Of a stretch of 64,000 nt of DNA, positions 1 to 64,000 are shown piece after piece (position 1 is the stretch's first letter; every line of letters begins with the position of its first letter). This stretch comes from Roseibium sp. (GTDB taxonomy: Bacteria; Pseudomonadota; Alphaproteobacteria; Rhizobiales; Stappiaceae): assembly GCA_017643925.1 (NCBI GenBank), contig JAEPML010000003.1:62001-126000 (forward strand), written 5' to 3'. The translations under genes were made by a program, and so were the position numbers. The notes below the pieces were generated by a model. It did not search any database. It had not been told where the DNA came from and saw only the letters and a program-made list of their open reading frames with translations.

Positions 1-521
1 ACGTCAGCGAAGGCACCAATGTGGCGGTGTCGGTCGGCAACTACTTCTCCACCATGCTCGACCAGTCGATGAACTGGAAGGATGCCGAGGAGCTCTGCGC
101 CAAGTGGAATGGCCAGTTCGCCCTGAAAGGCATCATGAGCGTCGAAGACGCCAAGCGCGCAGTCGATATCGGATGTACCGGGATCATGGTGTCCAACCAT
201 GGCGGCCGGCAGCTGGACGGGTCCCGCAGCCCGTTCGACCAGCTGGCTGAAATCGTTGACGCGGTCGGCGACAAGATCGACGTGATCTGCGAGGGCGGCA
301 TCCAGCGCGGCACGCACGTGCTCAAGGCCCTGTCCGTCGGGGCAAAGGCCTGTTCAGGTGGCCGCCTCTACCTCTACGCCCTGGCCGCGGCCGGTCAGGC
401 GGGTGTCGAACGGGCGCTCGGCAATCTCAGGACCGAGATCGAACGCGACATGAAACTGATGGGCATCACCAGTCTCGATCAGCTGAGCCGTGACAATCTG
501 CGCTTCCGCAATCCGCTCTGA
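1..521 (+). CDS. lldD: L-lactate dehydrogenase / FMN-dependent alpha-hydroxy acid dehydrogenase (C-terminal part)
   Basis: This is the C-terminal part of a gene that begins before the window; the frame is open from base 3. The protein family oxidises L-lactate (or a related 2-hydroxy acid) to the keto acid with FMN as cofactor. The motif SNHGGRQLDGS carries the catalytic His and the substrate-binding Arg. The ICEGGIQRGTHVLKAL stretch is the FMN phosphate-binding segment, where most relatives have DGG instead of EGG. The following GRLYLYALAAAG and ERDMKLMGI segments are also typical. The gene lies 43 bp before a D-lactate dehydrogenase gene on the same strand, so the pair probably lets the cell use both lactate isomers. 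The exact hydroxy-acid substrate cannot be fixed from this fragment. Confidence 0.85.
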   Translation, partial: VSEGTNVAVSVGNYFSTMLDQSMNWKDAEELCAKWNGQFALKGIMSVEDAKRAVDIGCTGIMVSNHGGRQLDGSRSPFDQLAEIVDAVGDKIDVICEGGIQRGTHVLKALSVGAKACSGGRLYLYALAAAGQAGVERALGNLRTEIERDMKLMGITSLDQLSRDNLRFRNPL

Positions 522-564
522 ACATGCTTGGATGCAGCAAAGGCACAAGGAACGATAGAGCCAC

Positions 565-2271
565 ATGCAGGATCTGACCCCCAATGCCACGCCTGAGCAA
601 CTGGTTGCCGCCTTCAAGGCAATCGTTGGCGGGCGCCACGTCATTACCAATGCAAAGTCGATGGAGCGGTTTTGCAAGGGCTTCCGATCCGGAGAAGGCA
701 AGGCGCTCGCGGTGGTGCGACCCGGAACGCTGCTTGAACAGTGGCGGATCCTGAAAGCCTGTGTGGCTGCCGACAAGATCGTCATCTTCCAGGCCGCCAA
801 TACCGGCCTGACGGAAGGCTCCACGCCGAAGGGGGAATATGACCGGGACGCGGTCGTGGTCAGCACCACACGCATGGACGCAATCCAGGTCTTGAAGAAC
901 GGGGAACAGATCGTCAGCTTTCCCGGTGCCACCCTGTTTGCGCTTGAGAAACTGATGGAACCGCTCGACCGTCAGCCGCATTCGGAGATCGGCTCGTCCT
1001 GCATCGGTGCGTCGATCGTCGGCGGTGTCTGCAACAATTCCGGCGGCGCCCTGATCGAGCGTGGCCCATCCTATACCGAACTCGCGCTCTATGCCCGGAT
1101 CAGCGAGGACGGCAGGCTGGAACTGGTCAACCACCTGGGCATTGATCTGGGAAGCGACCCGGAAACGGTGCTCACCCGCCTTGAAACCGGTGACTACACT
1201 CCGGAAGATGTCGAGGACACCAACCGCAAGGCCTCGGATACCGATTATCACCGCAAGGTGCGCGAGATCGACGAGCCGAGCCCGGCGCGCTTCAATGCGG
1301 ACAAGCGCCGCCTGTATGAAGCTGCCGGCTGCGCCGGAAAGCTCGCGGTCTTTGCCGTGCGCCTTGATACCTATCCGAAATCCAGGGAAAGCCAGGTCTT
1401 CTATATCGGCACCAACGACACCGCGGTCCTGACCCGGTTGCGCCGGCATGTTCTCGCGCATTTCGAAACCCTGCCGGTGTCGGGTGAATATATGCACTCC
1501 GAGATCTACGACATTTCAAAAACCTACGGCAAGGACACGCTGGTTCTGATCGACAAGCTCGGGACGGACTGGCTGCCCAAAATCTTCGCCCTGAAGGGTT
1601 GGGTCGATGCGCGCTGCTCCAAGATCCCCTTCCTCCCGGGACACCTGACCGACCGGACCATGCAGATCCTGAATCGCCTGTGGCCCAACGTCCTTCCCAG
1701 GCGTATGGAAGACTTTCGGGAGAAATACGAACATCACCTCATCCTGAAGATGCGCGATGACGGTGTGGCTGAAGCGGAAGCGTTCCTGAAGGACTTTTTT
1801 GAAAAGGAAGCCGGAGACTGGTTCGCCTGTACGCCGCGTGAGGGCAAGATTGCCGGGCTTCACCGGTTTGCCGCCGCTGGCGCTGCCGTGCGCTATCACG
1901 CCGTCCATTCAAACGAGGTGGAGGATATTCTCGCCCTCGACATCGCTCTGCGCCGGGACGACCGTGACTGGTTTGAAACGCTGCCTGAAGACGTTGAGGA
2001 AGGGCTGCTTCACAAGCTCTATTACGGTCATTTCTTCTGTCACGTGCTTCATCAGGACTACATTGTGAAGAAGGGCCACGATCCGAAGAAACTGAAGGCC
2101 AGGATGCTGGAACTGCTGGACGCCCGCGGTGCGGAATACCCGGCCGAGCACAATGTCGGGCATCTCTATGTCGCCAAGCCGGACCTTGCCGCGCATTACC
2201 GCGAGTGCGACCCGACCAACAGCCTCAATCCGGGCATCGGCAAGATGTCACGGAAGAAGTGCTATCACTGA
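565..2271 (+). CDS. dld: D-lactate dehydrogenase, FAD-dependent, quinone-linked (copy 1)
   Basis: The 568-residue protein has the normal length for the peripheral-membrane Dld family, which oxidises D-lactate to pyruvate and passes electrons to quinone. The N-terminal half is an FAD-binding PCMH domain, with QAANTGLTEGSTPKGEYDRD near residues 72-91 and GASIVGGVCNNSGGAL near 150-165. The C-terminal half is the Dld membrane-binding domain, with AAAGAAVRYHAVH and YYGHFFCHVLHQDY. It follows the lldD fragment by 43 bp and is probably co-transcribed with it. A second full-length copy of the same family lies inside the island at 54297-56003. A strong bidirectional hairpin closes the unit downstream. 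Confidence 0.93.
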   Translation: MQDLTPNATPEQLVAAFKAIVGGRHVITNAKSMERFCKGFRSGEGKALAVVRPGTLLEQWRILKACVAADKIVIFQAANTGLTEGSTPKGEYDRDAVVVSTTRMDAIQVLKNGEQIVSFPGATLFALEKLMEPLDRQPHSEIGSSCIGASIVGGVCNNSGGALIERGPSYTELALYARISEDGRLELVNHLGIDLGSDPETVLTRLETGDYTPEDVEDTNRKASDTDYHRKVREIDEPSPARFNADKRRLYEAAGCAGKLAVFAVRLDTYPKSRESQVFYIGTNDTAVLTRLRRHVLAHFETLPVSGEYMHSEIYDISKTYGKDTLVLIDKLGTDWLPKIFALKGWVDARCSKIPFLPGHLTDRTMQILNRLWPNVLPRRMEDFREKYEHHLILKMRDDGVAEAEAFLKDFFEKEAGDWFACTPREGKIAGLHRFAAAGAAVRYHAVHSNEVEDILALDIALRRDDRDWFETLPEDVEEGLLHKLYYGHFFCHVLHQDYIVKKGHDPKKLKARMLELLDARGAEYPAEHNVGHLYVAKPDLAAHYRECDPTNSLNPGIGKMSRKKCYH

Positions 2272-2296
2272 CGCGCGTATATGAGACGCATTCGTG

Positions 2297-2334
2297 AAAA
2301 CGGCCCCGGCGATCATCTGATCCGGGGCCGTTCT
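2297..2334. terminator. Bidirectional hairpin between convergent genes
   Basis: The sequence AACGGCCCCGG is followed after 12 bases by its complement CCGGGGCCGTT, with A-rich bases on the left and TT on the right. It lies between the stop of dld (2271) and the stop of the CBS protein gene (2360), so it can end transcription from both sides. Confidence 0.75.
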
Positions 2335-2359
2335 GCGTGATTAATGCGTGGAAAGAGCG

Positions 2360-2884
2360 TCAGCCGACAATCATCTGCTTCATGCGCAGGGATTCGTATT
2401 CCAGCTCGTTCAGCCGGAAGTTGACGACATCTCCGATGGTGATCATGCCACAGAGCTTTCCGTCGTCCAGCACCGGCATGTGACGGAACTTTCCGTCCGT
2501 CATCTTGCGCAGGATCGTCTCCAGCGCATCGGCAGGCGCACAGGTCGTCACCTCGCGGGTCATCAAGCCGTCCACCTGTTGCGGCAAGGTCTGCCCGGGG
2601 GTTTCCGCAAGTTTGCGGACAATATCGCGCTCGGAAAGAATACCCTGCATGTCGCCGTTCTGGTCGGTGACCAGAAGCGCACCGATCCGCTTGTCCCGCA
2701 ACACGGTGACCGCGTGATGCACCGTATCCTGCGGACGCACGGCGTGGACCGCGTCGCCTTTCTGCTCGAGAAGCTTGGCAACCGTGCTCGTCGTCGACGC
2801 CAGATTCGATTCCGTCGACTGGCTCACGGTCTTCTTGTCGGCTTTGTCTCCGCGCATGGGGGCCTGGTAGGATGTTGGGGCCAT
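2360..2884 (-). CDS. CBS-domain pair protein
   Basis: The protein of about 174 residues consists of two CBS motifs after a short polar N-terminus. The first runs from the AVRPQDTVHHAV region to GILSERDIVRKLAE, and the second from VTTCAPADALETIL to ITIGDVVNFRL. CBS pairs bind adenine nucleotides and act as energy or redox sensors; stand-alone CBS proteins of this size are frequent in alphaproteobacteria. The ATG at 2884 was chosen because AGGAAGG sits 9 bases upstream of it, although the frame stays open to 2977. It faces dld convergently. No partner gene is evident, so its target is unknown. Confidence 0.85.
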   Translation of the reverse strand: MAPTSYQAPMRGDKADKKTVSQSTESNLASTTSTVAKLLEQKGDAVHAVRPQDTVHHAVTVLRDKRIGALLVTDQNGDMQGILSERDIVRKLAETPGQTLPQQVDGLMTREVTTCAPADALETILRKMTDGKFRHMPVLDDGKLCGMITIGDVVNFRLNELEYESLRMKQMIVG

Positions 2885-3029
2885 GGGCACTGCCTTCCTG
2901 AAATTCTGATCAGCCTTGTTGGTCGAGCTTACGACAGGCATCCGGAAATACAAGCGGCAATCTGACAGGGTGCGCACGCACCGACAACAAATCGAACAGA
3001 CGCTTTCACATGGAACCGCTCACGCAGTA

Positions 3030-3785
3030 TCAGCTGCCTGCCGTCCCTTTCCTGACCGCATCGGCAACTGTGGTTTCAGGTCCCTCGCCTGACAACACGA
3101 CCTGATTGCGACCCGCGTTCTTTGCCCGGTAAAGAGCCTTGTCGGCCAATGCGAGTGCCCCGTCCGACGTCTGTTTCCCCTCCAGGAAACTCAACCCGAT
3201 GGACAAGGTGCAACGAACCTCCTTGCCGGCGATCCTCACCGGGTTGCCGTTGACCTCGGCGCAGATGGCCTCGGCCCGGCTTCGTGCAAGATCGAGCGCG
3301 ACGTTCGGAAAGAAGAAGACAAACTCCTCACCGCCGAACCGCGCAACAAGCCCGTCAGGCCCGGCCATGTCCCGCAAAGTGTCCGCAATCTTCCGGATCG
3401 TCGCGTCGCCCGCCAGATGCCCGAAGGTGTCGTTGATCGACTTAAAGCGATCGATATCGCAAATCGCGATCGAACCGGTGACGCCCTCACCCAGCTGTTC
3501 GAGACGCTCGAAAAACGCGTTGCGATTTAGCAGTCCCGTGAGCTCATCGTGACGAACCAGGTATTCAAGACGCTGGTTCAGCCTGTGAATGCGCAACATC
3601 ATGCGCGCCACGAAATAGCTGGTCGGAGGCGCCACGATCAACGGCACAGCAACCGCCGGAACCATGGCGTAATATGTCAGTCCTTCGGGGGCGACAAGGT
3701 AGGTAATAAGCAAGGAGAAAATCACCGAGACCACGGTGACGGCAAAGACCAGTTTCCAGGCATCTCTTTCAGTCGCAACTGACAT
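3030..3785 (-). CDS. GGDEF-domain diguanylate cyclase, membrane-bound
   Basis: The 251-residue protein has two hydrophobic segments (about residues 11-32 and 38-61) followed by a GGDEF domain with an intact GGEEF signature at residues 151-155. The segment CDIDRFKSINDTFGH supplies the metal and GTP contacts. The domain should make cyclic di-GMP from two GTP. The usual RxxD product-inhibition site five residues before GGEEF is not present (the bases encode AGPD), so feedback control by c-di-GMP at this site is unlikely. There is no sensory domain beyond the membrane anchor. It stands alone on the minus strand. Confidence 0.9.
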   Translation of the reverse strand: MSVATERDAWKLVFAVTVVSVIFSLLITYLVAPEGLTYYAMVPAVAVPLIVAPPTSYFVARMMLRIHRLNQRLEYLVRHDELTGLLNRNAFFERLEQLGEGVTGSIAICDIDRFKSINDTFGHLAGDATIRKIADTLRDMAGPDGLVARFGGEEFVFFFPNVALDLARSRAEAICAEVNGNPVRIAGKEVRCTLSIGLSFLEGKQTSDGALALADKALYRAKNAGRNQVVLSGEGPETTVADAVRKGTAGS

Positions 3786-4175
3786 GGCAGTCCTGCCTCA
3801 GGGGTCAATCCGGCCCGTCCGCCCAGACAGGCCGAAAGTGAAGTGAAATCCATCACATTCACGGTGATTGATTCGGCCGCACGGATCAAATGAAGCCAGC
3901 AAGTTTCTGCAGCTCGGGACACCGATTACCTGTCGCGGAAGTCCGGACCGGCGCTCCGGAGGACAGCGAACCAAGGGCAGAGACATTTCCCAGAACCGAA
4001 ACCGATCCAGAAACCGCATCTCGCCACCCCGTTGGTGGTGGCCCCGCCCTTCGAAGGCAACCTCTCACCAGTACCAGCCCCCGGTCTATCAAGAGGCCGA
4101 AGAGGGCTGACCAGAGACTGATCGACCGCCTTTTCCAAAAAAGTGCTGCTCAAACAACGCCGGACACCAGAAACG
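3786..4175. other. Intergenic stretch without a convincing gene
   Basis: About 390 bases separate the GGDEF gene from the terminator next to tRNA-Leu. Frames are open here on both strands but their translations are low-complexity, Arg/Pro/Ser-rich and resemble no family I know, so I do not call a gene. It probably contains the promoter of the GGDEF gene. Confidence 0.5.
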
Positions 4176-4204
4176 AAAAAAGCCCCGGAAAACCGGAGCT
4201 TTTT
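4176..4204 (-). terminator. Rho-independent terminator downstream of tRNA-Leu
   Basis: AAAAAAGCcCCGG, a short AAAA loop, then CCGGaGCTTTTT gives a stem with A- and T-runs at both sides. It lies about 40 bases past the 3' end of the tRNA on the minus strand and can act in both directions. Confidence 0.8.
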
Positions 4205-4245
4205 CGGTGTTTCTGGACTGTCTCGGACAATCTCAAACGGGAACT

Positions 4246-4332
4246 TGGTGCCCAGGAGAGGACTCGAACCTCCACGCCCATAAGGGCACTAGCACCTGAA
4301 GCTAGCGCGTCTACCAGTTCCGCCACCTGGGC
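4246..4332 (-). tRNA. tRNA-Leu (CAG)
   Basis: Read on the minus strand the gene starts GCCCAGG and ends CCTGGGC-A-CCA, giving a seven-pair acceptor stem with an encoded CCA. The anticodon arm is CTAGC-TTCAGGT-GCTAG, so the anticodon is CAG, decoding CUG. A long variable arm (GTGCCC...GGGCGT) and the T arm with GGTTCGAGTCC are present, as expected for class II tRNA-Leu. A terminator follows. Confidence 0.97.
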
Positions 4333-4512
4333 TGTGAGGGCGGCTTGTAAGGGCCGGGCCCAGGCTTGTCAATCACTACCTGCGACTTTTTTTGCTCATT
4401 CACAAGGAGCCCTTCACACTTGGGACGCAAAGGTCTATGAGACTGGGGTGCGGTGACGGCGGAATTGCTTGTCCCGCACTCATTTTCGGGACGCGACACA
4501 AGGCATTTGAGA

Positions 4513-5487
4513 ATGTCCACACCACTTAACGGCAAACTCGTTACAGTTTTCGGCGCATCGGGCTTCATTGGTCGCCATATCGTTCAGGCGCTCGCCAGGC
4601 GCGGTTACCGCGTGCGTGCTGCCGTTCGCCGGCCGGACCTGGCCACACACCTGCAGCCGCTCGGCGCTCCAGGCCAGATCATGCCGGTTCAGGCTAACCT
4701 GCGCTATCGCTGGTCGATCGAACGCGCCGTGATCGGCGCAGACGCCGTCGTCAATGCGGTCGGCATTCTCGCACCTTCCGGCAAGCAGACCTTCGACGCG
4801 GTGCAGGCTTTCGGCCCTCGCGCCATCGCAGAGGCTGCCCGGGCCGCCGGGATCGACCGGGTGACGCATGTATCGGCGATCGGCGCAGATGCCGACAGCA
4901 AATCAGCCTATGCCCGGACCAAGGCTGCCGGTGAAGCGGGCGTGCTGGAAACGCTTCCGGACAGCATCATCCTGCGCCCCTCCATCGTGTTCGGCCCCGA
5001 AGACGATTTCTTCAACCAGTTTGCCGGCATGGCCCGCTTTTCACCGGCGCTGCCGCTGCTGGGCAACGGCGTGACCAAATTCCAGCCGGTCTATGTGTGC
5101 GACGTTGCCGAAGCCGTTGCAAAGGCCGTCGGCGGCGACCTGGCAGCCGGGTCTATCTACGAACTTGGTGGACCGGAACAGAAAAGCTTCAAGGAATGCC
5201 TTGAACTGATGCTGGAGATCACGCGGCATTCCAGGGCATTGCTGCCCATTCCTTTCCCCATCGCGTCCGCCATGGGCAAGATCTTCCAGGTGTTCCCGGG
5301 CGCGCCCTTCACCGAAGACCAGGTGGAACTCCTCAAGACCGACAATGTGGTTTCAGACGCGGCCGTCAAGGACAGCCGCACCCTTGAGGGCATCGGCATC
5401 AAGCCGGCGACGCTGGCCTCCATCCTGCCGACCTATCTGGACCGGTTCCGCGAGCACGGGCAATATGATGCCCACCGCCCTGCCTGA
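4513..5487 (+). CDS. NAD(P)-binding protein of the NDUFA9 / atypical SDR type
   Basis: The 324-residue protein starts with a Rossmann nucleotide-binding motif, GASGFIGRHIV, followed by the atypical-SDR fold (HVSAIGADADSKSAYARTKAAGE, then RPSIVFGPEDDFFNQFAGMA). Alphaproteobacterial relatives are annotated as complex I NDUFA9 subunit family proteins and resemble the mitochondrial accessory subunit; their bacterial role is poorly known. The usual catalytic YxxxK is represented by YARTK. The frame is open from 4453, but ATG 4513 aligns best with the family start. It is a single gene followed by a 270-base spacer. Confidence 0.85.
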   Translation: MSTPLNGKLVTVFGASGFIGRHIVQALARRGYRVRAAVRRPDLATHLQPLGAPGQIMPVQANLRYRWSIERAVIGADAVVNAVGILAPSGKQTFDAVQAFGPRAIAEAARAAGIDRVTHVSAIGADADSKSAYARTKAAGEAGVLETLPDSIILRPSIVFGPEDDFFNQFAGMARFSPALPLLGNGVTKFQPVYVCDVAEAVAKAVGGDLAAGSIYELGGPEQKSFKECLELMLEITRHSRALLPIPFPIASAMGKIFQVFPGAPFTEDQVELLKTDNVVSDAAVKDSRTLEGIGIKPATLASILPTYLDRFREHGQYDAHRPA

Positions 5488-5759
5488 CGGGCGTTGAACA
5501 GCCATTTTCTGAAAGCGGGCTTCGGTCCGCTCAGACTGCTGACAAAGTCCGATGCAGAAATTGCTTTCCCGGCCTTGAGTCGGGACCTCACTTATTCTGT
5601 TGATTGGGGGGAAGAGGTCCCGGATCTGCGCTTTACTTCGTCCGGGACGGCATCGGAGGTTTGTCAATAAGCTGAAGGGCCCCGGCCCGCTTTTTCTTTG
5701 CCCTCCATTGCCGCCTTCAAACGCTTCGCCTAGGCTCTTCTTTTCAAGGAGGGCGCTGC

Positions 5760-7022
5760 ATGTCTTTTCTGACCAAGATCACTTTGCTTTTTGTCGTTTT
5801 CGTTGATCTTCTCGGCCAGGGCCTCGTGTTTCCGATCATCAACAGCCTGATCATGGAACCGGGCACATCGATGTTGCCGAAGGACACGTCGGATGCCGTG
5901 CGCCACTTTGATTATGGCCTGATCATCGGCGTCTTCTTCCTGTGCTGGTTTTTCGGCGCGCCCTACATTTCCAAACTGTCGGACGTGATCGGTCGAAAGA
6001 ACGCGATCCTGATCTGCCTGTTCGGCGCTCTCGGAGGCTATGCGCTGACCATTGCCGCGCTTTACCTGAACAGTTTCGTGCTGTTGATCCTCGGGCGGGC
6101 GATCACGGGTCTGACGGCGGGAAACCAGCCGATCGCGCAGGCCGCCATGATCGACGGCAGCGTCGATGACGAGGACCGCAATCGCAACATGGGCTACATC
6201 ATCACGGGTGTCAGTTTCGGCCTGGTGGGCGGCCCGATCATCGGCGGATTTCTCTCCGATCCGATCCTGCTCGGTGATTTCGCCAGCATCAGGCTGCCCT
6301 TTTATGCCTGTTTCGTGCTGGTCCTGATTGCCGTGCTTCTGGTCGCCTTCTTTTTCAAGGACAAGCATGACCGGATTGCCGAGCAGCAGCCTTTCGTGTT
6401 CCGTCCGATGGAAATCCTCGAACTGCTCTGGCAGATCACGAAATACCCGATCGTGATGCGTCTGACCGTGGTGTTCCTGTTCTTCCACATTGCCAATCTG
6501 TCGTTCTACATTTTTGTCGACAACTACCTGACCAGCCGCTTCGGATACGGCACGCTTGGAGGCAGCATGGTCATGCTGACCATCGGTGCCGCACTGGCGT
6601 TTTCCAGCACATTCCTGGTGGTCCCGGCCCAAAAGCGTTTCAGCAAGGAAGCGATCCTGGGCACCACATTCGTGGTCTGGGCCCTGTCGGCAGCGGCCTT
6701 TGTCGCCTCTCCGGTCGCCTGGCTGACCTTCATTCCGGTGTTCTGCTTCTATTTCGTCTTCGGGATCGCCTATCCGACCTTCCTGGGCCTTTATTCAGCG
6801 GCCGTCAGCGACGAGGAGCAGGGCTGGGTCATGGGGGTCACCATTGCCGTGTTCACGCTGGTGGCAGGCATCATCTCGCTGATTGGTGGTGAACTGATCG
6901 GTCTCGATCTGGACCTGCCGTTCTTTGGGGTCATCATCGCGGCAATCGTTGCCCTGATCGTGATGTTCATTGCCTGGAACAAGCCCGAGATCCGGACGCT
7001 CACGCGCCGTTCCGACGGCTGA
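5760..7022 (+). CDS. Major facilitator superfamily transporter
   Basis: The 420-residue protein is hydrophobic throughout with the segment pattern of a 12-helix MFS carrier. The loop after helix 2 reads SKLSDVIGRKNAIL, the family's Asp-x-x-Gly-Arg-Lys/Arg motif, and GRAITGLTAGNQPIAQAAMID matches the TetA-like/DHA1 drug:proton antiporter group. The N-terminus FVDLLGQGLVFPI is also typical of that group. The substrate cannot be read from sequence; an efflux role is most likely. AAGGAGG lies directly before the start, at 5747-5753. The stop codon is embedded in a terminator hairpin. Confidence 0.88.
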   Translation: MSFLTKITLLFVVFVDLLGQGLVFPIINSLIMEPGTSMLPKDTSDAVRHFDYGLIIGVFFLCWFFGAPYISKLSDVIGRKNAILICLFGALGGYALTIAALYLNSFVLLILGRAITGLTAGNQPIAQAAMIDGSVDDEDRNRNMGYIITGVSFGLVGGPIIGGFLSDPILLGDFASIRLPFYACFVLVLIAVLLVAFFFKDKHDRIAEQQPFVFRPMEILELLWQITKYPIVMRLTVVFLFFHIANLSFYIFVDNYLTSRFGYGTLGGSMVMLTIGAALAFSSTFLVVPAQKRFSKEAILGTTFVVWALSAAAFVASPVAWLTFIPVFCFYFVFGIAYPTFLGLYSAAVSDEEQGWVMGVTIAVFTLVAGIISLIGGELIGLDLDLPFFGVIIAAIVALIVMFIAWNKPEIRTLTRRSDG

Positions 7023-7047
7023 CATCCTGAATGTCAGCCGCCTTTTC
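7017..7047 (+). terminator. Terminator overlapping the MFS stop codon
   Basis: GGCTGACAT, a five-base loop, ATGTCAGCC and then GCCTTTTCC form a nine-pair hairpin with a short T-run. Its left arm contains the TGA stop of the MFS gene. Confidence 0.75.
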
Positions 7048-7062
7048 CTGTGGGACGGCAGT

Positions 7063-7296
7063 CTAGTCCCAGTACTCCGCGCCGAGGCGGTCATGGTGCA
7101 GACTGCGATAGCCGGAATGTGTGCGTACCAGGCCAATGTCCTGCAGCTCCTTCTGTGTCAGACGAGACAAAGCACGGGCGGTAGCGCGGCGGCGGTAAAT
7201 GCGGCCAAGCTCGGCGGCACATGCGCGAGGGGCAGATAACAGGACGCTGCGAGCGCGAGCGCGGCTAACGAAAACGGTTTCAATCTCAAGGCTCAT
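7063..7296 (-). CDS. DUF1127 (YjiS-like) small protein
   Basis: The product is a basic protein of about 77 residues. Its C-terminal half carries ALSRLTQKELQDIGLVR, the DUF1127 signature (arginine-rich, often found in alphaproteobacteria; some members affect stress, RNA turnover or phosphate and carbon metabolism). The ATG at 7296 was chosen over an upstream start because TAGGAGAAGAG precedes it at the right distance. It is divergent from the WYL regulator gene at 7445. Nothing in the context shows its specific job. Confidence 0.8.
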   Translation of the reverse strand: MSLEIETVFVSRARARSVLLSAPRACAAELGRIYRRRATARALSRLTQKELQDIGLVRTHSGYRSLHHDRLGAEYWD

Positions 7297-7444
7297 CTCT
7301 CTTCTCCTAAGGACAGATGTCGCCCGGTGCCCCGGGGACAAAGAGGAGAATGGCAGGGCAATCCTGACAGCTGTGAGTCAGGTTTGATCTTGTTATGTTC
7401 TCACGATATGATTTTTTTGACTCAACGCCTCGAAAGCCCTCTCC

Positions 7445-8473
7445 ATGAACCCGATTGAACGTGCTCTCGGCATCCTCCTGCTATTGACCGGCGGCAAGCT
7501 GGTCCCCGCAACCGCGCTGGCGGAACGGTTCCAGGTGTCTTTGCGAACCATTTACCGCGACATCGACCGCCTGATCGCCCTTGGCGTTCCGGTTGACGCG
7601 GAGCGCGGTGCAGAAGGTGGGTATCGGCTCGCAAGCGGCTACTTGCAGCCTCCGGTCGCACTGACGCGCAACGAGACCGCAGCCCTGATTTCCGCCATGT
7701 CGCTGGTGCGCAGCAGCCGGACGGTACCGCTCGCCGACGACCTGACATCTGCGGAAAAGAAGTTGCTTGCCTCCCTGCCCAAATCCGTTCACGGCTTGCT
7801 CAAGGATGCCGAACGCATTGTCGGAATTGAACCGATACCACCGGACATTTTTCACTCCGGCACCAAGGCGGAACCGACCGAGGACTGGCAGGCAGCGCTG
7901 GACGGGTTCATGGCCGGCATTCTGGACAGCAAGCGGGTCCGCTTCGAGCATGTCAATCCGTCACGCAAGACCCTGAAAGCCCATGACGTCGAGCCCTACG
8001 GGGTCATGTTTGACCGGGACCTCTGGTATCTCGCCGGACGTTGCGTCGATACGGACACGACCAAGGTCTACCGGGCGGACCGGGTGCGGAACCTTGAACT
8101 CAGCGGGATGTTTTTCAGGCCGGACAAGGATTTTTCCATCCAGAAGCTTCTCGGCGGCGCCTGGCTGTCCCAGGCCATGCGCCGCTGGGAACAGGAAGAG
8201 CAGATTGCGAAGATTGTCGTGACCGCGGCCCAGGCACGGAAACTCGGCGCCGACTGGTATTATCGCCACGCCATTTTCACGCCTGCAGATGAGGGCAAGG
8301 TTCTCATCAGCGTGCCCAGCACCGAGCGACTGCGTATCCTGCCCCTTGTCCGCTGGCTGGGGCCGGGCGCCGAGCTCATCGGCCCGGAGAGCCTCCGCAA
8401 GGAGCTTGCCGTTGAACTTGAGGAGCTGGCAAAGCTCTATGGTTCCACAGTCCCTCTGGAACAATCAGCCTAG
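7445..8473 (+). CDS. YafY-family transcriptional regulator (HTH + WYL domain)
   Basis: The 342-residue protein has an N-terminal HTH_11 winged helix (residues about 5-58, with [26 protein letters not shown]). The C-terminal WYL domain includes [19 protein letters not shown] (WYL is written WYLAG) and the C-terminal WCX part ending [18 protein letters not shown] domains sense ligands such as nucleic-acid fragments or nucleotides. Its last nine bases overlap the 3' end of uppP on the other strand. It may control the divergent DUF1127 gene or itself; there is no further evidence on targets. Confidence 0.9.
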
Positions 8474-9271
8474 AAAATACAGCCCGGCGAAGCCGGCAAG
8501 GCCGACGAAGATCCGCCACCAGGCAAAGGGGGCAAAGCCATGGCGGGAGACGAAGTCAAGCAAGCCGCGCACCACGAAGACACCTGCGATGAAGGATGCA
8601 ACGAAGCCGATCGTGATGATCATGGCATCGTCTGCAGAAAGAACGTTGCGGTTCTTGTAAAGATCATAGGTGAACGCGCCGGCCATGGTCGGCATGGCCA
8701 GGAAGAACGAGAACTCGGCCGCCGACCGTTTGTCCGTTCCCATCAGGAGCGCGCCGGCGATGGTCGCACCGGACCGCGAGACACCGGGCACCATGGCAAG
8801 GCACTGGGCGAAGCCGATTTTCAGGCAGAGCGACAGCGGATAATCCATGACATTGGTGTAGCGGGGCTTGAGCGGCAGACGGTCGATCCACAGCAGGATG
8901 ATCCCGCCGACAAGCAGCGTCGTGCAAATAAGGGCCGGTGTTTCGAACAGGACTTCCTTGATGAAGCTGTGCAGAAGAACGCCGATGACTGCGGCCGGTA
9001 GAAACGCGATCAGGATGCCGAAAACAAATCTTCGGCTGGCCGGATCGCTCGGCAGCGATGTGGCCAGTGTCCACAATCTGGCGAAGTAGACGGACAGAAT
9101 CGCCAGGATGGCGCCAAGCTGGATCAGAACCTCGAAGGTCTTGCCGGTGCTGTCGAACCCCAGAAAATGCCCCAGCAGCAGGATATGGCCGGTGGAAGAG
9201 ACCGGAATGAACTCGGTCAGACCTTCGACTATTCCCAAAATCAGAGCATTTACAATCGTTTGGCCGTCCAT
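8465..9271 (-). CDS. uppP: Undecaprenyl-diphosphatase
   Basis: The 268-residue integral membrane protein dephosphorylates undecaprenyl diphosphate, recycling the lipid carrier for peptidoglycan and surface polysaccharides. The conserved region [14 protein letters not shown] is near residues 16-29, and the second signature [19 protein letters not shown] is in the middle; both form the active site of the BacA/UppP family. The ATG at 9271 has GGAG 12 bases upstream; an upstream in-frame TTG at 9289 is less likely. It is monocistronic and tail-to-tail with the WYL regulator. Confidence 0.95.
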
Positions 9272-9465
9272 TGTGAATCTTGTCTCCAAATGACTTGATG
9301 AAATCCGGCCAGACTCTGTATGTCTCGCGAGAGGAACCGCCGACTATTTGCCGGAGCAATCGGTTTCCGTCAAACCCTTGATAACCAAATTCTGGGCAAA
9401 CTGCCGCTAATAGGTTTTTCAAGTTTTGGCTTAGTCTCGCCACAGTTCAGGCTCTAAACCCTTAA

Positions 9466-10158
9466 ATGCTCAAGCTTTACCACCATCCCTTCTCGCCATC
9501 TTCCCGCTTTGTCAGGCTCATCCTGGCCGAATATGGCGCGGGTTTCGAGGAGCATCACGTCAACCCCTGGGAACGGCCCCAGGTGCTGCTGGAGCTGAAC
9601 GCGGCCGGAACGGTGCCGGTGATGGTGGAAAACGAAGGCCCGGCCATCTGCGGTCCCGTCCCGATCATGGAATATCTTGATGAGACGCGTGGCTATGCCG
9701 TTTCGGACAAGCGCCTGATGCCGGATCATCCGGACGCAAGGGCCGAGACACGGCGTCTGGTGGAATGGGCCTTGACCAAATTCGACACCGAGGTGGTCGG
9801 CCATCTGGTGCGCGAGCGCATCTACAAGCAGATCATGCCTAAATCCGCTGGGGGCGGCGAACCGGACAGTGCCGTTTTGCGCGTTGCGCGCGCCAATATC
9901 CAGCATCACCTGAGATACTTCACCTATCTTGTCGCCTCCCGGCGCTGGATTGCAGGCGACCGGCTGTCCTTTGCCGATTTTGCGCTTGCCGCCGGCCTCT
10001 CCTGCGCCGATTATCTCGGGGAAGTGCCCTGGGGTGACCAGGAGGACATCAAAGGCTGGTATGCCCGTGTGAAATCCCGGCCGAGCATGCGCCCCCTTCT
10101 GGGCGAGAAAGTCCTCGGCATGCCCGCGGCACCGACCTATGCGGATCTGGATTTCTAA
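9466..10158 (+). CDS. Glutathione S-transferase family protein
   Basis: The 230-residue protein has an N-terminal thioredoxin-like domain (MLKLYHHPFSPSSRFVRLIL, then GTVPVMV with the cis-Pro and GPVPIMEYLDE for the gamma-glutamyl contact). An all-helical C-terminal domain contains AGDRLSFADFALAA. The Ser-rich SPSSR at residues 10-14 is the likely catalytic region. It is directly followed, 6 bp on, by queG, and this GST-queG order is seen in other alphaproteobacteria. The substrate is unknown. Confidence 0.9.
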   Translation: MLKLYHHPFSPSSRFVRLILAEYGAGFEEHHVNPWERPQVLLELNAAGTVPVMVENEGPAICGPVPIMEYLDETRGYAVSDKRLMPDHPDARAETRRLVEWALTKFDTEVVGHLVRERIYKQIMPKSAGGGEPDSAVLRVARANIQHHLRYFTYLVASRRWIAGDRLSFADFALAAGLSCADYLGEVPWGDQEDIKGWYARVKSRPSMRPLLGEKVLGMPAAPTYADLDF

Positions 10159-10164
10159 CCAGCG

Positions 10165-11316
10165 TTGCCTGTTGCCGTGGACGCGAAAACCGAAAAATTC
10201 CTGAACGCCTTCCAGGAGAAGGCCAGCCGTCTCGGATTTGACGATTGCCGGATCGCAGCCGCCGACAGCATCCCGGATGCAAAGGGCCGGTTGCACGCGT
10301 TCGTCGAACAGGGCTTTCACGGAACCATGGGCTGGATGGCAGAGACGGCCGACAGGCGAGGCTCTCCAACATCACTGTGGCCGGACGTGAAATCGGTGAT
10401 CATGCTGGCCATGAATTACGGGCCGGATGATGCTCCTGAAAATCATCCCCTGGCCCATCTGAAAGACCCCCGTGCCGGGGGCATATCGGTCTATGCCCGC
10501 CACCGGGACTACCACGACATCATAAAGGGGCGGCTGAAGGAGCTTGCCAGTTTCCTGGTTTCACGCGCCGGCGGCGACGTGAAGGTCTTTGTCGATACCG
10601 CACCGGTGATGGAAAAACCGCTCGGACAGGCCGCCGGTCTCGGCTGGCAGGGCAAACACACCAATCTTGTGTCCAGGGAGCTCGGCTCCTGGTTCTTTCT
10701 CGGATCCATCTTCACGACACTGGAGCTTCCGCCCAGCGGTGCGGAAGTCGATCATTGCGGGTCCTGCAGGGCCTGTCTCGACAGTTGTCCGACCGATGCC
10801 TTTCCGGCTCCCTACCAGCTCGATGCCCGGCGCTGTATTTCCTATCTGACGATCGAGCATCCAGGGCTGATCCCGACCGAATTCCGCAATCCCATGGGCA
10901 ACCGGATCTATGGCTGTGACGACTGCCTGGCTGCCTGTCCCTGGAACAAGTTTGCCGAGGCAGCCAGCGAAGCCAAGCTGATTGCCCGGGAAGAGCTGAA
11001 GAACCCCAAACTCGCCGACCTTCTCAAGCTGGATGACGCAGCCTTTCGAAAATTCTTTTCCGGCTCTCCGATCAAGCGGATCGGGCGTAACAGGTTCATC
11101 CGCAATGCGCTGATCGCGGCAGGCAACTCGGGTGACGTATCACTTCTGGAGCATGTCGATCGTCTCATGGGCGATCCGGACACCACCGTCAGGGGTACCG
11201 CCGTCTGGGCCTGTCGCCAGCTCGTCACTCCGGATGAATTCAGTCTGCGAAAGACCGAAGCGCTGCGGCTCGAAACGGACGCACAAGTGCTCGCGGAATG
11301 GGGTGCCCGCCGGTAA
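10165..11316 (+). CDS. queG: Epoxyqueuosine reductase
   Basis: The 383-residue protein catalyses the last step of queuosine synthesis in tRNA, reducing epoxyqueuosine with cobalamin and iron-sulfur clusters. Two 4Fe-4S motifs are visible, [16 protein letters not shown] and [14 protein letters not shown], with one Cys of each set shared as in the family. The cobalamin-binding N-terminal part includes [32 protein letters not shown]-like C-terminal segment follows. The start is TTG at 10165 or GTG at 10177; I keep the former. The gene is 6 bp after the GST gene. Confidence 0.94.
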
Positions 11317-11450
11317 CAACTTGCTTCGCTGGGATTCGACCTCGCCCGGAGAATGCGTCATAGTCATGGTAAGGCCAAAAATTACTCACTATATCTGATC
11401 TGACCTCGTTCAACCGGTCCTTTCAGATAGTTCGATTTGGAGCCAAGACT

Positions 11451-13610
11451 TTGATTTCCATTAGCACCACACATCTTTCCCGGAGCACCAGCAGGACACG
11501 CGCGAAGCTGCTTTCCACCAGCGCTGTCCTGGTCCTGATCTCGGGCTCCGCCTTTGCCGAAGACACGGGGAAAGCCGCCCTTGACGCCTATTTGGACGGT
11601 CTGAAGAGCCTTGGCGTTGAAATGAAAAACGGAAGCGTCGACTATGATGCCGCCAGTGACACGCTGACGCTCAGTGACAGCATTCTTTCCATCAGCGGGT
11701 CGATCAAGCACGAGGCTGCGAAATCCGAAAGTGCCGATGCTGCGGACGATGCAGCCCCGGCCGAACCCAAGGAACTGACCTACTCTTTTTCCATCGCTTC
11801 CGAAACGGTCACCATCAGCGGACTGACGCATGACAACAACACTTTTTCCGTTGCCAGCTGGGTCTACTCCGACGACACAAAGCTGATTGCCACTGGTGCC
11901 GCTACCAGTGAAGGCCGGTTCCAGGCCGAAGGCCGCATGTCCGGTATCTCGGTCACCAATTACAGCTTCGACATGCCGGAGATTCCGGCAGAGGACAAAG
12001 CCCGGCAGGCAAGTCGCTGGCTGCCATTTGCCAGGTCGCTCGTCCAAGCTTCCTATGAAGAAGCGCGGATCGACAACACGGGTTTGACCTTCGAAGCCTA
12101 TGTCACCGACGGGGACGGAGAAAAGCTGATCGCATCCGGCACGGGCCAGATGGATGGTTACCTGATTTCCGACGTGGTTGATGGCAAGGTCGGCGAATAT
12201 TCCATTGACCGCCTGGTGCAGGACATCGAACTTCACGACGCCGATAGCGGCGAGACGATGAAGCAGACGACCAGCCAGGGAAAGACGATCTACAAGAACC
12301 TGGACTACGGCGCTCTTCTGGATCTCTTCGATCCTTCGGTTCCGGCCAGTGACGAAGAACGGACCCTGCTCGGGTCTGCGAGCTCCATTGACTATGTCAC
12401 GACCCAGGAAGTCGCTCCCGGTGTCATGGTCGAGGCGAAAGTCGACCGGACTTCCATCGACGAAGTCACCCTGATCAAAAGGGAAAATAACCTGCTGTCG
12501 ATCCTGGATGATGCCCTGGCCGAAAAAGAGCCGGCCCCGGAAGAGATCATCACCAGTGTCTTCCAGTTCTATCGCTCCCTGGGCGTGGCCGACAGCCGGG
12601 CCAGCGGGATCTCGCTGAGCATTCCAAATCCGGGTATCGACGAAGACATTTCGATCAATATCAAGGAAATCGCCATGACCGACGTGAGTTCGGAAGGTCT
12701 TGGCGAGATGATGATCGTCGGCCTTGATACGCCGGCCCTGCCGGAAGGTGCCTCCGTCAAGCTGGACTGGGCTGCGATTGGCGACATCGAGTTCGCGGAC
12801 TACACGCCGATGCGCGCGATGATCGCCACGCTCATGGCTGATCCGGACTACGGCGAAAACCATCCGATCGAAGTGGCCCGCGCCTTCATGCCGCGTTCCA
12901 TGGCCTACGAAGTTGAAGGCCTTGACGTCAATGTTCCGGATCTGGGCCGTACGGTTATCGGCAAGGCCGAAATGAACATTTCGACAACGGTCCCGCCGAT
13001 CCCAACCAGCTTCTACCTCAAAAATGACGGCATTGAGTTTCCCGTCAGCGCCATCGAAGACAAGGAAGCCCAGGAGATTCTGAGCGTTCTGGGCCTGGAA
13101 AAGGTGGTCTGGTCCGACGAGACGCGGCTCTACTGGGACGAGGCAACGCTCGAACTGCACCTGGAACGCCTGATGCTGGACATCCAGGGCGTCGGACGGG
13201 CCGAGATGTCCGCCCGCTTTGCCAATGTGCCGAAGGCCCTGTTCGAGGACCCGGAAGGCCAGGGCCAGATGGCTGCCATCGTGGCCCAGTTCGTCGATGC
13301 CTCGCTCGTGTTCAATGACGACGGCCTGACCGCCAAGGGCGTTGCCCATATCGCCGAACAGGAAGGCATTCCGGAGAATGTCTTCCGCGAGGCGCTCGTG
13401 GCGCAGGCGGCACAGGCGACCGCTCCAATCCAGAACGAGGCTTTCACGCAGATGGTCTCCGACGCGGTCTCGACCTTCCTGAAGGATCCGAAGCAACTGA
13501 AAGTCACGCTGACACCGGCCAATCCGGTGCCACTGGCGCAGATCCTCGGCAGCATGGCAGCTCCGCAAACCCTGCCGGACCTGCTGGCAGTCAAGATCGA
13601 AGCCAACTGA
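11451..13610 (+). CDS. Exported protein of unknown function, tandem family copy 1
   Basis: The 719-residue acidic protein belongs to no family I recognise. A signal peptide ends at SGSAFA/ED (about residue 36). The mature protein has no membrane segment and no repeats typical of adhesins. Segments shared with the next two genes include YKNLDYGALLDLFDPSVPAS, PRSMAYEVEG, STTVPPIPTS, LERLMLDIQGVGRAEMSAR, KALFEDPEGQGQ and the C-terminus QILGSMAAPQTLPDLL. The start is TTG at 11451 with GGAGCC eight to twelve bases upstream, the same arrangement as the other two copies. It is likely periplasmic or surface exposed. A terminator follows. The antisense strand is open for 776 codons here, which is a coding shadow. 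Confidence 0.85.
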   Translation: MISISTTHLSRSTSRTRAKLLSTSAVLVLISGSAFAEDTGKAALDAYLDGLKSLGVEMKNGSVDYDAASDTLTLSDSILSISGSIKHEAAKSESADAADDAAPAEPKELTYSFSIASETVTISGLTHDNNTFSVASWVYSDDTKLIATGAATSEGRFQAEGRMSGISVTNYSFDMPEIPAEDKARQASRWLPFARSLVQASYEEARIDNTGLTFEAYVTDGDGEKLIASGTGQMDGYLISDVVDGKVGEYSIDRLVQDIELHDADSGETMKQTTSQGKTIYKNLDYGALLDLFDPSVPASDEERTLLGSASSIDYVTTQEVAPGVMVEAKVDRTSIDEVTLIKRENNLLSILDDALAEKEPAPEEIITSVFQFYRSLGVADSRASGISLSIPNPGIDEDISINIKEIAMTDVSSEGLGEMMIVGLDTPALPEGASVKLDWAAIGDIEFADYTPMRAMIATLMADPDYGENHPIEVARAFMPRSMAYEVEGLDVNVPDLGRTVIGKAEMNISTTVPPIPTSFYLKNDGIEFPVSAIEDKEAQEILSVLGLEKVVWSDETRLYWDEATLELHLERLMLDIQGVGRAEMSARFANVPKALFEDPEGQGQMAAIVAQFVDASLVFNDDGLTAKGVAHIAEQEGIPENVFREALVAQAAQATAPIQNEAFTQMVSDAVSTFLKDPKQLKVTLTPANPVPLAQILGSMAAPQTLPDLLAVKIEAN

Positions 13611-13630
13611 GCTTGTTGAATCAACACGTG

Positions 13631-13659
13631 AAAAGGGCGGCCAGTGGCCGCCCTTTTTT
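13631..13659 (+). terminator. Terminator after tandem copy 1
   Basis: AAAAGGGCGGCCA-GTGGCCGCCCTTTTTT is a near-perfect GC-rich hairpin with a T-run, 20 bases after the stop codon. The core is identical to the terminator after copy 3 at 18400-18429. Confidence 0.9.
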
Positions 13660-13898
13660 GCTGGACTTGCGGTCGATCGGGACATGCGTTTGCCCCTGAT
13701 TGCCGGGCCCAAAACCAGGACGGAGAGTAAAGGATACGCGCCTAACCTCGATAAAATTGACAGGGATGCGCGAAGGACCTACACAACTTTAAGAAGCGCT
13801 GATCGGAAATCCTGTCGGATGCCAGAGAAGCACTGTCGTCCCGATTTGCCTCCTGCCTTCTGCCGAAGGCATCCAGCCCCTGTTTCGGAGCCTCTCCC

Positions 13899-16052
13899 TT
13901 GCAATTCGCCGCTCTCCTTGTCTGCCGCTTGCCGTTTCCGGCTCTCCTGTCCCTGGCAATGGTGGCGTTCACCACACTTCTGAGTGGCCCTGCGAAGGCT
14001 CAAACCACCGGTACCGAGGCTTTCGAGGCCTATGTGGCTGCTCTCAAACGGTTGGGCGTCGAAGTTTCACAAGACACAATTCACTATGACAAGCCTACGG
14101 ATACGCTGAAGACCGACAACATGCGAATGCACCTGTCGGGTCGCTTCAGTTCCGGCAATGAAACGAGTGGACCGGATACGGCAGGTCCGGCACAAGGGGA
14201 CGGATTGTCATTTGCGCTCACCGCGGAAAGCCCGGCGTGTGCGATTTCTGGTTTGGTGGTTCGTGAAACTGAGATTTCCGCCAAACGCTGGAACTGTTCG
14301 GACGATGTTGCTTTCTCGATGTCGCTGTCAGACGGATCCTACGAGTTCGTTTCCAATCAGACAATCTCGGGATTGGAGACCACAAACTATCGCGCAATCT
14401 TGCCTGAAGCCGTCTCGTCCGAGTCCGGCCGGCTGCTCGCGCTGACAAGGTTCGTGTTCCTGGCGTCCTTCGATGAGCAAAGGATTGCCAGCCTTGTCGA
14501 CGACTGGAAGTTTCACGCGGTTCGAGGCGACAAGCGGACGCTGGAGATCCACAGCATCGCCCGCACCGATGGACTGCTGGCACGAGGTGCGCGCAACGGC
14601 GTGGTCGAAGAGGAAAGCTTCGAGTTCTCTAGCGAGACAATCTCGGATTTTACCGAATACGCACTTCGCAAGGAACCAGAGGTCCTCCGCTGGGGAAAAT
14701 CGATCTACAAGTCAGTCGACTATGGCGTTCTGATCGATTTTCTGGATCCCTCTGTCCCCGTTTCCGACACCCCTCGCGTATTTATCAGCTCCGGGTCGAT
14801 GTCGGACTACACGGCCAACCAGCAACTCGACATGGCCACTGATGCGCGTATTTCCTACGACAAGCTGAGGTTCACCGAATTCAGCCTGACCAATCGCGAT
14901 GTCGATCTTCTCGTCTTGCTGAAGATGTTCCTGAATGCCGACGCCGATTACGACCTCGGTCACGCGGGTCTGAGTTTCTTCAACAGCCTTCGCTCCATCG
15001 GCCTCGCTAAAACGGAAATCGAAAATCTTTCCCTGACCTTGAAGAACGGACCTGATAGTCCCGACGCGATCAACGTCTCCATTGCAACGCTTGGGCTCTC
15101 CGGCGTGAACAGCAACGGAATAGACGAAGTACTGCTCTCCGGGCTGAACATGGACATCGATGAGCAGCGTGGGGACAAGCTTCACAAGCTCATGACGGCA
15201 TCCGGCGCAAAACTGGCCCTGCAAGATATCGAGTTCGCGGCCTTCGATCCAATGCCAGCGATTTTTGCCAGGATCTTTGAAAATCCGGACTACGTAGAAG
15301 AGCAGCCCTTCGAGGTTTTAAGCACGCTTGCTCCACGATCCTTCGCCTATAACATTGAAGACTTCGAACTCATTTCAAACCATCCAGGAACAATACGGAT
15401 CGGTAAGGCGGCGTTGAGTGTCTCGACAGCAGCGCCACCGGTTCCAACCAGTCTCCAATACACCTATCGCGACATCAGCTCCCCGGTTGCCTCCATGTCG
15501 GACAGCCCTGCCAAGCAATTCCTTCAGGCACTCGACATAGACAACCTGACCTGGTCCAGCGAGCTTCTGTTGCATTGGGACGAAGAGACAAGCGAGTTGC
15601 GGCTGGATCAACTGATGCTCGACCTCGAACATTTTGGAAAAGTCGAGATCAATGCCCGACTGGCGAATGTGCCAAAGGCCTTGTTTGAAGATCCCAGGGG
15701 CCAGGGCCAGGCAGCTGCCATCCTGTCCCGGTTTGTTGAAGCGACGGCAACCTTCAAAGACGTGGGCATGACACGCCGAAGCATCGCGCATCTGGCAAAA
15801 CAACGCGGCATGGCAGAAGAGGACATCCAGCGGGTCTTCAAGGAACAGATCCTCGAAGCAGCTTCGAAGGTGAACAATGAAGCATTCACTCGGATGGTCG
15901 ACGAAGCGGTTTCAAAATTTCTGGCGGATCCGGAACAGGTGACGATCTCGCTCAAACCGGAGCCCCCCGTCCCTGCAGCACAGATCCTGGGCAGCATCGT
16001 CGCCCCGCAAAGCCTTCCGAAATTGCTGAACGTGACCATCGTCGCGAACTGA
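13899..16052 (+). CDS. Exported protein of unknown function, tandem family copy 2
   Basis: The 717-residue paralogue of the preceding gene starts with TTG at 13899 behind GGAGCC. A signal peptide ends at SGPAKA/QT (about residue 34). It keeps the family blocks: YKSVDYGVLIDFLDPSVPVS, GVNSNGIDEVLLSG, PRSFAYNIED, STAAPPVPTS, LDQLMLDLEHFGKVEINARL, KALFEDPRGQGQ and QILGSIVAPQSLPKLL. It is the most divergent copy in its C-terminal third (for example KPEPPVPAAQILGS against TPANPVPLAQILGS in copy 1). No terminator like that of copies 1 and 3 follows, so it may be read through into copy 3. The function is unknown. Confidence 0.85.
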   Translation: MQFAALLVCRLPFPALLSLAMVAFTTLLSGPAKAQTTGTEAFEAYVAALKRLGVEVSQDTIHYDKPTDTLKTDNMRMHLSGRFSSGNETSGPDTAGPAQGDGLSFALTAESPACAISGLVVRETEISAKRWNCSDDVAFSMSLSDGSYEFVSNQTISGLETTNYRAILPEAVSSESGRLLALTRFVFLASFDEQRIASLVDDWKFHAVRGDKRTLEIHSIARTDGLLARGARNGVVEEESFEFSSETISDFTEYALRKEPEVLRWGKSIYKSVDYGVLIDFLDPSVPVSDTPRVFISSGSMSDYTANQQLDMATDARISYDKLRFTEFSLTNRDVDLLVLLKMFLNADADYDLGHAGLSFFNSLRSIGLAKTEIENLSLTLKNGPDSPDAINVSIATLGLSGVNSNGIDEVLLSGLNMDIDEQRGDKLHKLMTASGAKLALQDIEFAAFDPMPAIFARIFENPDYVEEQPFEVLSTLAPRSFAYNIEDFELISNHPGTIRIGKAALSVSTAAPPVPTSLQYTYRDISSPVASMSDSPAKQFLQALDIDNLTWSSELLLHWDEETSELRLDQLMLDLEHFGKVEINARLANVPKALFEDPRGQGQAAAILSRFVEATATFKDVGMTRRSIAHLAKQRGMAEEDIQRVFKEQILEAASKVNNEAFTRMVDEAVSKFLADPEQVTISLKPEPPVPAAQILGSIVAPQSLPKLLNVTIVAN

Positions 16053-16221
16053 TTGCAGACGCAAAACCAGCCACTCATCCACTTTGGAGAAGCTTACCAA
16101 TAGTAACAATGCTGGAAATGGGTTTTCACTGCCTCGCAACGGCGATCCTATCGATCCCATGCGCTTGAAAACAACAGAACTTGCCCTTGTGGCAGCATTT
16201 CGCCAAGCATAGGAGCCGGAC

Positions 16222-18381
16222 TTGTTTGCACAAGCACTTGCCATTTTTTCCCTGCTGGCAAACAGTTTGCGTTTGCTGGCCATAGTCATTTCGGTCGCCG
16301 CATTCCCAGCCTACGCACTGGCAGCAGCAACCGGTGAAGACGCTTACCAAAAACTTGTCGAGTCCCTTTCGAGAATTAGCGTCACGACAATTGCCCAATC
16401 AGTTCAATATGACGCTGACAGCGATGTCCTGACAATCGAGGAAGGGAAGCTCTCATTCGCGGGCGAAGTCAGCGAAGACACAGGTGACACGATTGGCGAA
16501 CAAATTGTTGGCGGGATGGTTCGAAAACTTGAATTTGAGGGCCAAATTCATTTCGCCAAGTGCGACATAGAGGGCCTCAACAAAGTCGGTTCACATTACC
16601 GGGCGATGCGTTGGACCTGTCCTACCGCGACCTCTCTCGAAGTAGATTTCGAGTTGGATAGCCAACTGCGTGGAACCTACTATTTCAACTTGCAAGAATT
16701 CGAAACGGACAATCTCAGTTTCGAACTTCCCGGATCTACCACTCTTCCGGACAATAGCTCTGTTGATAGCTGGTATCCGCTCATTCGCCGGTTTCTGTTT
16801 GCAAGTTTCAACAAGCTCACCGTCTCCAGCTCCGGGTCAAGCTTGTTTGTATATGCGATAGACGGTGACGACGAGCACATGATCCTCGCCAACAGCAGCT
16901 TTCAAAAGGACCTTGAGCTTTTGGAGGCGGCGGATGGAAGACTTCAGCATCTTTCATTTGAAAAACAAGAGAAAGAGGGTCGCTTGCTATCTCTTACCAA
17001 CAGCGCAGACATTCAAAGCAAAAAAGGGCCATCACGTTACGAAGGACTTGACTATGGTGCATTGTTAAATCTGTTTGCACCAAATCTCGAACCCTCGCTT
17101 GAAGAGCAACCCCTGTTGGACTCGGCTTCCGAGCAGGACACAATTTTTTCATTCGGGGCCGCGCCTGGTGTCTGGCTGGACATCAACATCGAGGTTTCAG
17201 AAACACACGGGATTGCTGTTCTACAAAAACCGGTCAGCCCGCTTGCCCTGCTTTCTTCGTTCCTTCGCCCCCAACTTATTGGAGGGGCTACCGGTGATGA
17301 TGGTGAGGGAACTTATCTGACTTCGCGGGTCTTTTCATTTGCAAGAAACTTCTCGTATCCAGACAACAAATACACCGGTACACGCTTCAAACTGACCGAT
17401 CGCAATCTCGATGCCGTTCGCAGGGTCATGGTCGACAAGATCGAGATAACGGGAGTAAATTCCAACGGTCTCAACGAAGTTGCATTTAGTGGTATCAAAG
17501 CGAAAAACCTGCCGGGTGGTGGAACTGCAACTGTCGGCGGTTTCAAAATCTCCAATGTTGAGTTCGCGGATTATTCGACCTTGAAATCTGTCATAGAAGC
17601 CGAGCTGGCCTCGCCAGGGTTTTCGGTGACTAACCCAGTTGAATACGCACGCGGTTTTTTCCCCCGATCTCTTGGTTACGAGCTTGATAGTCTTGAATTT
17701 CTGTCGCCTGGACTGGATCCGGTACGAATTGGAAAGGCCAACCTGAGCTTGGCGACATCCGTACCGCCGATCCCGACGAGCATCTCACTTAAGAGCGAGG
17801 ATGTCCTCTTTCCAATAGCGTTGATTCAAGATGAACAAGTTCGCCAGATCCTGGAGGCCGTCGAGCTTGAAACAATCGTTTGGTCAGACAAGGCACAGCT
17901 GGATTGGGACGAAGGCTCTGAAGAACTGTCGCTGGAAAGATTGATGCTCAAAGTCGAGGGCCTTGGCAGGGTCGAGATGTCGGCTCGTCTTGCAAATGTT
18001 TCGAAAGCGCTTTTTGAAGACCCGATCGGCCAAGGCCAATCGGCGGCACTTGGCGCGCATCTCGTTGACGCCTCGTTGGTTTTCCACGATGACGGTCTCA
18101 CAACGAAAAGCCTGGCACATATCGCGCAGCAAGAAGGTATTGCGGAGAGCGAGTTCCTTGAAGTGCTGGTCGCACAGGCTGCACAGGTGACAGCCCCGAT
18201 TCAGAACGAGGCGTTTACCAGATTGGCGAGTGACGCTGCCTCGGCCTTCCTGAAGGATCCAAAGCGGATGAAAATCACGCTGACACCGGTCAATCCGGTA
18301 CCAATCACCCAAATCCTCGGCAGCCTCGCTGCACCGCAAAGCCTGCCAGATCTTCTGAATGTGAACATCGTCGCGAACTGA
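16222..18381 (+). CDS. Exported protein of unknown function, tandem family copy 3
   Basis: The 719-residue third paralogue starts with TTG at 16222, six bases after AGGAG (AGGAGCC). A signal peptide ends at about AYALA/AA (residue 34). Family blocks are present: YEGLDYGALLNLFAPNLEPS, GVNSNGLNEVAFSG, PRSLGYELDS, ATSVPPIPTS, LERLMLKVEGLGRVEMSARL, KALFEDPIGQGQ and QILGSLAAPQSLPDLL. Its C-terminal 70 residues are closer to copy 1 than to copy 2. The middle is more AT-rich than copy 1, which hints at a different history or relaxed codon use. It is followed by the same terminator as copy 1 and faces the formate dehydrogenase operon. Confidence 0.85.
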   Translation: MFAQALAIFSLLANSLRLLAIVISVAAFPAYALAAATGEDAYQKLVESLSRISVTTIAQSVQYDADSDVLTIEEGKLSFAGEVSEDTGDTIGEQIVGGMVRKLEFEGQIHFAKCDIEGLNKVGSHYRAMRWTCPTATSLEVDFELDSQLRGTYYFNLQEFETDNLSFELPGSTTLPDNSSVDSWYPLIRRFLFASFNKLTVSSSGSSLFVYAIDGDDEHMILANSSFQKDLELLEAADGRLQHLSFEKQEKEGRLLSLTNSADIQSKKGPSRYEGLDYGALLNLFAPNLEPSLEEQPLLDSASEQDTIFSFGAAPGVWLDINIEVSETHGIAVLQKPVSPLALLSSFLRPQLIGGATGDDGEGTYLTSRVFSFARNFSYPDNKYTGTRFKLTDRNLDAVRRVMVDKIEITGVNSNGLNEVAFSGIKAKNLPGGGTATVGGFKISNVEFADYSTLKSVIEAELASPGFSVTNPVEYARGFFPRSLGYELDSLEFLSPGLDPVRIGKANLSLATSVPPIPTSISLKSEDVLFPIALIQDEQVRQILEAVELETIVWSDKAQLDWDEGSEELSLERLMLKVEGLGRVEMSARLANVSKALFEDPIGQGQSAALGAHLVDASLVFHDDGLTTKSLAHIAQQEGIAESEFLEVLVAQAAQVTAPIQNEAFTRLASDAASAFLKDPKRMKITLTPVNPVPITQILGSLAAPQSLPDLLNVNIVAN

Positions 18382-18399
18382 TCAACCACGATCATGCAG

Positions 18400-18429
18400 A
18401 AAAAGGGCGGCCAGTGGCCGCCCTTTTTC
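18400..18429. terminator. Terminator after tandem copy 3 (duplicate of 13631-13659)
   Basis: AAAAAGGGCGGCCA-GTGGCCGCCCTTTTT is the same hairpin as after copy 1. Placed between convergent genes with A- and T-runs on either side, it can also end transcription of the formate dehydrogenase alpha gene coming from the right. Confidence 0.9.
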
Positions 18430-18448
18430 GTTGACAGTGCCCCAGCTG

Positions 18449-21217
18449 TTATTCAGCTGCTTCCTGTTGATGCGCCGGTCCGATCCGGGCGGCGCAGAAC
18501 TTGAACTCCGGGATCTTGCCGAAAGGATCCAGTTGCGGATTGGTCAGAACATTTGCAGGGGCCTCAAAGAAGCAGAACGGGATGAACAGCATACCCGTTG
18601 AGACATCCCGGTCTGCCCTCAGGGTCAGGGTGATGGCACCACGCCTGGTCTCGACCGTTACCTGCTGCCCGATTTCCAGCCCGGAGAGTTTGATGTCACG
18701 CGGGTTCATGGAAACGACCGGATCCGGCTCGATGGCATCCAGAACCGCAGCCCGGCGTGTCATCGCACCGGTGTGCCAGTGCTCCAGCATGCGACCCGTC
18801 GTCAGCACCAGCGGGAACTCGGTGTCGGGCAATTCGTCCGGTGGCACCAGATCCGTGGGCACGATCCTGCCGCGCCCGTCCGCCGTCGGGAAGGATTGTC
18901 CAAACAGGATCTCGTTGCCCGGTTTGTCCGGTGCGTCCGCCGGATAGGTGACCGTGCCGTCCCGTTCCAGCCGATCCCAGCTGATATTGGCGAGCGAGCC
19001 CATATGGGAGCGCATTTCCTCATAGATCGCCGGAACACCATCATAGGACCAGTTCAGGCCCAGGCGATTGGCGATCTCGATCATCAGTTCCCAGTCTGCC
19101 CTGGCCTCTCCCGGCATTGGCACACAGGGACGGCCGATCTGAACCTGCCGGTTGGTGTTGGTATAGGTTCCGAGTTTTTCCGCATGGGCGGAAGCGGGCA
19201 GGATCACGTCTGCATGCCAGGCCGTCTCAGTCAGGAAGATATCCTGCACCACCAGGTGTTTCAGGCTGGAGAGAGCCTTGCGGGCATGAGTCTGGTCCGG
19301 GTCGGACATGGCCGGGTTTTCACCCTGCACATACATGGCCTCGATACCGCCTGCCAGAATGTCGTCCATGATCTCCACAACCGTCAGTCCGCGCACGGGA
19401 TCAAGCGTCCGGCCCCAGGCATCTTCATATTCGGACCGGATGTCCGCATTCTCCACGGAACGGTAATCCGGGAAGACCATCGGGATCAGACCCGCATCGG
19501 ACGCGCCCTGAACATTGTTCTGGCCGCGCAGCGGGTGCAGCCCCGTTCCGGGTCGTCCGATCTGGCCCGTCGTCAGCGCCATTGCGATCAGGCAGCGCAC
19601 ATTGTCCGTGCCATGAACGTGCTGCGAGACACCCATGCCCCAGAAGATGATCGACCTGGCGCTGGTCGCGTAGAGTCTGGCAACCTCGCGCAAGGTCTGC
19701 GCATCGATGCCGCAGACCGGTTCCATCGCTTCCGGCGTGAACTCGCGGATCTTCTCCTTCAAGGCATCAAACCCGTCGACATGTGCCGCAATATATTGCT
19801 GATCATACAGCTCTTCGGAGATGATCACGTTCAATATCGCGTTCAGCATGGCCACGTCCGTGCCCGGCTTGAACTTCAGGCCGTAATCGGCGTGGCGCAT
19901 CAGGCCCTGGCCGCGCGGATCCATCACGATCAGCTTGGTACCGCTCTTTGCGGCCTGCTTGATATAGGTCGCCGCGACCGGGTGGTTTTGCTCCGGCCGC
20001 GCCCCGATCACGATCATGCAGTCGGCATCACCAGCAGCATTGAAAGGTGCTGTCACCGCGCCGGACCCGATGCCTTCCATCAACGCTGCAACGGAAGAGG
20101 CATGGCAAAGCCGGGTGCAATGGTCGACATTGTTGGTCTGGAAACCCTGCCGGATCAGCTTCTGAAAAAGGTAAGCCTCTTCGTTTGAGCCCTTGGCGGA
20201 ACCGAAACCGGCGATACCCGCCCCACCCTTGGCCTCAAAGCTCGCCTTCAGTCCGTCGGCAGCCTTGTCGAGCGCTTCTTCCCAGGAAGCTTCCCGGAAA
20301 TAGTCGAGATGGTTTTCGCGGCTCATGGAGATGTCGCCACGCTTCGGAGCATCATCCCGGCGGATCAGGGGCCTTGTCAGGCGTTCGGGGCTGGAAACAT
20401 AGTCGAAACCGAAGCGGCCCTTCACGCAAAGCCTGTTCTCGTTGGCCGGGCCATCCCGTCCCTCGACCTTCACGATCGTGCCATCCTTGACGGACACGGA
20501 GGTCAGGCACCCGACACCACAGAACGGGCAGACGCTGTCGATGGTCTCCTCCTCGAAAACCTGCCGCGTCTTGCCGGCATCATCCAGAAGGCTCTTTTCC
20601 ATCAAGGCACCGGTGGGACATGCGGCTACGCACTCTCCGCAGGCAACGCAGGTCGACAGGCCCATCGGGTCGGCGAGATCGAAGACAGGCATGGTGTGGG
20701 ACCCGCGATCCGCCATGCCGATGACATCATTGACCTGAACCTCGCGGCAGGCCCGTTCGCACAGGTTACAGGCGATACAGGCATCAAGGTTGACTGCAAT
20801 AGCCGGGTGGGAAATGTCCTGGGCCGGTTTTTCGCACGGCGCAAAACGGCTCTCAGTCACACCGATTGCATCCGACCATTTCCAGAAATCACTGTCCGGA
20901 TCCGGATGGGAATCGCGGTCGGGCTGGTCCGAAGCCAACAGCTCGAAAACCATTTCGCGGGCCTTGCTGGCGCGTTCGGTTTCGGTCTTTACCACCATGC
21001 CTTCGGACGGGGTGCGAATGCAGGAGGCTGCAAGCGTGCGCTCGCCTTCGATATCAACCATGCAGGCCCGGCAATTGCCATCAGAGCGATAGCCCGGTGC
21101 GTCCTTGTGGCAGAGATGCGGAATCGCAACGCCTTCCCGCTTGGCCACCTGCCAGATGGTTTCGCCTTCCTGTGCCGTGACGTCCTTGCCGTCGAGAGAG
21201 AATGTGACGCCGCTCAT
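18449..21217 (-). CDS. fdsA: NAD-linked formate dehydrogenase, alpha (molybdopterin) subunit
   Basis: The 922-residue subunit oxidises formate to CO2 at a bis-MGD molybdenum or tungsten site. The N-terminal 2Fe-2S domain has HLCHKDAPGYRSDGNCRAC. Next come a His/Cys 4Fe-4S region and two ferredoxin-type clusters (CIACNLCERAC, CVACGECVAACPTGA). The catalytic domain begins with CPFCGVGC and carries the active-site DHCTRLCHASSV. The metal ligand there is Cys, not selenocysteine. The gene start overlaps the stop of the beta-subunit gene by four bases (ATGA), so the two are translationally coupled. The symbol follows the cytosolic FdsA type. Confidence 0.93.
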   Translation of the reverse strand: MSGVTFSLDGKDVTAQEGETIWQVAKREGVAIPHLCHKDAPGYRSDGNCRACMVDIEGERTLAASCIRTPSEGMVVKTETERASKAREMVFELLASDQPDRDSHPDPDSDFWKWSDAIGVTESRFAPCEKPAQDISHPAIAVNLDACIACNLCERACREVQVNDVIGMADRGSHTMPVFDLADPMGLSTCVACGECVAACPTGALMEKSLLDDAGKTRQVFEEETIDSVCPFCGVGCLTSVSVKDGTIVKVEGRDGPANENRLCVKGRFGFDYVSSPERLTRPLIRRDDAPKRGDISMSRENHLDYFREASWEEALDKAADGLKASFEAKGGAGIAGFGSAKGSNEEAYLFQKLIRQGFQTNNVDHCTRLCHASSVAALMEGIGSGAVTAPFNAAGDADCMIVIGARPEQNHPVAATYIKQAAKSGTKLIVMDPRGQGLMRHADYGLKFKPGTDVAMLNAILNVIISEELYDQQYIAAHVDGFDALKEKIREFTPEAMEPVCGIDAQTLREVARLYATSARSIIFWGMGVSQHVHGTDNVRCLIAMALTTGQIGRPGTGLHPLRGQNNVQGASDAGLIPMVFPDYRSVENADIRSEYEDAWGRTLDPVRGLTVVEIMDDILAGGIEAMYVQGENPAMSDPDQTHARKALSSLKHLVVQDIFLTETAWHADVILPASAHAEKLGTYTNTNRQVQIGRPCVPMPGEARADWELMIEIANRLGLNWSYDGVPAIYEEMRSHMGSLANISWDRLERDGTVTYPADAPDKPGNEILFGQSFPTADGRGRIVPTDLVPPDELPDTEFPLVLTTGRMLEHWHTGAMTRRAAVLDAIEPDPVVSMNPRDIKLSGLEIGQQVTVETRRGAITLTLRADRDVSTGMLFIPFCFFEAPANVLTNPQLDPFGKIPEFKFCAARIGPAHQQEAAE

Positions 21218-22890
21218 CGTTCAAACTCCTCCGGAAAGAATTTCAGGACGGAGGCAACCGGATTGCTGGCCGCCTGGCCGAGACCGCAGATCGATGCGGA
21301 CCGCATGACGGCATCAAGATCCGAGATCTTTGCTTCGTCCCAATCCCCGGCAGCAAGAAGCTGCTCCATCTTTTCCGTGCCGGACCGGCAGGGCGTGCAC
21401 TGGCCACAACTCTCATGCTTGAAGAAGCGCATGAGGTTCAAGGCCACATCCCGCATGTCATCCTGGTCGGAAAACACCACGATCGCGTGGGATCCAATGA
21501 AACAGTCATGCTTGTCGAGCGTCCCGAAATCGAGCGGTTCGTCACCAAGCGATGCCGGAAGAATACCGCCTGACGCACCACCGGGCAGGTAACCCTTGAA
21601 GCTGTGACCGTCTTCCATGCCACCGCAGTATTCTTCGAGAAGCTCGTTCATGGTGATGCCTGCGGGCGCCAGTTTGACACCGGGTTCTTTCACGCGTCCG
21701 GAGACCGAGAAGGACCGGAAACCCTTGTGGTCGCGGCGGCCCTGGCTTGCGAACCAGTCGGGTCCCTTCTCCACGATATCGCGGATCCAGAACAGGGTTT
21801 CGACATTGTGGTTAAGCGTCGGGCGGCCGAAGAGACCCACTTGCGCAATGAAGGGTGGCCGGTGGCGCGGCAGGCCGCGTTTGCCTTCGATCGATTCGAT
21901 CATGGCGCTTTCTTCACCGCAGATATACGCCCCTGCACCCCTTCGCAATTCGATGTCGATATCGGTGATGATGCCTGCGGCACGCAGGGCCTCGATCTCG
22001 GTTTTCAGGATATACAGCACGGCCGGGTATTCATCGCGCATGTAGAGATAAACGCGCGCAGCTGAAATTGCGTGTGCCGCAATCAGGGCGCCTTCCAGCA
22101 ACCTGTGCGGATCGCGTTCCAGGTGATACCTGTCCTTGAACGTCCCGGGTTCACCTTCATCGCCATTGATCGTCAGATACTTGGGACCGGGCAGATCATG
22201 CACGATCTTCCACTTGCTTCCGGTCGGAAAGCCTGCACCGCCAAGGCCACGCAACCCCGCCTCCAGTGCCTTGTCGGCAAGCGCGGCGGCGTTGAACTCG
22301 CCATTGCGGACACGCTCCAGAAGCTGATATCCGCCATCTGCGCGATAGGCTTCCAGTCCGACATAATCCGGCAGACGGGCCGCCGTGTCGTCTTCGAAAA
22401 GAACAGCCCGCACTGAAATCTCGGTTGCATCGTCAACGGCGCGTTTGCCCACCTGAACAGCCGGTGCGGTGTTGCAGCGTCCGATGCACGGGACCTTCTG
22501 AATTCGAACCCTGGCCGGATCGACCCCGTTTTGAAGGGCCGCCGCCAGCGCGTCGGCGCCCTTGAGAGCGCAGGTGACGCTGTCACACACGCGCACGGTC
22601 ACCGGTGCCGGCTTGTCTTCACCTTCGCGCACGATGTCGAAATGGTGATAGAAGCTCGCAACTTCGTAGACCTCTGCCTGGGAAAGCTTCATTTCCTCAG
22701 CGAGCGCACGCAGGTGACGCGCTTCCAGGCAGCCGAAATGGTCCTGGATCTTGTGCAGATGCTCGATCAAGAGATCCCGGCGGCGTGGCTCGTCGCCCAA
22801 GAGGGCAACGACTTCGCTCAGCGCGGTGTCTTCCAATTGACGCCCTTTTGGCTGGGACGGCTTTCGTGAAAGCCCCTTGCCGAAAGACAT
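21214..22890 (-). CDS. fdsB: NAD-linked formate dehydrogenase, fused NuoE-NuoF-type diaphorase subunit
   Basis: The protein of about 558 residues is a fusion. Residues about 30-165 form a NuoE-like thioredoxin-fold domain with 2Fe-2S ligands (CDSVTCALKG, CIGRCNTAPAV). The rest is a NuoF-like FMN and NADH-binding domain (GLGGAGFPTGSKW, NGDEGEPGTFKDR, GAGAYICGEESAMIESIEG) ending with the 4Fe-4S motif ESCGQCTPCRSGTEKM. It passes electrons from the alpha subunit to NAD. The ATG at 22890 has GGGAGGAA upstream. In many fds operons the two parts are separate genes (fdsG, fdsB). No accessory fdsC, fdsD or fdhD gene lies alongside. Confidence 0.92.
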   Translation of the reverse strand: MSFGKGLSRKPSQPKGRQLEDTALSEVVALLGDEPRRRDLLIEHLHKIQDHFGCLEARHLRALAEEMKLSQAEVYEVASFYHHFDIVREGEDKPAPVTVRVCDSVTCALKGADALAAALQNGVDPARVRIQKVPCIGRCNTAPAVQVGKRAVDDATEISVRAVLFEDDTAARLPDYVGLEAYRADGGYQLLERVRNGEFNAAALADKALEAGLRGLGGAGFPTGSKWKIVHDLPGPKYLTINGDEGEPGTFKDRYHLERDPHRLLEGALIAAHAISAARVYLYMRDEYPAVLYILKTEIEALRAAGIITDIDIELRRGAGAYICGEESAMIESIEGKRGLPRHRPPFIAQVGLFGRPTLNHNVETLFWIRDIVEKGPDWFASQGRRDHKGFRSFSVSGRVKEPGVKLAPAGITMNELLEEYCGGMEDGHSFKGYLPGGASGGILPASLGDEPLDFGTLDKHDCFIGSHAIVVFSDQDDMRDVALNLMRFFKHESCGQCTPCRSGTEKMEQLLAAGDWDEAKISDLDAVMRSASICGLGQAASNPVASVLKFFPEEFER

Positions 22891-23106
22891 TGGCGTTCCT
22901 CCCAAATACTCCAGTCCGCGCACCCTTGTCAGCGACGCGGGAACCTGCGGTACATTCTGTCGTTTACCGGCGGCAAAACCGTGGCCGGTTCTGCCGATCC
23001 GATCAAATTTGAGAGGATGTTAGCTGCGCTCAAAACAGCTTTCTGTTTGAAAAACGACAATGGAAGCTTCAAAGCTGACGCTTTGACGACGTCCCGTTGG
23101 AGACCG

Positions 23107-23640
23107 TCAGGCCGTCAGATGGGAAAAGGCCGCAACAACCCGTTCGTAAACCGGGCGCTTGAACGGCACGATCAAACCGGGCAATTCGGCCGCATCCGCC
23201 CACCGCCAGGCGCTGAATTCGGCCGAATGGCCGTCCGGCGGCGTCAGGATGTTGATCTCGTCATCATCGCCTTCGAAACGGTAAGCGATCCAGCGCTGTG
23301 CCTGGCCGCGGTGTTTCTTGCCCCGGCGCGAAGTCCTTTGCACGTCTTCCGGATAGTCATAGGCGAACCATTCCGGCGCTTCTTCCAGAAGGGAAACCGA
23401 CTGGACAGATGTTTCTTCGTAGAGCTCTCGGCGGGCAGCGGTTTCAGGTGCTTCCCCCTTGTCGATGCCGCCCTGGGGCATCTGCCAGGAATATTTGTAT
23501 GTCGAGGATTTTTCGCCGTCGTCCCGGCTACCGATCCACACTTTTCCGGCCTTGTTGATCAACATGATGCCAACACAGGGGCGATAGGGAAGCCCCCCAT
23601 CCGGCTCGGGAAAGCCAGGTCCGAGTTCTAGTCTTGCCAC
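23107..23640 (-). CDS. rppH: RNA pyrophosphohydrolase (Nudix)
   Basis: The 177-residue Nudix hydrolase removes pyrophosphate from the 5' end of triphosphorylated mRNA, starting decay. The start of the Nudix box reads [17 protein letters not shown] and continues [15 protein letters not shown] and WQMPQGGID match the RppH/NudH group. It is the last gene of the envC-ctpA-yibQ-rppH block, lying 25 bp after the deacetylase-like gene. Confidence 0.94.
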
Positions 23641-23664
23641 GGAGGTTCCTACTTCTTGTGCACT

Positions 23665-24810
23665 CTACTTGTCGACTGTGGCGCTGATCGGCACCAGCTG
23701 CAAACCACGATCTTCCAGATCCCGTACCCATTTTTCGAGCTGGCGTACAGTCACCGGCAGCGCGGACCCTGCAGCAACCGCGTATCCGCGTGCACGAGCA
23801 ATACCTTCCAGTTGCAACAGTTTCGCGTCAATGTCGTCTTCCCGCGGAACTTCGTCCAACACGACATCCACGCCACTGAAGGGAACCCGCATTTCCGTGG
23901 CCAGATCGCCCGCGATGCTGCGCGACGACGTGCCGTTGTCGACGAACATCAAACCGCGTCCTTTCAACTTCTCGAGCAGGAATTCCATGGAGGGTTTTGT
24001 CGACGTGAAGCGTGCGCCCATCTCGTTGATCGTACCGACATAATTGGTCACGCGGGTCAGGAGATAGGCCATCCGGTCGAGCATCTCCGCCGGGCGCAGG
24101 CTGACAAGCAGAGTGTGCGGGCCAGGGTCGTTGTCCGGAAAATCGAACGGTTCCAGAGGCAATTGCAGCAGCAATTCGTGGCCCCGCATGCGCGCCTGTT
24201 GCATCCAGAGATCCAGGCTCTCGCCATAGGGCGCCAGAGCGAAGGTAACTTCGGAAGGCAAGCGGTCGATCGCATTCTGGGTGCCGGTCTCGCTGAGGCC
24301 GAGCCCGCTCACGACTACCGCAATTCGCGGAATGGACGAGAATTCCCGCATGACAGGCCGGGAATAGGCGTCAAGCGGCCGGACACCGGCTGCGCTCACT
24401 TTTGGCAGGAAACCATAGTCTGACCGCTCGCTCACGCGCGTGTCGGGATTGATCGACAGGCGTTCGACGGGGGACTCGGGTCCCAGGCCGTCCGGACGAA
24501 GAACCATGTCGTAGCGGGGACCCAACAGGTCCTTGCTGGTTTCCGGACGCAGGTTCGGTCCAAGATCGTCGCCGATTCCGGGCCTGATCTCGACAACCTC
24601 GATATCTCTTGAAGTCACGCCTTCGACAACCGCATCAAGCGGAACCACGGCAACAGGCTCGCCCCCGAGCGGATCATCAACCACGAGCATCCAAACGAGC
24701 GTCGTGGTCGCGAATACGCTGATTATTCCAGCACCGATCAGTCCGAACGGCAGCTTGATAAGCCGCCGTTTTCCCATCCCTAGGGGAGCTGTGAGATCTT
24801 CGCTCGACAT
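23665..24810 (-). CDS. Divergent polysaccharide deacetylase family protein (YibQ type)
   Basis: The 381-residue protein has one N-terminal membrane anchor (about residues 18-44), a low-conservation linker, and a C-terminal domain of the divergent polysaccharide deacetylase family. That domain is marked by IAVVVSGLGLSETGTQNAI, FALAPYG, RGHELLLQLPLEPFDFPDNDPGPHTLL (in parts), NEMGARFTS and FVDNGTSSRS. The family lies beside envC and ctpA in many proteobacteria and is thought to act on cell-wall or surface polysaccharide. Its enzymatic activity is not established. Confidence 0.88.
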   Translation of the reverse strand: MSSEDLTAPLGMGKRRLIKLPFGLIGAGIISVFATTTLVWMLVVDDPLGGEPVAVVPLDAVVEGVTSRDIEVVEIRPGIGDDLGPNLRPETSKDLLGPRYDMVLRPDGLGPESPVERLSINPDTRVSERSDYGFLPKVSAAGVRPLDAYSRPVMREFSSIPRIAVVVSGLGLSETGTQNAIDRLPSEVTFALAPYGESLDLWMQQARMRGHELLLQLPLEPFDFPDNDPGPHTLLVSLRPAEMLDRMAYLLTRVTNYVGTINEMGARFTSTKPSMEFLLEKLKGRGLMFVDNGTSSRSIAGDLATEMRVPFSGVDVVLDEVPREDDIDAKLLQLEGIARARGYAVAAGSALPVTVRQLEKWVRDLEDRGLQLVPISATVDK

Positions 24811-24916
24811 TTGGCTCCAAAGCCTTTTACCGGCACGAGGCCGGTTTCATTCAGTTGTCGAAATACGCAATACAAATGAGAGTCGCGCACTGGAGAACCA
24901 GTGCGCGAAGACGTTG

Positions 24917-26245
24917 TCAGTTCTTGACCGCAGCGCTGTCCGACACCGGCGGGAAGGCGCTGTTCACCTGGACACCGCGCAGCAGGTCCAGAGCAAGCTT
25001 CAGCTGAGTGTCTTCCTCGGGATTGGAAGGCACGTAGGCCTGGCTACCGGACTGCTCTTCGCCCTCGGCTTCAAGGTGGCCGCGCAGACCGGCTTCACCC
25101 TTGGTGTCGACCCGGCCGACGAGCTCTTCAGGCAGATCCTGGAGGGCTTCGATGTCCGGTACGATACCCTTTGCCTGGATCGAGGTTCCGGACGGCGTGT
25201 AGTAACGTGCCGTCGTCAGGCGGATTGCGCCGTTCGCACCAAGCGGAATGATGGTCTGAACGGAGCCCTTGCCGAAGGACCGGGTCCCGAGGATGGTCGC
25301 CCTGCGATGGTCCTGCAGAGCGCCGGCGACGATCTCGGATGCCGACGCAGAACCGCCGTTCACCAGTATGATCACCGGCTTGCCACCCGTCAGATCACCG
25401 GCACGCGCATTGTAGCGCTGGGTTTCTTCAGCTTCACGGCCGCGGGTCGAGACGATCTCACCGCGATCCAGGAACGCGTCGGAAACTGCAATCGCCTGGT
25501 CGAGAAGACCGCCCGGATTGTTCCGCAGATCGATGACAAAGCCCTTGAGCTTGTCTTCACCGATCTTGTCAGCGGTCTCTTCCAGGCCCTTCTTCAGCCC
25601 GTCGAAAGTCTGTTCGTTGAACTGCGTGACACGTACATAGCCAACATCATCCTCTTCGCGCCAGCGCACGGAACGGATGCGGATAATGTCGCGCGTGATC
25701 GTGATATCGAAGGGTTCAGTGCGCCCTTCGCGGCGGATCGTCACAACGATATCGGTCTTGACCGGACCGCGCATTTTCTCGACGGCTTCGTTGAGTGTCA
25801 GACCCTGAACCTGCTCACCGTCGATATAGGTGATGAGATCGCCCGCGAGCACGCCGGCCTTTGCCGCCGGTGTATCGTCGATCGGGGACACGACCTTCAC
25901 CAGGCCTTCTTCCATGGTGACTTCAATGCCAAGTCCGCCAAATTCGCCGCGGGTCTGGACCTGCATGTCCCGGAAGCTCTTGGGAGACATGTAGCTGGAA
26001 TGAGGGTCCAAAGATGTCAGCATGCCGTTGATGGCGCTTTCGATCAGCTGTGCATCGTCCGGAACTTCCACGTAGTCTGACCGCACGCGCTCGAATACGT
26101 CCCCAAACAGGTTAAGCTGTCGGTATGTATCCGTCGCTGCCGCGTTGGCCGCAACCGACACGTTGAGCGGCATCTGGGACATTGTCGTGATCGCTGCAGC
26201 CCCCATCAGGGCACCCACCAGCAGCAAGGAAGCTTTCCGTATCAT
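24917..26245 (-). CDS. ctpA: Carboxy-terminal processing protease (S41)
   Basis: The 442-residue periplasmic serine protease has a signal peptide (MIRKASLLLVGALMG onward), an N-terminal helical region, a PDZ domain (GLVKVVSPIDDTPAAKAGVLAGDLI in parts) and an S41 domain. The catalytic Ser lies in NGGSASASEIVAGAL and the catalytic Lys in GTRSFGKGSVQT. Such proteases trim membrane and cell-wall-associated proteins. The ATG at 26245 overlaps the envC stop by four bases. The frame is open further upstream, but the signal peptide fixes the start. Confidence 0.95.
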   Translation of the reverse strand: MIRKASLLLVGALMGAAAITTMSQMPLNVSVAANAAATDTYRQLNLFGDVFERVRSDYVEVPDDAQLIESAINGMLTSLDPHSSYMSPKSFRDMQVQTRGEFGGLGIEVTMEEGLVKVVSPIDDTPAAKAGVLAGDLITYIDGEQVQGLTLNEAVEKMRGPVKTDIVVTIRREGRTEPFDITITRDIIRIRSVRWREEDDVGYVRVTQFNEQTFDGLKKGLEETADKIGEDKLKGFVIDLRNNPGGLLDQAIAVSDAFLDRGEIVSTRGREAEETQRYNARAGDLTGGKPVIILVNGGSASASEIVAGALQDHRRATILGTRSFGKGSVQTIIPLGANGAIRLTTARYYTPSGTSIQAKGIVPDIEALQDLPEELVGRVDTKGEAGLRGHLEAEGEEQSGSQAYVPSNPEEDTQLKLALDLLRGVQVNSAFPPVSDSAAVKN

Positions 26246-27633
26246 CCGCGAGCCTTTTCTTCTTCTGTGTGCGCCCACCATGGTGTGGGATCGATCGCAC
26301 GACCGTCCTTCCGAAATTCCACATATAGTATCGGCTGAGTAGAGCCCAAGCCGAAAGTTGAAGCACTTGCCCACTGAGTCGCGCCCATCAGACCTACCGG
26401 TTCCCCGGTGAGAACGAACTGCCCCAACTCGGCATCTATCCGGTCCATGCCGGCCAGAAGCACATGGTAGCCGTCGCCGGTGTTCAGGATCAAGAGCTGA
26501 CCGAAAGAACGAAACGGTCCAGCATAAACGACCCAGCCATCGGCAGGTGACGTAACATTAGAGCCCGGCCTTGTGGCAATAGATTGACCTTCCGTGGTAC
26601 CGCCAAATTCGTCTTCCTGGCCGTAGTCCTTCAACAGTGTTCCCGCAACTGGTTGAGGCAACTGACCTTTTGCATCCTGAAACGATATCGCAGGAGCCAG
26701 TCTTCCGGGATCGGCAAATGGATCAAAACTGCGAGAGGCCTTTCTGTTCTGGTCCAAAGAGGCCTGTTGCGACTTTCTGGCCGCTTCCCTGGCGCTTTCG
26801 ATTTCGGCTTCAAGGCTGGCGATCAGCTCCTGGAGCGATCCGGCCCGTGCCGCCAGTTCCGCGGCCCGCTTCTTCTCGTCCTCGAGATTGCGAACCGATT
26901 TCTGATGTTCCTGTCTTTTGGCGCTCAGGAGAAGCTCAAGACGCGACTTTTCCTCAGCCAATCGCATTGCATCCCCGCGAAGACGGTTCTTTTCCTCTGC
27001 GATGACAGCCTTCAGTCTGTGCAATTCTGCCAAGTCGGCCGCAAGCGCCTCGGTTTCAAGCTTCAATTCGGGCATTACCGCGTTCAAGAGAATCGCGCTG
27101 CGCACCGCCGAAAGGGCGTCGCTTGGCCTGACAGCCAATGCCGGTGGCGGACGCCGTCCGATGCGCTGAAGAGCCGCAAGGACTTCTGCGAGCACATCCC
27201 GACGTGCCACGAGGGAAAGCCGGACTGCATCTTCATTTTCACCGAGGCTTCTCAGGCGCCGTTCCGTGTCGCTCAGTTCGGTTTCCAGACCCTTGATCGT
27301 GTCGGACGAGCTGATGATCTTGGCATTCAGTGTTTCCCGGTCCCGATCCAGCGCCCTGATTTCACGGGCAATCGCCGCCTGACGGTCGGTTGAAACTTCA
27401 ATGTCACGAGACAGGGCGGCGAGTTCTTCCTCGCGCGATTTCTTGCGCTCAAGCGCTGCGCCTACCTCGGGAGAAACGGTCTGCTTTTTCTGCGGTTCTT
27501 CGTCGATGCTTTCTGTCGCCGCAGCCGGTCCAAGGGCCAGAAAAACAGACAGAAACAGGCTGCTCAAGAGCGAGGGGGGTACCACCCGCTTCTTAAGTCC
27601 AGGACGCACAGACATGATGCGATCCGGTTTCAA
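26242..27633 (-). CDS. envC: EnvC-like murein hydrolase activator (degenerate M23/LytM domain)
   Basis: The protein of about 463 residues has a signal peptide (SLFLSVFLALGPAAATE), two long coiled-coil stretches (about residues 55-140 and 185-300) and a C-terminal LytM domain. The zinc ligands of active M23 peptidases are not kept: the HxxxD region reads GGTTEGQSIATR and the HxH region reads YVEFRKDG. It therefore probably activates amidases during division, as EnvC does, instead of cutting peptidoglycan. The start is either TTG 27633 (GGGAG upstream) or ATG 27615. It is first in the envC-ctpA unit. Confidence 0.88.
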   Translation of the reverse strand: MKPDRIMSVRPGLKKRVVPPSLLSSLFLSVFLALGPAAATESIDEEPQKKQTVSPEVGAALERKKSREEELAALSRDIEVSTDRQAAIAREIRALDRDRETLNAKIISSSDTIKGLETELSDTERRLRSLGENEDAVRLSLVARRDVLAEVLAALQRIGRRPPPALAVRPSDALSAVRSAILLNAVMPELKLETEALAADLAELHRLKAVIAEEKNRLRGDAMRLAEEKSRLELLLSAKRQEHQKSVRNLEDEKKRAAELAARAGSLQELIASLEAEIESAREAARKSQQASLDQNRKASRSFDPFADPGRLAPAISFQDAKGQLPQPVAGTLLKDYGQEDEFGGTTEGQSIATRPGSNVTSPADGWVVYAGPFRSFGQLLILNTGDGYHVLLAGMDRIDAELGQFVLTGEPVGLMGATQWASASTFGLGSTQPILYVEFRKDGRAIDPTPWWAHTEEEKARG

Positions 27634-27894
27634 TCCGCCTTAGCTCCCAAAGGTTATCTCTTTCTGCGATACACAGTCTGCGTTAACGAACCGTTTACAT
27701 TGATGACCGGCCTGTTAACGCCGCTCCCACGCGTGCAGCGCCTAACCTCAGACTTCCGTTACGTGCCGAATGCGGCGAGATACGGGCAAAATGCCTTTTT
27801 CACACCCTTGCCAACACTTTTTGTTAACCATTGTGGCAAAAATGTCGAACATGGTTTCCGGGCAAAATCACTTGTTGATATCAACGTTTCCGCT

Positions 27895-28386
27895 TCACAC
27901 GTGCCGATACACCAGATCATCCGGTGCAGGCCGCGGCGCGTCGGGATCAGGCACGGCGCCAAGACGTTCGGCCAATAAACGCGATTTCTCGTTGTCCGGA
28001 TCAATGTAACTGACAAGTGTCTTCAAGCCGCGCTCCCCCAGGGCCCAGCCGCGCATTGCCCGCGCGGCCTCGAGTGCATAGCCCCTTCCCTCGGCCCCTT
28101 CATACAGAAACCAGCCCAGTTCGTGCTCGGGGAAAAGCGGCCCATGGTTGACACCGACCTGACCAAGGCAAGCGCGCGACGCCTTATCTTCGATCATAAG
28201 CGCTCCGTGTCCCATCAACGCCCATTGTGCGGCATCGTGGCAGAACATGCCCCAGCTGTCCGCTTCGCTTTTCGGGCCGCCCATGTACCGGGCCCGGTCG
28301 GATTGCATGAGGGCTGAGTAATCCGGCCAGTCTTCCATGGTCATTGGACGCAGCCTGAGCCTGTCCGTTTCAAGTGTCAGTGTCAC
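27895..28386 (-). CDS. GNAT-family N-acetyltransferase (RimJ/RimL type)
   Basis: The 163-residue protein begins LETDRLRLRPMTMEDWPDY, the usual start of RimJ/RimL-like acetyltransferases. The segment LGWFLYEGAEGRGYALEAARAMRGWA holds the acetyl-CoA phosphate loop (EGRGYA). SYIDPDNEKSRLLAERLGA is the C-terminal signature. It may acetylate a protein N-terminus or a small molecule. It stands between envC and rlmH as a single gene. Confidence 0.87.
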   Translation of the reverse strand: MTLTLETDRLRLRPMTMEDWPDYSALMQSDRARYMGGPKSEADSWGMFCHDAAQWALMGHGALMIEDKASRACLGQVGVNHGPLFPEHELGWFLYEGAEGRGYALEAARAMRGWALGERGLKTLVSYIDPDNEKSRLLAERLGAVPDPDAPRPAPDDLVYRHV

Positions 28387-28455
28387 GTTTCGTTTCTCCT
28401 GCCCAGTGAGACAGTGAGTTGGCGCAGTTGCCCCAAGCGGTTTCTCCCGCTGTCC

Positions 28456-28938
28456 TTACACCCGGTGATACGGGTGGCCCGACTGTATCGTCATGGCCCG
28501 GTAGATCTGTTCCGCCAGCAGGATCCGAGCAATCTGGTGCGGCCAGGTCATGTTTCCGAGCGCAAGCTTGAGATCGGCCCTGGCGAGAACATCCTGGCCA
28601 TGACCGTCTGCGCCACCAATGGCGAAGGCAATTTCCGGAACACCTTCATTTTTCCAGGCTTCCAGTCGGTCGCTGAATGCCGGGCTGCTCAGGTTCTTTC
28701 CATTTTCGTCGAGCACCACGAGGCGCGCCCCGGCCGACAGCGACTGAAGAATGTTGGCAGCTTCTTCGGATTTGCGATCTTCCGGGCGTTGCGCACGGCT
28801 TTCGGGCATCTCCCGCAACGAAATGTCGGTTACGCCCAGACTGCGGCCTGACTTGCGGGCCCGGTCGAGATATCTGTCAAAGAGATCCTTGTCCGCACCA
28901 GACTTCATCTTGCCGATGCAGGAAAGCGTTACGCGCAT
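28456..28938 (-). CDS. rlmH: 23S rRNA (pseudouridine1915-N3)-methyltransferase
   Basis: The 160-residue SPOUT methyltransferase methylates pseudouridine 1915 in helix 69 of 23S rRNA. LVVLDENGKNLSSPAFSDRL and IAFAIGGADGHG form the knotted S-adenosylmethionine site, and the C-terminus ILLAEQIYRAMTIQSGHPYH is diagnostic. The ATG at 28938 (MRVTLSCIGKMKSG) matches the family start; the frame stays open to 28956. It sits after rsfS, as in many bacteria. Confidence 0.95.
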   Translation of the reverse strand: MRVTLSCIGKMKSGADKDLFDRYLDRARKSGRSLGVTDISLREMPESRAQRPEDRKSEEAANILQSLSAGARLVVLDENGKNLSSPAFSDRLEAWKNEGVPEIAFAIGGADGHGQDVLARADLKLALGNMTWPHQIARILLAEQIYRAMTIQSGHPYHRV

Positions 28939-29016
28939 AAAGTCTCCGCCGGGCAATCGCCCGGTATTGCTCTTTCAATGCAGGTCTGAGATCTGCCTCA
29001 GACCCTCAAAGCCAAG

Positions 29017-29400
29017 TCACCCGACAAATTGCGGCGCGTCATCCGTTTCGGGGGCCCACATCTTTTCCAGATTGTAAAAGCCACGAACTTCCGGGCGGAA
29101 AATGTGAACGATCACATCACCCGCATCAATCAGCACCCAGTCGCAAGTACTCTGACCTTCCACCGTTCCGGCCCGCTTGCCGGCTGCTTTAAGGTCTTTC
29201 TGCAAATGATCCGCAATCGCGCCCACATGACGATGGGAGCGCCCGGACACGATCACCATGTGATCGGCCAGCGAACTTTTGCCTGCGATGTCGAGAGTAA
29301 CGAGGTCCTCTGCTTTGGAGTCGTCGAGACTAGCAAGAACCGTATCGAGGAGGTCTGCCGCAAGATCTGCGCTTACGGAAGCCTGCATGGGGGTGGACAT
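29017..29400 (-). CDS. rsfS: Ribosomal silencing factor
   Basis: The protein of about 127 residues binds L14 and blocks subunit joining in stationary phase or starvation. The core LDDSKAEDLVTLDI, MVIVSGRSHRHVGAIADHL and WVLIDAGDVIVHIFRPEVRGFYNLEKMW (given in parts) is characteristic. The start is uncertain among 29400, 29427 and further upstream; I use 29400, whose product begins MSTPMQASVSADLA. It lies between nadD and rlmH in the conserved order. Confidence 0.93.
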   Translation of the reverse strand: MSTPMQASVSADLAADLLDTVLASLDDSKAEDLVTLDIAGKSSLADHMVIVSGRSHRHVGAIADHLQKDLKAAGKRAGTVEGQSTCDWVLIDAGDVIVHIFRPEVRGFYNLEKMWAPETDDAPQFVG

Positions 29401-29628
29401 TTCAGTCCGCCCACTTTCAAAGGTCATGGTCAGGTGTTGTGCCTTTCGCCGTTTGTGCCGTCCTGTGCCCAACGTCGTCACGAACAGAAAAGTTCGGTTT
29501 CCAAACGTCACCCGTATTGGGCAGAGGACCGGTTGACCGTACCTCGGCCGCGCTCATCGCGACCTGCCCTATAATACCGCTTCTCGTTTGGCATTTTCAA
29601 GACAAGGCGGTCACGGTCGATAAATCGC

Positions 29629-30267
29629 TCAGTCCGCTTGTTGATTTCGCCGCAGATCTGTGGACGAGGTTCGGTCGAGCGGTGTGTGAAGAAACGTCCA
29701 GACGGGCGCTCTCATATCTGGCAGGAGCGACGCATCTTCTTCCGGAAGCCTATGTTTTTCATAGGCTTTCGCCATAGGTGACGACATGACCGAAAGCGAT
29801 GCTCCAGGTCTGTCAACAACGGCGATCGGCACCGTTTCCACAATGCCCCGCCAATCCTGCCACTTGTGAAAGCCCGCCAGATTGTCAGCTCCCATGACCC
29901 AAACGAATCGCACAGTCGGACGCAGCGTTTTCAAAGCCTTGATCGTCTTTGCCGTGTAGGGAGACCCCAAAATCGTTTCATAGGCCGTGATTTTCATGCG
30001 TGGGTGATCGGCCAGCGCGCTTGTCCGGCTCAGTCGCAATTCCAGGGGCGCAAGATCCGAGTGGCTCTTCAACGGGTTTCCCGGCGTCACGAACCACCAG
30101 ATCTGATCCAACTCCAGTCTATTCATCGCCGTGGCCGCAACCAGACGATGCCCGGAGTGCGGCGGATTGAAAGAACCGCCAAATATGCCGATGCGGTTGC
30201 CCGGTTCCGAATGCGGCAGTTTCAACCAGTTGTGACGAATATCAGGCGCGGCACCGATTGCGCTCAT
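29629..30267 (-). CDS. nadD: Nicotinate-nucleotide adenylyltransferase
   Basis: The 212-residue enzyme makes deamido-NAD from nicotinate mononucleotide and ATP. The N-terminal [15 protein letters not shown] holds the nucleotidyl-transferase HxGH motif, and [16 protein letters not shown] and STDLRRNQQ are the second and third signatures. Its start overlaps the proA stop by four bases, so the two are coupled in one operon. Confidence 0.95.
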
Positions 30268-31544
30268 GGGCGCGTTTGACCCGTGCCATGCACCTTGTAC
30301 TTGAAGCTGGTGAGCTGCTCGACACCAACAGGCCCGCGGGCATGCATGCGCCCGGTGGCAATACCGATCTCCGCTCCCATGCCAAATTCACCGCCATCGG
30401 CAAACTGGGTGGATGCATTGTGCAGGACAATCGCTGAATCCACTTCCGCCTGGAACCGGTCCGCCACGGCCTGGTCTTCTGCGAGAACGCAATCGGTGTG
30501 ATTGGAGCCGTAGGTAGCGATATGCTCCATGGCGGCAGCCAGGTCCGGCACGACCTTCACTGACAGGATCTTGTCCAGGTATTCGGTCGACCAGTCATCT
30601 TCGCTTGCCGGCACGACATTTTCACAGATGTCACGGACCGTCGCGTCCCCACGAATTTCACATCCCTTTTCCTGCAATGCCGACACGATGGCCGGCATGT
30701 GGCTGTGTGCGACGCCTTCGTGCACCAACAGCGTTTCGAGCGCGCCGCAAATTCCGGTGCGGCGCAGCTTGGAGTTCAGGACAATGTCGATGGACTTCTG
30801 CAGATCCGCAGACTTGTCGACAAAGATGTGCACCAGGCCTTCGAGGTGGGCAAAGACCGGAACACGCGCTTCGGTCTGCACACGCTCGACGAGCGAGCGG
30901 CCACCACGCGGGACGATCACATCGAGATTTCCACCCAGGCCGCGCAGCATTTCCCCAACCGCAGCCCTGTCGGTCACCGGAACGATCTGGATCGCGTCTT
31001 CAGGCAAGCCGGCAGCGGCCAGCCCTTTCTGCAGGGCAGCGTGAATGGCCCTGTTCGAGTTGATGGTGTCGGAGCCTCCGCGCAAAACAACCGCATTGCC
31101 GGCCTTCAGGCAAAGCGCCCCGGCATCGGCCGTGACGTTCGGGCGGCTTTCGTAAATGACACCGATCACACCGAGCGGTGTGCGCACGCGTTCGATCTTC
31201 AGGCCGTTCGGGCGGTCCCAGGCGGCCATGACACTTCCGACCGGATCTTCCAGCGCAACAATGTCTTCCAATGCCCGGGCGATCGCTTCGATCCGGTCTT
31301 CGTCTAGCGTGCCACGGTCCAGAAAGGCCGCTGTCTGGCCATTGGACGTCATTGTCTCGACATCGATCCGGTTGCCGGCAAGGATCTCGGGAGTAGCGGC
31401 GCGCACCGCATTGGCCATCTCGCTCAATGCCCGGTTCTTCGCCTCCGCTGGAGCGGTAGCCAGGATTCGGCCTGCGGCCCGGGCGCGCTGCCCGATCTCC
31501 GCCATCAAATCCTCAGTCGTCTTCGACTCGACCATCTCCAACAT
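30264..31544 (-). CDS. proA: Gamma-glutamyl phosphate reductase
   Basis: The 426-residue NADPH-dependent aldehyde dehydrogenase family enzyme carries out step two of proline synthesis. The catalytic Cys lies in [12 protein letters not shown], and [22 protein letters not shown] and [17 protein letters not shown] (in parts) are typical. ATG 31544 was chosen because GAGGAG lies nine bases upstream; a TTG at 31553 is in frame but follows that site directly. It follows proB by 51 bp. Confidence 0.96.
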
Positions 31545-31595
31545 ACTCACCAACTCCTCAGTTTCCGGCTCACGGAGCCGTATTCACACAGCGTT

Positions 31596-32731
31596 TTAGC
31601 GCGTTCCGTTCAAAAAGGCATCCTCGAGAACCAGATCGTCGCGGTGGATCATTTCCGCCCGGCCGGGGTAGCCGACGATCGCCTCGATCTCCCGGCTGTT
31701 GCGCCCGGCAATCAGCTGGGCCTCTTCCGCGTCATAGGCAATCAGGCCACGACCAATGGTGCGCCCTTCAAGATCAAGGAGGACAACAGCGTCCCCGCGC
31801 GAAAAGTGCCCGGCAACAGTAGCGACACCAGCCGGCAACAGGCTCTTACCCGATTTCATGGCGCTGACCGCACCGTCATCGAGCGTGATCCGGCCCTTGG
31901 GTTCCAGATGTCCGCCGATCCAGGCCTTGCGGGCGGTCGCAGGTGTCGCCAGCGCGGGAAACCAGGTGCCGCGCGCGCCGTCTTCAAGCCGCGTCAGCGG
32001 ATTGAGCTCCTTGCCCGAAGTGATCACCATCGAGGTGCCCGCCGCAGTCGCGATCTTGCCAGCATCGATCTTGGTCTTCATGCCACCACGTGACAATTCA
32101 GACCCTGCACTGCCGGCCATGGCCTCGATCTCGGCGGTGATACGTGGCACTTCGGGCAGGAACACCGCCTCGGGATCCTGGGCAGGCGGAGCCGTATAGA
32201 GCCCGTCAATATCCGACAGAAGGACCAGGCAGTCGGCGCTCGCCATCGTCGCCACCCGTGCGGCCAGCCTGTCATTGTCGCCATAACGGATTTCCGATGT
32301 GGCAACGGAATCGTTCTCGTTGACGATCGGAACCGCACCCATTTTCAAAAGCGTGGCAATGGTCGCACGCGCGTTGAGGTAACGGCGTCGTTCTTCCGTG
32401 TCGCCGAGGGTCAGGAGGATCTGCCCGGCCGTCTTGCCGTGGGTTCCAAGTGCATCCGCATAGGCTTGGGCCAACGCAATCTGACCGGCCGCTGCCGCAG
32501 CCTGGCTTTCCTCAAGCTTGAGCGGCCCCTTGGGCAGGCCGAGCACGGAACGGCCAAGCGCAATTGACCCGGAAGAAACAATGAGAATTTCCGCGCCCGC
32601 GCTGGTCAGGGAGACCACGTCCGAAATCAGGGCGTCCAGCCAGGCACGTTTCAGTTCGCCCTGTTCAACGAGCAGCGCTGAACCGATCTTGACAACGACC
32701 CGGTTAAAGCCTTTGAGACTGCGGTGGGCCA

Positions 32732-32732
<1 letters not shown>
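31596..32732 (-). CDS. proB: Glutamate 5-kinase
   Basis: The 378-residue enzyme phosphorylates glutamate in the first, feedback-controlled step of proline synthesis. The N-terminal amino-acid-kinase domain includes [27 protein letters not shown] and [10 protein letters not shown]-terminal PUA domain starts around [14 protein letters not shown]. The ATG at 32732 overlaps the obgE stop (TGATG), indicating coupled translation; a GTG at 32744 is a weaker option. Confidence 0.96.
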
Positions 32733-34358
<1,626 letters not shown>

Positions 34359-34362
<4 letters not shown>

Positions 34363-34928
34363 GCCGCTTCCTTTCGGGCCTCGAAATCGGACCGCGCAAG
34401 GCGAACGACAACATTGGAGACCCGCCGGTCCAGCGCTTTTGAAAACCGCTCGGTCATGCTGTAGGGCTTGAAACCCAGTTTGCGCAGCAGGCCGCGGGAG
34501 CGGAAATTGTCCTCAAATGCGCGTGCGCCCAGAGCGTCCGTGTCGAAAGCACTGAAGGCCCAGTCGATCATGGCTTCCACGGCCTCGCTGGCATAGCCAT
34601 GCCCCTGAAACGCCCGTCCGATCCAGTAGCCGAGCGTCGGCAGTTCGGACAGGTCTTCCAGATCACCTGGCGCCTCAACCGTGGCAATACCGATAAAGAC
34701 ACCGCCAAGCGTAATCGCGAAAACGGCTTCCGTTTTCAGCGGATCCTTGCCGACAACAGACTTCAGGAATTCTTCCGCAGAGCCATCTTCATAGGGCCAG
34801 GAAAAGGACGTCATCCAGCGGGCAATCGCGAAATCCTTTCCGCCCAGTTCGATGATCGCCTCCGCGTCCGACATGGCAATCGGTCGCAAGACCAGGCGTC
34901 GTGTTCTCAGTTCCGGCAAATTCATCAT
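34359..34928 (-). CDS. GNAT-family N-acetyltransferase 2 of 3
   Basis: The protein of about 189 residues begins LRTRRLVLRPIAMSDAEAI. The acetyl-CoA loop is in LGYWIGRAFQGHGYASEAVEA, and FEDNFRSRGLLRKLGFKP is the C-terminal signature. The start (ATG 34928 or 34925) overlaps the stop of GNAT 3. It is distinct enough from its neighbours that recent duplication is unlikely. Confidence 0.9.
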
Positions 34929-35530
34929 TGTCCCTGCCCCCATCCTTTCAGTGACTTCCAGACACCCCGTTCAAGGGTGTAACGCTCGATCGGCACGGAC
35001 CCGCCGGCGCCGACAGAACGGATCATGCCCTGGTCCCGATACTGGAACCCGGACTTGACCAGCACCCGGCGGGATGCCGGGTTGGTGACCCTGCAGGAGC
35101 CCTGCAGTTCCTCGATGTCGTTATGGGTAAAGGCATGGTCGACCATGGCGTGCACCGCCTCGGTCGCAAGACCCTGTCCCCAGAAAGGCTCGCCCAGCCA
35201 ATAGCCGACATGCACCGGGCCGTCGGTGTCAACGGGTGCATATTTGGCGACGCCAATCAGGCGTCCGGTGCTCTTCAACCGGATAGCAAAAAGGGCATAA
35301 TTCTCGCGATGCTGCGCAGCACGCGCAATCAGCGAGCGGCCGTCTTCAAGCTTGAAGGGATGGGGCATTGCGGCTAGGTTTGCCGCCACGGTCTTGTTAT
35401 TGGCCAGAAACACGAGGTCGGCCAGATCGTCCGCCCGCGGCTGGTCCAGCCGCACACGAACCGCTTCCTGCGGCAACGGGGCCGCGATCAAACTGCTTTC
35501 GTCTAGTAATCCGTCACTTTCAACAACCAT
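34925..35530 (-). CDS. GNAT-family N-acetyltransferase 3 of 3
   Basis: The protein of about 201 residues begins VRLDQPRADDLADLVFLANN after a 25-residue leader. The acetyl-CoA loop is in VGYWLGEPFWGQGLATEAVHA, and RVTNPASRRVLVKSGFQY is the C-terminal signature. ATG 35530 was preferred over 35575 because the family homology begins later and 35575 adds no recognisable sequence. It follows rpmA after a 141-base spacer. Confidence 0.9.
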   Translation of the reverse strand: MVVESDGLLDESSLIAAPLPQEAVRVRLDQPRADDLADLVFLANNKTVAANLAAMPHPFKLEDGRSLIARAAQHRENYALFAIRLKSTGRLIGVAKYAPVDTDGPVHVGYWLGEPFWGQGLATEAVHAMVDHAFTHNDIEELQGSCRVTNPASRRVLVKSGFQYRDQGMIRSVGAGGSVPIERYTLERGVWKSLKGWGQGQ

Positions 35531-35671
35531 CTTTTCCTCCAGCCAAAACAAATCAAGGGAGAGATGGCGCCCCATCTCCCCCTTGGATCTTTGACTGGTC
35601 CTGGTTGCTGACCTGTCTCGAACTGCCGGGGGCCTTGTGGGACGCCGGCGCTTCGAAACTTCACGTCGGCT

Positions 35672-35941
35672 TTACTCCGCAGCTTCCGCCACTGGGACCA
35701 CATTGATGAAAGTTCGTTTGTTGGCTTTCGCCTGAAACTCAACTTTGCCTTCAACGGTCGCGAAAATGGTGTGATCCTTACCAATGCCCACGCCGTTGCC
35801 CGGGTGCCACTTGGTACCGCGCTGACGAGCAATGATGTTGCCGGGAACCACGGATTCCCCGCCATATTTCTTGATGCCGAGACGGCGGCCAGCTGAGTCG
35901 CGGCCGTTGCGGGACGAGCCGCCTGCCTTTTTATGTGCCAT
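35672..35941 (-). CDS. rpmA: 50S ribosomal protein L27
   Basis: The 89-residue protein begins [20 protein letters not shown], the standard L27 N-terminus that reaches the peptidyl-transferase centre. There is no cleavable leader of the Firmicutes type. It follows rplU by 54 bp in the universal L21-L27 pair. Confidence 0.98.
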
Positions 35942-35995
35942 CGTGAGAACTCCTCGTTCTTCGAATTCTTCTTAAAAACAGTCCTTGGCGGCGGC

Positions 35996-36643
35996 TTATT
36001 TGCCAGCCAGTTCCTTGGCCTGTTCAACCCAGTTGTCGCGCTCGATGCGGCCCTTGAAGTTCAGCACTTCATCGACGCGGGCGATGTCTTCCGCAGAGAA
36101 GTTGACGATCTGCTCGTAGGTGGTGATGCCCAGAGCATTCAGCTTCTTCTCAAGGACCGGACCGACGCCGGAGATCTTCTTCAGATCGTCCTTGCCTTCC
36201 GGGGCGGTGAAGAGCGGCTCGACGGCTGCTTCTTCTTTTTTCGGTTCAGCCTTGGCCTCTTCGGCTTTCGGCTCTTCGGCTTTCTTCGGCGCTGCCTTTT
36301 TCGGCGCTGCCTTCTTGGCCGGCTTGGCGCCACCGGTCAGAATGTCTGTCACCTTGACGAGGGTGAAGGACTGACGGTGTCCGTTGCGGCGGCGGGAATT
36401 CTGACGCCGGCGCTTCTTGAAAACGATAACCTTGCGGCCACGGCCCTGTTCGACCACTTCCGCAACAACGCTGGCACCTTCAACGACAGGTGCACCAACG
36501 GTGGTGTCTGTGCCATTGCCGACCATGAGAACCTCGTCAAAGGTCACGGTGCTGCCGGCTTCGGCTTCGAGTTTTTCGACCTTCAGGAGGTCGTCAGCAG
36601 CAACAGTATACTGTTTGCCACCGGTCTTGATCACTGCGAACAT
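35996..36643 (-). CDS. rplU: 50S ribosomal protein L21 with C-terminal helix-hairpin-helix extension
   Basis: The 215-residue protein is twice the usual L21 length. Residues 1-103 are L21 ([30 protein letters not shown]). A Lys/Ala/Glu/Pro-rich linker follows to about residue 148. The last 65 residues contain [20 protein letters not shown], a helix-hairpin-helix like those at the ends of alphaproteobacterial NuoE and other proteins. ATG 36643 matches the L21 start; a GTG nine bases upstream is possible. Extended L21 forms are known in related alphaproteobacteria, but the role of the extra domain is not established. Confidence 0.95.
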
Positions 36644-37115
36644 GTCTCGCACGTCCTTCTTTTCGTTTTTGAACGGCCGGCATTGATTGCCGACGGCTTT
36701 TCAGGTCGAACCAAGGCGCCTGTCCATCCGGGAGGTTTCCCTCCGGTTGACCGGTCTTTGTGTCGGGTTGAGCGTGAAGCTTTGAAGCCCGGCAGGCCTT
36801 GAACAACAAAAGAACCCGAAAAAGCGAACCTTTTCGAGCTCGCGCAATATAGTCGGATAACGGCACGAGTCAAACGGAAATCCTGCGATGCAGCACGTTT
36901 CGCCGGAATCAGCTGGCAATCGCCGCCTTTCGCTGCAAAGACAACATGATCGCCTCCCTCAGGCTCTACATATCTGTAGGTACCACCGGCTTTGTCCTGT
37001 CCCAACTGAAAAATCAATTCACAGGTGGTGAAGAACGAAAAATCCGGGCTTGCAGGTACCGAAGAGCTTGTCTATGTTCCGCGCCACTTGAGACCCGTTT
37101 AGTCGAAAGTGCCGC
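36644..37115. other. Intergenic region between rplU and tRNA-Ser
   Basis: These 472 bases hold no convincing gene. The region should contain the promoter and leader of the rplU operon on the minus strand and the promoter of tRNA-Ser on the plus strand. I see no strong hairpin or riboswitch. An A-rich stretch lies at about 36800-36830. Confidence 0.5.
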
Positions 37116-37205
37116 GGAGAGGTGCCGGAGTGGTCGAACGGGGCGGTCTCGAAAACCGTTGAGCGCGCAAGCGTTCCGAGGGTTCGAATCCCTCTCTCTC
37201 CGCCA
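37116..37205 (+). tRNA. tRNA-Ser (CGA), integration site of the island
   Basis: The gene runs from GGAGAGG to TCTCTCC-G-CCA, a seven-pair acceptor with one G-T pair. The anticodon loop CTCGAAA gives CGA, decoding UCG. The long variable arm (TTGAGCGCGCAAGCGTTCC) and T arm (GAGGGTTCGAATCCCTC) fit class II tRNA-Ser. The 3' end is repeated at 58719-58730, so this gene is the likely attachment site of the 21.5-kb island that follows. The tRNA itself remains complete. Confidence 0.97.
37192..37203 (+). repeat. Candidate attL core repeat in tRNA-Ser 3' end
   Basis: CTCTCTCTCCGC in the T arm/acceptor end of tRNA-Ser is repeated exactly at 58719-58730. The sequence is CT-rich, so some similarity by chance is possible; its position in a tRNA 3' end and beside an integrase supports the call. 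Confidence 0.6.
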
Positions 37206-37256
37206 TTTTTTCCTGTAAAATATTGATTTTTATATGTTAATTATGATGATGAGTTA

Positions 37257-37268
37257 TCAGACCATCAT
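37257..37268 (+). repeat. Candidate integrase arm site, left end
   Basis: TCAGACCATCAT lies 52 bases inside the left border in an AT-rich stretch with several ATGATG triplets. The same 12 bases recur at 58553-58564, and CAGACCATCAT again at 58566-58576, next to the integrase start. Such short repeats on both sides fit arm-type integrase binding sites. Confidence 0.55.
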
Positions 37269-37473
37269 TTAGCCCATCAGTTAACGGGGTTGTTCACAGC
37301 CCTGACGTTCAATTAGGATTTTTTCGCGTCAAGCTCTTGCACGCGATCGCAACAGGGCCTACCCAATATGTAACTCGGCTCATTCATGTCATCCGGGTTC
37401 ATCACCAGCTTGCGCAGGACGTGCTCGCCAACCGAAACCGCTCGTTTACCCGAGCGCGACTTTGGAGGCTTGC

Positions 37474-37836
37474 ATGTGCGCGGCACGGCAAACTGAACTC
37501 TTTCCCGCTATTGATCCTTCCACCCTGGAAGCACCATCCGAAAAGAAGCCCAAGGCCTCACCACCAGCCCGGCCAGCGTCTGCACAGCAAAAAGCAAAAT
37601 CAAAGCAGTCTGGCACGGGAGAAAGACGCAGCCCGAAGAAGACTGATGTCCTTTCTCCCTGGATGGCAGTCGGCGACGTTGCCACCTTTTTTGCCGTCAG
37701 CAAGCCCACCATTTGGCGCTGGACCAAAAATAATCCGGAGTTTCCAAAGGGCCATGAACTTTCTCACGGAACGACCCGTTGGTATCGGGCAGAGATTGAA
37801 GATTACTGCCTGAAGCTGCGGAGTGTGAACTCTTGA
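37474..37836 (+). CDS. HTH protein, AlpA/excisionase-like
   Basis: The product has about 120 residues. After a Pro/Lys/Ser-rich N-terminal half, residues about 62-112 carry WMAVGDVATFFAVSKPTIWR and WYRAEIEDYC, a MerR-like/AlpA winged helix of the kind used by phage and island excisionases. ATG 37474 follows GGAGG by five bases. Its stop overlaps the next start by four bases, so the two HTH genes are coupled. It may control excision or the recombinase at 38347. Confidence 0.75.
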   Translation: MCAARQTELFPAIDPSTLEAPSEKKPKASPPARPASAQQKAKSKQSGTGERRSPKKTDVLSPWMAVGDVATFFAVSKPTIWRWTKNNPEFPKGHELSHGTTRWYRAEIEDYCLKLRSVNS

Positions 37837-38288
37837 GTGCGCCTGCTACAGAAAAACCGGCAAGGCGGCAGACCCTAAAAAGCGCACGGTTAGCGCGCGC
37901 CCACTGGCTCTATTCAATCGACGATGTGATTGCGCTCTATCTGGTTTCCAGGCAAACCGTCCGGAACTGGATGCGCTGCGGATTGAAAGCAATTGAAGCA
38001 GAAAAGACGCTCTTTCTCGGGCAGGATCTGAATGCCTTCCATGCCCGGCGACGCAGGGAAGCAAAAGTGCCCTGCTCTTTCGAAGAAATCTACTGCGTCT
38101 GCTGCAAGCAAAAACACTCGCTTCTTATCGAACCCTTCACTATCGAGCAACGAGGCAAGTTCCGAACGCTTGTCTCCATGCAATGCCCCGAGACTGGCGG
38201 CAGGGCTACCAAGTTTGTCGGTGAGAGCGATCTGCACCGATTGAGAGACCTGCAAAAACGCAATCGCAGTGCCGAGACTCCCGATTAG
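37833..38288 (+). CDS. HTH protein with Cys-rich segment, recombinase-associated
   Basis: The 151-residue protein has an HTH segment (SIDDVIALYLVSRQTVRNWM, about residues 29-48). It is followed by CVCCKQKHSLL and MQCPETGG, which could form a small zinc-binding ribbon. The start is TTG at 37833, overlapping the previous stop (TTGA). It lies between the AlpA-like gene and a tyrosine recombinase, and such three-gene sets recur in alphaproteobacterial mobile regions. I do not recognise a named family. Confidence 0.65.
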   Translation: MSAPATEKPARRQTLKSARLARAHWLYSIDDVIALYLVSRQTVRNWMRCGLKAIEAEKTLFLGQDLNAFHARRRREAKVPCSFEEIYCVCCKQKHSLLIEPFTIEQRGKFRTLVSMQCPETGGRATKFVGESDLHRLRDLQKRNRSAETPD

Positions 38289-38346
38289 GGAATCTCTCCT
38301 CTCCACGCTGCAATTCGCTGTATCAACTTAGTCGGAGGTAGACTAC

Positions 38347-39456
38347 GTGCACGCCCCCACCGCTTTGACGCTTTATTTTTACCAAACGCATATGAAAGAG
38401 GCCCGTGGTCTGGATGCCAAGACAATCAGCGCCAGGATGCGGCACCTTGGGCAGTTCGCGGCCAGTCTTGGGGAGAAGGAGCTTTCCAAGCTGACGCAGG
38501 ATGACATCATTGGCTTTAAAAAGACACTGAATGCGACGGATAACGGAGAGAACCCTGGACACAGAAGTTTGGCGGCGCCAACCGTCGTGCAGACCTGTCA
38601 CGATCTGAAGACCTTCCTCGAATGGCTTTCAAAGGAACCTGGCTACCGGTCCCTTCAAAGGGACCTTGCCGACTACTGCACACCGCCACGTCGTTTGACT
38701 ACTATCGCCCACACACCGAAGACAAAACATATTCCGTCTGCGGCGGACATAATCTCAACGCTGAATGCCACGCCTGATACTACATTACAGGACCGGCGGG
38801 ATCGCGCGGTGATAGCCTGTTTGTTCCTGACAGGTGTTCGGGACGGCGCCCTGGTCAGTCTCCGTCTCAAGCATATGGACATTAATCGCAGGTGTTTGCA
38901 CCAGGACGCCAGAGAAGTGAAAACGAAATTTTCCAAGACGATGCAGACGAACTGGTTTCCGGTCGGAAACGGCATTGCCGCGATCGTTACAGACTGGGTT
39001 GAAGAGAGACGCACCTTCGGTGCACAGGACGATGACCCCCTCTTTCCCCGGACACCCAGTGCTGTTCGCGGCCCCAATTCGGATCACAAAGAGGCATTCT
39101 GGAAGACGACATCCCCCATTCGCCAGATAATCAGGAAGGCAACTGAGGCAGCAGGAGTTCAATATTTCAAGCCTCATTCAGTTCGGGCAACGCTAGCTCG
39201 GATGTGCCTAACCTGGGCAAGAACACCTGAGGAACTGAAGGCCCTAAGCCAGAACCTGGGGCATGAAAACATCTCAACAACCATGGAGCATTACGCTACG
39301 CTCAGCGACGACCGTCAGCGAGAGTTGGTATTGGGAATGTCGGATCGCGATGCAAAATCAGAAGAGAATATGGAGTTGGTCGACCTTATCTACCAGCTAC
39401 CATCAGAGAGCAGACGTGTTTTGAAGGCGACAGCGCAGGCTTTGATCAAGGGATAG
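38347..39456 (+). CDS. Tyrosine recombinase / site-specific integrase (left-end)
   Basis: The 369-residue protein has an N-terminal SAM-like core-binding domain (residues about 5-110) and a catalytic domain. The catalytic residues are visible: Arg in TGVRDGALVSLRL, HxxR in HSVRATLARM, and His and Tyr in LGHENISTTMEHYATL. The GTG start at 38347 follows GGAGG by nine bases. It is unlike the P4-type integrase at the other end. It could be a remnant of a second element or an internal recombinase of the island. Confidence 0.9.
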   Translation: MHAPTALTLYFYQTHMKEARGLDAKTISARMRHLGQFAASLGEKELSKLTQDDIIGFKKTLNATDNGENPGHRSLAAPTVVQTCHDLKTFLEWLSKEPGYRSLQRDLADYCTPPRRLTTIAHTPKTKHIPSAADIISTLNATPDTTLQDRRDRAVIACLFLTGVRDGALVSLRLKHMDINRRCLHQDAREVKTKFSKTMQTNWFPVGNGIAAIVTDWVEERRTFGAQDDDPLFPRTPSAVRGPNSDHKEAFWKTTSPIRQIIRKATEAAGVQYFKPHSVRATLARMCLTWARTPEELKALSQNLGHENISTTMEHYATLSDDRQRELVLGMSDRDAKSEENMELVDLIYQLPSESRRVLKATAQALIKG

Positions 39457-40028
39457 TCGGCCATGTGCTCTGTGTTACACATATGGCGAGTTTTGGTGTT
39501 CCTAGAAAAATACCCATAACGAGATCTTTTTGATCGGTATAGACCGTCGGCCGCACTCTACTTGCGGCATTAGGCAGTGGTGGCGGCTTGGAGAGTAGTA
39601 ACCAGTTAGCCGTAGGACAGATAACGACAGCAGTCATAGCGCTGCTGGCGTCCTGTTAACAGCGCAACCAGTTTTGTCAGCCCGGTTCAGCTCTGAACAA
39701 TTGACGAGGCAAACTGAACGTCCGAAAAGGGGCCGAAAGCTGACTGCCGTGTTTCGGCCACTACATCAGAATAGCGGACACTCAACAGCACCACGCAAGC
39801 TGCTCGGCAGTTCGAGCGTGTTTTGATGCGGTCAAAGCACCTGATCTTCTGTTGCAATGCAGGTAGCTCACTTGACTGCAAGTCTCTGCTGGCTCGGTGC
39901 AGCACTGGTTGGCGTGATGCAAAGGTGCAGAAGCTCTCAGAAGCAGAGAGAGAGCAAGGTAGGGTTCTCCCACCAGGGCGCATAGCAAGGCGATATCCGA
40001 CTGGGCACTCCTGAAGTTTGGTGCAGGT
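39457..40028. other. Intergenic region, left part of island
   Basis: About 570 bases lie between the left recombinase and the gcrA-like gene. Several short frames exist but none resembles a known protein. It contains the 15-bp repeat AACGTCCGAAAAGGG (39717-39731), which also occurs at 57043-57057. Confidence 0.5.
39717..39742 (+). repeat. Short dispersed repeat, left copy
   Basis: AACGTCCGAAAAGGG followed by GCCGAAAGCTG. The right copy at 57043-57067 reads AACGTCCGAAAAGGG then CGCAAAGCTG. The two copies lie in noncoding DNA inside the two ends of the island. Confidence 0.55.
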
Positions 40029-40592
40029 TTAACGAAACTTTCGCCACATGGGCTGTTGATTGGTTGTTGCGGCAGGTCTCCGCTTGCTTTCTCTCGGAAG
40101 GTACGCTTTTTGCGAGCAAGGACCGCAATAGATTTGCCCTGGATCTGTCGGGGCTCCACAATATCGGAACTGCGGAGACTGTGGGTCCCCTATGGGCCAG
40201 CGACAGGTATGGGCATCAAGCTCCTGTATCGTCAGGTATCGGCTCATCGGAATGACATTGTTCTTTTCGGCAAGTTTTTGGGGCAGAGGTTCAGGTAGAT
40301 GAGAAGGTGAACGAGCCTGCGCGGCGGTTGCGCCCACAGCTGTTCGTGCCTTAGCGGGTTTTCGGGGCTGCTTAGCCACCTGCTTCGATTCTGGCTTGGC
40401 TTTTTTGACAGGCCTTGTGCTGGTTTTTTGCCTTCCCGACAAACCGAGGCGATGGACCTTTCCAATCACGGCATTGCGTGTGACTCCACCCAGTTGAGAC
40501 GCGATTTGACTGGCGCTCAACCCCTCTATCCAAAGCGTCTTCAGTTGTTCCACGCGGTCATTTGTCCAAGTCGTTCCAGAACCCGCCGACAT
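40029..40592 (-). CDS. GcrA-family cell cycle regulator (island copy)
   Basis: The 187-residue protein has the full GcrA N-terminal DNA-binding domain (LSASQIASQLGGVTRNAVIG, then KVHRLGLSGR). A Lys/Ala/Pro-rich linker and the C-terminal domain TCRWPIGDPQSPQFRYCGAP with YCGPC follow. In typical GcrA the last pair is CxxH (often YCxHH); here it is CxxC. GcrA binds sigma70 and GANTC-methylated promoters in Caulobacter and relatives. This copy is on a mobile island next to thrS, so it is probably a paralogue of a core gcrA elsewhere. An inverted repeat lies upstream at 40616-40640. Confidence 0.88.
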   Translation of the reverse strand: MSAGSGTTWTNDRVEQLKTLWIEGLSASQIASQLGGVTRNAVIGKVHRLGLSGRQKTSTRPVKKAKPESKQVAKQPRKPAKARTAVGATAAQARSPSHLPEPLPQKLAEKNNVIPMSRYLTIQELDAHTCRWPIGDPQSPQFRYCGAPTDPGQIYCGPCSQKAYLPRESKRRPAATTNQQPMWRKFR

Positions 40593-40615
40593 GTCGCCTC
40601 ACTTTTCAACCTTCT

Positions 40616-40640
40616 CGCGACATTTCGAAAAGCTGTCGCG
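40616..40640 (-). promoter_or_regulatory. Inverted repeat upstream of the gcrA-like gene
   Basis: CGCGACA-N11-TGTCGCG is a perfect seven-base inverted repeat, 24-48 bases before the gcrA-like start. It could be an operator or a leader hairpin. No T-run follows on the minus strand. Confidence 0.4.
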
Positions 40641-40833
40641 TTGAGGTCTCGATTTTTAGTTTTGTCAAAGTCCGTTGCATCAAGGCTTGCTTCTCGAAAT
40701 GAAAAGCAGTGCCCTGGTTGCGTTTCCCTCGTTGGTTTGCGCGAATCCGGGACACCCTGCCAACCATTCGTCCAGTCAATGATTGCCAGCTGTTCTCATT
40801 CCCAGGCAAAAAGAGAAGTTGCGGGTCCTCAGG

Positions 40834-42825
40834 TCATCCGGTTTGACTCAAAGCTTCTTCCATCAGCTCGGGAGCGCCTTGCGAGCCGGAAGGCAAAGGA
40901 GTTGTTGTCATCGAACGCGGTGCTTGCGCTTCTTCCGCGATCAAATCCAACGCTTCTTCAAGGGCCAAAACGTTTGTTTGGGATGAGCCAAGCCGACGAA
41001 TGGAAACGGTCCGGCTTTCCAGTTCGTTCTTTCCGAGAATGACGAGAATTGGAACCTTTTTCAGGCTGTGTTCCCGAACCTTGTAAGGGATCTTTTCGTT
41101 CCGAAGATCACTTTCCACCCTAATGTTTCGTGCCCTTAGAGCCGCTGTGACCTCGTCGGCGTAATCGTCCACTTTGGAGGTAATTGTTGTCACAACAGCC
41201 TGCACTGGAGCCAGCCAAAGCGGGAGTTTTCCAGCATGATGTTCAATCAAGATGCCCGTGAAGCGCTCAAGGGAACCAAACATCGCCCGGTGCAGCATGA
41301 CCGGTGTGACCTTTTGGCCCTTGTCATCAACATAGAAGGTTCCGAAGCGATCCGGCAGATTGAAATCCACCTGGAGCGTTCCGCACTGCCAGTCACGACC
41401 AATAGCATCGCGCAGCACGTATTCGAGCTTGGGGCCGTAAAAGGCGCCTTCTCCCTCATTGACGGAATAAGGTCTGCCCAAAGTGTCCAGGGCATTGCGA
41501 AGCGACTGTTCGGAGCGATCCCATGACTCATCAGAACCGATCCGATGCTCTGGCCTGGTCGACAGCTTTATGCGGATGTCTGTGAAACCGAAGTCGGCAT
41601 AAATCGACAGGATCAGGTCATTGACCTTGATGCACTCGGCGGTGAGTTGATCTTCTGTACAGAAGATGTGTGCATCATCCTGCGTGAAGGACCGGACGCG
41701 CAAAAGACCATGCAATGCCCCAGACGGCTCGTACCGATGCACTTTCCCAAACTCCGCGATCTTGAGAGGCATGTCACGATAACTCTTGAGACCTTGCTTG
41801 TAGATCAGCATGTGGCCGGGACAGTTCATCGGTTTGAGGGCGAAGTCGCGATCATCCTCGGTCTTCGTTGTGAACATGTGCTCACGATAGTTTTGCCAGT
41901 GGCCCGAGGTTTCCCAGAGATTTCGATCCATGATATCGGGCGTGTTGACTTCGGTGTAGCCGGCAGCAGCTTGCCGGTCGCGCATGTAGGCGATGAGGCT
42001 CTGGAATAAAGACCAGCCCTTCGCGTGCCAAAAAACCGATCCTGGCGCTTCTTCCTGAAAGTGAAAAAGATCCATTTCTCTGCCGAGACGCCTGTGATCC
42101 CTTTTCTCCGCTTCCTCGAGCATTTTGAGGTGTGCGTCGAGTTCTTCCGGTGTTGCAAACGCTGTACCGTAGATACGCGTCAACATCGGATTGTTGGCGT
42201 CTCCGCGCCAATATGCTCCCGCGACCTTGGTCAATTTGAACGCAGATCCAATCTTGCCTGTCGAAGTCATATGCGGACCTCGGCACAGGTCGAGCCAGTC
42301 TCCCTGCCGATAGATTTTGATCGGTTCCCCCTCCGGGATTGCATCAACAAGCTCGACCTTGAAATGTTCGCCCTTATCCCGAAAGAAGCTTTTGGCCTCT
42401 TCGCGGTCCCAAACTTCTCGTGTGAAGACTTGGTTCCGGGCCACGATTTCTCGCATACGGGCTTCAATGACCGGCAGGTCGTCCGGTGTGAACGGAGTGT
42501 CTCGCGCAAAGTCATAGAAAAAGCCGTTTTCGATGACCGGCCCAATGGTCGCCTGCGTCCCGGGAAACAGCTCCTGCACCGCTTCGGCAAGAACATGTGC
42601 AGCGTCATGGCGAATGAGTTCCAATGCGCGCGCGTCCTCGCGCATGATGAACTCGACATTGGCGTCTTGCGTCAAAGGCGCGGACAGATCCGTGAGATTG
42701 CCGTCCAACGTCATCGCGATTGCTTTTTTCTTGAGCGAAGGCGCGATTGAAGCTGCGATATCCGAACCTGTCACCGGTTCTTCAAATGTACGTTGTCCAC
42801 CGTCTGGCAGGGTAATGAGGACCAT
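40834..42825 (-). CDS. thrS: Threonyl-tRNA synthetase (island copy)
   Basis: The 663-residue enzyme is complete: a TGS domain (residues 1-62), an editing domain with HDAAH and DLCRGPH, a class II catalytic core and an anticodon domain. The zinc ligands of E. coli ThrRS are kept: Cys in MNCPGHM, His in DDAHIFC and His in [14 protein letters not shown]. It therefore still needs zinc for threonine recognition. Its place on an island beside a Zur operator suggests an extra copy made when zinc is short. One of two ThrRS genes in Anabaena is Zur-controlled in this way. The promoter region is shared divergently with cysS, about 630 bases away. Confidence 0.95.
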
Positions 42826-43120
42826 GGCTAATCTCGAAATTTTGGGCGAGCGATTGATTGTTCCGCGCTATCGTTTCGAAGCTCGGAGGGATTTGGGAGT
42901 GAATGCGCTGGCAATACCAAGCTCAAAGATTTTCCAAAGGCAGAGGAACTTCTTGGCTGAAAATTCCGGCAAACAGTTTCATCTCCTTCGTACTCAAACT
43001 CGGTCTCCGTTGCGCTCGGTTCGCGCACAGACGGAGTTCCATCCGACGGAAACGACTTTTGAACTGCAAGATGGGAAATCGAGGCAAATTGAGCTTGGGT
43101 AACCAGTCATTGTGAATTTA

Positions 43121-43137
43121 ATGTTATAACGTAACAT
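43121..43137. promoter_or_regulatory. Zur-type operator 1 (thrS side)
   Basis: ATGTTATAACGTAACAT is a perfect ATGTTA-N5-TAACAT palindrome. The known proteobacterial Zur consensus is an AT-rich palindrome centred on TGTTATA-TATAACA. It lies 296 bases upstream of thrS. Confidence 0.75.
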
Positions 43138-43347
43138 ATCGGATAGCAATATCTGTCGATTTGCTTGAATGCAATAAAGAGCGTTCGAAGTGCACAAGAG
43201 GTTTCAACTATCTTTGAACATCGCTTTTTGAGTTGTGTGCATCTGGGTCTTGGAAGACACACGAAACTCTAGGAACAACTGGCTCAACAATCGCGTCTTT
43301 GTAAAGTGCTGCATTGTTCAGATGGCAGCGGGGTTCAATCTTAAGAA

Positions 43348-43369
43348 ATGTTACTTTATAACATAACAT
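43348..43369. promoter_or_regulatory. Zur-type operator 2 (cysS side)
   Basis: ATGTTACTTTATAACAT (43348-43364) again gives perfect ATGTTA-N5-TAACAT arms. A further TAACAT half-site follows directly (43364-43369). It lies about 90 bases before the cysS start. Confidence 0.75.
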
Positions 43370-43455
43370 ATTCATTCAAATCGGCGTCGATTTAACGAGG
43401 CCGATGTGACAACTCCGAGAAATCTCCGCAACCAAAACAGCTGCCATTTTGATCG

Positions 43456-44796
43456 ATGCTAAGACTCTTTAACTCCATGGGCCGGAAGGTTGAGACCTTT
43501 GCCCCACGCGACCCCAAACATGCGCGCATGTATGTTTGTGGTCCGACCGTTTATTCATTTGCGCATATTGGCAACGCACGCCCAGCTGTGGTGTTCGACG
43601 TGCTGGCGCGCGTGTTACGCCGACAGGTGGCGCAACTCACCTATGCGCGCAACATCACGGATGTGGATGACAAAATCATTGCGTCCGCAGCAGTCCAGGG
43701 CGTGACTTGCGATGAAATTGCCGCGCGTTTTACCGAGGCCTATCACACCGACCTGTCTGCCCTCGGCGTTGTGCCTCCTGACATCGAGCCGCATGCGACG
43801 GCTCATATCGGGCCGATGATCTCGATGATCGAAGAATTGATTGATAAAGGGCGGGCCTATGAAGCTGAAGGGCATGTGCTTTATCACATTCCCAGCTTTG
43901 CAGACTATGGGAAGCTGTCTGGCGCAAATCCAGATGAAATGCTTTCAGGTGCCCGCGTTGAAGTTGCACCATTCAAACGGGACCCGCGCGACTTCGTTCT
44001 CTGGAAGCCGTCCAGTGCAGAACAACCCGGATGGGAAAGTCCTTGGGGGTTTGGCAGACCGGGATGGCACATCGAATGCTCGGCGATGATCCGGACGCAT
44101 CTGGGGGACCAAATCGACATTCACGGGGGAGGGATCGATCTTCGGTTTCCCCATCATGAAAATGAGATTGCACAAGGCACGGACGCGCGTTTCTGGGTAC
44201 ACAATGGGCACGTCACGGTCTCCGGGGCAAAGATGTCCAAGTCTCTTGGAAACATTCTTTTGGTTCGTGATCTTTTGAAGGATACGCCGGGAGAGGCGAT
44301 CCGATATGCGTTGCTGTCCGCGCATTACCGTCAGCCGCTTGATTGGACACCAGAAGCTGCACGCGCTGCGCGGGCAGCGCTCGATCGCCTGTATGGCGCG
44401 CTTCGTGATCAGCCGGATGCTGAGCCGAACCCCAAAGACATGGAACCCGTGTTCGCGGCGCTTGACGATGATTTGAACACGCCTGCCGCGCTGGCGGCTC
44501 TTCACGAGCTTGCCGGGCAGGTTCATTCGAATCCTGATCCAGTTCGCAAGATGGAGATCGCGGCAAGCCTCCGCGAGGCAGGTGCGCTTGTCGGCATATT
44601 GCAGCAGGACGCGACGGCTTGGGCGCAGGCGGGAGCGGGCGAAATTGCACAAATAGAAGCCCTTGTGTCTGAACGTGCCGAAGCGCGTGCAAATCGAGAC
44701 TGGGCACATGCAGACGCATTGCGAGATGAGCTTCTGGTTCTCGGAATTGAGGTCGAGGATGTTGGCGGCGAGAGCCGCTGGCGCGTGCGGGCTTAA
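43456..44796 (+). CDS. cysS: Cysteinyl-tRNA synthetase (island copy)
   Basis: The 446-residue class I synthetase has the HIGH motif as SFAHIGNAR and KMSKS as AKMSKSLGN. The zinc site that selects cysteine is intact: Cys in VCGPTVY, Cys in GWHIECSAM, and His and Glu in FPHHENE. Length and C-terminal part are normal. It is presumably a second copy, read divergently from thrS with a Zur-type palindrome 90 bases upstream. The ribosome-binding site is weak. A cytidine deaminase gene, another zinc enzyme, follows by 122 bases. Confidence 0.95.
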
Positions 44797-44918
44797 GACC
44801 GTTTTTCACCACTTCTTGACTGGAGATCGGCCTGGTTTCCAGTCTTGCAAATATTCGGGTTGAGACGCCGCCCCGTTCTTGAGAACAACTTTTACACTCC
44901 CCAAAACAAGGTTTTGAA

Positions 44919-45326
44919 ATGACGACTTCCGTACCTGACTTGCGTGCCGCGGCTGCATCTGTTCGCGAAAATGCTTATGCGCCCTACTCCAATTTCAAGG
45001 TAGGTGCAGCGATGCGCGCCAAATCGGGCAAGATCTATGTTGGAGCCAATGTCGAAAACGTGTCCTACCCGGTTGGAACCTGCGCAGAAGAAGCCGCACT
45101 CGCTGCAATGATTGCTGCAGGCGAAACCGAAGTCGTTGAGGCTTATGTCATCGCAGACTGCGCCGAACCCATTCCACCTTGTGGCGCTTGCCGTCAGCGC
45201 CTCAAGGAATTTGGCAAGGATGATGTCACCGTGTGGTTGGGGACTACGGACGGAGCGGAGGAGGCAACAACGATCGGTGATTTGTTACCCGGCGCCTTTG
45301 ATACCGCTCATATGGCACGTAGCTAG
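44919..45326 (+). CDS. cdd: Cytidine deaminase
   Basis: The 135-residue homotetrameric-type enzyme deaminates cytidine and deoxycytidine. The zinc motifs are intact: GTCAEEAAL (Cys-Ala-Glu with the catalytic Glu) and PPCGACRQRL. VGANVENVSYP binds the nucleoside. It uses zinc directly and follows cysS in the same direction, probably in the same Zur-controlled unit. AAGG lies at 44908-44911. Confidence 0.93.
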   Translation: MTTSVPDLRAAAASVRENAYAPYSNFKVGAAMRAKSGKIYVGANVENVSYPVGTCAEEAALAAMIAAGETEVVEAYVIADCAEPIPPCGACRQRLKEFGKDDVTVWLGTTDGAEEATTIGDLLPGAFDTAHMARS

Positions 45327-45401
45327 TTAATTGAGCGAAGCGGCCTCGACGGGCTTCAGATGTCGCTTAATATGACGGATAGCCAAATTTAATTAGAAAA
45401 A

Positions 45402-45418
45402 CATGACAAGGGTTCATG
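45402..45418. promoter_or_regulatory. Candidate MetR-type operator before the metR-like gene
   Basis: CATGACAAGGGTTCATG ends five bases before the start codon at 45423. It matches the 17-bp palindrome at 46408-46424 in 13 or 14 positions and resembles the TGAA-N5-TTCA box of MetR with one mismatch, which fits autoregulation. Confidence 0.55.
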
Positions 45419-45422
45419 GCAA

Positions 45423-46295
45423 ATGATCGATATCCAACCTTTGGCCATCCTTCGCGAAATTGATCGCACAGGTAGCCTGACCCAGGCTGCCGATCAATTG
45501 AACCTGACCCAGTCTGCCGTCAGTCATGCGATCCGTCGTTTCGAGGACCGTCACAGTGTCAAGCTTTGGCAACGTGAAGGGCACAAACTGCGTCTGACGC
45601 TTGCAGGCGAGTATCTATTGGGGTTGGCCTTGCGAGTGTTGCCCCAGCTTGAACATGGCGCAACTGTTCTTGAAGACTATGCACGTGGGCGGCGTGGTGC
45701 GATCAGAGTGGGGATGGAATGTCATCCGTGTCAGGATTGGCTGATGCGTGTGGTGGACCCGTTTCTGGCAGAATGGCCTGACGTCGAACTCGATGTAACC
45801 ACAGCCTTCCAATTTGGTGGTCTGGCAGCGCTTCTGAGCCACGAGATTGACATTCTCGTCACACCTGACCCGGTCGACCGTCCTGGGCTCGAATTCAAGC
45901 CTGTCTTCGACTACGAACTGGTATTGGCAGTTGCGGTGTCCGATCCCCTGGCACAAAAGCAAAGGGTTGAGCCTGAGGACCTGTCCGGCGAAACACTAAT
46001 TACATATCCGGTTTCCCGTGAAAGGCTGGATATCTATACCCGGTTTTTCGTTCCGGCCCACACTCTGCCTCGCCGTCATCGAACGGTGGAAACAACCGAT
46101 CTGATGTTGCGGCTCGTGGCATCGGGACGCGCGGTCAGTGCGACACCAGACTGGCTGTTGCGAGATGCTGAGGGGGTGAAGGGCGTGCGGCTCGGTGAGG
46201 GGATCAAGAAGTCGATCCATCTCGGGCATCGGGCGGGCAATATCACCAGTTACCTGCAAGGCTTCATCAATCTGGCCGAGAAGGTCCAGATCTGA
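45423..46295 (+). CDS. LysR-family regulator, MetR-like
   Basis: The 290-residue protein has an N-terminal HTH (GSLTQAADQLNLTQSAVSHA) and a LysR effector domain. It shares MetR hallmarks, notably VGMECHPCQDWL (MetR of E. coli has IECHSCIQWL), FDYELVLAV and LITYPVSRERLDIY. MetR senses homocysteine and controls methionine genes. It precedes mesX and mesD in the same direction, and a shared palindrome stands before metR and before mesX. Most likely it activates this methionine synthase unit. Confidence 0.88.
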   Translation: MIDIQPLAILREIDRTGSLTQAADQLNLTQSAVSHAIRRFEDRHSVKLWQREGHKLRLTLAGEYLLGLALRVLPQLEHGATVLEDYARGRRGAIRVGMECHPCQDWLMRVVDPFLAEWPDVELDVTTAFQFGGLAALLSHEIDILVTPDPVDRPGLEFKPVFDYELVLAVAVSDPLAQKQRVEPEDLSGETLITYPVSRERLDIYTRFFVPAHTLPRRHRTVETTDLMLRLVASGRAVSATPDWLLRDAEGVKGVRLGEGIKKSIHLGHRAGNITSYLQGFINLAEKVQI

Positions 46296-46560
46296 ACCGC
46301 TTTCCTATCGTCGCTAACGTCATCAAGTGTGGTTTGGCACGTGGCGCCGCAGAGAAGACTTAGGGTCCTGACCCTAGCTTGTTTGCGGCTTCCGCGCGGT
46401 TTTTCTTCATGACAACGAGTCATGTTTTTCTGAAAAGATATCATTTTTCATCATGTTAGAGCTCGTGCATACAAGGCGGGCCAACCCGATTTGTCGACTT
46501 CTATGACCTCCAAGAGAGCACGACGGGCAGGCGCATCAGGACACCTGAAGGATTCGGGGT
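46296..46560 (+). promoter_or_regulatory. mesX promoter region with two candidate MetR sites
   Basis: The spacer between metR and mesX contains CATGACAACGAGTCATG (46408-46424), a perfect CATGAC-N5-GTCATG palindrome. It also contains TGAA-AAGAT-ATCA (46431-46443), one mismatch from the TGAA-N5-TTCA box of E. coli MetR. The tandem arrangement fits an activator-controlled promoter. I found no SAM-II-like riboswitch. Confidence 0.55.
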
Positions 46561-46584
46561 TTGCATCAGAAGCGAACAAACGAG

Positions 46585-47568
46585 ATGACGATGACCAAAG
46601 ATTTCACATTCACGATCAAGAGCCTTCGGTTCGACGAAACCTACACGCCTGCAGACAACACGCGGCTTACGACCAATTTTGCAAATCTGGCGCGTGGAGA
46701 GCACCGGCTGGAGAACCTGCGCAAGGCTTTGCGAATGATTGATCGTCGATGCAACGCTCTGGCCTATTGGGACAATCCAGAGGGTGATCGCTACAGCCTG
46801 GAACTTGACATTGTCTCCGCCGAACTGGACGTTGAGGGATGCGGTGAAACATTTCCAGCTATCGAAGTTCTGAAGACGACAATTGTTGACAACAGGAATT
46901 CTGAGCGGATCGAAGGCATCGTCGGCAACAACTTCTCTTCGTTTGTTCGCGACTATGATTTCAGCGTGGTTCTTGCGGAACATAACAGGGGCAAGGATAA
47001 ATTCAGCGTTCCGGTCGACTTCGGCGATCTGCATGGACAAATCTTCAAGAGTTTTGTCGACTCCGATGTCTACAAGAATAGCTTCAAGAAACGCCCGGTG
47101 ATTTGTCTCAGCGTCTCTGACAGCAAGACCTACCATCTGAACAAGAATAAACACCCGGTGCTTGGTCGGGAATATCGGCCAAATGAAACCTCGCTGACCG
47201 AACGGTATTTCAGGAAAATGGGACTAGAGGTGCGCTACTTCATGCCACCGAACAGCGCCGCACCACTTGCGTTCTATTTCTTCGGAGACCTTCTAAACGA
47301 CTATACCAATCTCGAGCTGATCAGCACTATCAGCACGATGGAGACGTTTCAGAAGATCTACCGGCCCGAAATCTACAACGCCAATTCCATTGCCGGCGCA
47401 CACTATACGCCTAGCCTCCGGCACTCTGATCACTCCATCACCCAGATCGTCTACGACCGCGAAGAACGCAGCAGGTTGGCCGTTGAACAGGGTCGTTTTG
47501 CAGAGCAGCACTTCATAAAGCCGTATCAGGAAACCCTGAAAGCCTGGTCCGGACGACAAGCTGCCTGA
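46585..47568 (+). CDS. mesX: DUF1852 protein, partner of MesD methionine synthase
   Basis: The protein of about 327 residues belongs to DUF1852 (FTFTIKSLRFDETYTPADNT, RLTTNFANLARGEHRLENLR, FNFAxx-free core, RHSDHSITQIVYDREERSRL). In Acinetobacter baylyi this family (MesX) is required, with oxygen, for the folate- and cobalamin-independent methionine synthase MesD. The next gene, 31 bases on, is mesD. The start is uncertain: ATG 46585 or 46591, or TTG 46561, which has AAGGA eight bases upstream. Its chemistry is not known; the nearby flavin reductase suggests it may use reduced flavin. Confidence 0.88.
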   Translation: MTMTKDFTFTIKSLRFDETYTPADNTRLTTNFANLARGEHRLENLRKALRMIDRRCNALAYWDNPEGDRYSLELDIVSAELDVEGCGETFPAIEVLKTTIVDNRNSERIEGIVGNNFSSFVRDYDFSVVLAEHNRGKDKFSVPVDFGDLHGQIFKSFVDSDVYKNSFKKRPVICLSVSDSKTYHLNKNKHPVLGREYRPNETSLTERYFRKMGLEVRYFMPPNSAAPLAFYFFGDLLNDYTNLELISTISTMETFQKIYRPEIYNANSIAGAHYTPSLRHSDHSITQIVYDREERSRLAVEQGRFAEQHFIKPYQETLKAWSGRQAA

Positions 47569-47599
47569 ACAAATGCAATAAAACCAAGGAATTACTCAA

Positions 47600-48643
47600 A
47601 TGTCCGAACTTCTCCCCACATCTACAGCTGGTAGCCTGCCCAAACCCTCCTGGCTTGCTGAGCCCGAAAAACTCTGGTCGCCCTGGAAGCTGGAAGGTGG
47701 TGCACTGACCGAAGCCAAGCAGGACGCATTGCGCGTTTCGCTAAGTGAACAACAAAGCGCTGGTATCGACATTGTCAGTGACGGCGAACAAACGCGTCAG
47801 CATTTTGTCACGACCTTTATCGAACACCTGAGCGGTGTCGATTTCGAGAAACGCGAGACTGTTAGAATCCGAGATCGATATGATGCGAGCGTACCGACGG
47901 TCGTGGGCGCCGTCTCCCGGGAAGAACCCGTCTTCGTTGCAGACGCAAAGTTCTTGCGTCAGCAGACTGACAGCCCGATCAAATGGGCCTTGCCTGGTCC
48001 GATGACAATGATCGATACGCTTTATGATGCCCATTACAAGAGCCGTGAGAAACTTGCCTGGGAATTCGCCACCATTCTCAACCAGGAAGCCAAAGAACTG
48101 GAGGCTGCTGGTGTCGATATCATTCAGTTCGACGAGCCCGCGTTCAATGTCTTCTTTGAAGAGGTGAACGACTGGGGTATCGCAGCCCTGGAAAGGGCCG
48201 TCGAGGGGCTCCGGTGCGAAACGGCCGTGCACATTTGTTACGGCTATGGCATCAAGGCCAACACAGACTGGAAAAAGACCCTCGGCTCCGAATGGCGGCA
48301 ATACGAGGAAACGTTCCCCGCAATCCAGGCATCCAATATCGATATGGTTTCGCTGGAGTGCCACAACTCCCATGTCCCGCTTGATCTGATCGAACTAATC
48401 CGCGGCAAGAAAGTAATGGTCGGGGCCATCGACGTGGCGAGCAATATAATCGAGCAGCCGGAAGAGGTCGCCGCCACGCTGCGCAAAGCGCTGCAATTTG
48501 TCGATGTGGACAAGCTCTATCCTTGCACGAATTGCGGGATGGCGCCGCTCTCGCGCGAAGTCGCGCGTGGCAAACTCAGAGCCCTCAGTGCCGGTGCAGA
48601 AATTGTTCGCCGGGAGCTCACCGCGTCACGCGTTGCAGCCTGA
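47600..48643 (+). CDS. mesD: Core methionine synthase of the MesD family
   Basis: The 347-residue protein has only the catalytic half of MetE and no folate-binding N-terminal domain. The zinc-site residues are present: His211 and Cys213 (VHICYG), Glu253 (SLECHNS) and Cys312 (CTNCGMAPLSR). IIQFDEPAFN is the conserved barrel segment. MesD enzymes methylate homocysteine without methyl-folate or B12 and need MesX and oxygen. It follows mesX and precedes a flavin reductase gene. Confidence 0.9.
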   Translation: MSELLPTSTAGSLPKPSWLAEPEKLWSPWKLEGGALTEAKQDALRVSLSEQQSAGIDIVSDGEQTRQHFVTTFIEHLSGVDFEKRETVRIRDRYDASVPTVVGAVSREEPVFVADAKFLRQQTDSPIKWALPGPMTMIDTLYDAHYKSREKLAWEFATILNQEAKELEAAGVDIIQFDEPAFNVFFEEVNDWGIAALERAVEGLRCETAVHICYGYGIKANTDWKKTLGSEWRQYEETFPAIQASNIDMVSLECHNSHVPLDLIELIRGKKVMVGAIDVASNIIEQPEEVAATLRKALQFVDVDKLYPCTNCGMAPLSREVARGKLRALSAGAEIVRRELTASRVAA

Positions 48644-48667
48644 ACGCCAATCAAAACCAGTCAGATT

Positions 48668-48697
48668 CCGACCCGCACACATTCTTCGGTGGGTCGG
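48668..48697 (+). other. Hairpin between mesD and the flavin reductase gene
   Basis: CCGACCC and GGGTCGG are separated by 16 bases. There is no T-run, so it may be a stability or partial stop element that lowers the downstream gene, or may have no role. Confidence 0.4.
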
Positions 48698-48777
48698 GAT
48701 GGCCCTCTTGCGATCAGGTTCAGCTATTCGACCCGTTCAAAAGCGACAGCATCAACTTTAGACCTGAGATACCAATG

Positions 48778-49281
48778 ATGTCCGAGACTGCTAGCGCGGA
48801 AACGATTGATCCGCGCGTTCTGCGCGATTGCTGCGGCAAGTTCGCCACCGGTGTGACCGTCATTACCACCCGCACAGCCGAGGGAACACATGGCATGACG
48901 GTAAGTGCGTTCATGTCCGTCTCGCTCGATCCGCCACTTGTCTCCATTTCCCTCAACCGCCAATCGAAGACGTTGGGCAAGATCCGTGAAGCCGGATGTT
49001 ATGCGGTAAACATCCTCACGCGAGAGATGAAGCCGCATGCTCTGCATTTTGCAGGAAGCCACGACAACACCCTGACAAATCTCTTTGAGGAGCGTTATGG
49101 GCTGCCCACTTTGCGTGGAGCCGCTGCAATCCTGGTGGCTGATGTTGTCCGTGAAATCGAGGCAGGAGATCATGTCCTTGTATTGGGCCATGTTCGGGAA
49201 TTGGATCATGCCGCTTACGCGCTGCCACTTCTCTTTCATGCAGGACAGTTTGGCGATCTCGCAAAGGGACCCACCGCTTGA
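48778..49281 (+). CDS. Flavin reductase family protein (NAD(P)H:FMN)
   Basis: The 167-residue protein has the flavin_reduct fold: KFATGVTVITTRTAEGTHGM, then TVSAFMSVSLDPPLVSISLN and GCYAVNIL. Such proteins give reduced FMN or FAD to an oxygen-using partner. It lies 134 bases after mesD, so it may feed the oxygen-dependent MesX/MesD system. The start is one of two adjacent ATGs (48775 or 48778). Confidence 0.88.
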   Translation: MSETASAETIDPRVLRDCCGKFATGVTVITTRTAEGTHGMTVSAFMSVSLDPPLVSISLNRQSKTLGKIREAGCYAVNILTREMKPHALHFAGSHDNTLTNLFEERYGLPTLRGAAAILVADVVREIEAGDHVLVLGHVRELDHAAYALPLLFHAGQFGDLAKGPTA

Positions 49282-49368
49282 GCGACTCTGAGAGAGGACA
49301 TCCCCTTCAATAGTCCGCCGGAATGCAGAACGCATAGCGGCAGAACATCTCAGTTGCCCTGAGAAGTA

Positions 49369-49385
49369 ATGTTATATAGTAACTA
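49369..49385. promoter_or_regulatory. Zur-type operator 3 (before zur)
   Basis: ATGTTATATAGTAACTA matches the ATGTTA-N5-TAACAT pattern of the thrS-cysS sites except in the last two bases. It lies 29 bases before the zur start and suggests autoregulation of the zur-znu operon. Confidence 0.7.
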
Positions 49386-49413
49386 AATCTGGTGATTTCA
49401 CTGGAGGCGCTGG

Positions 49414-49815
49414 ATGACGACGCGTGGAGAAATGTGGCAGGCTGAGATCTTAAGGTTGCTGCGTCAGAACCACGCTCCGGTTAAAGCCTATCAAGTTCTC
49501 GCAACCTTGCGAAAGATCCACGGAAAATTGGCACCGACGACAATTTATCGCGCTTTGTCTGCACTGCAGGAGCGCGGGCGCGTGCACAGGGTCGAGTCTT
49601 TAAATGCGTTCATTGCGTGTCAGAGCCGACGAGACAAGCAGCCTTCCATCCTTTCGATCTGCAACGAGTGCGGTTCTGTTGAGGAAAGCGTTGCGCCCGA
49701 CTTGTTGAATGACCTCTCGAACGTGATTGGTGAAACGGGGTTTTCTCCAAAGCGTCACGTGGTCGAAGTGCATGGAACATGTGCTTCCTGCAACTCCAGA
49801 AAGGCGCAAGCATGA
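49414..49815 (+). CDS. zur: Fur-family zinc uptake regulator
   Basis: The 133-residue Fur-family repressor has an N-terminal winged helix (APVKAYQVLATLRKIHGKLA, then PTTIYRALSALQERGRVHRV). The dimer domain carries two structural CxxC pairs (CNECG and CASC). The znu genes directly downstream identify it as Zur instead of Fur or PerR. GGAGG stands six bases before ATG 49414. Its stop overlaps the start of a 42-codon frame. With zinc bound it should repress its own operon and the thrS/cysS promoters. Confidence 0.92.
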   Translation: MTTRGEMWQAEILRLLRQNHAPVKAYQVLATLRKIHGKLAPTTIYRALSALQERGRVHRVESLNAFIACQSRRDKQPSILSICNECGSVEESVAPDLLNDLSNVIGETGFSPKRHVVEVHGTCASCNSRKAQA

Positions 49816-49940
49816 ATGCGAACAAGACAGCGCGTCTGCTTCTTGTCGGAGCCGCTATCAGGTTCGTCGGTGCGCTCATCATTGTTGGCCTGCTTTGGGC
49901 TGGCTTTTTCTGGGCGACAGTAACGCCGGGGGGGCTATGA
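49812..49940 (+). CDS. 42-residue single-span membrane peptide in the zur-znu operon
   Basis: A small frame begins at ATG 49812 overlapping the zur stop (ATGA) and ends at TGA 49940 overlapping the znuC start (ATGA). The peptide has a short basic N-terminus (MNANKTAR), one hydrophobic stretch (about residues 9-38, with two Gly-Ala-rich turns and WAGFFW), and a Pro-Gly end. The double overlap strongly suggests it is translated. I know no named family for it. It could be an accessory piece of the ZnuBC complex or simply keep translation going between zur and znuC. Confidence 0.7.
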   Translation: MNANKTARLLLVGAAIRFVGALIIVGLLWAGFFWATVTPGGL

Positions 49941-50680
49941 CACCAGCTCTCGCATTCAATGACCTCACACTGGGTTATGACCGGCTTCCCGCGGTTCAAA
50001 AACTTCAGGCCGATATCGCCGAAGGCAGCCTGACTGCTGTGGTAGGCCCCAATGGCGCTGGAAAGTCGACCTTGCTGAAAGGGGTGACCGGAGCCTTGGC
50101 ACCCTTGCAGGGAAAGGTAGAGTTCGGCGCCTTGAACCGTGACGATATCGCCTACCTGCCGCAACAATCCGACATCGACCGAGCGTTCCCACTCTCGGTC
50201 GTAGATCTTGTCGCGATGGGATTGTGGCGTGAGATCGGACCGTTTGGTTGGCTTGGAAGAAAGCAGCGAGGCCGTGTTGAAGCTGCAATTTCGTCGGTTG
50301 GTCTGACCGGACTTGAGTCGCGTCCCATCGGGTCCCTCTCCGGAGGTCAGATGCAGCGCGCGCTTTTCGCGAGGCTCCTCTTGCAAGACGCGCGCCTCGT
50401 TCTGTTGGATGAGCCCTTCACCGCAATTGATGCGCGCACGATGGCCGATCTGATCGCGGTGGTTCGAAATTGGCACCGGGAGGGACGCACGGTTCTTGCT
50501 GTTTTGCACGATGCTGAAACCGTTCGCGCTCACTTCCCCGAGACACTGATGTTGGCACGCGAGCTCGTGGCACACGGACCGACAGAACAGGTGATGACAG
50601 CCGAAAACCAGTTCCGCGCGCGCCAGATGTGCGAAGCGTGTGCAGGCCCACCCCATGTCTGCGGGCGGGAAGTCGCATGA
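49937..50680 (+). CDS. znuC: Zinc ABC transporter, ATP-binding protein
   Basis: The 247-residue ABC ATPase has Walker A at residues 37-45 (GPNGAGKST), the signature LSGGQMQRALFAR, and Walker B LVLLDEPFTAID. LPQQSDIDRAFPLSV is the Q-loop form usual in metal importers of the ZnuC/MntB type. The C-terminus has extra Cys and His (MCEACAGPPHVCG). The start overlaps the small ORF and the stop overlaps znuB, so the operon is tightly coupled. Confidence 0.95.
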   Translation: MTPALAFNDLTLGYDRLPAVQKLQADIAEGSLTAVVGPNGAGKSTLLKGVTGALAPLQGKVEFGALNRDDIAYLPQQSDIDRAFPLSVVDLVAMGLWREIGPFGWLGRKQRGRVEAAISSVGLTGLESRPIGSLSGGQMQRALFARLLLQDARLVLLDEPFTAIDARTMADLIAVVRNWHREGRTVLAVLHDAETVRAHFPETLMLARELVAHGPTEQVMTAENQFRARQMCEACAGPPHVCGREVA

Positions 50681-51546
50681 TCTGGGATCTGATCTTTCAA
50701 CCATTCGCCGATTTCGGTTTCATGCGTCGTGCGTTGCTTGGCTGTTTTGCGGTCTCGCTCGGAGCCACACCCGTGGGTGTTTTTCTGATGCTCAGACGCA
50801 TGAGCCTGACTGGTGATGCGATGGCACACGCAATTCTTCCCGGCGCAGCGGTCGGCTTTCTGGTGGCAGGGCTGTCACTGGGTGCCATGACCATCGGAGG
50901 TCTGATCGCCGGCATGGCAGTAGCGCTTTTGTCAGGCCTGGTCACTCGCGTGACCGCCTTGCGCGAAGATGCCAGCCTCGCGGCCTTCTATCTCATTTCA
51001 CTGGCACTTGGCGTTCTAATAGTCTCCACCCGTGGCAGCAACGTCGACTTGATGCATGTCCTGTTCGGCACGGTTCTCGCACTCAACGACGCCGCGCTTA
51101 TTTTGCTGTGTTCGATCGCAAGTCTTTCTATCCTGACGCTCTCGGTCCTCTTCAGGCCTTTGGTCCTGGAATGCGCGGACCCGCAGTTTTTGCGCTCTGT
51201 CAGCAAGCTCAGCGCTGTTACGCACTTTGTCTTCCTGTCGCTCGTGGTTCTGAACCTCGTTGGGGGATTTCACGCGCTGGGCACGCTAATGGCAGTCGGT
51301 ATCATGATCCTGCCTGCTGCAGCGGCTCGCTTTTGGGCGACTGGCATCGGAGGGCTGATTTTCGTCGCCGTTGCCGTTGCCTTTTTCTCCAGCCTGAGCG
51401 GCCTGCTGCTCTCCTACCATTTCAGCTTGCCCTCGGGACCAGCAATCATCCTCGTAGCCGGGATTGTCTACGCGGTGTCGCTCGTCCTCGGACCGGCAGG
51501 CGGACTTATTGCTCAGGTGCTGCCACGCGGCCCTGTGCAGAACTGA
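50677..51546 (+). CDS. znuB: Zinc ABC transporter, permease
   Basis: The 289-residue ABC-3 family membrane protein has about eight hydrophobic segments, for example SLTGDAMAHAILPGAAVGFL with the family's core His, and TRGSNVDLMHVLFGTVLALN. ATG 50677 overlaps the znuC stop (ATGA). It forms the channel for zinc delivered by ZnuA. Confidence 0.95.
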   Translation: MIWDLIFQPFADFGFMRRALLGCFAVSLGATPVGVFLMLRRMSLTGDAMAHAILPGAAVGFLVAGLSLGAMTIGGLIAGMAVALLSGLVTRVTALREDASLAAFYLISLALGVLIVSTRGSNVDLMHVLFGTVLALNDAALILLCSIASLSILTLSVLFRPLVLECADPQFLRSVSKLSAVTHFVFLSLVVLNLVGGFHALGTLMAVGIMILPAAAARFWATGIGGLIFVAVAVAFFSSLSGLLLSYHFSLPSGPAIILVAGIVYAVSLVLGPAGGLIAQVLPRGPVQN

Positions 51547-51557
51547 AAGGAAACCAA

Positions 51558-52775
51558 ATGACACCTCGCAGAACTGTTCTCAAGTCCGCAACTGCTCTTG
51601 TTGCGCTTTCCATGTTTTCACCGACGCTTGCCTTGGCGGATAATCCGACCCCTGTCGTGGCGACGTTCTCCGTCCTTGGCGACATGGTCGAGCGCATCGG
51701 TGGTGACCATGTTGACGTAACAACGCTGGTTGGCTCCGACGGCGACGCCCATGTCTACCAGCCCACTCCCAAGGATGCGGGCGCGGTTAAGAATGCCAAG
51801 GTTCTGATCGTCAATGGTCTTGAATTTGAAGGCTGGCTGGATCGCCTCTCCGAGGCATCCGGATTTGACGGAACACTGGTCGTTGCGACAAAGGGCGTTG
51901 ACGCCATTCCTTTTGGCGAGCACGACGAACATGATGATCATGACGAGCATGGGCATGGTGATGAGAAACATGCAGATCATGACGACCATGACCATGAAAA
52001 GCATGCCGATCACGACGATCATGACCACGAGAAGCATGCCGATCACGACGATCATGACCACGAGAAGCATGCTGATCACGATGATCATGACCATGAAAAG
52101 CATGCGGATCATGACGATCATGATCATGAAAAGCATGCGGATCATGACGATCATGATCATGAAAAGCATGCGGATCACGACGATCATGACAAGCATGATG
52201 ATCATGAAGAGCATGCAGGGCACGATCACCACGGTCACGATCACGGCGCTTTCGATCCACATGCCTGGCAGAGCCTTGATAACGCAGTCATCTACGTAAA
52301 CAACATCACGGCGGCACTCTCGGAAGCCGATCCGGCCCATGCTGGAATTTTCCAGAAGAACCGCGATGCCTATGTGGCCGAGATTGAAGCACTTGAAGTT
52401 GAAATCGACGCTCTGATGAAGGCACTGCCTGAAGATCGCCGTACGGTTGTCACATCCCATGATGCATTTGGCTACTTTGCCAAACACTACGGGCTGACAT
52501 TCGAGGCGCCGCAAGGGCTGAGCACCGAAAGTGAAGCCTCTGCCGCTGACGTTGCGAAGCTGATCACACAAATCCGCGATGAAGGGATTTCGGCCGTGTT
52601 CGTTGAATCGATCACGGACAATCGTTTGCTGGAGCAGATAGCGAACGAAACCGGCGCAAAGATTGGCGGGACGCTCTACTCAGATTCCCTGTCCGGGTCT
52701 GACGGACCGGCAGGAACCTATCTCGACATGATGCGCCATAACGCAGAAACCCTGTCACAGGCACTCGGTTCCTGA
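51558..52775 (+). CDS. znuA: Zinc-binding periplasmic protein with a very long His/Asp-rich loop
   Basis: The 405-residue cluster A-I binding protein has a twin-Arg-like signal (MTPRRTVLKSATALV). Zinc-ligand regions are DAHVYQPTP, DPHAWQSLDN and VTSHDAFGYFAKHYGL, with the C-terminal SITDNRLLEQIANETGAK. Between them (about residues 118-233) lies a His/Asp/Glu-rich loop with about 40 His, made mostly of seven EKHADHDDHDH units. The loop is far longer than the 20-40 residues common in ZnuA. It may buffer or capture zinc at very low concentration. AAAGG lies seven bases before the start. Confidence 0.95.
   Translation: MTPRRTVLKSATALVALSMFSPTLALADNPTPVVATFSVLGDMVERIGGDHVDVTTLVGSDGDAHVYQPTPKDAGAVKNAKVLIVNGLEFEGWLDRLSEASGFDGTLVVATKGVDAIPFGEHDEHDDHDEHGHGDEKHADHDDHDHEKHADHDDHDHEKHADHDDHDHEKHADHDDHDHEKHADHDDHDHEKHADHDDHDHEKHADHDDHDKHDDHEEHAGHDHHGHDHGAFDPHAWQSLDNAVIYVNNITAALSEADPAHAGIFQKNRDAYVAEIEALEVEIDALMKALPEDRRTVVTSHDAFGYFAKHYGLTFEAPQGLSTESEASAADVAKLITQIRDEGISAVFVESITDNRLLEQIANETGAKIGGTLYSDSLSGSDGPAGTYLDMMRHNAETLSQALGS
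51963..52193 (+). repeat. Seven 33-bp tandem repeats coding the ZnuA metal loop
   Basis: Seven in-frame 33-bp units each encode EKHADHDDHDH (the last ends DK). Units differ in third-codon positions in blocks: units 2-3 are alike and units 5-7 are alike. This points to stepwise expansion. Copy number may vary between strains. Confidence 0.95.
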
Positions 52776-52805
52776 AGCAACGGAAACACTAAAGCAATGA
52801 AGGCC

Positions 52806-52841
52806 GCTGTCTTGCGATGTCGATCGGCACCGCAAGACAGC
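52806..52841 (+). terminator. Hairpin after znuA
   Basis: GCTGTCTTGCG and CGCAAGACAGC form a perfect 11-pair stem with a 14-base loop, 31 bases after the znuA stop. No T-run follows, so it may be a stability or weak stop element for the zur-znu transcript. Confidence 0.55.
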
Positions 52842-52889
52842 AGCGCCAACCTTTGAAGTCTGTGGATCGAGTTTTTAGGGAGGTCGAAT

Positions 52890-54053
52890 ATGAAAACACG
52901 TGCAGCCATAGCCTGGGCACCGAACCAGCCGCTTGAAATCGAGGAGATTGACCTCGAAGGTCCCAAGGAAGGTGAAGTGCTTGTCCGAATTGTCACGACA
53001 AGTCTTTGCCATACGGACGTCTTCACACTGTCTGGTGAAGATCCGGAGGGGCTGTTTCCCTGTATTCTCGGCCACGAAGGTTGCGGGATTGTCGAAGAGG
53101 TTGGCAAAGGCGTCACGTCGGTGGTGCCGGGGGATCACGTCATCCCGCTCTACATTCCTGAAGATCCGGATTGCCCCTACATCAAGTCAGGCAAGACGAA
53201 TCTCTGTCAGACCATCCGGCAGACACAAGGCGCAGGCCTGATGCCCGATGGCACTTCGCGCTTTTCCTATAAGGGCAAGCAGATCCTTCACTACATGGGC
53301 ACCAGTACATTCAGTGAATATACTGTGCTTCCCGAGATTTCAGTCGCCAAGATCACCAAGGAAGCACCCCTTTCCAAGGCGTCCGTCATGGGATGCGCTG
53401 TGCCAACGGGTATCGGCGCGGTGCGCAACACCGCGAAAGTCGAAGCTGGCGCAACCGTCGCCGTTTTTGGGTTGGGTGCTGTTGGCATGGCGGTGATCCA
53501 GGGTGCGGTCTTGAACGGTGCTTCGAGGATAATCGGAATTGACATCAACACGTCCAAGTTCCCGCTCGCAAAGGCACTTGGAGCCACGGAATGCCTCAAC
53601 CCCAAAGACTACGACGCACCTATCCAGAATGTCCTGGTCGAGATGACCAATGGCGGATTGGACTATACGTTTGAAGCGGTTGGAAATGTTGAACTGATGC
53701 GTTCGGCGCTTGAGGCGTGCCACAAGGGATGGGGCGAGTGCACGGTGATTGGTGTTGCCGGGGCCGGGCAAGAGATCGCTACACGGCCGTTCCAGCTTGT
53801 TACCGGCAGGGTTTGGCGTGGAACCGCCTTTGGCGGTGTTCTTGGCCGCAGCCAGCTGCCAGGCATGGTCGATGAATGGCTTCGCGGTGATTTCAGCGTG
53901 GATCCCTACATCACGCATCATATGAACCATGAGCAGATCAATACCGCGTTTGATCTTTTGAAAGCAGGCGAGTCGATCCGGTCGGTCATCCACTTCCGTC
54001 CTAGTGAAACGCTGACGGTCAATTCGCTTCCGGGGCAAATCGTTACCGGCTAA
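52890..54053 (+). CDS. frmA: S-(hydroxymethyl)glutathione dehydrogenase, structural-zinc site degraded
   Basis: The 387-residue class III alcohol dehydrogenase oxidises the glutathione adduct of formaldehyde with NAD. The catalytic zinc ligands remain: Cys40 (SLCHTD), His62-Glu63 (GHEGCG) and Cys169 ([10 protein letters not shown]). The structural zinc loop has the usual spacing but reads Asp92, Cys95, Ile98, Cys106 where the family has four Cys. Two of four ligands are lost, so the structural zinc is probably not bound. [20 protein letters not shown] and [18 protein letters not shown] are diagnostic for class III. GGGAGG precedes the start. The change fits a zinc-sparing paralogue. Confidence 0.9.
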
Positions 54054-54082
54054 GCCGGCGGTGCTTCGGTTCGTAGTTTCGA

Positions 54083-54118
54083 AAGCAGTGAGCTTTTCGA
54101 CTTGAAGGCTCACTGCTT
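54083..54118 (+). terminator. Hairpin after frmA
   Basis: AAGCAGTGAGC, a 14-base loop and GCTCACTGCTT make a perfect 11-pair stem 30 bases after the frmA stop, ending in TTGCC. It probably separates frmA from dld copy 2. Confidence 0.6.
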
Positions 54119-54296
54119 GCCTCCAATCGAGTTCAACAGGTTCCATCGAACGATGAACGCGTTCCCGAAGCGACGTTTTGAAACACCCCTTGGTTGGGCC
54201 GCGAAGGCCGGTCAAAGCTGACTTGAAGGTGAAAGGCGCCGCTGTGTCTTGGCGTCGTAATTTCCATCAAATCCTTGTTTGGAGAAGTTCGGGCAC

Positions 54297-56003
54297 ATGA
54301 CAACCGACGCAGTTTTCATTGACGCGCTGACAGAGATCGTTGGCACTTCAAATGTGCGAACAAGTGCAGCCGGTACCAAGCGGTTTCGAACGGGGTTTCG
54401 TTCCGGAGACGGTGAAGCGGAAGCGGTTGTCATACCCGGCACGCTTCTGGAAATGTGGCGTGTGTTGCAGACATGTGTCGCCGCCAATCGGATCGTGATC
54501 ATGCAGGCTGCCAATACGGGGTTGACGGAAGGGTCGACCCCCAAAGGCGAGTACGACCGGGATGTCGTGATCATCAATACATTGCGCATGGACAAGATCC
54601 ATGTGCTGAAAAACGGTCACCAGATTGTCGGCCATCCCGGAAGCACGCTCTACAAGCTGGAAAGGATGCTCAAACCGCTTGGCCGAGAACCTCACTCTGT
54701 AATCGGATCAACCAACATCGGTGCGTCGATAGTTGGGGGTGTCTGCAACAACTCAGGGGGTGCGCTGACCCAGCGCGGCCCCGCTTACACGGAGCTTGCC
54801 CTTTATGCCCAAGTGGGCAGCGACGGCGTGTTGCGACTTGTCAATCATCTCGGGATCGATCTGGGTGACACACCCGAGGAGATCCTTGAAAGGCTCGAGC
54901 AGGGCCAGTTTAGCGAAGCGGACGTGCACGAGGGCGCTGGGCGCGCCTCGGATGACGGTTACGCTAAAAAGGTTCGGGATGTCACGGCTTCCACACCGTC
55001 TCGCTACAACGCGGATCCGGACAGGTTGTTTGAGGCATCAGGCTCTGCCGGAAGACTGGCTGTGTTCGCCGTGCGTCTCGACACGTACCCGGCCATTGGA
55101 GAGGAACGCGTTTATTACATTGGCACCAATGATCCGGCAGATCTGACTGCCTTGCGACGCCGCATTTTGACGGAGTGCACGGAACTGCCGATTTGTGGCG
55201 AGTACGTGCACCGCGACCTTTTTGATGTCGCGCGCAAATATGGCAAAGACACCTTGATGATGATCCACTGGTTCGGCACGGATCGCCTGCCATTGTTTTT
55301 TGCAATCAAGGGAGCGCTCGATGCGCGTCTCAACAAGATCCCGTTCCTGCCGAGCAATCTGGTAGATCGCATGATGCAGATGCTGAGTGCATTGGTCCCA
55401 GAGCCGCTGCCGAAACGCATGCTGGATTGGCGATCACAATATGAACACCACCTCATTCTGAAGGTGGGAGCAAAAGAAGCCGAAGCCACGGAAACTATTC
55501 TGGCTGAAGTTCTGGCAAAGGAGGCTTGGTTCTCCTGCACCGCGGCTGAAGCCAAGAAGGCGATGCTGCATCGCTTCGCTGCCGCTGGTGCCGCCGTCCG
55601 GTATCACGCCGTGCATACGAGTGAAGTTGAGGATGTCATCGCGCTCGACATTGCCTTGGCTCGAAACGACGAAAACTGGTTTGAAAATCTCCCGGAAGAG
55701 ATCGAGAAGGACCTGATTGCGAAACTCTATTACGGCCACTTCTTTTGCCACGTCTTTCACCAGGACTATGTGGTGCGAAAGGGAGCTGACCCAAAGGCGA
55801 TCAAGCAGAAAATGCTGGCGCTTCTGGACCGGCGCAATGCCGAATACCCGGCTGAACACAATGTCGGTCATCTGTATGGTGCCAAGCCCGCTCTGGCCGA
55901 ATTCTACGAGGCACTCGATCCCACCAACAGTTTTAACCCAGGCATTGGGAAGACCTCGAAACAGAAACGGATCCCGACACCTGAAGCCGAACAGCACGCC
56001 TAG
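54297..56003 (+). CDS. dld: D-lactate dehydrogenase, FAD-dependent, quinone-linked (island copy)
   Basis: The 568-residue protein has the same length and motifs as the copy at 565-2271 (QAANTGLTEGSTPKGEYDRD, GASIVGGVCNNSGGAL, YYGHFFCHVFHQDY) but differs throughout. It is therefore an older paralogue, not a recent duplicate. ATG 54297 follows GGAGAAG by nine bases. The enzyme needs no zinc. D-lactate is the end product of the glyoxalase route, which handles methylglyoxal with metal-dependent enzymes; with frmA next to it, an aldehyde-detoxification link is possible but unproven. Confidence 0.93.
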   Translation: MTTDAVFIDALTEIVGTSNVRTSAAGTKRFRTGFRSGDGEAEAVVIPGTLLEMWRVLQTCVAANRIVIMQAANTGLTEGSTPKGEYDRDVVIINTLRMDKIHVLKNGHQIVGHPGSTLYKLERMLKPLGREPHSVIGSTNIGASIVGGVCNNSGGALTQRGPAYTELALYAQVGSDGVLRLVNHLGIDLGDTPEEILERLEQGQFSEADVHEGAGRASDDGYAKKVRDVTASTPSRYNADPDRLFEASGSAGRLAVFAVRLDTYPAIGEERVYYIGTNDPADLTALRRRILTECTELPICGEYVHRDLFDVARKYGKDTLMMIHWFGTDRLPLFFAIKGALDARLNKIPFLPSNLVDRMMQMLSALVPEPLPKRMLDWRSQYEHHLILKVGAKEAEATETILAEVLAKEAWFSCTAAEAKKAMLHRFAAAGAAVRYHAVHTSEVEDVIALDIALARNDENWFENLPEEIEKDLIAKLYYGHFFCHVFHQDYVVRKGADPKAIKQKMLALLDRRNAEYPAEHNVGHLYGAKPALAEFYEALDPTNSFNPGIGKTSKQKRIPTPEAEQHA

Positions 56004-56130
56004 CAGGTTGCTTTCGTCGGCAAAGAGCTGGCCGCAGATCCCGGGTTCTCGGCTTTCGGATCGCTTGAGCTTACGCGACCGTCTTTTCCCCCCCTGTTTT
56101 CAGAGTGGTCGGATTTTTTTGTGCGAGAAG

Positions 56131-56159
56131 TGTAAGAATTGAGCAGCCGCGTCCGTCTT
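56131..56159 (+). promoter_or_regulatory. Candidate ECF-type promoter before the metallothionein gene
   Basis: TGTAAG, a 17-base spacer and CGTCTT have the layout of an ECF sigma promoter (the -10 element CGTC is common for that class). It stands 35 bases before the metallothionein start and upstream of the ECF gene, so autoregulation is plausible. Confidence 0.45.
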
Positions 56160-56193
56160 ACTTGTCGGTAGAAAAAACCACAAGGAGAGATCA

Positions 56194-56352
56194 ATGGCTG
56201 ATTCAAAGTCATGTGCTTGCAAAAACTGCCCGCCTGCCTGCAACTGCGGACAAAAGGTACCAGGAGATCAAAAGTGTTGTTGCGGCGACACCTGCACCTG
56301 CAAGGACTGTGCGTGCGGACCTGAATGCGGGTGTCCAAACACTGCAAAATAA
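56194..56352 (+). CDS. Bacterial metallothionein-like peptide
   Basis: The 52-residue peptide has 14 Cys and no His, arranged as CxC, CxxC and CCC groups (CACKNC, CNCG, CCCG, CTCKDCAC, CGC). This is a metallothionein-type metal-thiolate protein that should bind zinc, copper or cadmium. AAGGAGAG stands four bases before ATG 56194. The ECF sigma gene follows after 14 bases, so both are probably one transcript. In a zinc island it could store zinc, or it could belong to a separate copper/cadmium response. Confidence 0.88.
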   Translation: MADSKSCACKNCPPACNCGQKVPGDQKCCCGDTCTCKDCACGPECGCPNTAK

Positions 56353-56366
56353 AGTAAATTCCGCCC

Positions 56367-56921
56367 ATGTCGCAATTTGATCCAAGTGAATGCGTTGCAT
56401 CCGCGTTGCATGCTCATAGAGGTGAACTGAGACGCTATCTGGCGTCTCGGGTGCCGTCGGAAGACGTGGAGGACGTGCTTCAAATTGCGGCTTTAAGGGC
56501 GATCGAAAGATCTGAGGACCTGCGGGACCCGGCACTAGTTTTGAATTGGCTCTATCGCGTGCATGCCAACATCGTTGTCGATCTAGGCCGCAAGAAAGCC
56601 AGCGAGCGGCGTTTGCAAGAGGCAATGGCCCTGGAGGCAGAACCGGTCGAAAGAAGCCATGAACCAAATTGCAGGTGCAGCGTCGCGCAGGCACGGCAAC
56701 TTGGCAAGAACTACGCCTCAATTCTCGACCTGGTCGACATTTCGGGCAAATCGATTGCGCACGCAGCACGCACGCTGAACATTTCCGTCAACAACGCAAC
56801 GGTGAGGCTTCACCGCGCACGTGCAGCCCTGAAGAAACGTCTTCAGGAACACTGCGGCGTAACCAGTCCGAGCGCCTGTAACGACTGCAAGTGTAGCTAC
56901 GAAGGCTGTTGCGGAGGCTGA
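56367..56921 (+). CDS. ECF sigma factor with Cys-rich C-terminal tail
   Basis: The 184-residue protein has region 2 (ELRRYLASRVPSEDVEDVLQ) and region 4 (ISGKSIAHAARTLNISVNNA, then TVRLHRARAALKKRL). No anti-sigma gene is adjacent. The last 22 residues contain six Cys (HCG, ACNDCKC, GCC) and the linker has NCRC. A C-terminal Cys-rich domain that senses metal directly is known for CorE-type ECF factors. It therefore probably detects metal itself and drives the metallothionein operon from the TGTAAG-N17-CGTCTT site. Confidence 0.85.
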   Translation: MSQFDPSECVASALHAHRGELRRYLASRVPSEDVEDVLQIAALRAIERSEDLRDPALVLNWLYRVHANIVVDLGRKKASERRLQEAMALEAEPVERSHEPNCRCSVAQARQLGKNYASILDLVDISGKSIAHAARTLNISVNNATVRLHRARAALKKRLQEHCGVTSPSACNDCKCSYEGCCGG

Positions 56922-57299
56922 CGTTTCACTGGCTAGTGGATCCCATCACCTGGTGCAAAGATACGGACGTAAGTTCGCATGGTCTCGAAAACTCTCAGGG
57001 GAAGCCGGAGCGGCCTTTTCGGGAAAGTGGCTTGTGCGGTTAAACGTCCGAAAAGGGCGCAAAGCTGTCGCTCATCCAAAGCGCGCCTAACGGATTTTGA
57101 TGTGAGGGCTCAAGGGTTCGCGACCCTGACAAGCCTAGAGCAAGGGGCTGTCGAAGCTATTGGTATCAGAAGACGCCTCAAGTGCAGCGATGGTCCTGAT
57201 CGGGCAACAACAAACAGTTTCCCGCTGTAAGGGCGGGCTTTGCTTCAGCCTAACAGACAAATCGAATTGAGAGGATAGACGTCGCGCACCGGGATTCGC
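56922..57299. other. Intergenic region, right part of island
   Basis: About 380 bases between the ECF gene and the integrase stop hold the right copy of the AACGTCCGAAAAGGG repeat (57043-57057). An 83-codon frame (from 56979) shows no recognisable protein. The two flanking genes converge here; I see no clear terminator. Confidence 0.5.
57043..57067 (+). repeat. Short dispersed repeat, right copy
   Basis: AACGTCCGAAAAGGG followed by CGCAAAGCTG. It matches the 15-bp core of 39717-39731 exactly and the following bases partly. Confidence 0.55.
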
Positions 57300-58517
57300 T
57301 TAGACACCTGCTCTATCTAACACCCAAGCTTCCCACGCCAGCATCATGTCCCGTCGCTGATCCAAGAGATCGGTGCGATGATAGGCGGCCTCAGTCGCAT
57401 TCCTGATCGTGTGAGCAAGAGCTCTTTCTGCCAGATCTCGGGGGTATCCGCTTTCAGACGCCCAGTCGCGAAAGCTAGAGCGGAAGCCATGTGCCGTAGC
57501 TAACCGACCAGGCGTGTCGCTCTGGACATTGTTGTCTCGCAAACACTTGGTCAGCGTCATATCACTAACCGGTGTGCCGTTGCGTGACGGAAAAACCAAC
57601 TGCGTCGTTTCAACGTCGGCCTCGTCTTTCATTCTCTCGAACAGGTCCACCAGATGAGGAGAAAGTGGTACGCGGTGCGTCACATTTGCCTTCATGCGCT
57701 GGGCGGGCAATGTCCAAATGCCTTGCGCCAAATCTAGCTCAGGCCATTCCATCTTCCTGATTTCTCCCGAGCGCGCCGCTGTCAGAAGAAGTACTTCCAG
57801 CATAAATTTAGATCGCGTTTGAAGGCCCGAGTGCAAAACGTTCTTTACAAAAACCGGTATTTCTCGCCAGGGAACGGCCGGCTGATGAGCCACACGTTCA
57901 CGTTTTCCCGGCTGCTTGGGAAGCAGTTGGCTGACGACACCGACCGGGCTTGCCAAGATATATCCGTGTGCTGCGCACCAGTTCATCACGGCATCACATC
58001 GTTGTTTGACCCGGGTGGCAGTTTCAGGCTTTTCTAACCAGATCGGCTTCAATGCTGCAGCGAAATCAGCCGGAGAAAGCTTCGAAACCTGCACGCGACC
58101 GATTGACGGGAAGACATACTGTTCCAGCGTGTTGATCCACTGGTTTGCATGTTTCTTATTCCGAAATCCTGCCTTCAGGTCTTTGTGATGCTCTCGAGCG
58201 GCCTCAGCAAATGTAGGAAGAGAGAGTTTTCTCTTCTCCTCCTCGAAAACCCGCTGACGTTCATTCAGCGGGTCCACACCACTTTCAAGAAGCCGACGGG
58301 CATTCAGTGCATTGTCACGCGCATCCTTGACGGAAATCGACGGATAGCTGCCAAGTCCCATGTCCCGACGCTTGCCCGTTTCAGGGGAGACAAACCGAAA
58401 CACCCATTTCGCTTTGCCAGATGACTTTCCGGGAAACAGGTAGAGCCCCCGAACAGAACCATCCGAGACCGGCTTGTCACCGGGTTTGATCTTTCTGGCC
58501 TTTGCATCCGTGAGCAT
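57300..58517 (-). CDS. Tyrosine integrase, P4 type
   Basis: The 405-residue integrase begins with a DUF4102 arm-binding domain (MLTDAKARKIKPGDKPVSDG, LYLFPGKSSG, RRDMGLGSYPSISVKDAR). A core-binding domain and the catalytic domain follow. Catalytic residues are Arg in TAARSGEIRKM, HxxR in HGFRSSFRDWA, His in RALAH and Tyr in EAAYHRTD. P4-type integrases insert into tRNA 3' ends, which fits tRNA-Ser at the other border. Its start faces the right border, with arm-type repeats at 58553-58576 just upstream. Confidence 0.95.
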   Translation of the reverse strand: MLTDAKARKIKPGDKPVSDGSVRGLYLFPGKSSGKAKWVFRFVSPETGKRRDMGLGSYPSISVKDARDNALNARRLLESGVDPLNERQRVFEEEKRKLSLPTFAEAAREHHKDLKAGFRNKKHANQWINTLEQYVFPSIGRVQVSKLSPADFAAALKPIWLEKPETATRVKQRCDAVMNWCAAHGYILASPVGVVSQLLPKQPGKRERVAHQPAVPWREIPVFVKNVLHSGLQTRSKFMLEVLLLTAARSGEIRKMEWPELDLAQGIWTLPAQRMKANVTHRVPLSPHLVDLFERMKDEADVETTQLVFPSRNGTPVSDMTLTKCLRDNNVQSDTPGRLATAHGFRSSFRDWASESGYPRDLAERALAHTIRNATEAAYHRTDLLDQRRDMMLAWEAWVLDRAGV

Positions 58518-58552
58518 CGTGCGTGTCTTTTGATTTGATCACAACACCACAA

Positions 58553-58576
58553 TCAGACCATCATACAGACCATCAT
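58553..58576 (+). repeat. Candidate integrase arm sites, right end (two copies)
   Basis: TCAGACCATCAT (58553-58564) and CAGACCATCAT (58566-58576) follow each other. They lie about 36-60 bases upstream of the integrase start. The same 12 bases lie at 37257-37268 inside the left border. Confidence 0.6.
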
Positions 58577-58718
58577 GATGTGCGATATTTACTACCATTA
58601 GATGATAGGGATTGATACGACAAAGTAGAATTGTTAGTCAATTACTATATATATTTCAATTATATAATGAACCCTCATGATTGGGATTGATAGAGGATTC
58701 AACACGTTTTTTGGCGGA

Positions 58719-58730
58719 CTCTCTCTCCGC
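58719..58730 (+). repeat. Candidate attR core repeat
   Basis: CTCTCTCTCCGC equals 37192-37203 in tRNA-Ser. Here it is part of GCGGA-CTCTCTC-TCCGC, a short inverted repeat. I take its last base as the right border of the island. Confidence 0.6.
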
Positions 58731-58940
58731 TATTATTCTTTCCAGCAATCCGACTTGATTCAGATTTTGCTGACGTCACATTCGGGCCCATTGTTCTGGC
58801 CATCAACTCAACACGTTGTCTGGGAGTTGCACCTTTTGAGTCCATCCAGTGGGAAACTTGCCGCAATCCAGAGTGTCGTCGCACGCACCTGAGAAGCGTG
58901 ACCAACTGCTTTTCAGTTTCCTGTCCCGCATGAGTGTTGA

Positions 58941-60329
58941 TCAGGTCGAGGAGATCCCTTTGCGCCACAAATGCGCGTAGGTTTCAAGTTCCGGCCCGGG
59001 GGCTTTGCCGGTCGCGGAGACATGCTGCCCCTGGTGACGGTCCTTTCCTGCACCCGAGGCCAGCAGAGCGGCTCCGATGCTTGTTCCGGTGGCCGATGCC
59101 TTCGATGTTGTTACCGGTCTGCCGGTGGCGGCTTCCAGCATCTTCAGGAACTGAGGGTTGCGGGTGAAGGGCCCCTCGACGACGACAGGGCCGCGTGCGC
59201 CGATCATTGCCAGCATTTCACTCGTGACCAGGGCGAGATAGAAGGATACCGCTGCAAAACGCTCGCCGCCGCGAAGCTCAGCCTCGTCAATCGTCCAGCG
59301 CGCTGCCTGCCCCTGAAACGGCCCTGACTGGCTCTCGACGGCGGGAAACAACATGATCTGCCGCCGGATCACTGCCTCGGCCTCGCTGTCCGTGCAGGAC
59401 GGCTCAGCCTGATGCATGAGCCGATCGAATTCGCGCCCCCCCATGAAACGCGCCGAGGGAACCGGATCCCCGAACGCGTTGACATTGACCAGAGTGTCCC
59501 GGCTGGGGTTGAGCGAAACGCTTTTCCCGCCGATGGCAAGAGCGATGACCCAGGTCCCGGTCGACACGACCGAAAAGGACGCCTCCCCCTTGAGCAGGTG
59601 AGGAAAGAGCGAAGCGTTTGAATCATGCAGGCCGCAATAGACCGGTGTTGAAAGCGGCAGGCCGGTCACCTCGGCCACCTCGGGCAGCACTCCGCCAAGG
59701 CAGGCATTTGCCGGTTGAACGGGAGCCATCTTGCCGGACAGCCCCAACCGCTCGACAAGAGATGAAAACCGGTTTTCATGCGGGTTCCAGAGATCGGTGT
59801 GACAGCCGAGTGATGTGACCTCGTTGGCCTTCACGCCGGAAAGTCGATACGACCAATATTGCGGGTAGGTCAAAAAGGTATGCGCGCGCGCCGCAAGGTC
59901 GGGATCCGACTTGAACTGCCAATAGAGCTGTGCGCCGACATTCAGACCCATCCCAAGCCGTGGAGACCCTGTTTCGGCAAAGTCGGGCCTGATGGCATCA
60001 TAGTCTTGTGCCAGCGTGTCGGGACCGGCAAATTCATAATCGATCACCGGTGCTGCAAGATCACCTCCTTCGGCGAGCAGGACACCCGACGCGCCATGGG
60101 CGGTGACCGACAGGGCATCGATGGTGTGCTCCCTGTGAAGTTCTCCGAGTGCCCGGCAAATGAAGGACCAAAGCCCCTCGATATCGAAATGTGGGTAAGG
60201 TGGTCCGGCCAGAACGGTGTTTGGCCTGGTCAGGACACCAACTTCGCGTTCGCTCGCAAGATCGACGACGGCGACCTTGGCGTTGGTTTTGCCGATGTCG
60301 ATGACGCCGACATGTCTCGCGCCGCTCAT
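58941..60329 (-). CDS. rhaK: Rhamnose kinase, FGGY family (RhaK type)
   Basis: The 462-residue FGGY sugar kinase has an N-terminal phosphate motif VIDIGKTNAKVAVVD and the central CGLHDSNASLFPHLL. C-terminal motifs are VSTGTWVIALAIGG and ATGTSIGAALLASG. Next to a rhamnose mutarotase gene and sugar ABC permeases in the order rhaT-P-Q-U-K, it corresponds to RhaK of Rhizobium leguminosarum, which phosphorylates rhamnose and is also needed for its uptake. It is last in the operon. Confidence 0.88.
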   Translation of the reverse strand: MSGARHVGVIDIGKTNAKVAVVDLASEREVGVLTRPNTVLAGPPYPHFDIEGLWSFICRALGELHREHTIDALSVTAHGASGVLLAEGGDLAAPVIDYEFAGPDTLAQDYDAIRPDFAETGSPRLGMGLNVGAQLYWQFKSDPDLAARAHTFLTYPQYWSYRLSGVKANEVTSLGCHTDLWNPHENRFSSLVERLGLSGKMAPVQPANACLGGVLPEVAEVTGLPLSTPVYCGLHDSNASLFPHLLKGEASFSVVSTGTWVIALAIGGKSVSLNPSRDTLVNVNAFGDPVPSARFMGGREFDRLMHQAEPSCTDSEAEAVIRRQIMLFPAVESQSGPFQGQAARWTIDEAELRGGERFAAVSFYLALVTSEMLAMIGARGPVVVEGPFTRNPQFLKMLEAATGRPVTTSKASATGTSIGAALLASGAGKDRHQGQHVSATGKAPGPELETYAHLWRKGISST

Positions 60330-60332
60330 CGA

Positions 60333-60647
60333 TCAATCCAGGTGAAAGACGGTTTCAAGCGGTGTCGCGACGGGTTCGTTGTCGGCTCTGGTCTCCATGA
60401 TGTCTGCCATGTGTGCCCACCATCTCTGCATCACGGGATGTTCGGGCAATGTATCCATCTTGTGATTTTCCGCGCGCCACAACACACCAAAGAGCGTGTT
60501 GCTTTCCCGATCAAGATGGATCGAATAGTCGCGGATCCCCGCGTCCTTCAACAGGTCGACAAGTTCCGGCCAGATCTCGTCGTGACGTTTCCTGTATTCC
60601 GCTTCAGCGCCGGGATTGAGCTTCATCTTGAAGGCAAATTTTTCCAT
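60333..60647 (-). CDS. rhaM: L-rhamnose mutarotase
   Basis: The 104-residue RhaU/RhaM protein interconverts rhamnose anomers. [45 protein letters not shown] and [12 protein letters not shown] are diagnostic. ATG 60647 ([10 protein letters not shown]) matches the family start. It lies 4 bases after rhaQ and 3 before rhaK. It is called rhaU in rhizobia. Confidence 0.95.
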
Positions 60648-60651
60648 TTCG

Positions 60652-61668
60652 CTACCCTCGCCTTGCCGCCAGCAGACGGCCTGCGAGCCGCGGCAATGCA
60701 ATCACGCCGATCAAGAGCAGGCCGATAAAGATCGACATCACGATGCCCGGCACGTTCAGGAGGCCGAAGCCGAACGTGACCATACCCATGACAAAGGCCG
60801 CGATGACCACGCCCGGTATGGTACCTGATCCGCCCAGAATGTTGACGCCCCCGAGCACCACCATCGTGACCACTTCGAGTTCCCAACCAAAGGCGATCGA
60901 GGGGCGGGTTGCGCCAAGCCGGGATGTCAGACAGATAGCCGCCACGCCCGACATCAGACCCGTCAGGAGAAACAGGGCAAACTTCACTCGGGGAACGCGG
61001 ATGCCGGAAATAAGCGCGCCCACCGGGTTGTTGCCGACCACGTAGACGGCCCGCCCGAAATTGGTCTTGTGCAGAAGGATGGCGAACAAAATGGCCATCA
61101 CGGCAAAGAGCAGGAACTCGAAGGAGATCACCCACCAGACATAGCCCTGACCGAAAAACGCAAAATCGGACGGGTATCCGGTATAGGCCTGGTCGCCGAG
61201 AACGATGTAGGAGATGCCCCGGAACAGGCTCATGGTACCGATCGTCACGACGATCGACGGCAGGCCGAGCCCGGTCACGAGCGCGCCGTTGAAGGCCCCG
61301 CACAGGAGGCCGACACCAAGGCCGATCATGATCAGCAGCGGTGTCTCTGCTCCGAGTTGAACCGCAAACCCCATGGCCGTGGACGCCAAAGCGATGATCG
61401 ATGCCACGGACAGGTCGATTTCACCGGAGATGATCAGCAGCGCCATCGCGAATGCAATCAGGGCCTTTTCTGTAAAGTTGAAGGTCGCATCCGAAAGGTT
61501 CCAGGGATCCAGGAAATAGGGTGATGCGAAACTGTTGAGCACGAAGACGGCCACGGCGACGCCGAGCAACAGAAGCTCCCAGCTCGCGAGGAACCGTTGC
61601 AGCGGGTTTCGCAACCGGTCGGGGACTTGCCGCGTCGCGGCTTTTTCATCGGCCAGAGATGAACTCAT
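60652..61668 (-). CDS. rhaQ: Rhamnose ABC transporter permease 2
   Basis: The 338-residue BPD_transp_2 family permease of sugar ABC importers is hydrophobic throughout, with [38 protein letters not shown] and [19 protein letters not shown] as family segments. Its start overlaps the rhaP stop by four bases. The rhamnose assignment rests on the operon. Confidence 0.9.
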
Positions 61669-62648
61669 TGTGCATGCTCCGCTTTCTTCAGGATCACCCG
61701 ACCCTTGCTTCTGTTGGAGGTCGCATTGAAGGCCACCGCGATGATGATCGCGCTGCCGGAAATCGCCAATTGCCAGAACGGTGAAATGTTGACGACAGGA
61801 AGAGCGTTCTTGACGATGCCCAGGAAAAGTGCCCCCAGGAGCGCGCCGCCGACCGAGCCGATCCCGCCGGCAATTGAAATGCCTCCGATGACGCAGGCGG
61901 CGACCACTTCAAGTTCGAAGCCTCCGGCAATATCGACATAGGCGACGGCGTAGCGTGCGACCCAAAGATAGCCGGTGAGGCCCGCCAGGGCGCCTGACAG
62001 GACAAAGGCCGCACATTGGGTCCTGCCGACATTGATGCCCGTATAGACAGCCGCGTGCGGATTGCCGCCCACCGCAAAGAACGCACGGCCGAGAGATGTG
62101 CGTCCGATCAGGAGAACAAAGCCAAGCACGGTCAGGATGGCGAACCAGGACAGCACCGGCAGGCCCAGGATGGTCTCCCGCGGGAAGGCCTTGAACGTGT
62201 CGCTCATTTCGTGTGCGTTGATCCAGGCCCCGTCGGAAATGAGAAAAATGATCCCGCGATAGACGGTCATTGTTCCCAGGGTCACGACGATTGGCGGAAT
62301 ATCGAGCTTCCAGACCAACAGTCCGTTTGCCAGCCCCATCAGGGCTCCGAGCGACGTGGCAACAAAAAGAATGACGGGGATGGGCAGCCCGGGAAAAAGC
62401 GTGTTCAGCATGGCAACGACCATGCCGGTCAGGGCAAGGTTCGCCGCAACAGACAGGTCAATGCAACGCGTGACGATCACGGCCATCTGGCCAAGCGCGA
62501 GCATGATCAGTGGCGCGGTGTCATTGAAGACATTGGCCAGATTGGAAGGTGCGACAAAAGCCGGGAACCTGCTGGCAATGGCAAGAAGCAGGACAAGGAT
62601 TGCCGCTGCGAGGACTATTTCGCGGGACTTGAGCAAGGATTTGGTCAT
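61665..62648 (-). CDS. rhaP: Rhamnose ABC transporter permease 1
   Basis: The 327-residue permease of the same family contains LGQMAVIVTRCIDLSVAANL, PPIVVTLGTMTVYRGI and VIGGISIAGGIGSVGGALLG. It overlaps rhaT and rhaQ by four bases each, giving a tightly coupled operon. It pairs with RhaQ to form the channel. Confidence 0.9.
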   Translation of the reverse strand: MTKSLLKSREIVLAAAILVLLLAIASRFPAFVAPSNLANVFNDTAPLIMLALGQMAVIVTRCIDLSVAANLALTGMVVAMLNTLFPGLPIPVILFVATSLGALMGLANGLLVWKLDIPPIVVTLGTMTVYRGIIFLISDGAWINAHEMSDTFKAFPRETILGLPVLSWFAILTVLGFVLLIGRTSLGRAFFAVGGNPHAAVYTGINVGRTQCAAFVLSGALAGLTGYLWVARYAVAYVDIAGGFELEVVAACVIGGISIAGGIGSVGGALLGALFLGIVKNALPVVNISPFWQLAISGSAIIIAVAFNATSNRSKGRVILKKAEHAQ

Positions 62649-64000
62649 TGCGCCACCTCGGAGATGCCTGCGGCTGCCCGCACCAGGCGTTCAGGTGTCA
62701 GGTCGTCGCCTTCGAATTCAGCTGCAATCCGGCCTTCGCGCATGACAATCACACGGTCCGACATGCCGAGCACTTCCGGGATCTCGGAAGACACCATGAC
62801 GACGGCAAGGCCTTGCGCGGCAAGTTCCGCCATGAATTCGTGAACCGCTGCTTTCGATCCGATGTCGATGCCCTTGGTCGGCTCATCCAGGATGATGACC
62901 CGCGGCTGCGTCGCGAGCCATTTCGCGATGATGACCTTCTGCTGATTGCCTCCGGACAGTTCGCCAATGTCCTGGTCGAGCGCCGCGGCTCTCAGATCGA
63001 GACGTTGCGTATAGTCGCGTGTCAGCCTGAATTCCTCGGCCAAGCGCAGGAAGCCGTTTTTCGAGGTGTTTTTCAAGGACGGCAGTGACACGTTCTGGAA
63101 GATCGGCAGGCCCTTGATGGCACCCTGTTTCCCGCGATCTTCCGGAACGTAGACGATGCCATGGCGGATCGCCTCGCTGGGCGAGCGGATCACGGCAATC
63201 TCGTTGTCTATCCTGATCGCGCCCTTGGAAGGTCTGGTTATCCCGAACAGCGCCTGCATGAACTCGCTGCGGCCGGCCCCGACCAGACCATAAAAGCCCA
63301 GGATTTCGCCCTTACGCAGCGAAAAGCCGATGTCTTCGAACTCGGTCGGGTGACTGTATCCGACGACGCGCAGAACTTCCGGCCCGCGGTTCGGTTTCCG
63401 ATCCGGAAAGACCTGATCGACCGAGCGGCCGACCATCAGCCTGACCAGGTCCGGCTCCGACACGTCGCGGATCTTTCCGGCGCCAACCATCTGTCCATCG
63501 CGAAAGACCGTGTAGCGGTCCGCGATCCGGAAAATCTCGTCGAACTTGTGGCTGATGAACAAGATGGCCTTGCCTTCGGCTTTCAGGCGTTCGACCAGCT
63601 CATAGGTTTCCTCGATTTCCTTGTGGGACAGCGAGGCGGTCGGTTCGTCCATGATGACGATCCGGGCATCGATGGAAAGCGCACGTGCGATGGCGACAAG
63701 ATGCTTGTTGGCAATGCCGAGTTCTTTCAGCAGGACCGACGGGTCGATGCTGGCGCCAATGCGATCCAGCAGGTCCCGGGCCCGTTGCCTCATTTCCTTC
63801 TTGTCGATCAGTCCGAAACGGGTCTTGGGGGCGTGACCGATAAATATGTTTTCCGCGACCGAAAGCTCGTCGAACAGGACTGTTTCCTGATGGATCGCAG
63901 TGACGCCGGCCTTGCCCGCATCCTGCGCGGTCGGGAAGGTCACAGGGACACCACTTATGGCAATCTCGCCTTCTTCCGGCTGGTAGATCCCGGTGAGTAC
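62645..64000 (-). CDS. rhaT: Rhamnose ABC transporter ATP-binding protein (partial, runs off the right edge)
   Basis: The frame is open to the edge, so the N-terminus with the first Walker A lies outside. What remains is a two-domain sugar ABC ATPase. Domain 1 keeps IVIMDEPTASLSHKEIEETY as Walker B, but its signature loop is degenerate (LLKELGIANKHLVAIARAL). Domain 2 keeps FYGLVGAGRSEFMQALFG in place of Walker A, the signature IGELSGGNQQKVIIAKWLA and VIILDEPTKGIDIGSKAAVH. This matches the RbsA/MglA group and RhaT of rhizobia. Confidence 0.92.
   Translation of the reverse strand, partial: VLTGIYQPEEGEIAISGVPVTFPTAQDAGKAGVTAIHQETVLFDELSVAENIFIGHAPKTRFGLIDKKEMRQRARDLLDRIGASIDPSVLLKELGIANKHLVAIARALSIDARIVIMDEPTASLSHKEIEETYELVERLKAEGKAILFISHKFDEIFRIADRYTVFRDGQMVGAGKIRDVSEPDLVRLMVGRSVDQVFPDRKPNRGPEVLRVVGYSHPTEFEDIGFSLRKGEILGFYGLVGAGRSEFMQALFGITRPSKGAIRIDNEIAVIRSPSEAIRHGIVYVPEDRGKQGAIKGLPIFQNVSLPSLKNTSKNGFLRLAEEFRLTRDYTQRLDLRAAALDQDIGELSGGNQQKVIIAKWLATQPRVIILDEPTKGIDIGSKAAVHEFMAELAAQGLAVVMVSSEIPEVLGMSDRVIVMREGRIAAEFEGDDLTPERLVRAAAGISEVAQ

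Follow-up and report, generated by a model that had tools for sequence, protein, structure and literature searches.

The window, that is, the whole 64,000-nucleotide stretch of Roseibium sp. DNA analysed, contains an island of ~21.5 kb between a tRNA-Ser(CGA) gene (37116..37205, + strand; ARAGORN and Rfam) and an att-like repeat. The tRNA gene, the only match of the Rfam scan and the apparent site of integration, is next to rplU, and rplU (called by Pfam) adjoined it in all 29 same-genus loci fetched (L128-L156). A repeat search found a 19-nt att-like sequence with two differences between its copies, which are its sole two matches in the window: the left copy (37192..37210, +) is the tRNA 3′ end and the right copy lies at 58719..58737 (+). 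GC content per kb is 49-60% inside the island, mostly 53-57%, and mostly 57-64% outside it, where it dips at 14-18 kb.

Integration functions lie near both ends. At the left are a helix-turn-helix protein of excisionase-like type (37462..37836, +; Pfam HTH_17, under cut-off), whose relatives adjoin the same tRNA in other genomes, a small protein without a Pfam family (37833..38288, +), whose relatives occur at the same tRNA in G034, G022 and G016, and, accompanied by the latter, integrase 1, a tyrosine recombinase (38347..39456, +; PF00589). At the right is integrase 2, of P4 type (57300..58517, −; Pfam Arm-DNA-bind_3 and Phage_integrase). The initial annotation had listed a set of zinc-linked genes for this interval, and all of those named were found there save for the label of the transporter.

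The second threonyl-tRNA synthetase (ThrRS2, gene thrS2; 40834..42825, −) was identified by TIGR00418 (698 bits) and PDB alignment, the second cysteinyl-tRNA synthetase (CysRS2, cysS2; 43456..44796, +) by TIGR00435 (466 bits), and the second cytidine deaminase (Cdd; 44919..45326, +) by TIGR01354 (137.5 bits). Alignments or a motif check found the zinc ligands kept in these enzymes, as in MesD (below), and ThrRS2 carries HxxxH and CxxxH, which we take to be its editing motifs. Core copies had been expected elsewhere in the host genome and were recovered: thrS on contig C22 (64% identity to the thrS2 product), cysS on C53 (48%), cdd on C42 (55%) and frmA on C53 (59% to the island's FrmA2). A ThrRS tree made by a quick method groups ThrRS2 with the zinc-cluster ThrRS of other families, apart from the host's own, and at that level of method rules out a recent duplication of the host thrS. 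Near thrS2 is a GcrA paralogue (GcrA2; 40029..40592, −; PF07750, 158 bits), which adjoins thrS2 in G032 also; another GcrA gene is on host contig C42.

Zur (49414..49815, +) is a FUR family protein above the Pfam cut-off, and its best NCBIfam model is Zur, at 94 bits against a cut-off of 167. A pattern search of the window for the Zur-box palindrome TGTTAYNNNRTAACA gave three matches against a chance mean of 0.10 (strand not assigned): exact ones at 43122..43136, ~297 nt upstream of thrS2, and at 43349..43363, ~92 nt upstream of cysS2, and one with a single mismatch at 49370..49384, 29 nt upstream of zur. Palindromes had been proposed at just these promoters, and they are conserved in relatives, the box before zur in three of three (G032, G067 and G023) and that of thrS2, with one mismatch, in G032. 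The cysS2 box also matches the form of a Zur motif tested by gel shift in Paracoccus denitrificans, as described in the available part of PMC5387054. The box shows no genome-wide excess, because it and a reversed control pattern each occur at 12 places at ≤1 mismatch; three of the 12 lie inside the island's 21.5 kb (binomial P ~1e-5), and exact matches occur in the genome only twice, at thrS2 and at cysS2. Upstream of mesX, dld and the metallothionein gene the pattern search of the window found no predicted box. Elsewhere in the host, contig C53 has a second zur-like gene with ABC genes, and contig C43 has two COG0523 genes with folE, hisI and two boxes; no COG0523 gene was seen among the 20 island-region proteins scanned by Pfam.

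The transporter genes follow zur. The ATPase (49937..50680, +) and permease (50677..51546, +) are 56% and 66% identical to the annotated AztA and AztB of Paracoccus versutus, and the zinc-binding protein (51558..52775, +), which has a His-rich array of 33-nt repeats found by tandem repeat search, scores 302 bits with the NCBIfam AztC model (cut-off 350) against 77 with the ZnuA model (cut-off 268). On these scores the earlier ZnuCBA (ZnuABC) label was dropped in favour of AztABC-like.

FrmA2 (52890..54053, +) is a glutathione-dependent formaldehyde dehydrogenase, that is, a class III alcohol dehydrogenase (TIGR02818, 638 bits, cut-off 544). Its catalytic zinc ligands C40, H62 and C169 are present. 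At the positions where four cysteines presumably bind the structural zinc it has D92, C95, I98 and C106, lacking two of the four; the host's other FrmA has all of them (C-C-C-C). The catalytic C-H-C with the structural D-C-I-C recurred in 22 of 22 FrmA2 sequences examined. One zinc site appears to be gone from FrmA2, which is a probable zinc-sparing FrmA. Three of the 22 loci (L235, L236 and L239, of which L236 stops just past the gene) have no zinc neighbour or box, and a further three have a one-mismatch box only.

The remaining cargo is of other kinds. A LysR-type regulator (45423..46295, +; Pfam) perhaps controls mesX-mesD, to judge by its position; it is followed by MesX (DUF1852; 46585..47568, +; PF08908, 576 bits), the oxygen-dependent partner of MesD, by the core methionine synthase MesD itself (47600..48643, +; PRK09121, 691 bits; zinc ligands kept in an alignment to 3rpd) and by a flavin reductase (48775..49281, +; PF01613). 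A quinone-dependent D-lactate dehydrogenase (Dld; 54297..56003, +; PRK11183, 911 bits) precedes a metallothionein-like protein (MT; 56194..56352, +), which by residue count has 52 amino acids with 14 Cys and no His and which matched no Pfam or NCBIfam family. The adjoining ECF sigma factor (56367..56921, +; family models and motif reading) has both the CXC linker motif and the Cys-rich tail by which the available part of PMC8999054 defines CorE-like factors. It looks like a CorE-form metal sensor, and the MT-ECF pair probably handles metal excess.

Among genus relatives the rplU/tRNA-Ser side of the integration site is constant and the right side is variable. In 25 same-genus stretches from 24 genomes, some of them short, relatives of the integrases were at this tRNA in six, and Zur, ThrRS2, CysRS2 and FrmA2 in none. 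An empty tRNA-Ser site was sought in the same-genus relatives and was not recovered because the right flank differs among them. Two other readings were rejected: a prophage origin, as a search of 50,697 phage records with the sensitivity of megablast gave no match to the island DNA, and carriage of the whole island by a plasmid, as no plasmid record covered 80% of it. The island thus looks acquired and tRNA-bordered, as first annotated, with the tRNA-Ser gene, the 19-nt repeat, two integrases and the absence of its zinc genes from the site in relatives all in agreement.

The initial annotation had also spoken of a transferable package; movement of the whole block as one is not supported by the relatives. 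Island-type Zur was found in just four of the 45 genomes of the genus. In G032 the two parts thrS2-gcrA2 and zur-azt-frmA2-...-MT-ECF lie on separate contigs; in G023 zur-azt-frmA2 is present and a second ThrRS is absent; and the zur-azt-frmA part of G067 is shortened. ThrRS2 was found in 2 of 37 genus genomes; the ThrRS2 search left out G067, and the CysRS2 search left out G032, G023 and G067. The surroundings of zur-azt-frmA2 in G032 are unlike those in G023 and G067. The block has not been inherited as a single unit; relatives have its modules at separate sites.

Beyond the genus, the zinc context of the second copies recurs. Among 80 thrS loci, a Zur box lay within 6 kb in 9 of the 10 near COG0523 or FrmA2 and in 3 of the 70 others (P 9e-9), a grouping picked after a looser first split (9/23 against 3/57, P 4e-4) whose definition of zinc context was replaced because ordinary hisI/folE neighbours had been counted. 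CysRS2 relatives outside the host genome (order sample, E ≤ 1e-170) adjoined Zur or COG0523 in six of six cases. In five loci that lack both COG0523 and a box, a CysRS at 55-59% identity adjoins an ordinary thrS, and in four of these loci folE/hisI are present too; part of the thrS-cysS neighbourhood may therefore be old core gene order. On plasmids no CysRS2 was found at E 1e-150; the CysRS relative of a Paracoccus sp. MA plasmid (63%) must lie beneath that limit. Plasmid FrmA2 (E ≤ 1e-180) had COG0523 nearby in nine of nine cases, two of these plasmids being typed conjugative. We read 12 alphaproteobacterial plasmid zinc clusters, drawn from the best 5 of 726 ThrRS matches and 9 FrmA2 matches (2 shared). 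All 12 carry ThrRS2 and/or FrmA2 with COG0523; HisI is in nine, the same box (≤1 mismatch) in eight, and three of the plasmids were typed conjugative.

We think it likely, from gene content and predicted boxes, that this is a composite island, inserted at the tRNA-Ser(CGA) 3′ end, by which the host gains a second way of responding to zinc starvation. When zinc falls, the island Zur would release three promoters and the AztABC-like importer would raise zinc uptake. Still dependent on zinc themselves, ThrRS2 and CysRS2 (the latter followed by Cdd) would sustain tRNA charging as the host copies lose their metal, a role modelled on the report for Anabaena ThrRS T2. FrmA2, needing about one zinc per subunit, would substitute for a two-zinc enzyme. 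MesXD, Dld and MT-ECF would be separate cargo modules with their own regulators. Of the zinc-linked package first proposed, the part formed by ThrRS2, CysRS2 and FrmA2 is supported, their relatives recurring in Zur/COG0523 clusters; MesXD, Dld and MT-ECF have no Zur box.

A closely placed alternative, to which we give a little less than even weight, is a patchwork built up by several separate insertions at a much-used tRNA site, with a zinc response made of thrS2-cysS2 and zur-azt-frmA2 alone; it overlaps with the composite island and differs by denying the other modules any shared purpose. The two different integrases, the separation of the modules in relatives and the lack of boxes at mesX, dld and MT-ECF are as it would predict. 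Dld and Cdd had no match in the other zinc clusters read, where LysR gave weak matches alone (26-27%), and G012 has a Dld relative (61%) close to this tRNA and no zinc genes with it. Shared purpose is favoured by MesX-MesD, which on a Celeribacter contig and, with partial matches, on a Tritonibacter plasmid lies <10 kb from ThrRS2 or FrmA2, and by MT-ECF, which adjoins the zur-azt-frmA2 cluster in G032.

It is unlikely that the second copies serve dosage or resistance (to an inhibitor of aminoacyl-tRNA synthetases, formaldehyde or metal excess) with Zur control incidental. The zinc ligands retained by ThrRS2, CysRS2, Cdd and MesD would suit that reading, and the pairing of a metallothionein with a CorE-like ECF points to metal excess, but the predicted boxes are directly at thrS2 and cysS2, the CysRS2 relatives and plasmid FrmA2 adjoin Zur or COG0523 without exception, FrmA2 has lost structural-zinc cysteines, and Anabaena ThrRS T2 keeps its zinc ligands yet works in low zinc (PMC4787780, available part). 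It is likewise unlikely that zur-azt-frmA2 was not acquired and is a long-resident zinc locus of this lineage's chromosome that two integrases came to enclose: G032, G023 and G067 carry the module with no integrase noticed (stretches read by eye, without a family scan), but island-type Zur is rare in the genus, its surroundings differ, and the tree places ThrRS2 among the zinc-cluster ThrRS of other families.

Taking the composite island together with the plasmid clusters, it is an evenly balanced proposition that Alphaproteobacteria trade modular zinc-sparing kits by tRNA islands and conjugative plasmids. Such kits would be marked by an FrmA lineage without the structural zinc and with the catalytic zinc kept, placed in the Zur response alongside foreign ThrRS/CysRS, some kits adding the oxygen-dependent MesXD. 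Coping with scarce zinc is mostly studied in core chromosomal regulons; the island indicates that bacteria also exchange this ability piecemeal. The D-C-I-C of FrmA2 in place of four cysteines gives a concrete case in which a changed sequence would save metal, and the island is a new system for studying how zinc-requiring second aminoacyl-tRNA synthetases help under zinc shortage. FrmA in Zur regulons and mobile zinc clusters was the subject of no report among the literature matches listed, which did include the VSP-II paper; other alcohol dehydrogenases (adhA, adhP) are named in Zur regulons in the available part of PMC6103462.

Such a package had been taken as undescribed, which is too strong: Zur-regulated clusters of zinc-enzyme paralogues, including ThrRS and CysRS and with one cluster on the Klebsiella pneumoniae plasmid pLVPK, appear in the available part of Haas et al. 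2009 (PMC2770081). The island, which has zinc-enzyme paralogues, Zur and an importer, resembles them, and the ThrRS/CysRS paralogues have zinc ligands in both. It differs from those COG0523 clusters in sitting on tRNA-Ser, in having no COG0523 gene of its own and in its extras (Cdd, the structural-zinc-deficient FrmA, GcrA2, MesXD and MT-ECF), which are outside the nine families given in that part of the source. For this form of the cluster, modular, carried at a tRNA and equipped with an FrmA that probably spares zinc, the literature matches listed held no counterpart. Anabaena thrS2 encodes a second ThrRS with zinc ligands as does the island; according to the available part of PMC4787780 that enzyme, T2, is Zur-repressed and functional under low zinc. 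T2 is described there as editing-impaired, whereas ThrRS2 has editing motifs, and ThrRS2 is accompanied on the island by CysRS2, unlike the Anabaena thrS2 operon as given there. VSP-II of Vibrio cholerae is likewise acquired with Zur-controlled genes (here from predicted boxes), but the Zur-controlled genes in its abstract (PMC8248653) are for chemotaxis, and neither a zur gene nor an importer nor copies of zinc enzymes are mentioned there for the island. The island ECF shares the CXC linker motif and Cys-rich C-terminal tail of CorE-like ECFs and, unlike those in the available part of PMC8999054, pairs operon-like with a metallothionein. The plasmid zinc clusters are also close: the Paracoccus sp. 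MA plasmid has a CysRS2 relative and the Tritonibacter plasmid has MesXD, each the sole case seen; those clusters sit on plasmids, whereas the present one sits on a tRNA island.

The host draft genome (5.83 Mb in 130 contigs) holds the island within the window, C64:62001-126000, where its left border is a tRNA-Ser(CGA) gene (37116-37205) and its right border a 19 nt att-like repeat (58719-58737) that has two differences and only two matches in the window. A further direct repeat (24 nt, 88%) lies just within both ends, at 37256-37279 and 58552-58575; outside the island, GC falls to 50% at 16001-18000 of the window. From the left, genes for an HTH protein, a small protein and a tyrosine recombinase (integrase 1) are followed by those for GcrA2 and ThrRS2, both on the minus strand, and then by those for CysRS2, cytidine deaminase (Cdd), LysR, MesX, MesD and a flavin reductase. 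The right end encodes Zur, a zinc ABC importer, the glutathione-dependent formaldehyde dehydrogenase FrmA2, D-lactate dehydrogenase (Dld), a metallothionein-like protein, an ECF sigma factor and a P4-type integrase (integrase 2). The zinc-linked genes that the initial annotation had placed here (Zur, ThrRS2, CysRS2, Cdd, FrmA2, metallothionein with ECF, and the MesX and MesD methionine synthase, MesXD) are thus all present between the two borders, but the importer, which it called ZnuCBA, resembles AztABC more than ZnuABC when compared with annotated AztAB and with profile models. The zinc-binding protein has a His/Asp-rich loop made of seven 33-nt repeats (51961-52190), whose copy number may vary.

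The tRNA-Ser gene is a busy integration site, because relatives of both integrases and partial tRNA copies are found at or near the same tRNA in other genomes of the genus. rplU adjoins it in all 29 fetched loci of relatives (L128-L156), and the right side varies. Longer comparison covered 25 stretches from 24 genomes, reaching 1.6 to about 19 kb beyond the tRNA; none of the 25 has Zur, ThrRS2, CysRS2 or FrmA2. In three stretches (L206 of G034, L208 of G022 and L209 of G016, with no island zinc genes in the stretch) integrase 1 has relatives (77, 50 and 41%) that are accompanied by relatives of its two small partner proteins; integrase 2 relatives (36-38%) occur in three, and partial tRNA copies 6-9 kb off in two. 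One stretch (G012; L221:3063), without zinc genes, carries a relative of Dld (61%) some 2 kb away from the tRNA. ThrRS2 was found in two of 37 genus genomes searched, its own included, and island-type Zur in four of 45. Relatives of the right-flank gene, an FGGY sugar kinase, are present in 26 of 44 further genomes of the genus; none was located next to tRNA-Ser, so the empty site was not recovered.

The island combines modules that are separate in relatives. In the genus genome G032, one contig (C44) carries thrS2-gcrA2 with a COG0523 gene, and another (C60) carries zur-azt-frmA2, two COG0523 genes, SnoaL, folE-hisI, ArsR and the metallothionein-ECF pair, in a cluster that begins about 0.2 kb past a tRNA-Met; G023 has zur-azt-frmA2 with COG0523 and folE-hisI, and G067 a shorter version. 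The proposal that the whole block is gained or lost together therefore fails. The GcrA paralogue (40029-40592), a copy of a cell-cycle regulator in a zinc setting, adjoins thrS2 in G032 too, where a Zur-box-like site precedes it.

In a tree of 67 ThrRS sequences, island ThrRS falls into a group (SH-aLRT 98) with four rows that come from zinc-linked loci and include two identical ones, neighboured by a Rhodobacterales-type clade (12 rows marked zinc, 4 ordinary), and stands apart from the host's ordinary ThrRS, which falls with its own genus, surrounded by mostly Hyphomicrobiales rows. CysRS2 relatives (E <= 1e-170) occur in seven of 397 genomes of the order, own included, and all six outside it adjoin Zur or COG0523. 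This gene neighbourhood may in part be old, since CysRS at 55-59% lies next to ordinary thrS in five of 80 thrS loci, with folE/hisI in four of the five and COG0523 or a box in none. FrmA2 (E <= 1e-185) was likewise found in seven of the 397. Its 22 loci (the window, two of the genus, four thrS loci, six of the order and nine plasmids, which amount to fewer than nine events as several are closely related) leave out a truncated G067 remnant that runs into hisI sequence as though the intervening part were deleted (L163:1738-2217). Zur, COG0523, HisI or azt genes lie within the stretch read in 16 of the 22; three show only a one-mismatch box (L041, L238, L240) and three neither (L235, L236, L239). 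Plasmids with ThrRS2/FrmA2 clusters include conjugative ones, in Phaeobacter inhibens, Sagittula stellata and Gluconobacter albidus. Two further loci (L007, and L175 with partial matches) have MesX-MesD close to zinc-cluster genes, a weak link because MesX is frequent on plasmids at large (208 records); Cdd and Dld had no match in the other zinc clusters examined.

Zur-type palindromes noted earlier at the thrS-cysS and zur promoters were found at both. The space between thrS2 and cysS2 holds two exact copies of TGTTAYNNNRTAACA, at 43122 and 43349, and a third copy, with a single mismatch, lies at 49370, 29 nt upstream of zur. These three predicted matches in the window compare with 0.10 by chance. 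Genome-wide, 12 places match with at most one mismatch, as in the reversed control (12), so the pattern shows no overall excess; the only two exact matches are both in the island. The box before zur is conserved in G032, G067 and G023, and G032 thrS2 has one with a single mismatch. Of the 10 thrS loci with COG0523 or FrmA2 nearby, 9 have a box within 6 kb, versus 3 of the 70 others, a split chosen after a looser one of the same 80 loci (9 of 23 versus 3 of 57).

ThrRS2, CysRS2, Cdd and MesD retain the zinc-binding residues of solved relatives in structure-sequence alignments and motifs, so they are not zinc-free substitutes; ThrRS2 also keeps its editing motifs. In a region of gap-free alignment with the human class III enzyme, FrmA2 has Asp and Ile in place of two of the four cysteines that hold the structural zinc. 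All 22 FrmA2 show catalytic C-H-C with structural D-C-I-C, and the host's other FrmA has C-C-C-C; FrmA2 thus likely binds one zinc per subunit rather than two, though zinc could still be held by Asp and other residues. The zinc-ligand positions for MetE/MesD come from passages of PMC7857596. HisI, CysRS and ThrRS paralogues likewise keep zinc ligands in the account excerpted from Haas et al. (PMC2770081), which suggests extra copy number, and Anabaena T2 is described in part of PMC4787780 as remaining dimeric upon zinc removal.

The metallothionein-like protein (52 aa, 14 Cys) and ECF factor (56194-56921) are shared with G032 (81% and 79%), where they adjoin an ArsR-type regulator. The factor combines a CXC motif with a Cys-rich tail, marks of metal-sensing CorE-like factors in the text excerpted from PMC8999054. 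An ECF-promoter-like stretch, judged by eye, precedes the pair in both genomes, and the box scan of the window gave no Zur box there; we read it as a putative metal-excess or buffering module outside the low-zinc switch.

The initial annotation knew of no description of such a package. Among the literature matches listed, this stands for a tRNA-Ser island of such build, for the FrmA2 lineage and for the union of zinc-enzyme paralogues with Cdd, GcrA2, MesXD and a CorE-type metallothionein pair; it does not stand for Zur-regulated zinc-enzyme paralogue clusters as such, of which passages of PMC2770081 give nine families, ThrRS and CysRS included, and place one such cluster on a plasmid of Klebsiella. 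Klebsiella supplies 570 of 726 plasmid records matching ThrRS; these may represent the Zur cluster that Haas et al. name on pLVPK-like plasmids. VSP-II (excerpts of PMC8248653) is a known case of an acquired island that carries Zur targets. The island box has the same form as the Paracoccus denitrificans Zur motif, e.g. GTTACGATATAACAT, gel-shift tested in the portion of PMC5387054 cited here. A second zinc locus of the host, outside the window (L193, G000:C43:22826-26891), has two more Zur-box-like sites, both among the 12 genome-wide matches, between folE-hisI and a SnoaL-COG0523-COG0523 run, the second overlapping the SnoaL frame at its called start, and is the same kind of gene set as the Haas et al. 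clusters.
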